64,000 bases of DNA from Leptasterias polaris. Lineage: Eukaryota > Echinodermata > Asteroidea > Forcipulatida > Asteriidae. The stretch's first letter is position 1, and every line of letters begins with the position of its first letter. Location: assembly GCA_037783415.1 (NCBI GenBank), contig JAZGTN010000188.1:372001-436000 (forward strand). Direction: 5' to 3'. Below, piece after piece: positions 1 through 64,000 of the stretch. A model generated the notes under the pieces. That model saw only the letters and a list, made by a program, of their open reading frames with translations, did no database searches and was not told the origin of the DNA. The position numbers were made by a program, and so were the translations under genes.

Positions 1-223
1 CTAACCCTAGCCCCTAGCCGAAATCATAGCCCCAGCCCAAACCCTAACCCCCAGCCGAGCCTACCCCCAAAGCCCAAAACCCTAGCCGTCAGCCCGGACC
101 CTATCCCCCAGCCCAAACACCTTATTAGCTTACAGTCTTAACTCTTAACTATATAGTCCAATTGTTCCCGTTCACCCACAATTTATTAACCGTAAAGTGC
201 TCTGGAAGGGCATTTTGCAACAA

Positions 224-247
224 GCCCCGCCCACGCCCCGCCCACCC
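224..247 (+). promoter_or_regulatory. Paired GC boxes in each satellite unit (candidate Sp1/KLF sites)
   Basis: Two CCCCGCCC words sit 10 bp apart within GCCCCGCCCACGCCCCGCCC and are preserved in every unit at the equivalent place (for example 2088-2111, 9525-9548 and 38739-38762). Such words bind Sp1/KLF-type factors in animals. No transcript evidence is available here, so promoter activity is only a possibility. Confidence 0.35.
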
Positions 248-1262
248 ATTCACCCCCCTTATCCCTTATCAGCTAGGTAAAATGAAACTTGGAATGACAT
301 TTAAACGTGGTAAAATGACCTATGTATATTCTTTTTTGTTATAAAGTTCACCATTTTAAACTCAATATGAATACATGGTTAAAAATGTTGGCGGGTAAGC
401 AAAATCTGCCCCCCCCCCCCTTCTCAGGCCCTCCCTCTTCAATCCCCTTTCCCTTTTACAGCTTCCACATTAGTTAACCCCCTCTTGTCAACTATTAAAA
501 ATAATTGTAAGGCGTTTAGAATCGTATAACTAAAAAAAAAAGAGATACGTTTATAACTTGTTGAGTGACTAGGATTTGGATATAACAATTACTGACTTGT
601 GTAATGCAGGTTTTTCTTATCGCATTGCTTAGAGTACATGTAAATGCTCAAACATGTTTGACCTTGTTGTAGACGAACGCAATAACATTTCCAATTAATT
701 TTTTCAGATATCAAGTCAGTGACTTATTTTCAACAATTTAAGCATACTTTTTTAACCATAAAGAATAATTAAGTGCCCTTATAGGGCGCACCACACCAAA
801 TAAGCCAGAATTAATGCGCCAAGCTACTTATCATAATTTGTAAACCCACAACTTATTTTTAATTACAACGTTTTGGGGGTCATGCAATTAATAGATTGTG
901 TAAATATAATAATCTATCACAACCTGGGGGTTCTGTGCTTCAACTTTTGAGGAGACTTGATAAATTTAGGCGTTAAAGTTGGCCCTATTTGACCGGGTAA
1001 GTGGAGAAGTGCTTCACGAAAACTGGCAGCAAGTCGGTTTTGGAAAAATACAAATTTTCGCGGTTTTTTCTTCTGGGGTAGTTAGCAAAAATTCCAAACG
1101 GCTGACCTGGCAAAAATTGAAAAGAATTCTGAAGTTCAGTCGTCCGAAAATATGTTTGATTGGTTTTCAAGAGGCTGAGAGACTTTCACGATTTTTTGAG
1201 TATTTTTGAATATTTATCATTTAGCATTGGTTCCTATGGGAGTTTATTTAGTGTGGTGCGCC

Positions 1263-1285
1263 CTATATATACAACATGGCGGCGC
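1263..1285 (+). promoter_or_regulatory. TATATATA followed by ATGGCGGC motif in the satellite unit
   Basis: CTATATATAC at 1263-1272 is followed at once by ACATGGCGGCGCC. The first resembles a TATA box and the second the YY1 core (ATGGCGGC). The pair is conserved in every unit, including the one with a 484-bp deletion (41163-41180). The final truncated unit at 43025 stops just before it. Function is inferred from motif resemblance only. Confidence 0.3.
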
Positions 1286-1726
1286 CCGTGCAGCCATGTT
1301 TGTGTTCTGTTTACATTTATGTAGGCTTGAAACAACGACAGTAATGAGTTGTGTGGGGGCATTGTTTGTCACTTTGTTGCTGTTTTTACATTGGATACAT
1401 CATTTCTTTGACTGTAAACTGTTATATAGCAATAATGTTTCTATTTCCTCAAATTACAATACATTTATTAACCGAGAATAATTCAACGTTTCACACTCAA
1501 AGAGGGGTTTGCTTTCTAAACCTGCATGGTTAAACTATGAAAAGTAATAAGTATGAGACTGACGGTTTTAGTCACATTCAAAGAATCATGAGCCAACGTG
1601 GCTGGTTGAATATGAAAAAGGAGAGAAAAACCACCAACAGACTATTTGAAGAGGAGTAGGGGAGGTGGTGGATATGTCATCATATATGTCAAGTTTCCGG
1701 AAGGTGAATGCACTCTGATGCGTGTG

Positions 1727-1990
1727 AAACCCTAGGCCTAGCCCCCAACCAGCAGCCTAAACCCTACACTATACTGTACAACCCTCGGCAAAAACCGTAG
1801 CCGTCAGCCCAAACCCCAGCCCCCAGCCCAAACCCTACACCCATGCCGAATCATAGCCCCCAGCCCTAACCCTAGCCCCTAGCCGAAATCATAGCCCCAG
1901 CCCAAACCCTAACCCCCAGCCGAGCCTACCCCCAAAGCCCAAAACCCTAGCCGTCAGCCCGGACCCTATCCCCCAGCCCAAACACCTTAT
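1727..1990. repeat. Telomere-like CCCTAA/CAGCCC block within each satellite unit
   Basis: This stretch is built from degenerate hexamer-like words: CCCTAA, CCCTAG, CCCTAC, CAGCCC and CAGCCCAAACCC. The same block recurs in every unit (for example 1-125, 3590-3850, 5455-5710 and 38380-38640). On the minus strand it reads as GGGTTAGGG and GGGCTGGGG runs, so G-quadruplex formation is plausible. It is not a true telomere because no uninterrupted (CCCTAA)n run is present. It resembles subtelomeric or degenerate interstitial telomeric sequence. The C-rich strand running 5' to 3' on + fits a telomere to the left, which is inference. Confidence 0.8.
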
Positions 1991-4900
1991 TAGCTTACAG
2001 TCTTAACTCTTAACTATATAGTCCAATTGTTCCCGTTCACCCACAATTTATTAACCGTAAAGTGCTCTGGAAGGGCATTTTGCAACAAGCCCCGCCCACG
2101 CCCCGCCCACCCATTCACCCCCCTTAACCCTTATCAGCTAGGTAAAATGAAACTTGGAATGACATTTAAACGTGGTAAAATGACCTATGTATATTCTTTT
2201 TTGTTATAAAGTTCACCATTTTAAACTCAATATGAATACATGGTTAAAAATGTTGGCGGGTAAGCAAAATCTGCCCCCCCCCCCTTCTCAGGCCCTCCCT
2301 CTTCAATCCCCTTTCCCTTTTACAGCTTCCACATTAGTTAACCCCCTCTTGTCAACTATTAAAAATAATTGTAAGGCGTTTAGAATCGTATAACTAAAAA
2401 AAAAAGAGATACGTTTATAACTTGTTGAGTGACTAGGATTTGGATATAACAATTACTGACTTGTGTAATGCAGGTTTTTCTTATCGCATTGCTTAGAGTA
2501 CATGTAAATGCTCAAACATGTTTGACCTTGTTGTAGACGAACGCAATAACATTTCCAATTAATTTTTTCAGATATCAAGTCAGTGACTTATTTTCAACAA
2601 TTTAAGCATACTTTTTTAACCATAAAGAATAATTAAGTGCCCTTATAGGGCGCACCACACCAAATAAGCCAGAATTAATGCGCCAAGCTACTTATCATAA
2701 TTTGTAAACCCACAACTTATTTTTAATTACAACGTTTTGGGGGTCATGCAATTAATAGATTGTGTAAATATAATAATCTATCACAACCTGGGGGTTCTGT
2801 GCTTCAACTTTTGAGGAGACTTGATAAATTTAGGCGTTAAAGTTGGCCCTATTTGACCGGGTAAGTGGAGAAGTGCTTCACGAAAACTGGCAGCAAGTCG
2901 GTTTTGGAAAAATACAAATTTTCGCGGTTTTTTCTTCTGGGGTAGTTAGCAAAAATTCCAAACGGCTGACCTGGCAAAAATTGAAAAGAATTCTGAAGTT
3001 CAGTCGTCCGAAAATATGTTTGATTGGTTTTCAAGAGGCTGAGAGACTTTCACGATTTTTGAGTATTTTTGAATATTTATCATTTAGCATTGGTTCCTAT
3101 GAGAGTTTATTTAGTGTGGTGCGCCCTATATATACAACATGGCGGCGCCCGTGCAGCCATGTTTGTGTTCTGTTTACATTTATGTAGGCTTGAAACAACG
3201 ACAGTAATGAGTTGTGTGGGGGCATTGTTTGTCACTTTGTTGCTGTTTTTACATTGGATACATCATTTCTTTGACTGTAAACTGTTATATAGCAATAATG
3301 TTTCTATTTCCTCAAATTACAATACATTTATTAACCGAGAATAATTCAACGTTTCACACTCAAAGAGGGGTTTGCTTTCTAAACCTGCATGGTTAAACTA
3401 TGAAAAGTAATAAGTATGAGACTGACGGTTTTAGTCACATTCAAAGAATCATGAGCCAACGTGGCTGGTTGAATATGAAAAAGGAGAGAAAAACCACCAA
3501 CAGACTATTTGAAGAGGAGTAGGGGAGGTGGTGGATATGTCATCATATATGTCAAGTTTCCGGAAGGTGAATGCACTCTGATGCGTGTGAAACCCTAGGC
3601 CTAGCCCCCAACCAGCAGCCTAAACCCTACACTATACTGTACAACCCTCGGCAAAAACCGTAGCCGTCAGCCCAAACCCCAGCCCCCAGCCCAAACCCTA
3701 CACCCATGCCGAATCATAGCCCCCCAGCCCTAACCCTAGCCCCTAGCCGAAATCATAGCCCCAGCCCAAACCCTAACCCCCAGCCGAGCCTACCCCCAAA
3801 GCCCAAAACCCTAGCCGTCAGCCCGGACCCTATCCCCCAGCCCAAACACCTTATTAGCTTACAGTCTTAACTCTTAACTATATAGTCCAATTGTTCCCGT
3901 TCACCCACAATTTATTAACCGTAAAGTGCTCTGGAAGGGCATTTTGCAACAAGCCCCGCCCACGCCCCGCCCACCCATTCACCCCCCTTATCCCTTATCA
4001 GCTAGGTAAAATGAAACTTGGAATGACATTTAAACGTGGTAAAATGACCTATGTATATTCTTTTTTGTTATAAAGTTCACCATTTTAAACTCAATATGAA
4101 TACATGGTTAAAAATGTTGGCGGGTAAGCAAAATCTGCCCCCTCCCCTTCTCAGGCCCTCCCTCTTCAATCCCCTTTCCCTTTTACAGCTTCCACATTAG
4201 TTAACCCCCTCTTGTCAACTATTAAAAATAATTGTAAGGCGTTTAGAATCGTATAACTAAAAAAAAAAGAGATACGTTTATAACTTGTTGAGTGACTAGG
4301 ATTTGGATATAACAATTACTGACTTGTGTAATGCAGGTTTTTCTTATCGCATTGCTTAGAGTACATGTAAATGCTCAAACATGTTTGACCTTGTTGTAGA
4401 CGAACGCAATAACATTTCCAATTAATTTTTTCAGATATCAAGTCAGTGACTTATTTTCAACAATTTAAGCATACTTTTTTAACCATAAAGAATAATTAAG
4501 TGCCCTTATAGGGCGCACCACACCAAATAAGCCAGAATTAATGCGCCAAGCTACTTATCATAATTTGTAAACCCACAACTTATTTTTAATTACAACGTTT
4601 TGGGGGTCATGCAATTAATAGATTGTGTAAATATAATAATCTATCACAACCTGGGGGTTCTGTGCTTCAACTTTTGAGGAGACTTGATAAATTTAGGCGT
4701 TAAAGTTGGCCCTATTTGACCGGGTAAGTGGAGAAGTGCTTCACGAAAACTGGCAGCAAGTCGGTTTTGGAAAAATACAAATTTTCGCGGTTTTTTCTTC
4801 TGGGGTAGTTAGCAAAAATTCCAAACGGCTGACCTGGCAAAAATTGAAAAGAATTCTGAAGTTCAGTCGTCCGAAAATATGTTTGATTGGTTTTCAAGAG

Positions 4901-7864
4901 GCTGAGAGACTTTCACGATTTTTGAGTATTTTTGAATATTTATCATTTAGCATTGGTTCCTATGGGAGTTTATTTAGTGTGGTGCGCCCTATATATACAA
5001 CATGGCGGCGCCCGTGCAGCCATGTTTGTGTTCTGTTTACATTTATGTAGGCTTGAAACAACGACAGTAATGAGTTGTGTGGGGGCATTGTTTGTCACTT
5101 TGTTGCTGTTTTTACATTGGATACATCATTTCTTTGACTGTAAACTGTTATATAGCAATAATGTTTCTATTTCCTCAAATTACAATACATTTATTAACCG
5201 AGAATAATTCAACGTTTCACACTCAAAGAGGGGTTTGCTTTCTAAACCTGCATGGTTAAACTATGAAAAGTAATAAGTATGAGACTGACGGTTTTAGTCA
5301 CATTCAAAGAATCATGAGCCAACGTGGCTGGTTGAATATGAAAAAGGAGAGAAAAACCACCAACAGACTATTTGAAGAGGAGTAGGGGAGGTGGTGGATA
5401 TGTCATCATATATGTCAAGTTTCCGGAAGGTGAATGCACTCTGATGCGTGTGAAACCCTAGGCCTAGCCCCCAACCAGCAGCCTAAACCCTACACTATAC
5501 TGTACAACCCTCGGCAAAAACCGTAGCCGTCAGCCCAAACCCCAGCCCCCAGCCCAAACCCTACACCCATGCCGAATCATAGCCCCCAGCCCTAACCCTA
5601 GCCCCTAGCCGAAATCATAGCCCCAGCCCAAACCCTAACCCCCAGCCGAGCCTACCCCCAAAGCCCAAAACCCTAGCCGTCAGCCCGGACCCTATCCCCC
5701 AGCCCAAACACCTTATTAGCTTACAGTCTTAACTCTTAACTATATAGTCCAATTGTTCCCGTTCACCCACAATTTATTAACCGTAAAGTGCTCTGGAAGG
5801 GCATTTTGCAACAAGCCCCGCCCACGCCCCGCCCACCCATTCACCCCCCTTATCCCTTATCAGCTAGGTAAAATGAAACTTGGAATGACATTTAAACGTG
5901 GTAAAATGACCTATGTATATTCTTTTTTGTTATAAAGTTCACCATTTTAAACTCAATATGAATACATGGTTAAAAATGTTGGCGGGTAAGCAAAATCTGC
6001 CCCCCCCCCCCTTCTCAGGCCCTCCCTCTTCAATCCCCTTTCCCTTTTACAGCTTCCACATTAGTTAACCCCCTCTTGTCAACTATTAAAAATAATTGTA
6101 AGGCGTTTAGAATCGTATAACTAAAAAAAAAAGAGATACGTTTATAACTTGTTGAGTGACTAGGATTTGGATATAACAATTACTGACTTGTGTAATGCAG
6201 GTTTTTCTTATCGCATTGCTTAGAGTACATGTAAATGCTCAAACATGTTTGACCTTGTTGTAGACGAACGCAATAACATTTCCAATTAATTTTTTCAGAT
6301 ATCAAGTCAGTGACTTATTTTCAACAATTTAAGCATACTTTTTTAACCATAAAGAATAATTAAGTGCCCTTATAGGGCGCACCACACCAAATAAGCCAGA
6401 ATTAATGCGCCAAGCTACTTATCATAATTTGTAAACCCACAACTTATTTTTAATTACAACGTTTTGGGGGTCATGCAATTAATAGATTGTGTAAATATAA
6501 TAATCTATCACAACCTGGGGGTTCTGTGCTTCAACTTTTGAGGAGACTTGATAAATTTAGGCGTTAAAGTTGGCCCTATTTGACCGGGTAAGTGGAGAAG
6601 TGCTTCACGAAAACTGGCAGCAAGTCGGTTTTGGAAAAATACAAATTTTCGCGTTTTTTTCTTCTGGGGTAGTTAGCAAAAATTCCAAACGGCTGACCTG
6701 GCAAAAATTGAAAAGAATTCTGAAGTTCAGTCGTCCGAAAATATGTTTGATTGGTTTTCAAGAGGCTGAGAGACTTTCACGATTTTTTGAGTATTTTTGA
6801 ATATTTATCATTTAGCATTGGTTCCTATGGGAGTTTATTTAGTGTGGTGCGCCCTATATATACAACATGGCGGCGCCCGTGCAGCCATGTTTGTGTTCTG
6901 TTTACATTTATGTAGGCTTGAAACAACGACAGTAATGAGTTGTGTGGGGGCATTGTTTGTCACTTTGTTGCTGTTTTTACATTGGATACATCATTTCTTT
7001 GACTGTAAACTGTTATATAGCAATAATGTTTCTATTTCCTCAAATTACAATACATTTATTAACCGAGAATAATTCAACGTTTCACACTCAAAGAGGGGTT
7101 TGCTTTCTAAACCTGCATGGTTAAACTATGAAAAGTAATAAGTATGAGACTGACGGTTTTAGTCACATTCAAAGAATCATGAGCCAACGTGGCTGGTTGA
7201 ATATGAAAAAGGAGAGAAAAACCACCAACAGACTATTTGAAGAGGAGTAGGGGAGGTGGTGGATATGTCATCATATATGTCAAGTTTCCGGAAGGTGAAT
7301 GCACTCTGATGCGTGTGAAACCCTAGGCCTAGCCCCCAACCAGCAGCCTAAACCCTACACTATACTGTACAACCCTCGGCAAAAACCGTAGCCGTCAGCC
7401 CAAACCCCAGCCCCCAGCCCAAACCCTACACCCATGCCGAATCATAGCCCCCAGCCCTAACCCTAGCCCCTAGCCGAAATCATAGCCCCAGCCCAAACCC
7501 TAACCCCCAGCCGAGCCTACCCCCAAAGCCCAAAACCCTAGCCGTCAGCCCGGACCCTATCCCCCAGCCCAAACACCTTATTAGCTTACAGTCTTAACTC
7601 TTAACTATATAGTCCAATTGTTCCCGTTCACCCACAATTTATTAACCGTAAAGTGCTCTGGAAGGGCATTTTGCAACAAGCCCCGCCCACGCCCCGCCCA
7701 CCCATTCACCCCCCTTATCCCTTATCAGCTAGGTAAAATGAAACTTGGAATGACATTTAAACGTGGTAAAATGACCTATGTATATTCTTTTTTGTTATAA
7801 AGTTCACCATTTTAAACTCAATATGAATACATGGTTAAAAATGTTGGCGGGTAAGCAAAATCTG

Positions 7865-7885
7865 CCCCCCCCCCCCCCCCTCTTT
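7865..7885. repeat. Satellite unit with expanded C-run and 20-bp contraction
   Basis: In the unit beginning at 7457 the usual C-run of about 11 is 16 bases long and runs directly into CTCTTTCCC. The segment normally between them (TTCTCAGGCCC...ATCCCC) is missing, which shortens the unit to 1844 bp. The C-run also varies elsewhere; for example, it is interrupted by a T at 4137-4147. This is a replication-slippage hotspot and also a place where sequencing errors concentrate. Confidence 0.8.
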
Positions 7886-10800
7886 CCCTTTTACAGCTTC
7901 CACATTAGTTAACCCCCTCTTGTCAACTATTAAAAATAATTGTAAGGCGTTTAGAATCGTATAACTAAAAAAAAAAGAGATACGTTTATAACTTGTTGAG
8001 TGACTAGGATTTGGATATAACAATTACTGACTTGTGTAATGCAGGTTTTTCTTATCGCATTGCTTAGAGTACATGTAAATGCTCAAACATGTTTGACCTT
8101 GTTGTAGACGAACGCAATAACATTTCCAATTAATTTTTTCAGATATCAAGTCAGTGACTTATTTTCAACAATTTAAGCATACTTTTTTAACCATAAAGAA
8201 TAATTAAGTGCCCTTATAGGGCGCACCACACCAAATAAGCCAGAATTAATGCGCCAAGCTACTTATCATAATTTGTAAACCCACAACTTATTTTTAATTA
8301 CAACGTTTTGGGGGTCATGCAATTAATAGATTGTGTAAATATAATAATCTATCACAACCTGGGGGTTCTGTGCTTCAACTTTTGAGGAGACTTGATAAAT
8401 TTAGGCGTTAAAGTTGGCCCTATTTGACCGGGTAAGTGGAGAAGTGCTTCACGAAAACTGGCAGCAAGTCGGTTTTGGAAAAATACAAATTTTCGCGGTT
8501 TTTTCTTCTGGGGTAGTTAGCAAAAATTCCAAACGGCTGACCTGGCAAAAATTGAAAAGAATTCTGAAGTTCAGTCGTCCGAAAATATGTTTGATTGGTT
8601 TTCAAGAGGCTGAGAGACTTTCACGATTTTTTGAGTATTTTTGAATATTTATCATTTAGCATTGGTTCCTATGGGAGTTTATTTAGTGTGGTGCGCCCTA
8701 TATATACAACATGGCGGCGCCCGTGCAGCCATGTTTGTGTTCTGTTTACATTTATGTAGGCTTGAAACAACGACAGTAATGAGTTGTGTGGGGGCATTGT
8801 TTGTCACTTTGTTGCTGTTTTTACATTGGATACATCATTTCTTTGACTGTAAACTGTTATATAGCAATAATGTTTCTATTTCCTCAAATTACAATACATT
8901 TATTAACCGAGAATAATTCAACGTTTCACACTCAAAGAGGGGTTTGCTTTCTAAACCTGCATGGTTAAACTATGAAAAGTAATAAGTATGAGACTGACGG
9001 TTTTAGTCACATTCAAAGAATCATGAGCCAACGTGGCTGGTTGAATATGAAAAAGGAGAGAAAAACCACCAACAGACTATTTGAAGAGGAGTAGGGGAGG
9101 TGGTGGATATGTCATCATATATGTCAAGTTTCCGGAAGGTGAATGCACTCTGATGCGTGTGAAACCCTAGGCCTAGCCCCCAACCAGCAGCCTAAACCCT
9201 ACACTATACTGTACAACCCTCGGCAAAAACCGTAGCCGTCAGCCCAAACCCCAGCCCCCAGCCCAAACCCTACACCCATGCCGAATCATAGCCCCCAGCC
9301 CTAACCCTAGCCCCTAGCCGAAATCATAGCCCCAGCCCAAACCCTAACCCCCAGCCGAGCCTACCCCCAAAGCCCAAAACCCTAGCCGTCAGCCCGGACC
9401 CTATCCCCCAGCCCAAACACCTTATTAGCTTACAGTCTTAACTCTTAACTATATAGTCCAATTGTTCCCGTTCACCCACAATTTATTAACCGTAAAGTGC
9501 TCTGGAAGGGCATTTTGCAACAAGCCCCGCCCACGCCCCGCCCACCCATTCACCCCCCTTATCCCTTATCAGCTAGGTAAAATGAAACTTGGAATGACAT
9601 TTAAACGTGGTAAAATGACCTATGTATATTCTTTTTTGTTATAAAGTTCACCATTTTAAACTCAATATGAATACATGGTTAAAAATGTTGGCGGGTAAGC
9701 AAAATCTGCCCCCCCCCCCTTCTCAGGCCCTCCCTCTTCAATCCCCTTTCCCTTTTACAGCTTCCACATTAGTTAACCCCCTCTTGTCAACTATTAAAAA
9801 TAATTGTAAGGCGTTTAGAATCGTATAACTAAAAAAAAAAGAGATACGTTTATAACTTGTTGAGTGACTAGGATTTGGATATAACAATTACTGACTTGTG
9901 TAATGCAGGTTTTTCTTATCGCATTGCTTAGAGTACATGTAAATGCTCAAACATGTTTGACCTTGTTGTAGACGAACGCAATAACATTTCCAATTAATTT
10001 TTTCAGATATCAAGTCAGTGACTTATTTTCAACAATTTAAGCATACTTTTTTAACCATAAAGAATAATTAAGTGCCCTTATAGGGCGCACCACACCAAAT
10101 AAGCCAGAATTAATGCGCCAAGCTACTTATCATAATTTGTAAACCCACAACTTATTTTTAATTACAACGTTTTGGGGGTCATGCAATTAATAGATTGTGT
10201 AAATATAATAATCTATCACAACCTGGGGGTTCTGTGCTTCAACTTTTGAGGAGACTTGATAAATTTAGGCGTTAAAGTTGGCCCTATTTGACCGGGTAAG
10301 TGGAGAAGTGCTTCACGAAAACTGGCAGCAAGTCGGTTTTGGAAAAATACAAATTTTCGCGGTTTTTTCTTCTGGGGTAGTTAGCAAAAATTCCAAACGG
10401 CTGACCTGGCAAAAATTGAAAAGAATTCTGAAGTTCAGTCGTCCGAAAATATGTTTGATTGGTTTTCAAGAGGCTGAGAGACTTTCACGATTTTTTGAGT
10501 ATTTTTGAATATTTATCATTTAGCATTGGTTCCTATGGGAGTTTATTTAGTGTGGTGCGCCCTATATATACAACATGGCGGCGCCCGTGCAGCCATGTTT
10601 GTGTTCTGTTTACATTTATGTAGGCTTGAAACAACGACAGTAATGAGTTGTGTGGGGGCATTGTTTGTCACTTTGTTGCTGTTTTTACATTGGATACATC
10701 ATTTCTTTGACTGTAAACTGTTATATAGCAATAATGTTTCTATTTCCTCAAATTACAATACATTTATTAACCGAGAATAATTCAACGTTTCACACTCAAA

Positions 10801-13800
10801 GAGGGGTTTGCTTTCTAAACCTGCATGGTTAAACTATGAAAAGTAATAAGTATGAGACTGACGGTTTTAGTCACATTCAAAGAATCATGAGCCAACGTGG
10901 CTGGTTGAATATGAAAAAGGAGAGAAAAACCACCAACAGACTATTTGAAGAGGAGTAGGGGAGGTGGTGGATATGTCATCATATATGTCAAGTTTCCGGA
11001 AGGTGAATGCACTCTGATGCGTGTGAAACCCTAGGCCTAGCCCCCAACCAGCAGCCTAAACCCTACACTATACTGTACAACCCTCGGCAAAAACCGTAGC
11101 CGTCAGCCCAAACCCCAGCCCCCAGCCCAAACCCTACACCCATGCCGAATCATAGCCCCCAGCCCTAACCCTAGCCCCTAGCCGAAATCATAGCCCCAGC
11201 CCAAACCCTAACCCCCAGCCGAGCCTACCCCCAAAGCCCAAAACCCTAGCCGTCAGCCCGGACCCTATCCCCCAGCCCAAACACCTTATTAGCTTACAGT
11301 CTTAACTCTTAACTATATAGTCCAATTGTTCCCGTTCACCCACAATTTATTAACCGTAAAGTGCTCTGGAAGGGCATTTTGCAACAAGCCCCGCCCACGC
11401 CCCGCCCACCCATTCACCCCCCTTATCCCTTATCAGCTAGGTAAAATGAAACTTGGAATGACATTTAAACGTGGTAAAATGACCTATGTATATTCTTTTT
11501 TGTTATAAAGTTCACCATTTTAAACTCAATATGAATACATGGTTAAAAATGTTGGCGGGTAAGCAAAATCTGCCCCCCCCCCCTTCTCAGGCCCTCCCTC
11601 TTCAATCCCCTTTCCCTTTTACAGCTTCCACATTAGTTAACCCCCTCTTGTCAACTATTAAAAATAATTGTAAGGCGTTTAGAATCGTATAACTAAAAAA
11701 AAAAGAGATACGTTTATAACTTGTTGAGTGACTAGGATTTGGATATAACAATTACTGACTTGTGTAATGCAGGTTTTTCTTATCGCATTGCTTAGAGTAC
11801 ATGTAAATGCTCAAACATGTTTGACCTTGTTGTAGACGAACGCAATAACATTTCCAATTAATTTTTTCAGATATCAAGTCAGTGACTTATTTTCAACAAT
11901 TTAAGCATACTTTTTTAACCATAAAGAATAATTAAGTGCCCTTATAGGGCGCACCACACCAAATAAGCCAGAATTAATGCGCCAAGCTACTTATCATAAT
12001 TTGTAAACCCACAACTTATTTTTAATTACAACGTTTTGGGGGTCATGCAATTAATAGATTGTGTAAATATAATAATCTATCACAACCTGGGGGTTCTGTG
12101 CTTCAACTTTTGAGGAGACTTGATAAATTTAGGCGTTAAAGTTGGCCCTATTTGACCGGGTAAGTGGAGAAGTGCTTCACGAAAACTGGCAGCAAGTCGG
12201 TTTTGGAAAAATACAAATTTTCGCGGTTTTTTCTTCTGGGGTAGTTAGCAAAAATTCCAAACGGCTGACCTGGCAAAAATTGAAAAGAATTCTGAAGTTC
12301 AGTCGTCCGAAAATATGTTTGATTGGTTTTCAAGAGGCTGAGAGACTTTCACGATTTTTGAGTATTTTTGAATATTTATCATTTAGCATTGGTTCCTATG
12401 GGAGTTTATTTAGTGTGGTGCGCCCTATATATACAACATGGCGGCGCCCGTGCAGCCATGTTTGTGTTCTGTTTACATTTATGTAGGCTTGAAACAACGA
12501 CAGTAATGAGTTGTGTGGGGGCATTGTTTGTCACTTTGTTGCTGTTTTTACATTGGATACATCATTTCTTTGACTGTAAACTGTTATATAGCAATAATGT
12601 TTCTATTTCCTCAAATTACAATACATTTATTAACCGAGAATAATTCAACGTTTCACACTCAAAGAGGGGTTTGCTTTCTAAACCTGCATGGTTAAACTAT
12701 GAAAAGTAATAAGTATGAGACTGACGGTTTTAGTCACATTCAAAGAATCATGAGCCAACGTGGCTGGTTGAATATGAAAAAGGAGAGAAAAACCACCAAC
12801 AGACTATTTGAAGAGGAGTAGGGGAGGTGGTGGATATGTCATCATATATGTCAAGTTTCCGGAAGGTGAATGCACTCTGATGCGTGTGAAACCCTAGGCC
12901 TAGCCCCCAACCAGCAGCCTAAACCCTACACTATACTGTACAACCCTCGGCAAAAACCGTAGCCGTCAGCCCAAACCCCAGCCCCCAGCCCAAACCCTAC
13001 ACCCATGCCGAATCATAGCCCCCAGCCCTAACCCTAGCCCCTAGCCGAAATCATAGCCCCAGCCCAAACCCTAACCCCCAGCCGAGCCTACCCCCAAAGC
13101 CCAAAACCCTAGCCGTCAGCCCGGACCCTATCCCCCAGCCCAAACACCTTATTAGCTTACAGTCTTAACTCTTAACTATATAGTCCAATTGTTCCCGTTC
13201 ACCCACAATTTATTAACCGTAAAGTGCTCTGGAAGGGCATTTTGCAACAAGCCCCGCCCACGCCCCGCCCACCCATTCACCCCCCTTATCCCTTATCAGC
13301 TAGGTAAAATGAAACTTGGAATGACATTTAAACGTGGTAAAATGACCTATGTATATTCTTTTTTGTTATAAAGTTCACCATTTTAAACTCAATATGAATA
13401 CATGGTTAAAAATGTTGGCGGGTAAGCAAAATCTGCCCCCCCCCCCTTCTCAGGCCCTCCCTCTTCAATCCCCTTTCCCTTTTACAGCTTCCACATTAGT
13501 TAACCCCCTCTTGTCAACTATTAAAAATAATTGTAAGGCGTTTAGAATCGTATAACTAAAAAAAAAAGAGATACGTTTATAACTTGTTGAGTGACTAGGA
13601 TTTGGATATAACAATTACTGACTTGTGTAATGCAGGTTTTTCTTATCGCATTGCTTAGAGTACATGTAAATGCTCAAACATGTTTGACCTTGTTGTAGAC
13701 GAACGCAATAACATTTCCAATTAATTTTTTCAGATATCAAGTCAGTGACTTATTTTCAACAATTTAAGCATACTTTTTTAACCATAAAGAATAATTAAGT

Positions 13801-16767
13801 GCCCTTATAGGGCGCACCACACCAAATAAGCCAGAATTAATGCGCCAAGCTACTTATCATAATTTGTAAACCCACAACTTATTTTTAATTACAACGTTTT
13901 GGGGGTCATGCAATTAATAGATTGTGTAAATATAATAATCTATCACAACCTGGGGGTTCTGTGCTTCAACTTTTGAGGAGACTTGATAAATTTAGGCGTT
14001 AAAGTTGGCCCTATTTGACCGGGTAAGTGGAGAAGTGCTTCACGAAAACTGGCAGCAAGTCGGTTTTGGAAAAATACAAATTTTCGCGTTTTTTTCTTCT
14101 GGGGTAGTTAGCAAAAATTCCAAACGGCTGACCTGGCAAAAATTGAAAAGAATTCTGAAGTTCAGTCGTCCGAAAATATGTTTGATTGGTTTTCAAGAGG
14201 CTGAGAGACTTTCACGATTTTTTGAGTATTTTTGAATATTTATCATTTAGCATTGGTTCCTATGGGAGTTTATTTAGTGTGGTGCGCCCTATATATACAA
14301 CATGGCGGCGCCCGTGCAGCCATGTTTGTGTTCTGTTTACATTTATGTAGGCTTGAAACAACGACAGTAATGAGTTGTGTGGGGGCATTGTTTGTCACTT
14401 TGTTGCTGTTTTTACATTGGATACATCATTTCTTTGACTGTAAACTGTTATATAGCAATAATGTTTCTATTTCCTCAAATTACAATACATTTATTAACCG
14501 AGAATAATTCAACGTTTCACACTCAAAGAGGGGTTTGCTTTCTAAACCTGCATGGTTAAACTATGAAAAGTAATAAGTATGAGACTGACGGTTTTAGTCA
14601 CATTCAAAGAATCATGAGCCAACGTGGCTGGTTGAATATGAAAAAGGAGAGAAAAACCACCAACAGACTATTTGAAGAGGAGTAGGGGAGGTGGTGGATA
14701 TGTCATCATATATGTCAAGTTTCCGGAAGGTGAATGCACTCTGATGCGTGTGAAACCCTAGGCCTAGCCCCCAACCAGCAGCCTAAACCCTACACTATAC
14801 TGTACAACCCTCGGCAAAAACCGTAGCCGTCAGCCCAAACCCCAGCCCCCAGCCCAAACCCTACACCCATGCCGAATCATAGCCCCCAGCCCTAACCCTA
14901 GCCCCTAGCCGAAATCATAGCCCCAGCCCAAACCCTAACCCCCAGCCGAGCCTACCCCCAAAGCCCAAAACCCTAGCCGTCAGCCCGGACCCTATCCCCC
15001 AGCCCAAACACCTTATTAGCTTACAGTCTTAACTCTTAACTATATAGTCCAATTGTTCCCGTTCACCCACAATTTATTAACCGTAAAGTGCTCTGGAAGG
15101 GCATTTTGCAACAAGCCCCGCCCACGCCCCGCCCACCCATTCACCCCCCTTATCCCTTATCAGCTAGGTAAAATGAAACTTGGAATGACATTTAAACGTG
15201 GTAAAATGACCTATGTATATTCTTTTTTGTTATAAAGTTCACCATTTTAAACTCAATATGAATACATGGTTAAAAATGTTGGCGGGTAAGCAAAATCTGC
15301 CCCCCCCCCCCTTCTCAGGCCCTCCCTCTTCAATCCCCTTTCCCTTTTACAGCTTCCACATTAGTTAACCCCCTCTTGTCAACTATTAAAAATAATTGTA
15401 AGGCGTTTAGAATCGTATAACTAAAAAAAAAAGAGATACGTTTATAACTTGTTGAGTGACTAGGATTTGGATATAACAATTACTGACTTGTGTAATGCAG
15501 GTTTTTCTTATCGCATTGCTTAGAGTACATGTAAATGCTCAAACATGTTTGACCTTGTTGTAGACGAACGCAATAACATTTCCAATTAATTTTTTCAGAT
15601 ATCAAGTCAGTGACTTATTTTCAACAATTTAAGCATACTTTTTTAACCATAAAGAATAATTAAGTGCCCTTATAGGGCGCACCACACCAAATAAGCCAGA
15701 ATTAATGCGCCAAGCTACTTATCATAATTTGTAAACCCACAACTTATTTTTAATTACAACGTTTTGGGGGTCATGCAATTAATAGATTGTGTAAATATAA
15801 TAATCTATCACAACCTGGGGGTTCTGTGCTTCAACTTTTGAGGAGACTTGATAAATTTAGGCGTTAAAGTTGGCCCTATTTGACCGGGTAAGTGGAGAAG
15901 TGCTTCACGAAAACTGGCAGCAAGTCGGTTTTGGAAAAATACAAATTTTCGCGTTTTTTTCTTCTGGGGTAGTTAGCAAAAATTCCAAACGGCTGACCTG
16001 GCAAAAATTGAAAAGAATTCTGAAGTTCAGTCGTCCGAAAATATGTTTGATTGGTTTTCAAGAGGCTGAGAGACTTTCACGATTTTTTGAGTATTTTTGA
16101 ATATTTATCATTTAGCATTGGTTCCTATGGGAGTTTATTTAGTGTGGTGCGCCCTATATATACAACATGGCGGCGCCCGTGCAGCCATGTTTGTGTTCTG
16201 TTTACATTTATGTAGGCTTGAAACAACGACAGTAATGAGTTGTGTGGGGGCATTGTTTGTCACTTTGTTGCTGTTTTTACATTGGAAACATCATTTCTTT
16301 GACTGTAAACTGTTAGTATAGCAATAATGTTTCTATTTCCTCAAATTACAATACATTTATTAACCGAGAATAATTCAACGTTTCACACTCAAAGAGGGGT
16401 TTGCTTTCTAAACCTGCATGGTTAAACTATGAAAAGTAATAAGTATGAGACTGACGGTTTTAGTCACATTCAAAGAATCATGAGCCAACGTGGCTGGTTG
16501 AATATGAAAAAGGAGAGAAAAACCACCAACAGACTATTTGAAGAGGAGTAGGGGAGGTGGTGGATATGTCATCATATATGTCAAGTTTCCGGAAGGTGAA
16601 TGCACTCTGATGCGTGTGAAACCCTAGGCCTAGCCCCCAACCAGCAGCCTAAACCCTACACTATACTGTACAACCCTCGGCAAAAACCGTAGCCGTCAGC
16701 CCAAACCCCAGCCCCCAGCCCAAACCCTACACCCATGCCGAATCATAGCCCCCAGCCCTAACCCTAG

Positions 16768-17370
16768 TCTTCTGACCTCACTAAGTCGAGTATGTGACGA
16801 AATTAGTCAGAGGTTAAACACTATTCCATGGAATACCAGTCATTTGCTTCTTTATTGGAACCAGTGTGAAACTGTAATAAACAAGAATAAAACATACATT
16901 TAGTTATAAAGCATAACGTGAAGGAAGCCTTAGAATATAAGTAGGCTGGCATAGAATAGGTAAAGTCACATAAAAGACCCTAAATCCATGCTAAAATACG
17001 AAACAAAAGAATTGCCCAGTTTCCGGACAAACGTTAAACGTGTAGTGCCTTCGCAATGCACACATGGTCAAAAAGTACATGTACAACGCACATGTAGCCG
17101 ATTTTGGCAACAACAGTTTTAAGGAACTAAACTAGCCTGAAAACCCAACAAATCGAGTGAGCTAGACAAGGAATGAACTATGATAATAAGACAGAATGTA
17201 AAACTTACAGATTGTGCTTGATCCAAGGGAAAAAACAAGGATATTGGGGCTCAAAACGGCAGAATTATACGAAGGCTTTACAACGGGAAAATGATAGACG
17301 TGAGTAAAATAATAATCTCTAGAGGGCGCTATATAAAAAGGCGAGAGGCCTAAGTTCTCGGGGCAAGACA
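16768..17370 (-). repeat. 3' LTR of BEL/Pao copy 1
   Basis: This 603-bp direct repeat matches 23307-23909. It abuts the satellite target duplication CCTAG on its left and the polypurine tract on its right. Confidence 0.95.
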
Positions 17371-17380
17371 CTCCCCGCCT
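17371..17380 (-). other. Polypurine tract, BEL/Pao copy 1
   Basis: In element orientation AGGCGGGGAG lies directly before the 3' LTR start TGTCTTGCC. This purine run in the expected position would prime plus-strand DNA synthesis in LTR retrotransposons. Confidence 0.75.
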
Positions 17381-17451
17381 GGCATCTGTAAGATGTCAAA
17401 TCTAGCAATAGAAGAGAGTTTACAGTGGGAGCACTTTTTGGTGATCACTAT

Positions 17452-20400
17452 CTACTGATCAGAGTCTTTGGCGAGAAGGAGAACAACTTCAGTCACAGGC
17501 CTCAAGAACAGCTTCGGTTCTCCGCTTCGGATGACTTTGACTTCAATTTTCCTGACTTTCCCGTCATCACTTGGAAAGGTCTTGTTGATCATCCCAAGAG
17601 GCCAGCCATTTCTCTTGGCTTGAGAATCTTTCATGAGGACTACGTCTCCTTCTCGCAAGTTTGGTTTCTCAGATGTCCACTTAGTGCGTGTCTGAAGACA
17701 GTTGAGGTACTCCTGCCTCCACCTTTTCCAGAACATGTCAGCTAATCTCTGTACACGTTGCCACTGACATCTGAAGAGATCCTTATCATCAAACTCGCAA
17801 GGGGAGACAGAAGGTATACCAACCTTCTGTGTAAGGAGTGTCGCTGGTGTCAGAATGGAAGGGTGTTCAGGATCTGTAGAGACTGGGGTAAGCGGTCTGG
17901 AATTTATGATCGCAGTCACCTCTGCCATGAGAGTTGTCAACACTTCATGAGTTAGTATGCCTGGTCCAAGCTGAAGTAGCATGGCATCGAGAATGCGGCG
18001 TGTGATGCCAATCATCCTTTCCCAGCTGCCGCCCATGTGCGAGGCGTGAGGAGGGTTGAACTGCCACTCACATCTGTTATCAGCAAGGATATTCTCAATC
18101 TGCTCCTTCTGACGTCCTGAGGAGTTGATGCCAAGCTCACTACAGGCTCCTACAAAGTTAGTCCCGCAATCAGACCTCAACAGCTTTGCAGGTCCTCTCA
18201 ATGCGAAGAAGCGTCTCAGTGCGTTCACGAAGCTAGAGGTGTCCATAGACTCGATCACTTCGATGTGAACAGCACGGGCGGCCATACATGTAAAAATCAC
18301 AGCCCATCGCTTGCTGTTGGCTTGTCCTCCTCTTGTTTTTCGGGCTGTCACTGTCCAGGGGCCGAAGACATCTAGGCCTACATAGGTGAAGGGTGGACTT
18401 GTGCTAAGGCGGTCAGCAGGCAAGTCTGCCATTATCTGCTCTTGTAGCTTGCCTCGCAGTCTTCGACAGGTTACACAGTGGTAGATCAAACTGCTGATGA
18501 CTCGCTTACCACCAAGGACCCAGAAACCGGCTGCTCTTATGGCACCTTCAGTGAAGTGTCTGCCCTGATGCCGGACTACTTCATGGTAGTGTCTGATGAG
18601 AAGCGTAGTGACATAGCATTTCCCGGGGATTACCACTGGGTGTGTCTCACCAGTAGACAGCTTGGCTTTCTCAAGTCGACCTCCAACCCTGAGAAGACCG
18701 TCTTTGTCGACAAAGGGGTGTAGCTTCTGAAGCGGGCTGGACCGAGGAATGGGTTGGCCACTTTCAAGACGTCTGAGCTCGTCTGCATAGGCTGTTGTCT
18801 GAACAGCACGAAGAATTGCCATCTTTGCTCGAGTCAGTTGGTCTGGGCTTAAGTGCTCCTTACATTGGTGCCATCCTCGACAAGGGCTACCTCTATCTAC
18901 TTGCGAAAAGGAGTGAGCGAGGTGGGTGAGTCTCGAAATGGCTTTCTGAAGCGACCTCCAACTTGAGAAGTGTTTGAAGCGTCCACTGGTCAGGCCTGCT
19001 TTAGAAACGTCTGTGGCACAGGTGGTAACTTGGGGTCTCACTTCTGTGTCGCTTTCGGGATCAACCAAGCTGAATGTCTCCTGACATAAGGAGGGGGAAC
19101 TGTGTTTAGGATCACAGAGGAATGCGGGTCCACTTAGCCAAGTAGATGTAGATAATCCAGATGCCGGTAGTGCCCTGGTAGCATGATCGGCAGGATTATG
19201 GTCCGTCGGGACGTAGTTCCACTGGCTTGCTTCAGAGGAGCGTTTGATGCGTTGCACTCGGTTCTGGATATAAACGTAGAAACGTCTGGTCTTGTTGTAG
19301 ATATACCCAAGCACAACTTTGCTATCACTGAAGAACTTGACTCCATGCAGATGTACATCTAATTCGTCTTGGACTGTCTCTGCGATTTCTACGGCCATAA
19401 CAGCTGCTGCAAGTTCCAGACGAGGGATCGTGGGTTCAGGCTTAGGAGCAAGCTTTGCCTTGCCAAAGATAAATCCTACTTCGCAATGACCCTCACCATC
19501 TGTGATCTTGAGGTATGAGACAGCCGCAATCGCTTTTGTCGATGCATCACAGAAGACATACAACTCTCGCTTCTGGGCTTGAGAGAGTGGGAGAGTAGTG
19601 TACATTCTTGGGATCTTCAGTTCCTGGAGATCTTCGAGGGAGTTCTTCCATCTCATCCATTCCTCATACTTTTCTTTAGGAAGAGGTGTGTCCCAGTCAC
19701 AGGAGTCACGGTTAAGTTCTCTGAGGATGGAGCGACCCTGGATACTTACTGGAGCAGCATATCCGAGGGGATCGAATAGGCTGTTGATGGTAGACAATAC
19801 CCCACGTCTTGTAAATGGCTTGTCACTGGTCGTCGCTTGGAAGGTGAATGTGTCTGCTGCCAAGTCCCACTGAAGGCCCAAGCTCCGCTGCGTTTGAAGG
19901 GAGTCTTGTCCAAGGTCAAGGTTCTGAAGCCCTTTGGCAAGGTCTTCTTTGGGAAAGGCTTTCATGACATCTGCACTGTTAGATGCGATTTTGTGAAGAC
20001 GAAGATTGGACTGTGCTAGCATGTCTTGTGATTTCTCCAACACTTCAACAGCCTTGCTAACACTGGGAAATGACTGAAGCCCGTCATCGACGTAGAAATG
20101 TCGATCGACGAAGAGTCTTGCTTGGTCACCATACTCTTCATGTCCTTCTGCAGCCGTTCTCTTAAGTCCGTAGATCGCTACAGCTGGTGACGGACAGTTG
20201 CCAAATACATGGACCCTCATGCGATAGTCCAGGATGTCCCCATCAAGGTTGTTGTTGTCAAACCAAAGAAAGCGGAGGTAATCTCTGTGTTCTTTCTTGA
20301 CGAGAAAACTATGGAACATCTGCTGGATATCGGCCATGATGGCTATTGGTTCACATCTGAAGCGAATGAGAATGCCTAGCAGACTGTTGTTGAGATCTGG

Positions 20401-23238
20401 ACCTCTGAGTAGCACGTCGTTCAAGGATACATTGTCATGTTGAGAGCTGGAGTCGAACACGATTCTGATTTGGCCCGGTTTCTTCGGGTGATAAACACCA
20501 AAGCTAGGTAGGTACCAGCACTCTTGGCCTGGCTGGAGTGGTAAAGCTAACTCTGCATGACCACTGATGAAAATCTTGTCCATGAATTCAATGTAGTGGT
20601 CTTTCATCTTGGGTTTCTTGAGGAGAGTGCGACGAAGAGACATAAGACGGTTCACTACTTGTTGTCTGTTGTTGGGTAGGCGTCGCCGGGGGGTTCGAAA
20701 GGGGAGAGGGCCCACCCAACTGTTGGAGTCATCTCTGACAAATTCTTCATTCATGATGGAGAGGAAAGTGTCGTCTTCAACTGACGGGGCCAACTTGTAA
20801 TCTTCAGGAGACTCAAGGAAGACATCGGAGCCGATACTATCTAGCTGTTGTTTCTCATGTCTGGGAGTCTTGTTGACGAACGTTTCCTTCACATGGAATT
20901 TGCTCTCACATGGTGTTAAGTGGCTTGGACGGCCGTTATCAAGGATACTCGTTTTGAAGCTATTGACGGCTGGTTTGTGAGCTCCCCCGAGGCAGACATC
21001 TCCCACTATGACCCATCCCAAGTCCAATTGTTGGGCGTAGGGGGCAGTGTGGGGTCCGTTGCTCTGACTGCGAACCTTGTGGACCTGAATTACATCTCTG
21101 CCAAGTAGAAGAAGAATCTGTGCTGTTTGATCAAGCGGAGGGATCATGTGAGCGATGGCCTTTAGGTGAGGATGATGCCTTGCAGCCTCAGGAGTTGGAA
21201 TTTCACATCGATTGTTTGGGATAGAGTCGCACTCGAGGAGTGGTGGCAAGGCCAGCTGGACTTCTTCATCTGCTGATTGTATTATGAAGCCGTTAGCTCT
21301 CCTTCCATAGGCGCTTGTTGTGCCAGAACATGTGCGGAGTTCGTAGGGAGAGGTGTCTCCGAGAATGTTAAACATGTCAAAGAAGGCAGACCTGGCAAGC
21401 GAGCGGTTGCTTTGATCATCCAACATCACATACACCTTCACCTTCATGTCGGGTTGGCCCTGCGGATACACGCTGGCTAGACATATCTTGGAACACGATT
21501 TTCCAGGTAGACCATCTCCACAAACGTCTGTGCAACTTGTGGAAGCTACTGATGGCTCTTTACTGGGTTGCTCCCCGCCATGGTTTTCCACAGACAAAGA
21601 ATCGGTTCTTTTCCAAGGTGGCAGGCCATTATGAAGGGCGGATACATGACGATCGCTGTCACACTCAGTGCAGCGAATTTGAACGTTGCAGTCATTTGCC
21701 ATGTGAGAAGTAGAAGCACAGCACCTGTAGCAAATACCATGCTCTCTGAGAAAGGCCTTTCTTTCCTCCAATGGTTTTCCTCTGAAGCCACGGCACCTTC
21801 TCAAGGAGTGGGGTCTCTTGTGAATGGGGCACTGCTTGTCTGGGTCCATCAGTTCATTGGGGGCAAAGGTCGAAGTTTTCTCCACCTCAGTCTTGTGCAC
21901 AGCGATTGAGGGCTTTGATATGAACGAACTTGGCATGGGCTTATGGCTTGTGGATGTCGTCATGCTGGACGAACGGAAAGCAAAGCTTGGATCAGTTCTC
22001 ATGTCGGCCTGTGAGTACACAAAGTCAGCGAAGAAAGTAAATGGGGGGAAAGGAACATGATGCGTTTTCTTGTACATCGAGCCCTGAGTCAACCACTTTT
22101 CCTGTAGAAATTGAGGGAGCTTTTCAACAATCGGATTTATCCCTCTGGAAGTGTCCAAGTAGTTAAGTCCGGGTAGGTTGTCTTCAAGCTTTGCTGCTTT
22201 CACTTCTGTGAGAAGATCTGCAAGTTCCTGTAGTCTCGGGTAGTCTCTGTTCCCAATCTTAGGGAAGGTGTCCAGACGAGAAAAAAGTGACTCCTCTATT
22301 GCCTCAGGGGACCCATACATCTTGTCCAATCTTTGCCATACCTTAATTAGGCCATCTGAAGGATTGTTTATGTGGACTGCCCTGATCCTCGTAGCATGCT
22401 GAAGTGACTCTCCGCCAAGCCACCTAGTAAGTAGATCGAGTTCTTCACTTGCTTTTAGGTTTAATCCCTGGGTAACATTGCGATAACTGGCTCTCCATGA
22501 CAAGTAGTTCTCTGGCCGATTATCAAAAACCTTGAGTCCGGCTGTGAGAAGGTCTCGACGAGCGAGGTGGACTGTGAGGTCAAAGACATCTGAATGGCTT
22601 TGCAAAAACGGGTTTGACCTCCCGTTGTCATGCCATCGTCTGTCTGATAGGTCAGTGTATTGTGCAGTGTGTAGAAAGGGATTTAGCACACCAGCTTGCG
22701 GGGGCGGAGTATAGAAGTCGGGCGGATCCAAGTGGGGATGAGCAGATGAAAGAGCTTGAGCTTCAACAGCAGTGCTTTGTGGGTGCAAGTGTTCATCAGG
22801 GCGCTCTTTAGGACTAATCTTAGTAGGCTGGTAATCGGTGTGGTTATCAGGATGGTCAAAATGTGCGTTTATGTATTCTTCTGTACGTTGCTCGGGTTGG
22901 ACTGATAGGGCAAGATGACTGGTGATGCTTGCTCTATCCTCAGTTTCTTTGGCATTTACAGCTGCCTCCAGTGTTTTGGCAGCAGCCAATGCAGATTCAG
23001 CTTCACCTTCTTTCTGCATGGCGAACAGCATAGCGTCAATGCGTGCACGTTCCACCTTCATCTCGATTTGACGCCTGGTGTAATCAGCTTTCGTGCGTGC
23101 GGCCTCTGCTTTAGCACGCGCCTCTACTGCAGCCAAGCTGATGTGTGACCTGGTTGAACATCGTGAAGATGAGGATGATCCGGGTTTGTATTCTGAAAGT
23201 ATCTCCCAGTTCTGAGAAACTCCTGGAGGAGATGACAT
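17452..23238 (-). CDS. BEL/Pao gag-pol polyprotein (1928 aa), copy 1
   Basis: A single ATG-initiated frame covers nearly the whole interior of the element. Residues 35-100 are Ala/Glu/Arg/Lys-rich, likely coiled coil. Residues 225-370 resemble the gag-like DUF1759 region. Zinc knuckles follow: C503, C506, H512, C517 (spacing C-x2-C-x5-H-x4-C, slightly off canonical), then C523, C526, H531, H536. The aspartic-protease-like DUF1758 region has LDDQSN at 606-611. Reverse transcriptase spans about 905-1080, with catalytic D970 and YVDD at 1049-1052. RNase H spans about 1225-1355, with D1231, E1275, D1305 and D1346 or D1351. Integrase has the zinc-binding H1552/H1557/C1588/C1591 group and the D1623, D1690, E1740 triad, followed by a DUF5641-like tail to 1920. 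No stops or frameshifts interrupt it. Gag and Pol are in one frame without a readthrough or frameshift signal, as in other BEL/Pao elements. It encodes the enzymes for reverse transcription and integration. Confidence 0.96.
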   Translation of the reverse strand: MSSPPGVSQNWEILSEYKPGSSSSSRCSTRSHISLAAVEARAKAEAARTKADYTRRQIEMKVERARIDAMLFAMQKEGEAESALAAAKTLEAAVNAKETEDRASITSHLALSVQPEQRTEEYINAHFDHPDNHTDYQPTKISPKERPDEHLHPQSTAVEAQALSSAHPHLDPPDFYTPPPQAGVLNPFLHTAQYTDLSDRRWHDNGRSNPFLQSHSDVFDLTVHLARRDLLTAGLKVFDNRPENYLSWRASYRNVTQGLNLKASEELDLLTRWLGGESLQHATRIRAVHINNPSDGLIKVWQRLDKMYGSPEAIEESLFSRLDTFPKIGNRDYPRLQELADLLTEVKAAKLEDNLPGLNYLDTSRGINPIVEKLPQFLQEKWLTQGSMYKKTHHVPFPPFTFFADFVYSQADMRTDPSFAFRSSSMTTSTSHKPMPSSFISKPSIAVHKTEVEKTSTFAPNELMDPDKQCPIHKRPHSLRRCRGFRGKPLEERKAFLREHGICYRCCASTSHMANDCNVQIRCTECDSDRHVSALHNGLPPWKRTDSLSVENHGGEQPSKEPSVASTSCTDVCGDGLPGKSCSKICLASVYPQGQPDMKVKVYVMLDDQSNRSLARSAFFDMFNILGDTSPYELRTCSGTTSAYGRRANGFIIQSADEEVQLALPPLLECDSIPNNRCEIPTPEAARHHPHLKAIAHMIPPLDQTAQILLLLGRDVIQVHKVRSQSNGPHTAPYAQQLDLGWVIVGDVCLGGAHKPAVNSFKTSILDNGRPSHLTPCESKFHVKETFVNKTPRHEKQQLDSIGSDVFLESPEDYKLAPSVEDDTFLSIMNEEFVRDDSNSWVGPLPFRTPRRRLPNNRQQVVNRLMSLRRTLLKKPKMKDHYIEFMDKIFISGHAELALPLQPGQECWYLPSFGVYHPKKPGQIRIVFDSSSQHDNVSLNDVLLRGPDLNNSLLGILIRFRCEPIAIMADIQQMFHSFLVKKEHRDYLRFLWFDNNNLDGDILDYRMRVHVFGNCPSPAVAIYGLKRTAAEGHEEYGDQARLFVDRHFYVDDGLQSFPSVSKAVEVLEKSQDMLAQSNLRLHKIASNSADVMKAFPKEDLAKGLQNLDLGQDSLQTQRSLGLQWDLAADTFTFQATTSDKPFTRRGVLSTINSLFDPLGYAAPVSIQGRSILRELNRDSCDWDTPLPKEKYEEWMRWKNSLEDLQELKIPRMYTTLPLSQAQKRELYVFCDASTKAIAAVSYLKITDGEGHCEVGFIFGKAKLAPKPEPTIPRLELAAAVMAVEIAETVQDELDVHLHGVKFFSDSKVVLGYIYNKTRRFYVYIQNRVQRIKRSSEASQWNYVPTDHNPADHATRALPASGLSTSTWLSGPAFLCDPKHSSPSLCQETFSLVDPESDTEVRPQVTTCATDVSKAGLTSGRFKHFSSWRSLQKAISRLTHLAHSFSQVDRGSPCRGWHQCKEHLSPDQLTRAKMAILRAVQTTAYADELRRLESGQPIPRSSPLQKLHPFVDKDGLLRVGGRLEKAKLSTGETHPVVIPGKCYVTTLLIRHYHEVVRHQGRHFTEGAIRAAGFWVLGGKRVISSLIYHCVTCRRLRGKLQEQIMADLPADRLSTSPPFTYVGLDVFGPWTVTARKTRGGQANSKRWAVIFTCMAARAVHIEVIESMDTSSFVNALRRFFALRGPAKLLRSDCGTNFVGACSELGINSSGRQKEQIENILADNRCEWQFNPPHASHMGGSWERMIGITRRILDAMLLQLGPGILTHEVLTTLMAEVTAIINSRPLTPVSTDPEHPSILTPATLLTQKVGIPSVSPCEFDDKDLFRCQWQRVQRLADMFWKRWRQEYLNCLQTRTKWTSEKPNLREGDVVLMKDSQAKRNGWPLGMINKTFPSDDGKVRKIEVKVIRSGEPKLFLRPVTEVVLLLAKDSDQ

Positions 23239-23250
23239 TTTGAAGTAGTG

Positions 23251-23266
23251 TTGCAGGGAACCACCA
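23251..23266 (-). other. Candidate tRNA primer-binding site, BEL/Pao copy 1
   Basis: In element orientation TGGTGGTTCCCTGCAA begins 40 bases after the 5' LTR and ends 12 bases before the gag-pol ATG. It starts with TGG, the complement of the tRNA CCA end. It is not immediately next to the LTR, so the assignment is tentative and I cannot name the tRNA. Confidence 0.45.
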
Positions 23267-23306
23267 GTTAATGAAGATGCTCTTGTTGAGAAGCTAATCT
23301 TTTCAC

Positions 23307-23909
23307 TCTTCTGACCTCACTAAGTCGAGTATGTGACGAAATTAGTCAGAGGTTAAACACTATTCCATGGAATACCAGTCATTTGCTTCTTTATTGGAAC
23401 CAGTGTGAAACTGTAATAAACAAGAATAAAACATACATTTAGTTATAAAGCATAACGTGAAGGAAGCCTTAGAATATAAGTAGGCTGGCATAGAATAGGT
23501 AAAGTCACATAAAAGACCCTAAATCCATGCTAAAATACGAAACAAAAGAATTGCCCAGTTTCCGGACAAACGTTAAACGTGTAGTGCCTTCGCAATGCAC
23601 ACATGGTCAAAAAGTACATGTACAACGCACATGTAGCCGATTTTGGCAACAACAGTTTTAAGGAACTAAACTAGCCTGAAAACCCAACAAATCGAGTGAG
23701 CTAGACAAGGAATGAACTATGATAATAAGACAGAATGTAAAACTTACAGATTGTGCTTGATCCAAGGGAAAAAACAAGGATATTGGGGCTCAAAACGGCA
23801 GAATTATACGAAGGCTTTACAACGGGAAAATGATAGACGTGAGTAAAATAATAATCTCTAGAGGGCGCTATATAAAAAGGCGAGAGGCCTAAGTTCTCGG
23901 GGCAAGACA
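23307..23909 (-). repeat. 5' LTR of BEL/Pao copy 1 with TATA and poly(A) signals
   Basis: This LTR would drive the element. In element orientation a TATA-like TTTTTATATAG lies about 30-41 bases into the LTR (23869-23880 on +), and AATAAA lies near the other end (23390-23395). The order suits a promoter upstream and a poly(A) signal downstream, with a long R region between them. The leader between this LTR and the ATG is only 68 bp. Confidence 0.9.
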
Positions 23910-25781
23910 CCTAGCCCCTAGCCGAAATCATAGCCCCAGCCCAAACCCTAACCCCCAGCCGAGCCTACCCCCAAAGCCCAAAACCCTAGCCGTCAGCCCG
24001 GACCCTATCCCCCAGCCCAAACACCTTATTAGCTTACAGTCTTAACTCTTAACTATATAGTCCAATTGTTCCCGTTCACCCACAATTTATTAACCGTAAA
24101 GTGCTCTGGAAGGGCATTTTGCAACAAGCCCCGCCCACGCCCCGCCCACCCATTCACCCCCCTTATCCCTTATCAGCTAGGTAAAATGAAACTTGGAATG
24201 ACATTTAAACGTGGTAAAATGACCTATGTATATTCTTTTTTGTTATAAAGTTCACCATTTTAAACTCAATATGAATACATGGTTAAAAATGTTGGCGGGT
24301 AAGCAAAATCTGCCCCCCCCCCCCCTTCTCAGGCCCTCCCTCTTCAATCCCCTTTCCCTTTTACAGCTTCCACATTAGTTAACCCCCTCTTGTCAACTAT
24401 TAAAAATAATTGTAAGGCGTTTAGAATCGTATAACTAAAAAAAAAAGAGATACGTTTATAACTTGTTGAGTGACTAGGATTTGGATATAACAATTACTGA
24501 CTTGTGTAATGCAGGTTTTTCTTATCGCATTGCTTAGAGTACATGTAAATGCTCAAACATGTTTGACCTTGTTGTAGACGAACGCAATAACATTTCCAAT
24601 TAATTTTTTCAGATATCAAGTCAGTGACTTATTTTCAACAATTTAAGCATACTTTTTTAACCATAAAGAATAATTAAGTGCCCTTATAGGGCGCACCACA
24701 CCAAATAAGCCAGAATTAATGCGCCAAGCTACTTATCATAATTTGTAAACCCACAACTTATTTTTAATTACAACGTTTTGGGGGTCATGCAATTAATAGA
24801 TTGTGTAAATATAATAATCTATCACAACCTGGGGGTTCTGTGCTTCAACTTTTGAGGAGACTTGATAAATTTAGGCGTTAAAGTTGGCCCTATTTGACCG
24901 GGTAAGTGGAGAAGTGCTTCACGAAAACTGGCAGCAAGTCGGTTTTGGAAAAATACAAATTTTCGCGGTTTTTTCTTCTGGGGTAGTTAGCAAAAATTCC
25001 AAACGGCTGACCTGGCAAAAATTGAAAAGAATTCTGAAGTTCAGTCGTCCGAAAATATGTTTGATTGGTTTTCAAGAGGCTGAGAGACTTTCACGATTTT
25101 TTGAGTATTTTTGAATATTTATCATTTAGCATTGGTTCCTATGGGAGTTTATTTAGTGTGGTGCGCCCTATATATACAACATGGCGGCGCCCGTGCAGCC
25201 ATGTTTGTGTTCTGTTTACATTTATGTAGGCTTGAAACAACGACAGTAATGAGTTGTGTGGGGGCATTGTTTGTCACTTTGTTGCTGTTTTTACATTGGA
25301 AACATCATTTCTTTGACTGTAAACTGTTAGTATAGCAATAATGTTTCTATTTCCTCAAATTACAATACATTTATTAACCGAGAATAATTCAACGTTTCAC
25401 ACTCAAAGAGGGGTTTGCTTTCTAAACCTGCATGGTTAAACTATGAAAAGTAATAAGTATGAGACTGACGGTTTTAGTCACATTCAAAGAATCATGAGCC
25501 AACGTGGCTGGTTGAATATGAAAAAGGAGAGAAAAACCACCAACAGACTATTTGAAGAGGAGTAGGGGAGGTGGTGGATATGTCATCATATATGTCAAGT
25601 TTCCGGAAGGTGAATGCACTCTGATGCGTGTGAAACCCTAGGCCTAGCCCCCAACCAGCAGCCTAAACCCTACACTATACTGTACAACCCTCGGCAAAAA
25701 CCGTAGCCGTCAGCCCAAACCCCAGCCCCCAGCCCAAACCCTACACCCATGCCGAATCATAGCCCCCAGCCCTAACCCTAG
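23910..25781. repeat. Single satellite unit between the two retrotransposons
   Basis: One satellite unit (1872 bp including the repeated CCTAG target bases) separates the two BEL/Pao copies. It carries GGAAACATC at 25298 and GTTAGTATAG, variants shared with the unit just left of copy 1 (16285 and 16313). It differs from that unit by one substitution (GCGGTTT at 24965 versus GCGTTTT) and one base in the C-run. Confidence 0.95.
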
Positions 25782-26384
25782 TCTTCTGACCTCACTAAGT
25801 CGAGTATGTGACGAAATTAGTCAGAGGTTAAACACTATTCCATGGAATACCAGTCATTTGCTTCTTTATTGGAACCAGTGTGAAACTGTAATAAACAAGA
25901 ATAAAACATACATTTAGTTATAAAGCATAACGTGAAGGAAGCCTTAGAATATAAGTAGGCTGGCATAGAATAGGTAAAGTCACATAAAAGACCCTAAATC
26001 CATGCTAAAATACGAAACAAAAGAATTGCCCAGTTTCCGGACAAACGTTAAACGTGTAGTGCCTTCGCAATGCACACATGGTCAAAAAGTACATGTACAA
26101 CGCACATGTAGCCGATTTTGGCAACAACAGTTTTAAGGAACTAAACTAGCCTGAAAACCCAACAAATCGAGTGAGCTAGACAAGGAATGAACTATGATAA
26201 TAAGACAGAATGTAAAACTTACAGATTGTGCTTGATCCAAGGGAAAAAACAAGGATATTGGGGCTCAAAACGGCAGAATTATACGAAGGCTTTACAACGG
26301 GAAAATGATAGACGTGAGTAAAATAATAATCTCTAGAGGGCGCTATATAAAAAGGCGAGAGGCCTAAGTTCTCGGGGCAAGACA
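25782..26384 (-). repeat. 3' LTR of BEL/Pao copy 2
   Basis: A 603-bp LTR matching the three other LTRs in the window, followed inward by the polypurine tract at 26385-26394. Confidence 0.95.
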
Positions 26385-26394
26385 CTCCCCGCCT
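26385..26394 (-). other. Polypurine tract, BEL/Pao copy 2
   Basis: AGGCGGGGAG in element orientation, directly before the 3' LTR, identical to the tract in copy 1. Confidence 0.75.
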
Positions 26395-26465
26395 GGCATC
26401 TGTAAGATGTCAAATCTAGCAATAGAAGAGAGTTTACAGTGGGAGCACTTTTTGGTGATCACTAT

Positions 26466-29400
26466 CTACTGATCAGAGTCTTTGGCGAGAAGGAGAACAA
26501 CTTCAGTCACAGGCCTCAAGAACAGCTTCGGTTCTCCGCTTCGGATGACTTTGACTTCAATTTTCCTGACTTTCCCGTCATCACTTGGAAAGGTCTTGTT
26601 GATCATCCCAAGAGGCCAGCCATTTCTCTTGGCTTGAGAATCTTTCATGAGGACTACGTCTCCTTCTCGCAAGTTTGGTTTCTCAGATGTCCACTTAGTG
26701 CGTGTCTGAAGACAGTTGAGGTACTCCTGCCTCCACCTTTTCCAGAACATGTCAGCTAATCTCTGTACACGTTGCCACTGACATCTGAAGAGATCCTTAT
26801 CATCAAACTCGCAAGGGGAGACAGAAGGTATACCAACCTTCTGTGTAAGGAGTGTCGCTGGTGTCAGAATGGAAGGGTGTTCAGGATCTGTAGAGACTGG
26901 GGTAAGCGGTCTGGAATTTATGATCGCAGTCACCTCTGCCATGAGAGTTGTCAACACTTCATGAGTTAGTATGCCTGGTCCAAGCTGAAGTAGCATGGCA
27001 TCGAGAATGCGGCGTGTGATGCCAATCATCCTTTCCCAGCTGCCGCCCATGTGCGAGGCGTGAGGAGGGTTGAACTGCCACTCACATCTGTTATCAGCAA
27101 GGATATTCTCAATCTGCTCCTTCTGACGTCCTGAGGAGTTGATGCCAAGCTCACTACAGGCTCCTACAAAGTTAGTCCCGCAATCAGACCTCAACAGCTT
27201 TGCAGGTCCTCTCAATGCGAAGAAGCGTCTCAGTGCGTTCACGAAGCTAGAGGTGTCCATAGACTCGATCACTTCGATGTGAACAGCACGGGCGGCCATA
27301 CATGTAAAAATCACAGCCCATCGCTTGCTGTTGGCTTGTCCTCCTCTTGTTTTTCGGGCTGTCACTGTCCAGGGGCCGAAGACATCTAGGCCTACATAGG
27401 TGAAGGGTGGACTTGTGCTAAGGCGGTCAGCAGGCAAGTCTGCCATTATCTGCTCTTGTAGCTTGCCTCGCAGTCTTCGACAGGTTACACAGTGGTAGAT
27501 CAAACTGCTGATGACTCGCTTACCACCAAGGACCCAGAAACCGGCTGCTCTTATGGCACCTTCAGTGAAGTGTCTGCCCTGATGCCGGACTACTTCATGG
27601 TAGTGTCTGATGAGAAGCGTAGTGACATAGCATTTCCCGGGGATTACCACTGGGTGTGTCTCACCAGTAGACAGCTTGGCTTTCTCAAGTCGACCTCCAA
27701 CCCTGAGAAGACCGTCTTTGTCGACAAAGGGGTGTAGCTTCTGAAGCGGGCTGGACCGAGGAATGGGTTGGCCACTTTCAAGACGTCTGAGCTCGTCTGC
27801 ATAGGCTGTTGTCTGAACAGCACGAAGAATTGCCATCTTTGCTCGAGTCAGTTGGTCTGGGCTTAAGTGCTCCTTACATTGGTGCCATCCTCGACAAGGG
27901 CTACCTCTATCTACTTGCGAAAAGGAGTGAGCGAGGTGGGTGAGTCTCGAAATGGCTTTCTGAAGCGACCTCCAACTTGAGAAGTGTTTGAAGCGTCCAC
28001 TGGTCAGGCCTGCTTTAGAAACGTCTGTGGCACAGGTGGTAACTTGGGGTCTCACTTCTGTGTCGCTTTCGGGATCAACCAAGCTGAATGTCTCCTGACA
28101 TAAGGAGGGGGAACTGTGTTTAGGATCACAGAGGAATGCGGGTCCACTTAGCCAAGTAGATGTAGATAATCCAGATGCCGGTAGTGCCCTGGTAGCATGA
28201 TCGGCAGGATTATGGTCCGTCGGGACGTAGTTCCACTGGCTTGCTTCAGAGGAGCGTTTGATGCGTTGCACTCGGTTCTGGATATAAACGTAGAAACGTC
28301 TGGTCTTGTTGTAGATATACCCAAGCACAACTTTGCTATCACTGAAGAACTTGACTCCATGCAGATGTACATCTAATTCGTCTTGGACTGTCTCTGCGAT
28401 TTCTACGGCCATAACAGCTGCTGCAAGTTCCAGACGAGGGATCGTGGGTTCAGGCTTAGGAGCAAGCTTTGCCTTGCCAAAGATAAATCCTACTTCGCAA
28501 TGACCCTCACCATCTGTGATCTTGAGGTATGAGACAGCCGCAATCGCTTTTGTCGATGCATCACAGAAGACATACAACTCTCGCTTCTGGGCTTGAGAGA
28601 GTGGGAGAGTAGTGTACATTCTTGGGATCTTCAGTTCCTGGAGATCTTCGAGGGAGTTCTTCCATCTCATCCATTCCTCATACTTTTCTTTAGGAAGAGG
28701 TGTGTCCCAGTCACAGGAGTCACGGTTAAGTTCTCTGAGGATGGAGCGACCCTGGATACTTACTGGAGCAGCATATCCGAGGGGATCGAATAGGCTGTTG
28801 ATGGTAGACAATACCCCACGTCTTGTAAATGGCTTGTCACTGGTCGTCGCTTGGAAGGTGAATGTGTCTGCTGCCAAGTCCCACTGAAGGCCCAAGCTCC
28901 GCTGCGTTTGAAGGGAGTCTTGTCCAAGGTCAAGGTTCTGAAGCCCTTTGGCAAGGTCTTCTTTGGGAAAGGCTTTCATGACATCTGCACTGTTAGATGC
29001 GATTTTGTGAAGACGAAGATTGGACTGTGCTAGCATGTCTTGTGATTTCTCCAACACTTCAACAGCCTTGCTAACACTGGGAAATGACTGAAGCCCGTCA
29101 TCGACGTAGAAATGTCGATCGACGAAGAGTCTTGCTTGGTCACCATACTCTTCATGTCCTTCTGCAGCCGTTCTCTTAAGTCCGTAGATCGCTACAGCTG
29201 GTGACGGACAGTTGCCAAATACATGGACCCTCATGCGATAGTCCAGGATGTCCCCATCAAGGTTGTTGTTGTCAAACCAAAGAAAGCGGAGGTAATCTCT
29301 GTGTTCTTTCTTGACGAGAAAACTATGGAACATCTGCTGGATATCGGCCATGATGGCTATTGGTTCACATCTGAAGCGAATGAGAATGCCTAGCAGACTG

Positions 29401-32252
29401 TTGTTGAGATCTGGACCTCTGAGTAGCACGTCGTTCAAGGATACATTGTCATGTTGAGAGCTGGAGTCGAACACGATTCTGATTTGGCCCGGTTTCTTCG
29501 GGTGATAAACACCAAAGCTAGGTAGGTACCAGCACTCTTGGCCTGGCTGGAGTGGTAAAGCTAACTCTGCATGACCACTGATGAAAATCTTGTCCATGAA
29601 TTCAATGTAGTGGTCTTTCATCTTGGGTTTCTTGAGGAGAGTGCGACGAAGAGACATAAGACGGTTCACTACTTGTTGTCTGTTGTTGGGTAGGCGTCGC
29701 CGGGGGGTTCGAAAGGGGAGAGGGCCCACCCAACTGTTGGAGTCATCTCTGACAAATTCTTCATTCATGATGGAGAGGAAAGTGTCGTCTTCAACTGACG
29801 GGGCCAACTTGTAATCTTCAGGAGACTCAAGGAAGACATCGGAGCCGATACTATCTAGCTGTTGTTTCTCATGTCTGGGAGTCTTGTTGACGAACGTTTC
29901 CTTCACATGGAATTTGCTCTCACATGGTGTTAAGTGGCTTGGACGGCCGTTATCAAGGATACTCGTTTTGAAGCTATTGACGGCTGGTTTGTGAGCTCCC
30001 CCGAGGCAGACATCTCCCACTATGACCCATCCCAAGTCCAATTGTTGGGCGTAGGGGGCAGTGTGGGGTCCGTTGCTCTGACTGCGAACCTTGTGGACCT
30101 GAATTACATCTCTGCCAAGTAGAAGAAGAATCTGTGCTGTTTGATCAAGCGGAGGGATCATGTGAGCGATGGCCTTTAGGTGAGGATGATGCCTTGCAGC
30201 CTCAGGAGTTGGAATTTCACATCGATTGTTTGGGATAGAGTCGCACTCGAGGAGTGGTGGCAAGGCCAGCTGGACTTCTTCATCTGCTGATTGTATTATG
30301 AAGCCGTTAGCTCTCCTTCCATAGGCGCTTGTTGTGCCAGAACATGTGCGGAGTTCGTAGGGAGAGGTGTCTCCGAGAATGTTAAACATGTCAAAGAAGG
30401 CAGACCTGGCAAGCGAGCGGTTGCTTTGATCATCCAACATCACATACACCTTCACCTTCATGTCGGGTTGGCCCTGCGGATACACGCTGGCTAGACATAT
30501 CTTGGAACACGATTTTCCAGGTAGACCATCTCCACAAACGTCTGTGCAACTTGTGGAAGCTACTGATGGCTCTTTACTGGGTTGCTCCCCGCCATGGTTT
30601 TCCACAGACAAAGAATCGGTTCTTTTCCAAGGTGGCAGGCCATTATGAAGGGCGGATACATGACGATCGCTGTCACACTCAGTGCAGCGAATTTGAACGT
30701 TGCAGTCATTTGCCATGTGAGAAGTAGAAGCACAGCACCTGTAGCAAATACCATGCTCTCTGAGAAAGGCCTTTCTTTCCTCCAATGGTTTTCCTCTGAA
30801 GCCACGGCACCTTCTCAAGGAGTGGGGTCTCTTGTGAATGGGGCACTGCTTGTCTGGGTCCATCAGTTCATTGGGGGCAAAGGTCGAAGTTTTCTCCACC
30901 TCAGTCTTGTGCACAGCGATTGAGGGCTTTGATATGAACGAACTTGGCATGGGCTTATGGCTTGTGGATGTCGTCATGCTGGACGAACGGAAAGCAAAGC
31001 TTGGATCAGTTCTCATGTCGGCCTGTGAGTACACAAAGTCAGCGAAGAAAGTAAATGGGGGGAAAGGAACATGATGCGTTTTCTTGTACATCGAGCCCTG
31101 AGTCAACCACTTTTCCTGTAGAAATTGAGGGAGCTTTTCAACAATCGGATTTATCCCTCTGGAAGTGTCCAAGTAGTTAAGTCCGGGTAGGTTGTCTTCA
31201 AGCTTTGCTGCTTTCACTTCTGTGAGAAGATCTGCAAGTTCCTGTAGTCTCGGGTAGTCTCTGTTCCCAATCTTAGGGAAGGTGTCCAGACGAGAAAAAA
31301 GTGACTCCTCTATTGCCTCAGGGGACCCATACATCTTGTCCAATCTTTGCCATACCTTAATTAGGCCATCTGAAGGATTGTTTATGTGGACTGCCCTGAT
31401 CCTCGTAGCATGCTGAAGTGACTCTCCGCCAAGCCACCTAGTAAGTAGATCGAGTTCTTCACTTGCTTTTAGGTTTAATCCCTGGGTAACATTGCGATAA
31501 CTGGCTCTCCATGACAAGTAGTTCTCTGGCCGATTATCAAAAACCTTGAGTCCGGCTGTGAGAAGGTCTCGACGAGCGAGGTGGACTGTGAGGTCAAAGA
31601 CATCTGAATGGCTTTGCAAAAACGGGTTTGACCTCCCGTTGTCATGCCATCGTCTGTCTGATAGGTCAGTGTATTGTGCAGTGTGTAGAAAGGGATTTAG
31701 CACACCAGCTTGCGGGGGCGGAGTATAGAAGTCGGGCGGATCCAAGTGGGGATGAGCAGATGAAAGAGCTTGAGCTTCAACAGCAGTGCTTTGTGGGTGC
31801 AAGTGTTCATCAGGGCGCTCTTTAGGACTAATCTTAGTAGGCTGGTAATCGGTGTGGTTATCAGGATGGTCAAAATGTGCGTTTATGTATTCTTCTGTAC
31901 GTTGCTCGGGTTGGACTGATAGGGCAAGATGACTGGTGATGCTTGCTCTATCCTCAGTTTCTTTGGCATTTACAGCTGCCTCCAGTGTTTTGGCAGCAGC
32001 CAATGCAGATTCAGCTTCACCTTCTTTCTGCATGGCGAACAGCATAGCGTCAATGCGTGCACGTTCCACCTTCATCTCGATTTGACGCCTGGTGTAATCA
32101 GCTTTCGTGCGTGCGGCCTCTGCTTTAGCACGCGCCTCTACTGCAGCCAAGCTGATGTGTGACCTGGTTGAACATCGTGAAGATGAGGATGATCCGGGTT
32201 TGTATTCTGAAAGTATCTCCCAGTTCTGAGAAACTCCTGGAGGAGATGACAT
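26466..32252 (-). CDS. BEL/Pao gag-pol polyprotein (1928 aa), copy 2
   Basis: The frame has the same length and same residues as the copy 1 polyprotein, with every catalytic motif retained: RT D970 and YVDD 1049-1052, RNase H D1231/E1275/D1305, and integrase D1623/D1690/E1740. Two open copies without any coding difference mean that the duplication is recent, that the copies have been homogenised, or that the assembly has repeated one locus. Confidence 0.95.
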   Translation of the reverse strand: MSSPPGVSQNWEILSEYKPGSSSSSRCSTRSHISLAAVEARAKAEAARTKADYTRRQIEMKVERARIDAMLFAMQKEGEAESALAAAKTLEAAVNAKETEDRASITSHLALSVQPEQRTEEYINAHFDHPDNHTDYQPTKISPKERPDEHLHPQSTAVEAQALSSAHPHLDPPDFYTPPPQAGVLNPFLHTAQYTDLSDRRWHDNGRSNPFLQSHSDVFDLTVHLARRDLLTAGLKVFDNRPENYLSWRASYRNVTQGLNLKASEELDLLTRWLGGESLQHATRIRAVHINNPSDGLIKVWQRLDKMYGSPEAIEESLFSRLDTFPKIGNRDYPRLQELADLLTEVKAAKLEDNLPGLNYLDTSRGINPIVEKLPQFLQEKWLTQGSMYKKTHHVPFPPFTFFADFVYSQADMRTDPSFAFRSSSMTTSTSHKPMPSSFISKPSIAVHKTEVEKTSTFAPNELMDPDKQCPIHKRPHSLRRCRGFRGKPLEERKAFLREHGICYRCCASTSHMANDCNVQIRCTECDSDRHVSALHNGLPPWKRTDSLSVENHGGEQPSKEPSVASTSCTDVCGDGLPGKSCSKICLASVYPQGQPDMKVKVYVMLDDQSNRSLARSAFFDMFNILGDTSPYELRTCSGTTSAYGRRANGFIIQSADEEVQLALPPLLECDSIPNNRCEIPTPEAARHHPHLKAIAHMIPPLDQTAQILLLLGRDVIQVHKVRSQSNGPHTAPYAQQLDLGWVIVGDVCLGGAHKPAVNSFKTSILDNGRPSHLTPCESKFHVKETFVNKTPRHEKQQLDSIGSDVFLESPEDYKLAPSVEDDTFLSIMNEEFVRDDSNSWVGPLPFRTPRRRLPNNRQQVVNRLMSLRRTLLKKPKMKDHYIEFMDKIFISGHAELALPLQPGQECWYLPSFGVYHPKKPGQIRIVFDSSSQHDNVSLNDVLLRGPDLNNSLLGILIRFRCEPIAIMADIQQMFHSFLVKKEHRDYLRFLWFDNNNLDGDILDYRMRVHVFGNCPSPAVAIYGLKRTAAEGHEEYGDQARLFVDRHFYVDDGLQSFPSVSKAVEVLEKSQDMLAQSNLRLHKIASNSADVMKAFPKEDLAKGLQNLDLGQDSLQTQRSLGLQWDLAADTFTFQATTSDKPFTRRGVLSTINSLFDPLGYAAPVSIQGRSILRELNRDSCDWDTPLPKEKYEEWMRWKNSLEDLQELKIPRMYTTLPLSQAQKRELYVFCDASTKAIAAVSYLKITDGEGHCEVGFIFGKAKLAPKPEPTIPRLELAAAVMAVEIAETVQDELDVHLHGVKFFSDSKVVLGYIYNKTRRFYVYIQNRVQRIKRSSEASQWNYVPTDHNPADHATRALPASGLSTSTWLSGPAFLCDPKHSSPSLCQETFSLVDPESDTEVRPQVTTCATDVSKAGLTSGRFKHFSSWRSLQKAISRLTHLAHSFSQVDRGSPCRGWHQCKEHLSPDQLTRAKMAILRAVQTTAYADELRRLESGQPIPRSSPLQKLHPFVDKDGLLRVGGRLEKAKLSTGETHPVVIPGKCYVTTLLIRHYHEVVRHQGRHFTEGAIRAAGFWVLGGKRVISSLIYHCVTCRRLRGKLQEQIMADLPADRLSTSPPFTYVGLDVFGPWTVTARKTRGGQANSKRWAVIFTCMAARAVHIEVIESMDTSSFVNALRRFFALRGPAKLLRSDCGTNFVGACSELGINSSGRQKEQIENILADNRCEWQFNPPHASHMGGSWERMIGITRRILDAMLLQLGPGILTHEVLTTLMAEVTAIINSRPLTPVSTDPEHPSILTPATLLTQKVGIPSVSPCEFDDKDLFRCQWQRVQRLADMFWKRWRQEYLNCLQTRTKWTSEKPNLREGDVVLMKDSQAKRNGWPLGMINKTFPSDDGKVRKIEVKVIRSGEPKLFLRPVTEVVLLLAKDSDQ

Positions 32253-32264
32253 TTTGAAGTAGTG

Positions 32265-32280
32265 TTGCAGGGAACCACCA
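32265..32280 (-). other. Candidate primer-binding site, BEL/Pao copy 2
   Basis: Same TGG-initiated 16-mer as in copy 1, 40 bases inside the 5' LTR. Tentative for the same reason. Confidence 0.45.
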
Positions 32281-32320
32281 GTTAATGAAGATGCTCTTGT
32301 TGAGAAGCTAATCTTTTCAC

Positions 32321-32923
32321 TCTTCTGACCTCACTAAGTCGAGTATGTGACGAAATTAGTCAGAGGTTAAACACTATTCCATGGAATACCAGTCATTTGC
32401 TTCTTTATTGGAACCAGTGTGAAACTGTAATAAACAAGAATAAAACATACATTTAGTTATAAAGCATAACGTGAAGGAAGCCTTAGAATATAAGTAGGCT
32501 GGCATAGAATAGGTAAAGTCACATAAAAGACCCTAAATCCATGCTAAAATACGAAACAAAAGAATTGCCCAGTTTCCGGACAAACGTTAAACGTGTAGTG
32601 CCTTCGCAATGCACACATGGTCAAAAAGTACATGTACAACGCACATGTAGCCGATTTTGGCAACAACAGTTTTAAGGAACTAAACTAGCCTGAAAACCCA
32701 ACAAATCGAGTGAGCTAGACAAGGAATGAACTATGATAATAAGACAGAATGTAAAACTTACAGATTGTGCTTGATCCAAGGGAAAAAACAAGGATATTGG
32801 GGCTCAAAACGGCAGAATTATACGAAGGCTTTACAACGGGAAAATGATAGACGTGAGTAAAATAATAATCTCTAGAGGGCGCTATATAAAAAGGCGAGAG
32901 GCCTAAGTTCTCGGGGCAAGACA
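32321..32923 (-). repeat. 5' LTR of BEL/Pao copy 2
   Basis: A 603-bp LTR whose TATA-like (32883-32894) and AATAAA (32404-32409) signals are placed as in copy 1. The right edge meets the satellite target duplication CCTAG. Confidence 0.93.
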
Positions 32924-35900
32924 CCTAGCCCCTAGCCGAAATCATAGCCCCAGCCCAAACCCTAACCCCCAGCCGAGCCTACCCCCAAAGCCCAAAACCC
33001 TAGCCGTCAGCCCGGACCCTATCCCCCAGCCCAAACACCTTATTAGCTTACAGTCTTAACTCTTAACTATATAGTCCAATTGTTCCCGTTCACCCACAAT
33101 TTATTAACCGTAAAGTGCTCTGGAAGGGCATTTTGCAACAAGCCCCGCCCACGCCCCGCCCACCCATTCACCCCCCTTATCCCTTATCAGCTAGGTAAAA
33201 TGAAACTTGGAATGACATTTAAACGTGGTAAAATGACCTATGTATATTCTTTTTTGTTATAAAGTTCACCATTTTAAACTCAATATGAATACATGGTTAA
33301 AAATGTTGGCGGGTAAGCAAAATCTGCCCCCCCCCCCTTCTCAGGCCCTCCCTCTTCAATCCCCTTTCCCTTTTACAGCTTCCACATTAGTTAACCCCCT
33401 CTTGTCAACTATTAAAAATAATTGTAAGGCGTTTAGAATCGTATAACTAAAAAAAAAAGAGATACGTTTATAACTTGTTGAGTGACTAGGATTTGGATAT
33501 AACAATTACTGACTTGTGTAATGCAGGTTTTTCTTATCGCATTGCTTAGAGTACATGTAAATGCTCAAACATGTTTGACCTTGTTGTAGACGAACGCAAT
33601 AACATTTCCAATTAATTTTTTCAGATATCAAGTCAGTGACTTATTTTCAACAATTTAAGCATACTTTTTTAACCATAAAGAATAATTAAGTGCCCTTATA
33701 GGGCGCACCACACCAAATAAGCCAGAATTAATGCGCCAAGCTACTTATCATAATTTGTAAACCCACAACTTATTTTTAATTACAACGTTTTGGGGGTCAT
33801 GCAATTAATAGATTGTGTAAATATAATAATCTATCACAACCTGGGGGTTCTGTGCTTCAACTTTTGAGGAGACTTGATAAATTTAGGCGTTAAAGTTGGC
33901 CCTATTTGACCGGGTAAGTGGAGAAGTGCTTCACGAAAACTGGCAGCAAGTCGGTTTTGGAAAAATACAAATTTTCGCGGTTTTTTCTTCTGGGGTAGTT
34001 AGCAAAAATTCCAAACGGCTGACCTGGCAAAAATTGAAAAGAATTCTGAAGTTCAGTCGTCCGAAAATATGTTTGATTGGTTTTCAAGAGGCTGAGAGAC
34101 TTTCACGATTTTTTGAGTATTTTTGAATATTTATCATTTAGCATTGGTTCCTATGGGAGTTTATTTAGTGTGGTGCGCCCTATATATACAACATGGCGGC
34201 GCCCGTGCAGCCATGTTTGTGTTCTGTTTACATTTATGTAGGCTTGAAACAACGACAGTAATGAGTTGTGTGGGGGCATTGTTTGTCACTTTGTTGCTGT
34301 TTTTACATTGGATACATCATTTCTTTGACTGTAAACTGTTAGTATAGCAATAATGTTTCTATTTCCTCAAATTACAATACATTTATTAACCGAGAATAAT
34401 TCAACGTTTCACACTCAAAGAGGGGTTTGCTTTCTAAACCTGCATGGTTAAACTATGAAAAGTAATAAGTATGAGACTGACGGTTTTAGTCACATTCAAA
34501 GAATCATGAGCCAACGTGGCTGGTTGAATATGAAAAAGGAGAGAAAAACCACCAACAGACTATTTGAAGAGGAGTAGGGGAGGTGGTGGATATGTCATCA
34601 TATATGTCAAGTTTCCGGAAGGTGAATGCACTCTGATGCGTGTGAAACCCTAGGCCTAGCCCCCAACCAGCAGCCTAAACCCTACACTATACTGTACAAC
34701 CCTCGGCAAAAACCGTAGCCGTCAGCCCAAACCCCAGCCCCCAGCCCAAACCCTACACCCATGCCGAATCATAGCCCCCAGCCCTAACCCTAGCCCCTAG
34801 CCGAAATCATAGCCCCAGCCCAAACCCTAACCCCCAGCCGAGCCTACCCCCAAAGCCCAAAACCCTAGCCGTCAGCCCGGACCCTATCCCCCAGCCCAAA
34901 CACCTTATTAGCTTACAGTCTTAACTCTTAACTATATAGTCCAATTGTTCCCGTTCACCCACAATTTATTAACCGTAAAGTGCTCTGGAAGGGCATTTTG
35001 CAACAAGCCCCGCCCACGCCCCGCCCACCCATTCACCCCCCTTATCCCTTATCAGCTAGGTAAAATGAAACTTGGAATGACATTTAAACGTGGTAAAATG
35101 ACCTATGTATATTCTTTTTTGTTATAAAGTTCACCATTTTAAACTCAATATGAATACATGGTTAAAAATGTTGGCGGGTAAGCAAAATCTGCCCCCCCCC
35201 CCCTTCTCAGGCCCTCCCTCTTCAATCCCCTTTCCCTTTTACAGCTTCCACATTAGTTAACCCCCTCTTGTCAACTATTAAAAATAATTGTAAGGCGTTT
35301 AGAATCGTATAACTAAAAAAAAAAGAGATACGTTTATAACTTGTTGAGTGACTAGGATTTGGATATAACAATTACTGACTTGTGTAATGCAGGTTTTTCT
35401 TATCGCATTGCTTAGAGTACATGTAAATGCTCAAACATGTTTGACCTTGTTGTAGACGAACGCAATAACATTTCCAATTAATTTTTTCAGATATCAAGTC
35501 AGTGACTTATTTTCAACAATTTAAGCATACTTTTTTAACCATAAAGAATAATTAAGTGCCCTTATAGGGCGCACCACACCAAATAAGCCAGAATTAATGC
35601 GCCAAGCTACTTATCATAATTTGTAAACCCACAACTTATTTTTAATTACAACGTTTTGGGGGTCATGCAATTAATAGATTGTGTAAATATAATAATCTAT
35701 CACAACCTGGGGGTTCTGTGCTTCAACTTTTGAGGAGACTTGATAAATTTAGGCGTTAAAGTTGGCCCTATTTGACCGGGTAAGTGGAGAAGTGCTTCAC
35801 GAAAACTGGCAGCAAGTCGGTTTTGGAAAAATACAAATTTTCGCGGTTTTTTCTTCTGGGGTAGTTAGCAAAAATTCCAAACGGCTGACCTGGCAAAAAT

Positions 35901-38900
35901 TGAAAAGAATTCTGAAGTTCAGTCGTCCGAAAATATGTTTGATTGGTTTTCAAGAGGCTGAGAGACTTTCACGATTTTTTGAGTATTTTTGAATATTTAT
36001 CATTTAGCATTGGTTCCTATGGGAGTTTATTTAGTGTGGTGCGCCCTATATATACAACATGGCGGCGCCCGTGCAGCCATGTTTGTGTTCTGTTTACATT
36101 TATGTAGGCTTGAAACAACGACAGTAATGAGTTGTGTGGGGGCATTGTTTGTCACTTTGTTGCTGTTTTTACATTGGATACATCATTTCTTTGACTGTAA
36201 ACTGTTAGTATAGCAATAATGTTTCTATTTCCTCAAATTACAATACATTTATTAACCGAGAATAATTCAACGTTTCACACTCAAAGAGGGGTTTGCTTTC
36301 TAAACCTGCATGGTTAAACTATGAAAAGTAATAAGTATGAGACTGACGGTTTTAGTCACATTCAAAGAATCATGAGCCAACGTGGCTGGTTGAATATGAA
36401 AAAGGAGAGAAAAACCACCAACAGACTATTTGAAGAGGAGTAGGGGAGGTGGTGGATATGTCATCATATATGTCAAGTTTCCGGAAGGTGAATGCACTCT
36501 GATGCGTGTGAAACCCTAGGCCTAGCCCCCAACCAGCAGCCTAAACCCTACACTATACTGTACAACCCTCGGCAAAAACCGTAGCCGTCAGCCCAAACCC
36601 CAGCCCCCAGCCCAAACCCTACACCCATGCCGAATCATAGCCCCCAGCCCTAACCCTAGCCCCTAGCCGAAATCATAGCCCCAGCCCAAACCCTAACCCC
36701 CAGCCGAGCCTACCCCCAAAGCCCAAAACCCTAGCCGTCAGCCCGGACCCTATCCCCCAGCCCAAACACCTTATTAGCTTACAGTCTTAACTCTTAACTA
36801 TATAGTCCAATTGTTCCCGTTCACCCACAATTTATTAACCGTAAAGTGCTCTGGAAGGGCATTTTGCAACAAGCCCCGCCCACGCCCCGCCCACCCATTC
36901 ACCCCCCTTATCCCTTATCAGCTAGGTAAAATGAAACTTGGAATGACATTTAAACGTGGTAAAATGACCTATGTATATTCTTTTTTGTTATAAAGTTCAC
37001 CATTTTAAACTCAATATGAATACATGGTTAAAAATGTTGGCGGGTAAGCAAAATCTGCCCCCCCCCCTTCTCAGGCCCTCCCTCTTCAATCCCCTTTCCC
37101 TTTTACAGCTTCCACATTAGTTAACCCCCTCTTGTCAACTATTAAAAATAATTGTAAGGCGTTTAGAATCGTATAACTAAAAAAAAAAGAGATACGTTTA
37201 TAACTTGTTGAGTGACTAGGATTTGGATATAACAATTACTGACTTGTGTAATGCAGGTTTTTCTTATCGCATTGCTTAGAGTACATGTAAATGCTCAAAC
37301 ATGTTTGACCTTGTTGTAGACGAACGCAATAACATTTCCAATTAATTTTTTCAGATATCAAGTCAGTGACTTATTTTCAACAATTTAAGCATACTTTTTT
37401 AACCATAAAGAATAATTAAGTGCCCTTATAGGGCGCACCACACCAAATAAGCCAGAATTAATGCGCCAAGCTACTTATCATAATTTGTAAACCCACAACT
37501 TATTTTTAATTACAACGTTTTGGGGGTCATGCAATTAATAGATTGTGTAAATATAATAATCTATCACAACCTGGGGGTTCTGTGCTTCAACTTTTGAGGA
37601 GACTTGATAAATTTAGGCGTTAAAGTTGGCCCTATTTGACCGGGTAAGTGGAGAAGTGCTTCACGAAAACTGGCAGCAAGTCGGTTTTGGAAAAATACAA
37701 ATTTTCGCGGTTTTTTCTTCTGGGGTAGTTAGCAAAAATTCCAAACGGCTGACCTGGCAAAAATTGAAAAGAATTCTGAAGTTCAGTCGTCCGAAAATAT
37801 GTTTGATTGGTTTTCAAGAGGCTGAGAGACTTTCACGATTTTTTGAGTATTTTTGAATATTTATCATTTAGCATTGGTTCCTATGGGAGTTTATTTAGTG
37901 TGGTGCGCCCTATATATACAACATGGCGGCGCCCGTGCAGCCATGTTTGTGTTCTGTTTACATTTATGTAGGCTTGAAACAACGACAGTAATGAGTTGTG
38001 TGGGGGCATTGTTTGTCACTTTGTTGCTGTTTTTACATTGGATACATCATTTCTTTGACTGTAAACTGTTAGTATAGCAATAATGTTTCTATTTCCTCAA
38101 ATTACAATACATTTATTAACCGAGAATAATTCAACGTTTCACACTCAAAGAGGGGTTTGCTTTCTAAACCTGCATGGTTAAACTATGAAAAGTAATAAGT
38201 ATGAGACTGACGGTTTTAGTCACATTCAAAGAATCATGAGCCAACGTGGCTGGTTGAATATGAAAAAGGAGAGAAAAACCACCAACAGACTATTTGAAGA
38301 GGAGTAGGGGAGGTGGTGGATATGTCATCATATATGTCAAGTTTCCGGAAGGTGAATGCACTCTGATGCGTGTGAAACCCTAGGCCTAGCCCCCAACCAG
38401 CAGCCTAAACCCTACACTATATACTGTACAACCCTCGGCAAAAACCGTAGCCGTCAGCCCAAACCCCAGCCCCCAGCCCAAACCCTACACCCATGCCGAA
38501 TCATAGCCCCCAGCCCTAACCCTAGCCCCTAGCCGAAATCATAGCCCCAGCCCAAACCCTAACCCCCAGCCGAGCCTACCCCCAAAGCCCAAAACCCTAG
38601 CCGTCAGCCCGGACCCTATCCCCCAGCCCAAACACCTTATTAGCTTACAGTCTTAACTCTTAACTATATAGTCCAATTGTTCCCGTTCACCCACAATTTA
38701 TTAACCGTAAAGTGCTCTGGAAGGGCATTTTGCAACAAGCCCCGCCCACGCCCCGCCCACCCATTCACCCCCCTTATCCCTTATCAGCTAGGTAAAATGA
38801 AACTTGGAATGACATTTAAACGTGGTAAAATGACCTATGTATATTCTTTTTTGTTATAAAGTTCACCATTTTAAACTCAATATGAATACATGGTTAAAAA

Positions 38901-41900
38901 TGTTGGCGGGTAAGCAAAATCTGCCCCCCCCCCCCTTCTCAGGCCCTCCCTCTTCAATCCCCTTTCCCTTTTACAGCTTCCACATTAGTTAACCCCCTCT
39001 TGTCAACTATTAAAAATAATTGTAAGGCGTTTAGAATCGTATAACTAAAAAAAAAAGAGATACGTTTATAACTTGTTGAGTGACTAGGATTTGGATATAA
39101 CAATTACTGACTTGTGTAATGCAGGTTTTTCTTATCGCATTGCTTAGAGTACATGTAAATGCTCAAACATGTTTGACCTTGTTGTAGACGAACGCAATAA
39201 CATTTCCAATTAATTTTTTCAGATATCAAGTCAGTGACTTATTTTCAACAATTTAAGCATACTTTTTTAACCATAAAGAATAATTAAGTGCCCTTATAGG
39301 GCGCACCACACCAAATAAGCCAGAATTAATGCGCCAAGCTACTTATCATAATTTGTAAACCCACAACTTATTTTTAATTACAACGTTTTGGGGGTCATGC
39401 AATTAATAGATTGTGTAAATATAATAATCTATCACAACCTGGGGGTTCTGTGCTTCAACTTTTGAGGAGACTTGATAAATTTAGGCGTTAAAGTTGGCCC
39501 TATTTGACCGGGTAAGTGGAGAAGTGCTTCACGAAAACTGGCAGCAAGTCGGTTTTGGAAAAATACAAATTTTCGCGGTTTTTTCTTCTGGGGTAGTTAG
39601 CAAAAATTCCAAACGGCTGACCTGGCAAAAATTGAAAAGAATTCTGAAGTTCAGTCGTCCGAAAATATGTTTGATTGGTTTTCAAGAGGCTGAGAGACTT
39701 TCACGATTTTTTGAGTATTTTTGAATATTTATCATTTAGCATTGGTTCCTATGGGAGTTTATTTAGTGTGGTGCGCCCTATATATACAACATGGCGGCGC
39801 CCGTGCAGCCATGTTTGTGTTCTGTTTACATTTATGTAGGCTTGACACAACGACAGTAATGAGTTGTGTGGGGGCATTGTTTGTCACTTTGTTGCTGTTT
39901 TTACATTGGATACATCATTTCTTTGACTGTAAACTGTTAGTATAGCAATAATGTTTCTATTTCCTCAAATTACAATACATTTATTAACCGAGAATAATTC
40001 AACGTTTCACACTCAAAGAGGGGTTTGCTTTCTAAACCTGCATGGTTAAACTATGAAAAGTAATAAGTATGAGACTGACGGTTTTAGTCACATTCAAAGA
40101 ATCATGAGCCAACGTGGCTGGTTGAATATGAAAAAGGAGAGAAAAACCACCAACAGACTATTTGAAGAGGAGTAGGGGAGGTGGTGGATATGTCATCATA
40201 TATGTCAAGTTTCCGGAAGGTGAATGCACTCTGATGCGTGTGAAACCCTAGGCCTAGCCCCCAACCAGCAGCCTAAACCCTACACTATACTGTACAACCC
40301 TCGGCAAAAACCGTAGCCGTCAGCCCAAACCCCAGCCCCCAGCCCAAACCCTACACCCATGCCGAATCATAGCCCCCAGCCCTAACCCTAGCCCCTAGCC
40401 GAAATCATAGCCCCAGCCCAAACCCTAACCCCCAGCCGAGCCTACCCCCAAAGCCCAAAACCCTAGCCGTCAGCCCGGACCCTATCCCCCAGCCCAAACA
40501 CCTTATTAGCTTACAGTCTTAACTCTTAACTATATAGTCCAATTGTTCCCGTTCACCCACAATTTATTAACCGTAAAGTGCTCTGGAAGGGCATTTTGCA
40601 ACAAGCCCCGCCCACGCCCCGCCCACCCATTCACCCCCCTTATCCCTTATCAGCTAGGTAAAATGAAACTTGGAATGACATTTAAACGTGGTAAAATGAC
40701 CTATGTATATTCTTTTTTGTTATAAAGTTCACCATTTTAAACTCAATATGAATACATGGTTAAAAATGTTGGCGGGTAAGCAAAATCTGCCCCCCCCCCC
40801 CTTCTCAGGCCCTCCCTCTTCAATCCCCTTTCCCTTTTACAGCTTCCACATTAGTTAACCCCCTCTTGTCAACTATTAAAAATAATTGTAAGGCGTTTAG
40901 AATCGTATAACTAAAAAAAAAAGGGATACGTTTATAACTTGTTGAGTGACTAGGATTTGGATATAACAATTACTGACTTGTGTAATGCAGGTTTTTCTTA
41001 TCGCATTGCTTAGAGTACATGTAAATGCTCAAACATGTTTGACCTTGTTGTAGACGAACGCAATAACATTTCCAATAAATTTTTTCAGATATCAAGTCAG
41101 TGACTTATTTTCAACAATTTAAGCATACTTTTTTAACCATAAAGAATAATTAAGTGCCCTTATATATACAACATGGCGGCGCCCGTGCAGCCATGTTTGT
41201 GTTCTGTTTACATTTATGTAGGCTTGAAACAACGACAGTAATGAGTTGTGTGGGGGCATTGTTTGTCACTTTGTTGCTGTTTTTACATTGGATACATCAT
41301 TTCTTTGACTGTAAACTGTTAGTATAGCAATAATGTTTCTATTTCCTCAAATTACAATACATTTATTAACCGAGAATAATTCAACGTTTCACACTCAAAG
41401 AGGGGTTTGCTTTCTAAACCTGCATGGTTAAACTATGAAAAGTAATAAGTATGAGACTGACGGTTTTAGTCACATTCAAAGAATCATGAGCCAACGTGGC
41501 TGGTTGAATATGAAAAAGGAGAGAAAAACCACCAACAGACTATTTGAAGAGGAGTAGGGGAGGTGGTGGATATGTCATCATATATGTCAAGTTTCCGGAA
41601 GGTGAATGCACTCTGATGCGTGTGAAACCCTAGGCCTAGCCCCCAACCAGCAGCCTAAACCCTACACTATACTGTACAACCCTCGGCAAAAACCGTAGCC
41701 GTCAGCCCAAACCCCAGCCCCCAGCCCAAACCCTACACCCATGCCGAATCATAGCCCCCAGCCCTAACCCTAGCCCCTAGCCGAAATCATAGCCCCAGCC
41801 CAAACCCTAACCCCCAGCCGAGCCTACCCCCAAAGCCCAAAACCCTAGCCGTCAGCCCGGACCCTATCCCCCAGCCCAAACACCTTATTAGCTTACAGTC

Positions 41901-43025
41901 TTAACTCTTAACTATATAGTCCAATTGTTCCCGTTCACCCACAATTTATTAACCGTAAAGTGCTCTGGAAGGGCATTTTGCAACAAGCCCCGCCCACGCC
42001 CCGCCCACCCATTCACCCCCCTTATCCCTTATCAGCTAGGTAAAATGAAACTTGGAATGACATTTAAACGTGGTAAAATGACCTATGTATATTCTTTTTT
42101 GTTATAAAGTTCACCATTTTAAACTCAATATGAATACATGGTTAAAAATGTTGGCGGGTAAGCAAAATCTGCCCCCCCCCCCTTCTCAGGCCCTCCCTCT
42201 TCAATCCCCTTTCCCTTTTACAGCTTCCACATTAGTTAACCCCCTCTTGTCAACTATTAAAAATAATTGTAAGGCGTTTAGAATCGTATAACTAAAAAAA
42301 AAAGAGATACGTTTATAACTTGTTGAGTGACTAGGATTTGGATATAACAATTACTGACTTGTGTAATGCAGGTTTTTCTTATCGCATTGCTTAGAGTACA
42401 TGTAAATGCTCAAACATGTTTGACCTTGTTGTAGACGAACGCAATAACATTTCCAATTAATTTTTTCAGATATCAAGTCAGTGACTTATTTTCAACAATT
42501 TAAGCATACTTTTTTAACCATAAAGAATAATTAAGTGCCCTTATAGGGCGCACCACACCAAATAAGCCAGAATTAATGCGCCAAGCTACTTATCATAATT
42601 TGTAAACCCACAACTTATTTTTAATTACAACGTTTTGGGGGTCATGCAATTAATAGATTGTGTAAATATAATAATCTATCACAACCTGGGGGTTCTGTGC
42701 TTCAACTTTTGAGGAGACTTGATAAATTTAGGCGTTAAAGTTGGCCCTATTTGACCGGGTAAGTGGAGAAGTGCTTCACGAAAACTGGCAGCAAGTCGGT
42801 TTTGGAAAAATACAAATTTTCGCGGTTTTTTCTTCTGGGGTAGTTAGCAAAAATTCCAAACGGCTGACCTGGCAAAAATTGAAAAGTATTCTGAAGTTCA
42901 GTCGTCCGAAAATATGTTTGATTGGTTTTCAAGAGGCTGAGAGACTTTCACGATTTTTTGAGTATTTTTGAATATTTATCATTTAGCATTGGTTCCTATG
43001 GGAGTTTATTTAGTGTGGTGCGCCC
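32924..43025. repeat. Satellite array, right block ending abruptly at 43025
   Basis: Units resume after the second retrotransposon, with starts near 32919 (virtual), 34784, 36650, 38516, 40382 and 41764 and lengths of 1865, 1866, 1866, 1866 and 1382. The last unit is cut off at GTGCGCCC, at the point where other units continue TATATATAC. All right-block units carry GTTAGTATAG where left-block units carry GTTATATAG. Private changes include ACACAACG at 39845, AAAGTATTC in the last unit near 42885, and an extra TA at 38419. Confidence 0.96.
40382..41763. repeat. Satellite unit with a 484-bp internal deletion
   Basis: At 41155-41170 the sequence passes directly from AAGTGCCCTTATA (normally followed by GGGCGCACC) to TATACAACATGGCGG. 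The two parent sites, CCCTTATA and CCCTATATA, share a short homology, so this is a microhomology-type deletion between them. The removed part includes the AT-rich middle of the unit. The TATA/ATGGCGGC stretch is retained. Confidence 0.9.
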
Positions 43026-43049
43026 ATATCAAAAGTATCTATGCAGACT

Positions 43050-43203
43050 GCCTCTGTGTTAGACTTGTAGACAAGTCGTTAAATGTCTGTCGCGGTGATA
43101 GCGGAACGGCTTTCTCGCAATATCCCGCGAGAGGGCTGCTCTGTGCGAGATTACTGCTCTCAAGACTGGTCACATTTACCGACTTGTGAAACCCGCTGGC
43201 GGT
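43050..43203 (+). repeat. Palindromic dispersed repeat, forward copy
   Basis: It begins CCTCTGTGTTAGACTTG and ends GACTTGTGAAACCCGCTGGC. It is similar, in inverted orientation, to 45110-45278. Each copy is itself stem-forming (ACAAGTCGTTAA near one end, CGACTTGT near the other). I do not recognise the family; it may be a small non-autonomous transposon or one end of a larger one. Confidence 0.6.
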
Positions 43204-44084
43204 TTGTGCACGGCCTATGGCCACTTCAGCCGATTTCGTACAGACGCATCTGATTGGTCAATTTCGTTATATCTATGAATATTCAAACTGTAGATGAATA
43301 TTAAACATCAAATCCTGTACTGGATGGAGTTTTATGTTGCTTTGATGCTTTGATCATGCACGATCAAAACCAAACACTGAGTGGTGAGAGTGATTGTGTT
43401 CATGAATATTTTGACGCAAGAAAATACGTATTCAAATTATGGGTACAACTTCACTAAAACTTGTAAATAATTACAAAAAATCGAACGTAAGATTTTATTT
43501 CAGAGAGTCCGAGCAACGGAAGCGTGTGACAGTGTACAGCGTGTGGGGAGACGTACGTAACACACGGGGCAAATCGTGTAGCTGCATGCATGCCATGACG
43601 CGCAGAGTTTCTCTCGGCGGGGCTCAGCACGACGGAAACCCCCTATACCCTAGCCATGCCAAGAGATAGCTGTACATGGAAGCTCATGAACATGTGGGAG
43701 GGGTAGGGAGCCAGACCACCAACTACCTTGTCATTGCGAGTTTGTTAGTCGGTAAACCTCGCTGATCGAATCCGCTTTTTAAAATCGTTACGTTTCAATG
43801 TTCGGTGTACGTTCCTTCCCCCGATTTGGAAATTAAATAAGATTTATGTCAATAAATAGGAATACCACTCTTATATTGACGGTGCAATTAAGTTAAACAA
43901 TTTGTGAGACAAAAACGATCAACCCCCCCCCCAAAAAAAAAAAAAAACACACACAAAAAACCAGAGCCCCTGAAGGAACAGGTGAAAAATAAATTACAAA
44001 TTAAAATGTTAAGAAAAAAAAATCTCACTCTGAATTTTTTTCCATCTCTCGACACACAAAATTCCAACAAAGTCATTTCGTTTC
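43204..44084. other. No gene seen; unique sequence with C/A homopolymers
   Basis: I see no gene or clear repeat here. There is a CCCCCCCCC-A15-type homopolymer stretch near 43922-43946 and AT-rich sequence. The short open frames lack recognisable domains. Confidence 0.5.
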
Positions 44085-44552
44085 CTCAAAATATTATTCA
44101 ATCAAAATATTATAATTTTGTCACATAAAATTATTTTTTTTTAAATTTGTAAACAAAATTGTGTTTTTCTAGGTAGCAAAATAAATTTTTCCTAGAAAAT
44201 ACGTTTTTGTTCCCTCGAAATACGATTTTGTTACCCAGAAATACGCGTTTGTTCCCTGAAAGATACGCATTCGTTTCCTCGAAATATGATTTTGTTAGCA
44301 CAAAATATAATTTTGTTCGCTCAAAATATGCTTTCGTTCAATAAAAATGAATTTTTTCCACCGAAAGGAGATTTCTTTCCCTAAAAACAAGCTTTCGTTT
44401 CATCAAAATACGACTTTGAATTAGTTGCCCGAAATATACTTTCATTCGTCCGAAATATGCTTTCGTTCCCTAAATATACGCTCCCGTTCCTTCGCAATGA
44501 GATTTTGTTACCAAAAATTCCTCTTTCGTTCCGTTAAAATAGCTTTCGAAGC
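44085..44552. repeat. Degenerate 21-bp minisatellite
   Basis: About 18 to 20 imperfect tandem copies of a unit close to CGAAATATGCTTTCGTTCCCT occur. Clear members are at 44217, 44434 and 44452. Spacing is mostly 20-22 bp, with decay at both edges. No coding frame is maintained. Confidence 0.75.
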
Positions 44553-44590
44553 CCTGAAGTCCAATCACACAAATTTGTTAAATTCCGTTG

Positions 44591-44736
44591 TGAGGGGCGA
44601 CTATGAGAGGGGAGACTATGAGAGGGGACGAGTTTGTTGTCAGGGGGCGACTTTGCTAGGGGCGAATTTGTAGTTGGTGACTTTGTACATGTTCTTTTTT
44701 TAAATTGGCGACTTTGCTAGGGGGCGAGTTGACTGG
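44591..44736. repeat. Irregular GGGGCGA-type short repeats
   Basis: GGGGCGACT, GGGGACGAG, GGGGGCGACTTTGC, GGGGCGAATTTG and GGGGGCGAGTTGAC recur at irregular intervals. This looks like the degenerate terminal repeat of a dispersed element. The family is not identified. Confidence 0.45.
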
Positions 44737-45109
44737 TTTCCGTGTCCGTTGTTTATACACACTTAATACACACAATCACTGTAGAACACATCGGGTTAAA
44801 TGATTGGAGCGTATCAGTAACCTATTCACGGTAGGCATATTTATTTTTATGAGGCAAAACACACATCTTAAACAATTATTATAATAATGCAGTTTAAGAT
44901 AAGTTTACTTTATTTCTTTAGTTACTAAACTAATGAAGGAGTTAACACCCACAAAACACACCCACAGATGTCTCAAGCGCAAGCATTCAGTACATTTACA
45001 GTAATTAAAATTAGTACTACCCTCAGATAAAATGGACTCGTCTTCATGATCGTCGCTACAGCAACCGTAATGTACACTGTGACGTCCTTACATGAATAAA
45101 TGAATATGT
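44737..45109. other. No gene seen
   Basis: AT-rich sequence without a recognisable gene, repeat or splice-bounded exon. Confidence 0.45.
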
Positions 45110-45278
45110 ACCGCCGGCGGGTTTCACAAGTCGTTAATGACGAAGAGTCAGCAGCCAGCAACTTCGCGCGAGAGCAGTGATCTCGCGAGAGCATTCTTTA
45201 TTAGGCTACAAACACCACACGCGACTCGACTCACCGCGACCATCATTAACGACTTGTCAACAAGTCTACCTCTGTGTG
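45110..45278 (-). repeat. Palindromic dispersed repeat, inverted copy
   Basis: On the minus strand it reads CCTCTG...AGACTTGTTGACAAGTCG...ACTTGTGAAACCCGCC, matching the forward copy at 43050-43203 with many substitutions. It contains the palindrome TCTCGCGAGA and a pair CATTAACGACTTGT/ACAAGTCGTTAATG. The two copies could be ends of one 2.2-kb element or independent insertions. Confidence 0.6.
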
Positions 45279-45842
45279 CGCGCGTACGACAGACACACAA
45301 AGTACGCACGCCTCACACACACACAAGCCCTGTAAGATTGCATGGTGATCATCACAAACTTGAAAGAAAGTATCGATACAACAAAAGCAAGGTAACTTAA
45401 GGTAAGAAAACAACATTGATTCAAACGAAGGAATGTTAAGGACTTTGGGTGTTTAACAGTACTCAATCAAAGAAGAATTCAGACTATAAAAGCATGAAAT
45501 AGGGGTGGTTCAGTACTTCTATCTAGAAACTATATAAGGCTCCCCCTCCCCCGTGAGCCATAGACTAGATATAGGGGTCTAACATTTTGAACCTCCGTAA
45601 TGCTATACGTTTTCAAAATGGTCGTTGATAGGTGAACATTTTACGGTGGTTTGCCATCAATATCTGCAGTTTCCTTTGCACTTCACAACGCAAACTTTCC
45701 CCATACACATAATATACATTCATAATGAATGCATTTCCTTTTTGTTGAGTTATGTTCAAAAACATCTTCAAAAAACGAAATTTACCACGCAATACTCACG
45801 GTTGTTTTTCCCTCATCGCGGCACTCGCGCGGCGTTTGCGAT
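45279..45842. other. No gene seen
   Basis: Mixed sequence with a short CA-rich stretch near 45300-45330. Open frames here show no recognisable domain. Confidence 0.4.
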
Positions 45843-45957
45843 TTGCGCAAAAAAAATAAGACTGCGCGGTGTGCGCGGAGCCTTCCAATTGGCTTCCGGC
45901 GCACACCGCTCTGTCTTTTGGCTCCGCGCAAACCGCGCAGTCTTATTTTTTGCGCAA
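45843..45957. repeat. GC-rich foldback (115 bp)
   Basis: The left arm 45843-45882 (TTGCGCAAAAAAAATAAGAC and on to GCGCGGAGCC) pairs with the right arm 45920-45957 (GGCTCCGCGC and on to TTATTTTTTGCGCAA). The loop of about 37 bp holds a further GGCGCACACCGC that can pair with GCGGTGTGCGC in the left arm. It is probably a small foldback transposon remnant. I see no clear target duplication. Confidence 0.7.
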
Positions 45958-47475
45958 TGTTACACTTTTAATTATACAATTTTGACACCATGCGTGTTTA
46001 GAATGTTGATATAAAGGACTTGTAAGTTAGTATTATATATATTCCTGTTGATTTTAGTAAAGTTAGTATTATTGCTCAATAATTGCTCAATAATTAGTTT
46101 GCAGCCCTATAATTAATAAAGATTGCACAATTTAAATACATTAAATTAATTATATTATATTACTGAGGTTTAATTTGTAGCGATCTTTAAGAAAGATTGC
46201 ACAACTTAAAAATTACTTTAATTGGTTATTTCTAAAATAATTTACTGTGTCTTCCTTTATACTTATTAAATTTTGGTCGCAATCTACTGTTTGACATCAA
46301 TTATGTCACTGCCATGGTACTGAGAGTAAGTTGGCTTAAAAGCCCTGCACATCTCACCCTCTCACCACGTGGAAAAGTTTGGGTCCACCGCCACCAACTT
46401 GTCCGCCGTGCATCGCCTTCCCAGTGGAAAAAAAACACACCGCTCTGGCAATCCTGCCAGCCACTGGCAATAGCTCCAGAGAGATTACGTTTTCAATTTT
46501 CTTATGTTATTATAGGCACACGACCCATTGTCTTGCCAGCGATGTCCCTCATCTCACCGTCTGTCGTCGAGGTCGGCTTTTACAACTCCGCCCCGACTTG
46601 GGGCCAGTAATTGTAGGCAGTATTATTTTTGGGGGAAACAATAAAAATACAAAGTTAACACATTTAAAGTTGGATTGGAAATATAACTGATTAATAATAA
46701 CACTAACAAGTAACAGTACAGTATCCTACATGTGGAAATTTCAATAACTTACATCAACGATAAGATTTTTGCCCCTGTTTTCTTATGCCGACGATGTTCT
46801 GCCTTGCCCTTGTCAATGTATTTTTCACATTTTTTCTTGCGTTTGGCGTTGGACATGCTTGGCCTAATCTTACCAAATTTGTCATACATTTACTTAGGTT
46901 CCCTGCTTTAATATGAAATACTCTTCTATACAAAATTAAATATCCAAAATACTTAAGAAAGGAGCAAAGTTACTAAACTAGTTATAATTTATAGGCAATT
47001 TCAAGTTTCCCGCCATCTGTGTATGTTTGGCGAAGTTTATGAATGGAAAGGCACGTCAAAACATTACAAAATTTAACTTAATAAAATATATATTTTATTT
47101 TATTTTTTACATTAGAAAATAATCAAATATAATAAATAATATAAGTATGATATTTTAATGACTCTAAACATTGTTAATTTGTTTATTTTAATTGTTATTA
47201 AACTTGCATAAATTAATAATACTGGGCGAGGATATAATCTGACACAGTAAAATGGCGTCGCGGTTTTTCTGACCGGTAAGTGTGGAGTGATGATTTTCAA
47301 AAGCCATTTGCGCAAAAATGCACAGATAACTTTTTGATTTGCACAGATAGAAAGTTGGGTAAGGAACTGTACGACACTATTATATGATTTTAACTATTCC
47401 AACAAAGCTTTTTTCGATTCCCTTTTTGCGTTTGAAAGCAAGAGTTGCAGTATAGTGAAACTTTAGAGTAGTGCA
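45958..47475. other. AT-rich intergenic sequence, no gene seen
   Basis: Strongly AT-rich, with a direct repeat of ATTGCTCAATA near 46070 and GATTGCACAA at 46121 and 46193. Open frames at 46314-46690 lack homology I can recognise and sit in biased sequence. Confidence 0.5.
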
Positions 47476-47481
47476 ATTCGT

Positions 47482-47531
47482 CAACGTTGCGCGATTCTGA
47501 TACTCAACGTTGCACAATACTGCAACGTTGC
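47482..47531. repeat. Three copies of CAACGTTGC
   Basis: CAACGTTGC occurs at 47482, 47505 and 47523 within 50 bp. The core CAACGTTG is palindromic. It may be a decayed short repeat; a binding-site cluster is only a guess. Confidence 0.35.
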
Positions 47532-47961
47532 ATTATTTGCACTTTGCGCGGACTGAAATTGACGGGTCAGTCAACTCGACTGGTCAGACAGCTCGACAGC
47601 TCTGAGCTGGAGCTTGACAAGGCTTCAGTGAAACAACAACTTGACGGAGTGCCAAGGTCGACAAGTGTCTTAATTTCTTTCAATTTTTCTTCAAAAACTA
47701 CAAAATAGGCCAAATCTGATAAAATTAACAATAGTTGCTCTGCAGCACCAAACCAAACTTCGCTTGTTTGTGTTGCGTACAGAATCATGAATGGTGTAAT
47801 GCCCCCGCCTTAATTTTTGTTAAACCCTCTTGAAAGAACGCATGTTGACGCATGGAGGCGCAACGTCTCTTGTCCGGTCAATATCCAGTCAATGAGAGCT
47901 GCCCAGTCAGTGGAGCATATTATTTGAAGGGTCTGCAAATCCGTAGAATATACTCCATGAC

Positions 47962-48391
47962 TAGACCCAGTAACTGGGGCGCTGTACTTGTTTTTTCGAG
48001 AATTTGACATCTGCGGTCGTACATACTAGCGCCCAAGAGGATTATCGTATGGTCAAACATCACGATCCACCTTTCGCTTTTCGCTTGTATCGACGGGTGC
48101 CCTGACTCAACCGCGTAGTCGTAACGGTTGAGAAAGGGCACCAATCTAAAGTTTGACGGGTGCCCTTTCTCAAACGCGTAGTCGTCACAGTTAAGAAAGG
48201 GCACATGTCAAATTTTAGACGGGTTTCCTGCCTCAACCGTTACGACTACGTGGTTGAGGCAGGGCACCCGTCGATACAAGCGAGAGGTCGATCGTGATGT
48301 TTGACCATACGATAATCCTCTGGGGCGCTAGTATGACCGCAGATGTCAAAATTTCGAAAAAACAAGTACAGCGCCCCAGTTACTGGGTCTA
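47962..48391. mobile_element. Mutator-like foldback MITE (430 bp) with 9-bp target duplication
   Basis: Long inverted arms (47962-48132 and 48232-48391) start TAGACCCAGTAACTGGGGC and end with its complement. CTCCATGAC flanks both sides (47953-47961 and 48392-48400), a perfect 9-bp target duplication. Long inverted ends with 9-bp duplications are characteristic of MULE-type elements. The middle carries near-tandem copies of a segment starting GACGGGTGCCCT and closing AAGGGCAC, each able to fold. No transposase is encoded, so it is non-autonomous. Confidence 0.85.
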
Positions 48392-48722
48392 CTCCATGAC
48401 CATCGATGCAAAACGGAAGGTCAGGCGCTATCCATTCTGGCCATTGGTTAAGATTTTTAGCCGAGAATTTCTCTTTTTTTAAGAAACTTGTCTGACACAA
48501 CTGTGCTTACAATACATATTTACCGACAACATCTCCTGCGTACCTCGTGTACATGTACCTCAGGTGTTAATTACGGTTGTTTTGTGAATTCATTTCATTT
48601 CACTGGACACTGTAGTCGGTTGCATTATAAGTTATGATCTTGTTATAGGGCCTACATGTAGAAAGGGGTAGAAAGTCACAATTCTTACCAATGTTGACTG
48701 TTTAAATTCAGATGGTAGCCTA

Positions 48723-48990
48723 TGTTGTGGACGAGTGGTTACTTAAGAGCACTGGAGAGTGAGACAAGCCCGGTTGGTTGTAGTCAGTAGAGTGTGGGTT
48801 CGAGTCCTGGTCATGACACTTGTGTCCTTGAGCAATTGTTGTCATACCCTAATTGCTTTGTCTTTCGGATACATGTATAATTGCACATTAAGACGTAGGC
48901 CCCGTATACTAGGATTGGTAGTGCACGTTAAAGAACCCAAAACACTTATCGTGGACGAGTAGTGGTTAACGTCAGTGTTTCTGGTTCACA
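48723..48990 (+). mobile_element. tRNA-derived SINE, full-length copy
   Basis: The head is tRNA-like: GGACGAGTGGTTACTTAAG with AGC (A-box region, Leu/Ser-tRNA-like), then a B box GGGTTCGAGTCC at 48796-48807. The body contains TGTCCTTGAGCAATTG, GCTTTGTCTTTCGG, ATACTAGGATTGGTAGTGC and AAAGAACCC. A second near-complete copy lies inverted at 61779-62025 and a fragment at 59738-59865, which defines the family limits. Pol III transcription from the A/B boxes is expected for such elements. It ends 147 bp upstream of the GCAT start codon. Confidence 0.85.
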
Positions 48991-49136
48991 AAGCAAGCTC
49001 AGGCTTACGAGCTACAGTGTTTGAGGCCACTTATGAGACTTTTTTTTTTTTCTCTACCACAATAATAATAACAACCACAAATATATTTTTTAATAACAAT
49101 AATAATGTAATATTTTACTTTCCTTTTTTTGATAGA

Positions 49137-49269
49137 ATGGCAAGGGCAGTGTTGGTGAAAGCATGTCGACTTTCTATTGCAAAGCATAGCTGTGTGAGGT
49201 ATAGCACTGAGGCACAGGCAGTGATGAATGAAGCCATGAATGAGGTCATGACCTCTATACATGAAGCTG
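49137..49269 (+). CDS. GCAT: GCAT coding exon 1 (presequence)
   Basis: Encodes residues 1-44 plus one base. It starts at ATG 49137 and ends at donor GTGAGA (49270), phase 1. A pyrimidine-rich run ending in GATAG lies just before the ATG (49121-49135), so this exon may begin at 49136 after an untranslated upstream exon. Confidence 0.85.
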
Positions 49270-52200
49270 GTGAGAGCCTACCTCAGTGTGATCAATCCGA
49301 GTCACCACGCCATTTTTATTCCAGCACGTGCTGCTCTGGTATTGGTTCAGTAAAATGTGGCACATTTTAATTAGGCCTGTGGCTGATCCACTCTTAGTGC
49401 ACGCTCAATGTGGTAGCCTGCAAAAGAGGCTTCAAGTCAAAAGGCAACTGGTCCCCTCTCATTCTTATTTGATCTTGTGACATGTCTAATTGTATAGCTA
49501 GTTAAGGGTTACCGTGAAAAAAATGATTCATTTGAAATGGAATTTTGTCAAAAAACTTGCATTTAGACATGTGCAAACTAAGTTTCTATAAGCGTCAATA
49601 CAAACACTCAAATTTTTTAACAAGCATCAGTTTTGGGAACCAATCAGCGTTGTTTTTCAGCACAGTCCTTACCGGGGGTTAGTGATCAGACGCTGCCCAT
49701 GGTAGCAAAGCTGTGTAAGTGCTCCCTCTGAAAGCTTGATGATTAAAAGTTCACAAGGTACCAATCCTGCAGAGAAATACATCTATCTGGGAAAAACTGT
49801 GAACAATCATGAAAATATCTCCATCAAGACCCTTTTTTTGTCCAAGGCACTTTCTGCAGACATGCATGCTTCAATCACAGTTGCCAGGCACCAGCTGCTG
49901 GAATCCCATGTTCAGAAAAAAAAAATAATAATTCAACCTCGGACAACGAAGCTCGCTTCCCACTTTGAAGGGAGGCCTGGGAGGGTATACACTTGGCTGG
50001 TAATTACTCCATAACTAAGTGTCATAAAAACTTACTTGATAAAGAGCACTGGAGAGCTGTTAATATTATAAAACCTTGTTAGAAACGACGTCCTTTGAAG
50101 TAATGTAGTTTTAGAGAAAAAAGGAAAATTTTCACCCCAAAATTTGAATCTGAGAAAGGCTTCAGGCATAGCCTTTCTCAGGCATCTGAAAGCACACAAT
50201 TCTATGCAACAAGGGTGTTTTTTTCTTTCATTTTTTTTCTGGCAAAATTCGATGACCATTTGAGCCCAAATTTTCACAGGTTTGTTGTTTTCATCATATG
50301 TTGGGATACACCAAGAGAGGATACTGGTCTTTGACAATTACCAAGATGTTGATTTGCGCTGGAATTCCAGTACAAATTGCAACCGGGAATAGGATATTTG
50401 AATATTTGGGCTCTTTACTGAGTGGAATATTTTACTCAATGTCCAACCATACATGTAGATGGGCTTTATTATAGACTGTTATTATGACATAATGACAGTG
50501 TTGGGATGTTTGGGTCGTCTGGTTTGTTGTTTGCTCACTTCTGACTAAATACTAATTTGCAAGATGATTTAACACTGCGACCTACAACCTGGGACTGGAC
50601 AGCGAGGTACTCATGCAGTACACTGGGACTGGCATGAATGAGTCTCAGTCATGTAGCCCGGAACATTTTTTTCGTGAATAGTTTCACCTGCCTTGGACAA
50701 GACTATAAAGACCCCATATAGACACTAACAAAATCAAGATGAGCCCCATGAATGAACGTGTACACCGTTTCAGACACTTTTAGTTTTGTGGTATTTTCGT
50801 GAAAATGATTTTTAATGCAAAGTACGCTTTCCATTGACCCCAGGCACTGCCTATGAATTTCACATGTTATTGTGCAGGTACATTTAAGCCAGAACGTGTC
50901 ATAGTAACAAGGCAGGCAGCATCAATCAGAGTAGCTGGGAACTCTAATGACATCCTGAACTTTTGCGCCAACAACTATCTTGGTCTGTCTGTGAGTACCG
51001 TTTTCTTTTCTCTTGTGATTCTAAGCCTTTGAATATGATTTGAAGCTTTGCATATTATGTAGATAGACTCAAGTTTGGGCCAAATTTCTTGGCACTGCTT
51101 TCTTAGCTCGTGCAGTTTCTTTGGTTACCTGGTTCTACCCGCTGGACCGGTTCCAAATTGACAACTGGACCTGTGTGCCAATTCTTTTGTGAAACCAGGT
51201 ACCCGCTTTTGTCGGTTCCGACTTCAAAAGACGGAGTCCCAATCAAAAAGGCTCTCTGGAGCTGTTCCCAGGACTGAACCGACTATAAGTTGAGGCCTTA
51301 CCTTGTAAGGATTGACCCCAAATGCCACGAATAATTAATAGAGCTGATCAGGAGTATCAAATATCGCATTGGACTGAATTATACTGTGAGTGTATACTAC
51401 AGTTCCTCCACTAGCCCTATATATGACTCTTCCTCTGTGCTGTACACAGATACAGAGTCCTAGATATTAGGGCCAGTTTCTGGGGCAGAAAAATTTCAAA
51501 GCTTTTATAACTCAAATCTTACATGCAAGAAGCCACTTATTTTACCGGATTCACATTCCATGGCGGCATACATTTTTTCTGCGGTGGGTTTTGGTTGTCA
51601 TATTTTTCTCATTAATCCGTCATTTTCATGAAATAATGCAGCTCTCAACGTAAACAAATTATGCAAACTTTAAACACAGTTTATTACGAAAAACAAAGAC
51701 GGCGGCGATTGCGTGTGTTCGCGTGTCTGCGCGGGTGCTGACGCATACTGCACAATCGCGCCAAATTTGTATTGCACTTTTTGACTTTACAGCCAACGCA
51801 ACGCGCGCCACGCATCCTGCGTCTTACACGTATGCACGACAGACAACATGGGTAATTTTTTACGTTGAGAGCTGCATTATTTCACGAAAATGACGGACTT
51901 ATGAGGAATGTATGACGTCCAAAATCCACCACAGAAAAATGTTGCTGCCATTGAGTGTGAATCCGGTAAAATTACTGGCTTCGTGAAGGTAATATTTGAG
52001 TTATGAAGCTTTGAAAATTTTCCGCCCCAGAAAAGAACCCTGATATCCAGGACGTCACTGTAGTATAATACGAAAGTGAAAAGCCGCCAGGGCTAGTCCC
52101 TCGACATCACATAACACAGTGAGTATGCAGTAATTCTTACCTGGGAATCCTGGGTATGAGCACAGACATTTTATGTGCTTTACAGAAAGTTGTAAGAGCC

Positions 52201-55200
52201 GATTTTTATTTTATATTAAGCAGCACCATGAAATATGGCCTAGACATTGGAGCTTAGGTGTCGGGTCCAATCCCAGATGAGGCATGTTTGCCCATGGGCG
52301 AGACACTTGTCTGCTTATCATCACACATGAGTAAATCGGGACAGGTCTGGAAAGATAGTAGGCTGGTCTTTTGTTGTCAGGATTTGAATGGAGGCCATTG
52401 CAGCTGGCCTCCGTTGCCCTGGTCTTGGCCTTGCTTGGTGCCCCTTCAAAAGTTTCCCATAGACTTCAAGAGTTTAAAGTACTCTTTGCAAAATGAAAAT
52501 AGCCTTGCCCTCTCAAAGATGAAATTCCAGGCCTGTTTTGGTGTGAAGTTAACCAACCTCTGCACTGTTTCTTCATACCCATAAGAAGATGAGATGTTTT
52601 CAGGAATGAGTTTCTCCCGATGAACACAAATAATATTTTAGACTTTGACAACTTTCACTTTGTACATGTCAAGTACACTTTGTACATGTAGCTTTACTTG
52701 TAAAAGCACACAAACAATCATGTGTACAATTTTTGTTACAAAGACATTATTATGAACAACAAAATAGTGCCTCTTTGCATATCTTTTACATACAGGCCTA
52801 ATACTTGATGGAGGACACAGAGGACATGTAATTGCCTCTGTTGCCCCTGTTCATTGCCTTGGTGCCCCTTAAAGTTTTACAATAGAAGTTTACAATTTCC
52901 TCATAAAGGTGCCCTTTACAAAGAAAAAAATGCACAGGAAACTTGATTTATACATACTTTAGGATCCAATATCAGTCTGTCTTTAATCTGCTGTTCATAA
53001 CAGGGACTGAATCAAGAAATATATTCATGATGCACTTACGCAACTTGTTGAGTATTGTTCAATGTTCTGTGTGATGCTTGTTTGAAATTGGAGCTCTTTT
53101 TGCAGTCACAAAAGTTGCATGTCTGATGTGAAGCCTGTTATAAATGCATGAGATTTAATCCTAGCAGTGTCCTGTAATGTACTGCCAAGAATTGTTTACT
53201 TTAAATTACTTCCTTTTTAGGTTGCAAATATATTTTGTAGAAATAATGACTGCAGTCAAGGCAATACATTAGTCTAAAGCTGGCTTTCTGAACTTTATTT
53301 TGGTCATACCTTGAACTTTCACAAAGATCATTTGAAGGTCACATGTTGTGTTGTTACCATGGTTACCACAACAAATGCAATATAAATAGGGCTGATATGA
53401 TCATCCCTGCCAATACAAAGTCGGAAAGTTGGGCCAATTAAATCGATATAGGGCCTTACTACATGCACTTAGGTTAAATATTTTGCTAATTTGAGGCTTG
53501 GTATCTCCACAGAGTCATCCTGAAGTCGTGAATGCAGCCAAGAAGGCTCTGGATGATTACGGGTCTGGTCTGAGCTCATCCAGGTTTATCTGCGGCACAC
53601 AGGTTAGAGAAATAGTCCATGTAAAATTGTTTGGCACAACTGAAAGTTGGGGTCATATAGATTGGTGAATACTCACAAAATTAACGGCCATAAAAGATTA
53701 CTTGATAAGAAGCACTGCAGCTGTTGATAGTATGAAACTATTTTGAGATATTTTGAGATAGGATTTTGATAATTGTTCACCCCAAACAGAATATGAGAAA
53801 CGATTCATTCATGAATAGTTTCTCAGGATTCTGAGGGTTGACTGAAAATTCAAAATTCTGTGGTGTTCTATGGCGAATGCTGCTGCCAGAGATGCGGTTT
53901 TCCCAGAGGGCATTATCTTAAATGAAAAAACAAATGAGAAAAAAACTAATAATAATAATAATAAAAAGTTCAAAGGGGGTTGCAACAAGTCTACTTTCAG
54001 TTGATTTATTCTTTATTGATAACAAACTTTGATATGGCATGATGATTGCCTAGGCAGTATTGGATAAGTCTCTCATAATTTGTGTATTGTCGTCTAAACA
54101 AACATTCAGCTGGAAACAACAAATGAATTAGATGATCCTAATAACATTGCAAAACTTTTTCAAATGGATGTTTGGAATTGTAAAGATGAAATTGTGAAGC
54201 ACACAACAATTGAAGCATGATAAATGAATCACGATTAGTGGACACAAATTCAAGTTGCATTCACCGTTGTGGATAACAATATCTCCTAACCAACACAGAC
54301 AGTGTTCTCCAACCTATAGAAAAGACGTGGCGCACCGCCACGCGGCGCGGGCCACGCTTTATAATTGCAGCCAAGCTTTAAAATGTTGCCGCCACGTTTA
54401 CATTTTTTGACTCTGCATTGTAAATTTACAACAGAAATAGTTGAGAAACAAGAAAGACCACAGTACTTTTTATTAAAACCAAAGTTTCACGCCGTTCTCG
54501 CGGCCTACCTGTCTGCCTGTCATAAAGTTTCCAGCGTGGAACGACGTGTAAACATTGTGTAAACATTGTTATTTTCTCATTTACATCGTGTGTTTTGTTT
54601 CTTTTTTATTCTAATTAATTATTTGCCATTATAATAATAACAAAGACCCTATTTAGTTATATAATACTAATAATAATAATGCGACAGCCAGAATATCCAT
54701 TTCAAGTCGTGTTGGACAAGGCAGCAATTAGCCAAAACGGGCTTGGATATTTTGTATCATATTATTCAAACTGTTTCGGTTTGATTTAACTTTTCGAATT
54801 ACAGCAACAGAGACCCTCTACACCCGTGGCACACCAACCGACAAATAATTTATTTTTTGACTCAACTCAGACGCGTACATTCTGCTGCTAGACTGTGTAG
54901 CAAACTGGCCTTGCGAAAAGTGATGTGTGATGCCGGAGCGATTCTGTGCAGCTGCTATTGTATAATGTAATGAAACTTATGGTTACGGACCCCAGCCAAT
55001 GGGAGCGAGGTATGCAAATTTTGGCCTTTACCGCGTAGGGAAAAAAAATTTCGCCCCCCGCTGCATGGCAAACTATTTTAGTCTGGTTCTGATTATTTTG
55101 TCGTATCGACATTAGGTGTGATCGTCTGGTAACCAGATGCATCCCTCGTTCCGTGAAAAGTGGTAGCTGGCAGGCTCTAGCAGGCATGAGAATTCCCCGC

Positions 55201-58200
55201 CGTTCGGCGGTTTTCCGCTTTTTGGAGGCCAAAATATGACCTCTCCGAGTTCATTGTGAATCCGGTTTAAAATTTGGGGGTAGGGGTTACACGATTACAT
55301 GGTTAACCGACCGATCATCGGGCCCACTTTTACATTAATAAACGTAAAAAGGTTCACTCGAAAGTGCCGCGAAAGGCTGACCAAATAGCGATCACGATGT
55401 ACACGATGTGCCCCAAATCGTCCGCTTGCGTCTTCAGTTTGAGTCCCCTTTCATTTTATCTGTGGAGCGCAATAAACAGATTTGCACAACGAATTGGACA
55501 AACTTTTGCGCAATTTTCAGTTTGCGCTATGCAGAGTCAGCAGCTCCGTTTGCCTAATGAGCATAAGTTTGCGCAATATCCAAATAGCGCACTGTCGTGT
55601 AGACACGTGTGCGCAGTGCTTTGCATTGTGGGTATTTTCCGCTGGGTACTTCAAGAAACACGACGCGTCGCGACGCGACGTCCGTGGATCACAAAACTAT
55701 GAGACCCAAATCACGCAGATATCAGTAAACTTGTCCCGGATGTGTTCTGGTTTTCTAGTTCAATTTTGTTACAAAACATGTTAGTTTGGTCAAAGTCTGA
55801 CATTTGGTCCATAATACATGTATCTTAATTTATAAACAAAAATAATATTATACACTATTTTTATTTGTATTTTATTTTTTTGCCGAAAAAAAAGTTTAGG
55901 GTCAAGGTTTCTTTTTGCAGTTTGAAATTTCCATCTTCATAATGCTTTTATTCGGGGAACTTATTAACTGTTTTACTTTGGAACAAAAAAGTGCATACAT
56001 GTAGCTTCAAACAATTTACTGCTTAAAAAAAAAGTTTTATTTTTTTATTTGAGCTTATTACTATATTAGTAACACGGAATTACAAGGTAAGAAAAAGAAA
56101 TGCGGTCGGGCTACCGGACACATTGAAGAATGAATATCTATTATTCATTGGTTTTTATTTCAAGTAAGTGTTTAGAAAACCAGTATTGTACTTTGTGTTC
56201 TTAAAAACTTTAAAAAAAATTCCTCAAAAAAGTCTGAGGAAAGTGGCCAGGATTCACCTTAGAATGCACCACAGAGCATCTATGATAAAAAAAAATTCCC
56301 AGGGCCCCCTCGCGGTTTTCACCACACCCAGCACCAACCTTTATTTTTCAAAGTTGGAGAACACTGCAACATGACCAATATAGCAATCTGTCAGGAGACA
56401 CAGTTTCTGAGAAAAGTCAGACACTTTGGTCTAGAGGATACATGATCTTTGGGGTGGGAGGGGAGCGGGAGACAGAATCTCCTGCCACATAGCAACTTAC
56501 TTAGCATATGACTTACATGTATTGTATCATCATGATTGCCACTACCAGTTTTACCGTTATTACTCCATCTTGAAACATTGTACTCTTTCTCATGATATCC
56601 ACAAAGATCTTGAAGCGAAGTTGGCTCGGTTTCACAACCGGGAGGAGGCCATATTGTATGCTAGTTGCTTTGACGCCAATGGGGTGGGAGGCATGGGCGT
56701 CAATCCGTCTCGAAATGTGGGGGGGGGACAGCATGCTCATTTACGGCGTGGGGTCCAGGGGCCTGCTGAAGGGCACCTGGTGGGGTCCAGGGGCGAAGCC
56801 CTTGGCGGGGGTTCATGGGGCTCCGCCCCCTGAAGCTGGAGGGTTTTAGTTTGTCTGAATTGCCTAGACAGGCTCTCCTTGCTATAAATATTTAGACTTG
56901 GTTCAGAGAAAGAACAAATGCCCAACATACACGATATATTAATCTTATACATGTATACTTGAATCACACACAAACTTTTAATCTTCGACAATCTCCATCC
57001 CACCCCGCCCCCCCCCCCCTGTTTGCCGATGGACAATATTCATGTTAACCGGGGTCCCTGTGAATTTTGAATTCTTCAACGTCTCTTCTTTGTTACCGAT
57101 GAATCTTAAAACATTTTTTTTAAACTAAGTTGTACAATGACAGACTCCCAGCATACTTGTCAGATTTGCATCATTGACAGCAACTGCGTGCCCAGGATTA
57201 GGTCTTGGGGGGACAGCAAAAACAATGAATGTAATGGTGGGGTCCAGGGGCTGGCGTACGGCCCCTGGTGGGGTCCAAGGGCGGAAGCTTCGGTTTTGGA
57301 GGGTGAAAAATCAAACTTCCATACCCGCCCAGAGAAAAGGGCACATTTTTAAAGCACTTTTGATCTATATTGATCTTTTAGCTTTACTGAAAAAATGTAT
57401 GTAACATCAACGGGCTCCAATACAATTTTACCCCCACACATCAACTAGACAGAGTATCAGTGCATTGGACGTATTCTTGAATAAGAATAAGACGGCAAAC
57501 CCAGATCCTATCGATATTCCTTTGTTTTGCGAAAGTGGCGTCACATAATAATAATCTATATCAGATTGATGTTTAAAAATGCAATGCAAAGTTTTACTTG
57601 GGCATGAATTTGACGTGTAATTTGGAAAGGGTAGGATTGCATGCCTTGTCAATACCTGCACATAGCTGTTTTTTTTTTTTTTTTAAGGTGGAAATGAAGC
57701 AACACGTGATGACATGCTTTTGGATCTGGTCGGTGCATGTTAGGTTTCATGCATATTCATTAAATACATCGTGGGTAAAAACAAGTACAATCCGGCGTTT
57801 TTCAAAATCAGGTGCAGTATTATCTTTACACTTCTCCGGCAATTTCTTGGAAAGGGGAAACAACACGTGAATGCAGGAACGACGAACAAACTGGCACATT
57901 GGTTTGATGTGTTTGAAACGTAATTGTTGATAATTATATGTTAAACAATTACAATTGAAATATCATAGAAGAGTAATTTTGGGAGAAAGAAAAACAAAAA
58001 TGCGAATGGGAATATGCCGCCGGGTAAAAACAATACCTTAGGCCCTAAGACACACTTTTGCGAATTTTCTCCTTAACCTCTCTTACTTTCCTTCCTCTTC
58101 TTTTTGTTCTTATTTTTTCGGGGATCCTCTTGGGGGATTTCCACCCCCAGTGTAACAGCAAACCATAACGTTTAGACTTGAAACTTTGGAAAATGTTGAT

Positions 58201-61200
58201 GTCAATGATAACTGTGAAAGTTCAGCGAATTAGTAATTGCGTCGTCGCTGTATGTAATACACATTAAAGTGTGTAAAACATTGAACATACTTGTACGTAT
58301 AAAGCAAAAAATAAAAAAATTAATGTTCAGTTTCCGGTTACATGCCATTTTAAAATAGGGTCGGTAGGTCGGAAAGTTGTTTCGTTGTTTGCGTTTGGCG
58401 AGTGTGTAAAAATACACTACTTGCCCGATTCAACTCAACAGCGAGAACAGCGAGTGAAGAAAAACTGCTCCGAAATCCAACAAAGACCTTTTCAGTATAC
58501 TTTAAATTCACATGAGGTACGCAGGAGATGTTTGTGGTTAATCTGGAGGTATGATTGTGTCAGATATGTTTTAAAAAAAGATACATTTTTGGCTCAAAAG
58601 GATGCCCGGCCAAATCGTCCGCTTGCGACTTCTGTTGAGTCCACTCGCGTTCGTCTGTCGAGCGCAATCAACAGATTTGCACAACGAATTTGACAATCTG
58701 TAAGTTTGGCAGCTGATTCGGCATACTGCGCGCAACAGATTGTGCCAACTGGTAGAATGCGCCCAACGTGCATGCCGGCGTGTTCACACGTGCGCGCAGT
58801 GCTTTGAATTGGTGGTATTTTTCGCTGGGTACTTGTACACAAAATCATGAGACTCAAATCACGGAGATATCGGTAAAATTGTCTTGATGTGTTCTGTTTT
58901 TTAAGTTCAATTTCGTTAAAAACATAATAAGTTGGTTAAAGTAGGATCAGATACATGAGTTAAAAAAAAACCTGGGGGGGACAGTTGATATAGTGTCCCC
59001 CACCCTTCAAAAAGTGGGGGGGACGTGTCTCCCCCAGGATTGACGCCCATGGTGGGAGGGGAGGGGGAGACAGAATCTCCTGCGACGTAGCAACTTACTT
59101 AGCATATGACTTACAATTACATGTATTGTATCATCATGATTGCCACTACCAGTTTTACCGTTATTGCTCCATCTTGAAACATTGTACTCTTTCTCAGGAT
59201 ATCCACAAAGATCTTGAAGCGAAGTTGGCTCGGTTTCACAACCGGGAGGAGGCCATATTGTATGCTAGTTGCTTTGACGCCAATGGAGGAATCTTTGAGG
59301 CACTCTTAACACCAGAGGATGCAGTCATTTCTGATGAGCTTAACCATGCTTCCATTATTGATGGCATACGGTTGTGTAAGGCACAGCGACATCGATACAA
59401 ACACATGGATGTCAACGGTAAGCTGGCGTGATGCTTTGTTTTTGAAAGGGCTAGGGCAGGCACCAAGGCGTCTTCCCCTTGGTAAAGGGCACCTCTATGA
59501 GGATATTGTAAATTTCAATTGGAGCACCTGAAAGGGCATCAAGGCAATGACTTGGGGCAATAGAAGCAATTGCCTCCATTGCCTCCGGCAAGTATCCGGC
59601 CTGGGTAAGGCAAATTAGACTTTCCCAATTAGACCATCCCATGATATAATGCTAATACATTTAAGCTTGTGTACAGACACTATTAATTGGCCAATGCCAT
59701 AGAGTTTTACACAAGGCAGACGAACAAATGTGAAGTATTTTTGTGCACTACCAATTCTAGTACACGCGACCTACAGCTTAATGTCTAATTGGAAGGACAA
59801 AGCATTTATGGTATATGCATCCTGCTCAAGGACCTCTTTGCCACGAATGGGACACCTGTGTGTTTTTCGGCGGGAACAATTAAAAAAAACACTCTTGTGG
59901 AAAATAATGAGCAAAAATTTAGTTTTTAGTAATATGTTTATTTTTTTATTGTGCTTTTTAACCTTTTTTACTGTGCATATACATGTACTTCCATGTTTTC
60001 TACTTATGTTTTTACTTTGGGTGATCAAGGGTCCCCATTTAGTGGGCCTGTGTGCCTGTTTGGGGTTTCCCTTTTGCAACACTTGTATCTTTATGTTTGT
60101 GCAATAAAGGTAATAAAATATAAAATAAAATAAAATAAAAATAAATGGTACTGAAATTAAATGCAGTATGAAATGTGCTGTTTTGTAATGTTTTAAATTT
60201 TATTTGAAGGCATCAACTTTATGTACATCAAAGTTTTATATATTTTTTCTTCTGCAGACTTGGAATCCATTTTGAAGAAGACCCGAGATTGTCGCATGCG
60301 TCTGATTGTCACTGATGGTGTTTTCAGCATGGATGGAGACATTGCACCTCTCAAGTAAGAAACAAAATTAATCTTAGTGATAGAAATAACATTTAGTTAT
60401 TTGTTTGAGGTTTTATTTAGAAAGGGTAGTGTTATCAGTACAGCTGCTACCCCTAGGGGTCCTGTAAACAAGCAGTAAAAAGTAAGAGAGTAACATACAT
60501 GTACAAAGCAACTAAGAAAATTCAGATTTTCTTGAAGTGTTCTCTCTTTTTTTGAAAGGTTTTAATATTGATCTTGATCAATAATAAGTATTTTGGGTGT
60601 CATTTAAGATTTTTAACTAGTTTATATTTTAACTTCTTGTACTACTTAATTTTACTATTTATTGTATTTTCATGTCTTTTTAAGCACAAGAGCAAATGCA
60701 GTTTCTATTGTATACAAGTATATAGCAATAAACCAAATCAAGAATGAAGAATCAAGAAACAAGAGAAGCAATGATTCAAAAACAGGAAACTGAGAATAAA
60801 ACGAAAACAACAACTATGGTTCAAGATTAAAAACTATGGTGTGCACTGTGCACCTTGTGAAACTTGTAGGGTTTCATTTGTTATGGACACTGGGGGTAAC
60901 TGGATGTAAAGGATGTACATGTAGGGTTTGACTGTTAGGTACTTGCGATGATGTTTTGATGATAAAATCATTAAAACAAGAAGCACATTGAATGTTCCAC
61001 ATTGGTTCGTTCTCAATCAGTACTTATGTCGTTACTTTTGTTGTGTCCTCAACCAACTCTTGAGTTTGGCTTCTAGCGGGATGGGGGGGGGGGGGGGGGG
61101 GGAGGAGTGCAGAAGTGGGGTATGCATTTGCTATTTGGGTACACTCGAATTTGATTTAAAAGAAAACCAATTATACTGTTGAAATGCTCTCTCTATCCGT

Positions 61201-62246
61201 ACTGAAAGCATAACAGTATAGGTTTATGAGGCAACGTACACACCTTCAACAGATAGATAATCATTGTGTTTTCGATGATGTGTTGGTGATAAAATAACCA
61301 AAACAAGAAGCACGTTGAATATTCCACTCCCTTGTTCATTCTGAATCAATACTTATGTGGTTATCTTTCACTTTTGGCTTCTCTATGTTATTCTTCATAT
61401 TTTGGACTCTGACAAAGAAGTTTTTTAATGTTTGTTTTGACAAAATTGCATATTTAATTCTGCAAGTTCAGAACATCTGTTACACCATAAACAAAGATAA
61501 AAAAGAGCCTTACATTTCTTTGTTTGATACAATAATGCATTTTGCACGTTGCACGTAACTCCTACAATGTGCAGGGGATAAACAAAATTAGTTTTATTTT
61601 CATCACAAGTTCAAATGAATATTCAAAGTAACACAAATACCTACAATATTATGTTTATTATTATGAATACTTTTTAATATATATTTCTGGTTCATAAAAC
61701 AAAGGATGTCTCGTAAGTGAACTAAATCACTATAGCTTGCAAGCCTTGAGGAAACCTGTAAACAAGGGTTCTTGCTATGTGAACCAGAAACACCGGGGTT
61801 AACCCCTACTCTTCCACAGCAAGTGGTCTGGGTTCTGTCATGTGCATTACCAATCCTAGTAAACAGGGACCTATGACTTAATGGCCCTTCCGAAGGACAA
61901 AGCAATTGTGGTCAAGTATCTTACTCAAGGAAACAAGTGTCATAACAGTGACTCGAGCCCACACTCTTTGATAACAAATACCAGAGCTTGACTCCGGTGC
62001 TCTTAACCGCTCGGCCACAACATGCCACCACGTTCACGCCATGTTCTAATCTGTATTTCTTATTCTTCCTATACAGGGAGCTGGTAAGTTTAGCTAACAC
62101 ATACAAGGCCCTTGTGTTTGTTGATGACTGCCATGGTACAGGTCTCCTTGGTGAGACAGGCCGTGGGACTGAGGAATATCTAGGCCTCGATGGCTGCGTT
62201 GACATTATTAATTCCACTCTTGGCAAAGCTCTCGGAGGAGCAGCGG
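49137..62246 (+). CDS. GCAT: Glycine C-acetyltransferase, mitochondrial (5' part, exons 1-6; continues past the window)
   Basis: GCAT (2-amino-3-ketobutyrate CoA ligase) is a PLP enzyme of the alpha-oxoamine synthase family. It converts 2-amino-3-oxobutyrate plus CoA to glycine and acetyl-CoA in mitochondrial threonine breakdown. Six exons join in frame with GT-AG introns: 49137-49269, 50878-50990, 53513-53602, 59198-59417, 60258-60354 and 62077-62246, in total 823 nt or about 274 residues. The first 25 residues are Arg/Lys-rich without acidic residues up to RYSTEA, a plausible mitochondrial presequence. Conserved blocks include [63 protein letters not shown] (cofactor Asp234 and His237) and STLGKALGG, in which K268 is the PLP Schiff-base lysine. 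The animal enzyme has about 420 residues, so about 145 C-terminal residues lie beyond position 64000. The start ATG has A at -3 and G at +4. Confidence 0.95.
49270..49982 (+). other. GCAT intron 1, first part: nothing recognised
   Basis: No gene, exon or clear repeat. A poly-A run occurs near 49916. Confidence 0.5.
49983..50344. repeat. Dispersed repeat in GCAT intron 1
   Basis: The segment runs from GGTATACACTTGG to CTTTGACAATTACCA. It contains a small hairpin, GAGAAAGGCT and AGCCTTTCTC. Segments such as TACTTGATAA, GAGCACTGGAGAGCTGTT and TTTTCACCCCAAA recur in altered form at 53662-53860. I recall very similar repeats from echinoderm genomes but cannot confirm that here. Confidence 0.55.
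50345..50877 (+). other. GCAT intron 1, last part: nothing recognised
   Basis: No gene or repeat identified. It ends in the exon 2 acceptor TTGTGCAG. Confidence 0.5.
50878..50990 (+). CDS. GCAT: GCAT coding exon 2
   Basis: Acceptor TTGTGCAG, donor GTGAGT; phase 1 to phase 0. Encodes residues 45-82, from GTFKPERV to [10 protein letters not shown], the substrate-entry region conserved across the family. Confidence 0.95.
50991..51392 (+). other. GCAT intron 2, first part: nothing recognised
   Basis: No gene or clear repeat identified. Confidence 0.5.
51393..52067. mobile_element. Foldback DNA element (about 675 bp) in GCAT intron 2
   Basis: Arms of about 175 bp pair: 51469-51654 (AGGGCCAGTTTCTGGGGCAG onward) with 51859-52041, read in reverse. 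The pairing extends outward to TATACTACAGT at 51393 and ACTGTAGTATA at 52057-52067, with an extra 50 bp in the left arm. The loop is short and GC-rich. No transposase is encoded. Outer ends suggest a TA-flanked MITE, but the exact ends and target duplication are uncertain. Confidence 0.65.
52068..53512 (+). other. GCAT intron 2, last part: nothing recognised
   Basis: No gene seen. The phrases TTGCCCCTG/GTGCCCCTT and ACTTTGTACATGTAG recur, hinting at decayed repeats. It ends in the exon 3 acceptor. Confidence 0.45.
53513..53602 (+). CDS. GCAT: GCAT coding exon 3
   Basis: Acceptor ATCTCCACAG, donor GTTAGA; 90 nt, phase 0 on both sides. Encodes residues 83-112, [13 protein letters not shown] to RFICGTQ, with the glycine/serine-rich segment typical of alpha-oxoamine synthases. 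Confidence 0.95.
53662..53860. repeat. Dispersed repeat, second diverged copy, GCAT intron 3
   Basis: It shares ATTACTTGATAAG, GCACTGCAGCTGTTGATAGT and TTGTTCACCCCAAA-like phrases in the same order as the copy at 49983-50344, with deletions. An (AAT)n run follows at about 53949. Confidence 0.5.
54300..56366. mobile_element. hAT-like non-autonomous DNA transposon (2067 bp) in GCAT intron 3
   Basis: Terminal inverted repeats are CAGTGTTCTCCAAC (54300-54313) and GTTGGAGAACACTG (56353-56366). CAGTG-type ends are common in hAT elements. The flanks, AACACAGA on the left and CAACATGA on the right, are only roughly alike, so the 8-bp target duplication is degraded or the ends are slightly misplaced. 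I see no transposase. An internal stretch, 55408-55795, is related to 58607-58945 in the next element. Confidence 0.7.
56454..56682 (+). pseudogene. Truncated duplicate of GCAT exon 4 with broken splice acceptor
   Basis: This 229-bp segment matches 59052-59286: the end of intron 3 plus the first 89 bases of exon 4. The frame still reads [10 protein letters not shown] to CFDANG from 56594. The acceptor that is TTTCTCAG in the working exon is TTTCTCAT here, and the copy ends mid-exon before any donor. It therefore cannot be spliced as exon 4. The only length difference is a 6-bp indel (AATTAC at 59115). Few substitutions suggest a fairly recent duplication. Confidence 0.9.
56692..59051. mobile_element. 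hAT-like DNA transposon (2360 bp) with perfect 8-bp target duplication
   Basis: A 15-bp terminal inverted repeat CATGGGCGTCAATCC (56692-56706) is matched by its complement at 59037-59051. GTGGGAGG flanks both sides (56684-56691 and 59052-59059), the 8-bp duplication typical of hAT elements. Near the left end are repeats of GTCCAGGGGC, and a similar motif recurs at 57241-57290, so a related element may be nested. The right end holds CCCCCAC/GTGGGGG self-pairing. No intact transposase is visible. Confidence 0.85.
59052..59197 (+). repeat. Right copy of the intron 3/exon 4 tandem duplication (intronic part)
   Basis: This is the intronic part of the segment duplicated at 56454-56593. It carries the intact acceptor TTTCTCAG used by exon 4. 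Confidence 0.85.
59198..59417 (+). CDS. GCAT: GCAT coding exon 4
   Basis: Acceptor TTTCTCAG, donor GTAAGC; 220 nt, phase 0 to 1. Encodes residues 113-185, [10 protein letters not shown] through CFDANGG and [15 protein letters not shown] to HMDVN. A broken partial duplicate lies 2.6 kb upstream at 56594-56682. Confidence 0.95.
59738..59865 (-). mobile_element. SINE fragment (5'-truncated), GCAT intron 4
   Basis: On the minus strand it reads CTTGAGCAGGATGC, GCTTTGTCCTTCC, GTACTAGAATTGGTAGTGC, matching the body of the SINE at 48723-48990 without the tRNA-like head. Confidence 0.7.
59995..60145 (+). repeat. Possible non-LTR retrotransposon 3' tail with AATAA microsatellite
   Basis: GTGCAATAAAGG runs into repeated AATAAAAT units (60101-60142). 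A poly(A)-signal-like AATAAA followed by a short tandem tail is common at the 3' ends of non-LTR retroelements. No coding part is visible, so this is tentative. Confidence 0.4.
60258..60354 (+). CDS. GCAT: GCAT coding exon 5
   Basis: Acceptor TTCTGCAG, donor GTAAGA; 97 nt, phase 1 to 2. Encodes about residues 186-217, [12 protein letters not shown] to [13 protein letters not shown]. Confidence 0.95.
60355..60947 (+). other. GCAT intron 5, first part: nothing recognised
   Basis: AT-rich, without a recognised gene or clear element. Confidence 0.45.
60948..61375. repeat. Diverged 100-bp direct duplication around a poly-G run
   Basis: 60948-61041 and 61276-61375 share GATGATAAAAT/GGTGATAAAAT, AAAACAAGAAGCAC, TTGAAT and CAGTACTTATG/CAATACTTATG in the same order, 328 bp apart. 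Between them is a run of about 20 G near 61083, likely to form G-quadruplexes and prone to sequencing error. Confidence 0.6.
61376..61778 (+). other. GCAT intron 5, middle: nothing recognised
   Basis: No gene or identifiable repeat. Confidence 0.45.
61779..62025 (-). mobile_element. tRNA-derived SINE, near full-length, GCAT intron 5
   Basis: On the minus strand the head reads GGCCGAGCGGTTAAGAGC (A-box region, strongly tRNA-Leu/Ser-like), then a B box GGGCTCGAGTCA, then the shared body TTTCCTTGAGTAAG, GCTTTGTCCTTCGG, TACTAGGATTGGTA, with the tail GTTTCTGGTTCAC. It is the same family as 48723-48990 and ends only about 50 bp before the exon 6 acceptor. Confidence 0.85.
62077..62246 (+). CDS. 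GCAT: GCAT coding exon 6 (PLP-lysine exon)
   Basis: Acceptor CTATACAG, donor GTAAGA; 170 nt, phase 2 to 1. Encodes about residues 218-275, with VDDCHGTG (D234, H237) and STLGKALGG (K268, the PLP lysine). The next exon is not within the remaining 1.75 kb. Confidence 0.95.
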
Positions 62247-62295
62247 GTAAGAGACCAAAATATTTCATATTTTTTAACATACAAACACTGGAAAA

Positions 62296-63325
62296 ATAGT
62301 GGTACAGTAGCTCTGATACACCTGTTACTACAGTATGAGTACAGGGTTCTGCCCACGGTGGTTGGTGCCGGAAAACCCGCCCGGCACTCATGATTCCCCG
62401 ACCACCACTGGCAGAATTTTTAATTTTTCCGACCACCACACACTTTTCAATTTTTGTTGCCCATTTCCTTCAAAATATTTTGAACAACATGTAAACAAAA
62501 TTATTTACCAGTAAAAAGTTTCATTCAGAGTTTCAAGTAGCCTACTTCTTTGGTTTGAGTCTATTTTAATGATCCAGGATCGAGCATCCCTCCCGCCTGT
62601 TCGATGTAAATTATATCCAACGATCTAACGAAACCCGCATTGATTTTGCAATGGTTTCCAGTCACTCTGATTATAGCTTTATGCTTGGAATAACATGATA
62701 TCAGTTTCATCATGTACATGTTGCGTACCCTATTCTAAAGCATTTACTACAACGGAAAATGAACTACAGAGTAGTTACCATGCTATACATGTAGACGCTG
62801 TAAATTGTTTTCCCATGGCGGTAAAGGCGTGCGCGCACTATGGAGGCCTACATTCAAGGCACAGCTAGCTGCAGGAAGGGCGCATGTGTGTAACCACTCC
62901 GTGCACGATCGAAAGGAAATTGACTTCACTGAACTAGGAAAAAACTTTCTGTACGCTTTACAAATTGTTCACGAACTTTTGAATAAGTTTGCTGTTTAGT
63001 TTAGGCGTATTGTCATTCATTGTTACAAGTAGGTGTTGTAAAAGGTAAGACCTCATCTTATATTTATAAGTGGTCTTTGACCCTGTTTTCTACTGCCTCT
63101 ACCCCGCCCCTGCCCCTCCCATCTGCCCCGCCCCCTCCCCGGCTGCCTTTTTTTCCCGGCACTAAAAAAATCCTTGGCAGAACCCTGTGAGTATAGCCAT
63201 AATGGTAAAATCTGGTACACCTGCTACTATGAGTATATACTCACAGTGGTAGAATCTGATACACCTGCTGTTACTATGAGTATACTCACAGTGGTAGAAA
63301 CTGATACACCTGTTGCTAAAACTAA
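62296..63325. repeat. Minisatellite of about 45 bp, split by a transposon
   Basis: Units with GTGGTAGAATCTGATACACC, TGCTGTTACTATGAGTATAC occur at 62300-62341 and again three times at 63188-63325. The intervening 846 bp are the element at 62342-63187. Confidence 0.7.
62342..63187. mobile_element. Short TIR DNA transposon (846 bp) in GCAT intron 6
   Basis: Ends are CAGGGTTCTGCC (62342-62353) and GGCAGAACCCTG (63176-63187). The flanks share TGAGTA on both sides. A full 8-bp duplication is not exact because the target is itself a repeat. There is no transposase. The ends look hAT-like (CAGGG), but the superfamily is uncertain. Confidence 0.7.
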
Positions 63326-63511
63326 GTATAGTCTCTGATATACCTTTTGATCATGAAAAAATACATGTAACTGTTGAATTTCAATTTGGCACACCCTTTT
63401 CCATAAGCATAACATATATTTTCTGAGTCTTGTAAAGCTGTCAGTGTAAGACTGAATATTCTCAAAGTTTTAAATTTGATTTTGTTAAATGAGTTAGCTG
63501 AGGTATTTTTT

Positions 63512-63593
63512 AGGTGTTCGGAGCGGAGCGTAGCTCCGAACACCTCTTCTTATTGTTCGTTTTTTAGGTGTTCGGACGAAAGTCCGAATACCT
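63512..63593. repeat. Two tandem hairpins of a dispersed palindromic repeat
   Basis: AGGTGTTCGGAGC...GCTCCGAACACCT (63512-63545) and AGGTGTTCGGAC...GTCCGAATACCT (63566-63593) are two stem-loops, each followed by TTATTGTTCGTTTT. A pyrimidine-rich CTTCTTCTTCTTC stretch follows. The unit is probably the end of a dispersed element. Confidence 0.6.
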
Positions 63594-64000
63594 CTTGTTA
63601 TTGTTCGTTTTATTTTTTATTTTTTACTTCTTCTTCTTCTCTCCGTCCCTTGTCCGCTAACAAAAGCACCCTTCCCAAGCTCATATAAACTTGAAATTTT
63701 TACCATAGTTAGATAACCATTAGGAGACGAAACCGTTTCATTTACGTCATGATGACGTCATCAGGTGTCAAGTTACAAGGTTTTTAAAATTAAAAAATTT
63801 AATCTTTGAAAATCCATATCAAATCAAGATGAAGAGACCGTCGGTTACTTTTTGCGGGATTATATAGAGGTAATATGGGTCTTCATTTTTTATTGTGTGC
63901 GTGACATGACTTGACCTCTACTTCCGGTCGAAACAGGAAGGAACAGGAAGTGCCTTGTAATTTAAAAGTGGCACACTTTTTGAAGTTTTTTTTTACGGTG
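63594..64000. other. GCAT intron 6, end of window: no exon seen
   Basis: No GCAT exon is recognisable. It contains ACGTCATGATGACGTCATC, a CRE-like palindrome (TGACGTCA) at about 63750. It may belong to the same dispersed element as the hairpins. Confidence 0.4.

Follow-up and report, generated by a model that had tools for sequence, protein, structure and literature searches.

A single BEL/Pao insertion probably doubled by unequal exchange inside a putative expanded composite transposon of Leptasterias polaris

Two byte-identical BEL/Pao retrotransposons (7142 bp each) in a repeat array of Leptasterias polaris most probably go back to a single insertion that was later duplicated together with one repeat unit by misaligned exchange, inside an array that would itself be an expanded composite transposon with terminal inverted repeats (TIRs); we put the probability of this reading at about 0.75. 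The two copies lie in the window (the whole stretch of 64,000 nucleotides analysed here, on contig C188), and their coordinates are given in Table 1 together with those of the surrounding units. Both elements occupy the same base of the repeat unit, CCTAG stands on either side of each, all four of their terminal repeats are identical, and their starts are 9014 bp apart (7142+5+1867). The initial annotation had described two complete elements at this spacing, at the same base and with the same target duplication, a description that is borne out by letter-for-letter identity, coordinates, and flanks. It had also called the arrangement a 9-kb higher-order repeat. The 9014-bp step is present only twice and the complete array holds no third element, which makes it a tandem duplication that still falls short of a 9-kb repeat array.

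The elements carry long terminal repeats (LTRs), a short target duplication, and Pao-type domains in one pol frame, as is characteristic of BEL/Pao LTR retrotransposons. The 1928-aa frame matched Peptidase_A17 (Pao) at 2.1e-45 and DUF5641 at 1.3e-26 and gave an integrase-core match of 27.8 bits, under the cut-off of 32.6; among the curated models, no reverse transcriptase model matched this frame at an E value of 0.001. In the window, neither Rfam at its gathering threshold nor a tRNA scan under the bacterial code gave any match.

Table 1. Coordinates of the element pair and its host array in the window.
Feature	Position	Strand	Details
Array part inside window	1..43025	+	of 59,019-bp array, C188:356,007-415,025; units ~1865 bp = 480-bp MITE + ~1386-bp spacer
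Unit L, left of element 1	14897..16762	+	T at 15954, A at 16287, 12-C run
480-bp MITE inside unit L	15675..16154	+	TIRs GGGCGCAC...GTGCGCCC; coordinates calculated from positions 779-1258 of the unit
CCTAG target duplication, left of element 1	16763..16767	+	
BEL/Pao copy 1	16768..23909	-	7142 bp
Copy 1, 3' LTR	16768..17370	-	603 bp
Copy 1, single open frame	17452..23238	-	1928 aa; Peptidase_A17 (Pao), DUF5641, sub-cutoff integrase-core match
Copy 1, 5' LTR	23307..23909	-	identical to 3' LTR
Unit M, between elements	23910..25776	+	1867 bp, starts CCTAG; G at 24968, A at 25301, own 13-C run
CCTAG target duplication, left of element 2	25777..25781	+	
BEL/Pao copy 2	25782..32923	-	identical to copy 1
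Unit R, right of element 2	32924..34788	+	starts CCTAG; G at 33980, T at 34313, 11-C run
MITE-less unit, empty site CCCTTATATATACAAC	41154..41164	+	
Array right end: MITE right TIR, then ATAT	43013..43029	+	

Evidence for an exchange was obtained from the unit between the two elements (M) and the units flanking the pair (L and R). At alignment column 1059 (24968), M carries the G of R where L has a T, a letter also present in units u13 and u17; at column 1392 (25301), M carries an A found in 2 of the 22 full units, namely L and M. To the right of column 1059, no differences were detected between L and M, and to the left of column 1392, the C-run is the sole difference between M and R. The middle segment joins the right-flank allele (24968) to the left-flank allele (25301), and, judged by its letters, M is a right-flank/left-flank hybrid as unequal exchange predicts, with the signal carried by only two substitutions. 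We infer that the exchange point would lie at 24969-25300. The pair could alternatively be explained by an assembly artefact, in which the assembler traversed one element twice owing to the near-identity of the flanking units. There are indeed few letter differences between units, a chimeric M could likewise arise if the assembler looped through the repeat, and assembly breaks occur in other arrays of the same satellite, where contig C182 ends and contig C237 begins inside one. However, M differs from both L and R, and its 13-C run occurs in neither of them (a weak argument, as homopolymers are error-prone). We consider such an artefact unlikely.

A second doubled pair also argues against an artefact, as it was found in an unrelated satellite and has flanks that are not letter-identical. 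On contig C299, two identical 7140-bp copies, spaced by 12,019 bp, share one insertion base in the AATCCAATC satellite. Their 2-kb flanks are 95.8% and 98.2% alike, compared to 0.55-0.90 across 25 controls (a 26th, which overlapped the second flank almost wholly, was set aside, and another, at 0.88, overlapped partly), and the rare 25-mers common to the flanks numbered 40/40 and 50/50. This pair is itself more open to assembly error because the 51.8-kb contig begins with 5000 N. The hybrid nature of M, the doubled pair of C299, and the lack of a site preference (see below) support the earlier proposal of one insertion followed by unequal exchange.

The host array is complete within its 1.97-Mb contig, starting 16 kb before the window and ending at window position 43025, and neither the unit nor the element was found again in the adjoining 64 kb on the left or 21 kb on the right. 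The MITE is present in all 22 full array units and missing from one further unit, and the 59-kb array spans from TIR to TIR and is bordered by ATAT at either end. Dispersed TIR-bounded copies of 2.3 kb that continue into the spacer showed matching 4-bp duplications in 5/5 cases checked (4 are plain MITE-spacer-MITE), as did solo MITEs in 2/2 readable cases, with 1 of the 8 sampled sites unreadable. Several sites thus combine inverted termini with a target duplication of constant length, as in a TIR transposon. Exact junctions numbered 1 to 35 per locus among the loci listed. On contigs C2-C26, an exact spacer-MITE junction was located 0.5-2.7 kb downstream for 13 of the 43 MITE left ends, suggesting that many MITEs are solo, truncated, or diverged. 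The initial annotation had taken the host for a satellite; in view of the dispersed 2.3-kb copies and the TIR-to-TIR extent of the array between its ATAT motifs, the host is best read, on sequence grounds, as an expanded composite TIR transposon of the form MITE-(spacer-MITE)n.

The arrays of C188 and contig C154 have units in common, with 1 mismatch plus 7 gap columns between them over 1866, and the flanks of the two arrays differ. A locus duplication around the C188 array was rejected, as the ~770 bp shared by its left and right flanks (98-99%) represent another repeat with 39-bp inverted ends. The flank probe 43100-43400 is a high-copy repeat (40 of 1227 candidates were scored, each 99% or more) and, for this reason, cannot reveal a second haplotype. 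Satellite circles are known, and the near-identical C188 and C154 units despite different flanks fit a movement of array DNA. The pair might therefore reflect a real duplication without crossover, either by reintegration of a 9-kb circle comprising the element and one unit or by gene conversion of the element into the next unit, and identical letters would result in both cases. However, no circle was observed, and no signature at this locus separates either process from crossover; we regard both as quite improbable.

A census with an interior probe, with all 26 candidates scored, detected 18 element copies at 16 sites. Among 14 other insertion sites examined for target duplications, a perfect 5-bp duplication was present in 12 of the 13 copies with both LTRs readable (LTR of 603 bp), which confirms the duplication length of 5 bp. 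The 12 copies with a clean duplication showed 12 different 5-mers, and site-specific integration was rejected on this basis. Doublings were observed at 2 of the 4 sites in tandem arrays versus 0 of the 12 elsewhere, the sites having been sorted after the doublings were seen; the insertions in tandem repeats on C87 and C107 are single. By simple arithmetic assuming no site preference, two array insertions would share base and orientation with p ~2.7e-4, or 2.4e-5 when adjacency is included, and the expected number of pairs both inside the C188 array among 15 random insertions is ~1e-6. That the element inserted twice, independently, into the same base of adjacent units was already judged improbable in the initial annotation and has a negligible probability: although letter identity alone is insufficient against it in a young family with many near-identical copies, the other copies reveal no preference, the chance is still ~2e-5 once two array insertions are granted, and neither the A common to L and M alone nor the hybrid order is predicted.

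Under the preferred reading of a single insertion duplicated by misaligned exchange, the dispersed n=1 copies have moved as 2.3-kb units, as matching 4-bp duplications show in those checked. Recombination between direct MITE repeats may have lifted n to tens. The BEL/Pao element would have inserted once, into the minisatellite section of a single array unit, with no site preference. Sister chromatids or homologues may then have paired with an offset of one element and one unit, and an exchange inside M (24969-25300) would yield the order [L-E][M-E]R, where E is the element. One mobile element would thus gain a copy as a passenger on the internal amplification of another. Two steps of satellite evolution have apparently been caught at one locus, namely a transposon grown into a satellite via its terminal direct repeats and, later, a retrotransposon amplified as its passenger. 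Doubled copies bias both the dating of insertions by LTR identity and the inference of transposition from copy number; if both doublings are true, 2 of the 18 counted copies arose without transposition. As a tentative and rather doubtful generalisation, a composite MITE-spacer-MITE may make satellite arrays via its own terminal MITEs, and arrays with nested retrotransposons may move by their outermost TIRs or as circles, allowing passengers to multiply by two routes without enzymes of their own.

The type of event is already known, and the present case is unusually clear. Centromeric ATHILA elements are doubled in Arabidopsis. In rice, centromeric retrotransposons were segmentally duplicated with the satellite (Ma & Jackson, 2006, as cited in PMC4107277 and PMC4806543), and copies were likewise gained via duplication of a satellite segment rather than by transposition. 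In contrast to the rice case as cited there, the element described here belongs to BEL/Pao and lies in an array that is not known as centromeric; there is one 9-kb step, for which an exchange interval was mapped, and the host resembles an expanded TIR transposon. An opposite tendency is described for Arabidopsis, in which the homogenisation of satellites seems to be disturbed by inserted retrotransposons (PMC11410651). Tandem repeats borne by MITEs or TIR elements include Xmix/Xstir (Hikosaka & Kawahara) and miDNA4 (Scalvenzi & Pollet), as covered by the reviews PMC9659126 and PMC12628747, and Tetris (PMC4079207), all of which share with our array a short TIR element carrying or seeding satellite arrays of variable length. 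Unlike in these systems, as outlined in those sources, the whole MITE is present here in nearly every unit and forms the terminal direct repeats of the composite MITE-spacer-MITE, and a foreign LTR element rides inside. The oyster Cg_HINE Helentrons with their central satDNA-like arrays similarly illustrate tandem arrays dispersed as the interior of a non-autonomous DNA transposon (PMC7492417), whereas the composite in L. polaris has TIRs and a 4-bp target duplication, and its terminal element is contained in the array units.

Self-comparison of the window revealed tandem, near-identical units of ~1865 bp that are broken up by two copies of a 7142-bp BEL/Pao element. The pair described in the initial annotation was confirmed: the copies are letter-identical, each has CCTAG on either side, and their starts lie 9014 bp apart. 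The only frame of at least 150 aa in the element (1928 aa, minus strand) matches the Pao peptidase family and DUF5641, with an integrase core match below the curated cut-off; no reverse transcriptase model reached threshold in this frame. With upstream sequence included, the entire array was located within a 1.97-Mb contig (C188), and these are its only two element copies.

Table. Positions of elements, repeats, and frames in the window, in C188, and on other contigs of the assembly
Feature	Position	Strand	Remarks
BEL/Pao element 1	window 16768-23909	minus	7142 bp
BEL/Pao element 2	window 25782-32923	minus	7142 bp; same as element 1 at every base
Tandem units	window 1-16767, 23910-25781, 32924-43029
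Entire array	C188:356,007-415,025
MITE-less units	window 41154-41164; C154:286100-287700
Flank repeat, left copy	C188:354,886-355,656		~350 bp left of array
Flank repeat, right copy	window 43060-45268		longer by 1.43 kb
Duplicated exon region	window 56453-56682 and 59051-59286		GCAT-like gene; 95% identical
Frame	window 56522-56830		no match found
Frame	window 59126-59428		aminotransferase I/II match
Frame	window 61988-62296		closest to 2-amino-3-ketobutyrate CoA ligases
MITE joined to older element copy	C37:3544400-3545520		one side seen
Enlarged element copy	C101:31754-47041		15.3 kb across LTRs
Diverged element relative	C64:992679-993625		79% identity in probe
Longer-period composite	C9:14527680-14535302		four junctions; ~2530-bp period

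Alignment of 26 unit segments of the C188 array gave 22 full units, with three informative sites near the elements (alignment columns 1059, 1392, and 1421). Column 1059 is T in the unit left of element 1 (L) and in two others (u13 and u17) and G in the remaining 19, including the unit between the elements (M) and the one right of element 2 (R). Only L and M carry A at column 1392, and an additional G at column 1421 is shared by L and every full unit to its right. L and M differ solely by one C in a C-run and at column 1059, and M and R solely by two Cs and at column 1392. Based on these states, M combines a right-hand allele in its left part with a left-hand allele in its right part, the switch falling at window 24969-25300. 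Exchange between chromatids misaligned by one element plus one unit would leave such a junction. The earlier proposal that one insertion was amplified by unequal exchange thus holds as to the expected hybrid unit, and we infer a single, afterwards duplicated insertion; the topology of the duplication is likewise inferred, because conversion of a neighboring unit or reintegration of a 9-kb circle predicts the same letters as a crossover. No differences were found in 603 bp between the LTRs or in 7142 bp between the copies. At assumed substitution rates between 2e-9 and 1e-8 per site per year, and with no erasure by conversion, the insertion dates back at most ~0.25-1.2 million years and the doubling at most 21,000-105,000 years (95% upper bounds).

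The main rival to a duplicated insertion is an assembly artefact. Related arrays were indeed broken by the assembly (C182 ends and C237 begins inside one), and the hybrid pattern alone does not decide the matter, since a graph loop would likewise yield a chimeric M. Against an artefact, M is unlike either neighbor, its C-run of 13 differs from the 12 and 11 of the neighbors (a weak point), and doubling was seen again in a different satellite. There, on C299, two identical 7140-bp copies occupy the same base position in an AATCCAATC satellite at a spacing of 12,019 bp. Their 2-kb flanks are 95.8% and 98.2% alike, compared to 0.55-0.90 in 25 control comparisons, one of which (0.88) partially overlaps the second flank; a 26th (0.984), also overlapping it, was set aside. 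Rare 25-mers of the first flanks were found again in the second (40/40 and 50/50). C299 is weaker ground because the contig is 51.8 kb long and starts with 5000 N.

A genome census with 1001 bp of the element interior gave 26 candidates, all of which were scored: 18 copies at ≥98% identity, one of them in two pieces, occupy 16 sites, and the others are weaker relatives. At the 14 single sites, sequence was taken on either side. Both LTRs were readable at 13 (the C107 copy lacks a readable 5' LTR), and 12 of these have perfect 5-bp duplications, all different words; on these sequences, element insertion is without site preference. At the thirteenth, on C37, a MITE end is joined within the 5' LTR and the duplication is unreadable. 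This junction, near position 10 of the older copy's LTR, suggests that the TIR element moved later than the retrotransposon insertion. Tandem-repeat scans of the flanks placed single copies next to 25-bp (C87) and 162-bp (C107) repeats. Doubling was observed at 2 of 4 array sites versus 0 of 12 others, sites being sorted after the doublings were seen (Fisher p 0.05; 0.08 by hand if the C146 copy, scored as outside arrays with a 2.6-copy repeat some hundred bases off, is reclassified). The C101 copy contains ~8 kb of extra sequence and has 55 bp deleted from its 5' LTR. Besides the C64 relative, diverged relatives include a short C223 piece (86% over 121 bp) and five loci at 64-65% in the probe (C58, C143, C65, and two on C27).

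In all 22 full C188 units, unit positions 779-1258 (480 bp) are bounded by the inverted ends GGGCGCAC...GTGCGCCC. This stretch is a dispersed MITE, with 200 exact left termini lacking the unit's C eight bases upstream, a few of which (e.g., one after ACCTTATA) may be mutated units. Of eight dispersed sites sampled, two hold solo MITEs, with TGTG and CTAC as duplications; a third has an unreadable right end, and the remaining five run into spacer. Each of these five is closed, measures 2326-2371 bp, and is flanked by a matching 4-bp duplication (CTGT, ATGT, CTAG, AGCG, or ATAT). Plain MITE-spacer-MITE composites account for four of them, and the two MITEs of such a copy differ at 0-7 of 480 positions plus one 11-bp gap; the C23 element (ATGT) differs in its interior, a 923-bp repeat missing part of the MITE. 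The C188 array itself has a MITE terminus at each end and ATAT outside both, 59,019 bp from TIR to TIR, and the C154 array starts with the MITE left end and stops 46-47 bp into a right-hand MITE. One further unit in each array lacks the MITE, its site CCCTTATATATACAAC having one TATA, not two, and spacings ~480-490 bp below unit multiples suggest more such units in C154, C3, and C26. They may be relics of the pre-insertion unit or products of precise excision.

Exact spacer-MITE junctions matched 494 times; these exact-pattern counts are lower bounds. Among the matches listed, 100 junctions (C2-C26) form 24 loci: 15 hold one junction each, the rest up to 35, and the last locus has at least the junctions listed. 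A MITE left terminus lies 0.6-2.5 kb upstream at 13 of these 24 listed loci (at 1852-1909 bp in 11) and at 7.4 kb at one; ten have none. Conversely, 13 of 43 MITE left ends on C2-C26 have a junction downstream. Given this series from one to up to 35 junctions, dimers and long arrays form one continuum, for which the favored reading is a composite transposon recombining at its terminal direct repeats. The C9 composite has a longer period (Table).

Compared with a C154 unit, the C188 unit shows 1 mismatch and 7 gap columns over 1866. Against the C237 unit there are 25 mismatches and against the C182 unit 27, all of them outside the MITE, plus ~48 gap columns. When the spacers of dispersed composites were compared, the four used differed from it at 25-39 of ~1370 positions. 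Because their units are near-identical despite different flanks, the C188 and C154 arrays must stem from a very recent common source; whole-array transposition or circle spread would explain the likeness. Another repeat, with 39-bp inverted ends, occurs in copies 98-99% alike on each side of the C188 array. The left copy probably carries an internal deletion, since a probe over the edge of the extra sequence was unbroken in at least 40 places.

Each kind of event alone is known from published accounts: retrotransposon enrichment via satellite-segment duplication in rice centromeres (as cited in PMC4107277, PMC4806543), and MITE- or TIR-borne satellites in Xenopus, Drosophila, and bivalves (PMC9659126, PMC12628747, PMC7492417). 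As far as the literature was searched, what would be new here is to see them together, with the exchange interval mapped and with a composite MITE as a host that grows from 2.3 to 59 kb.
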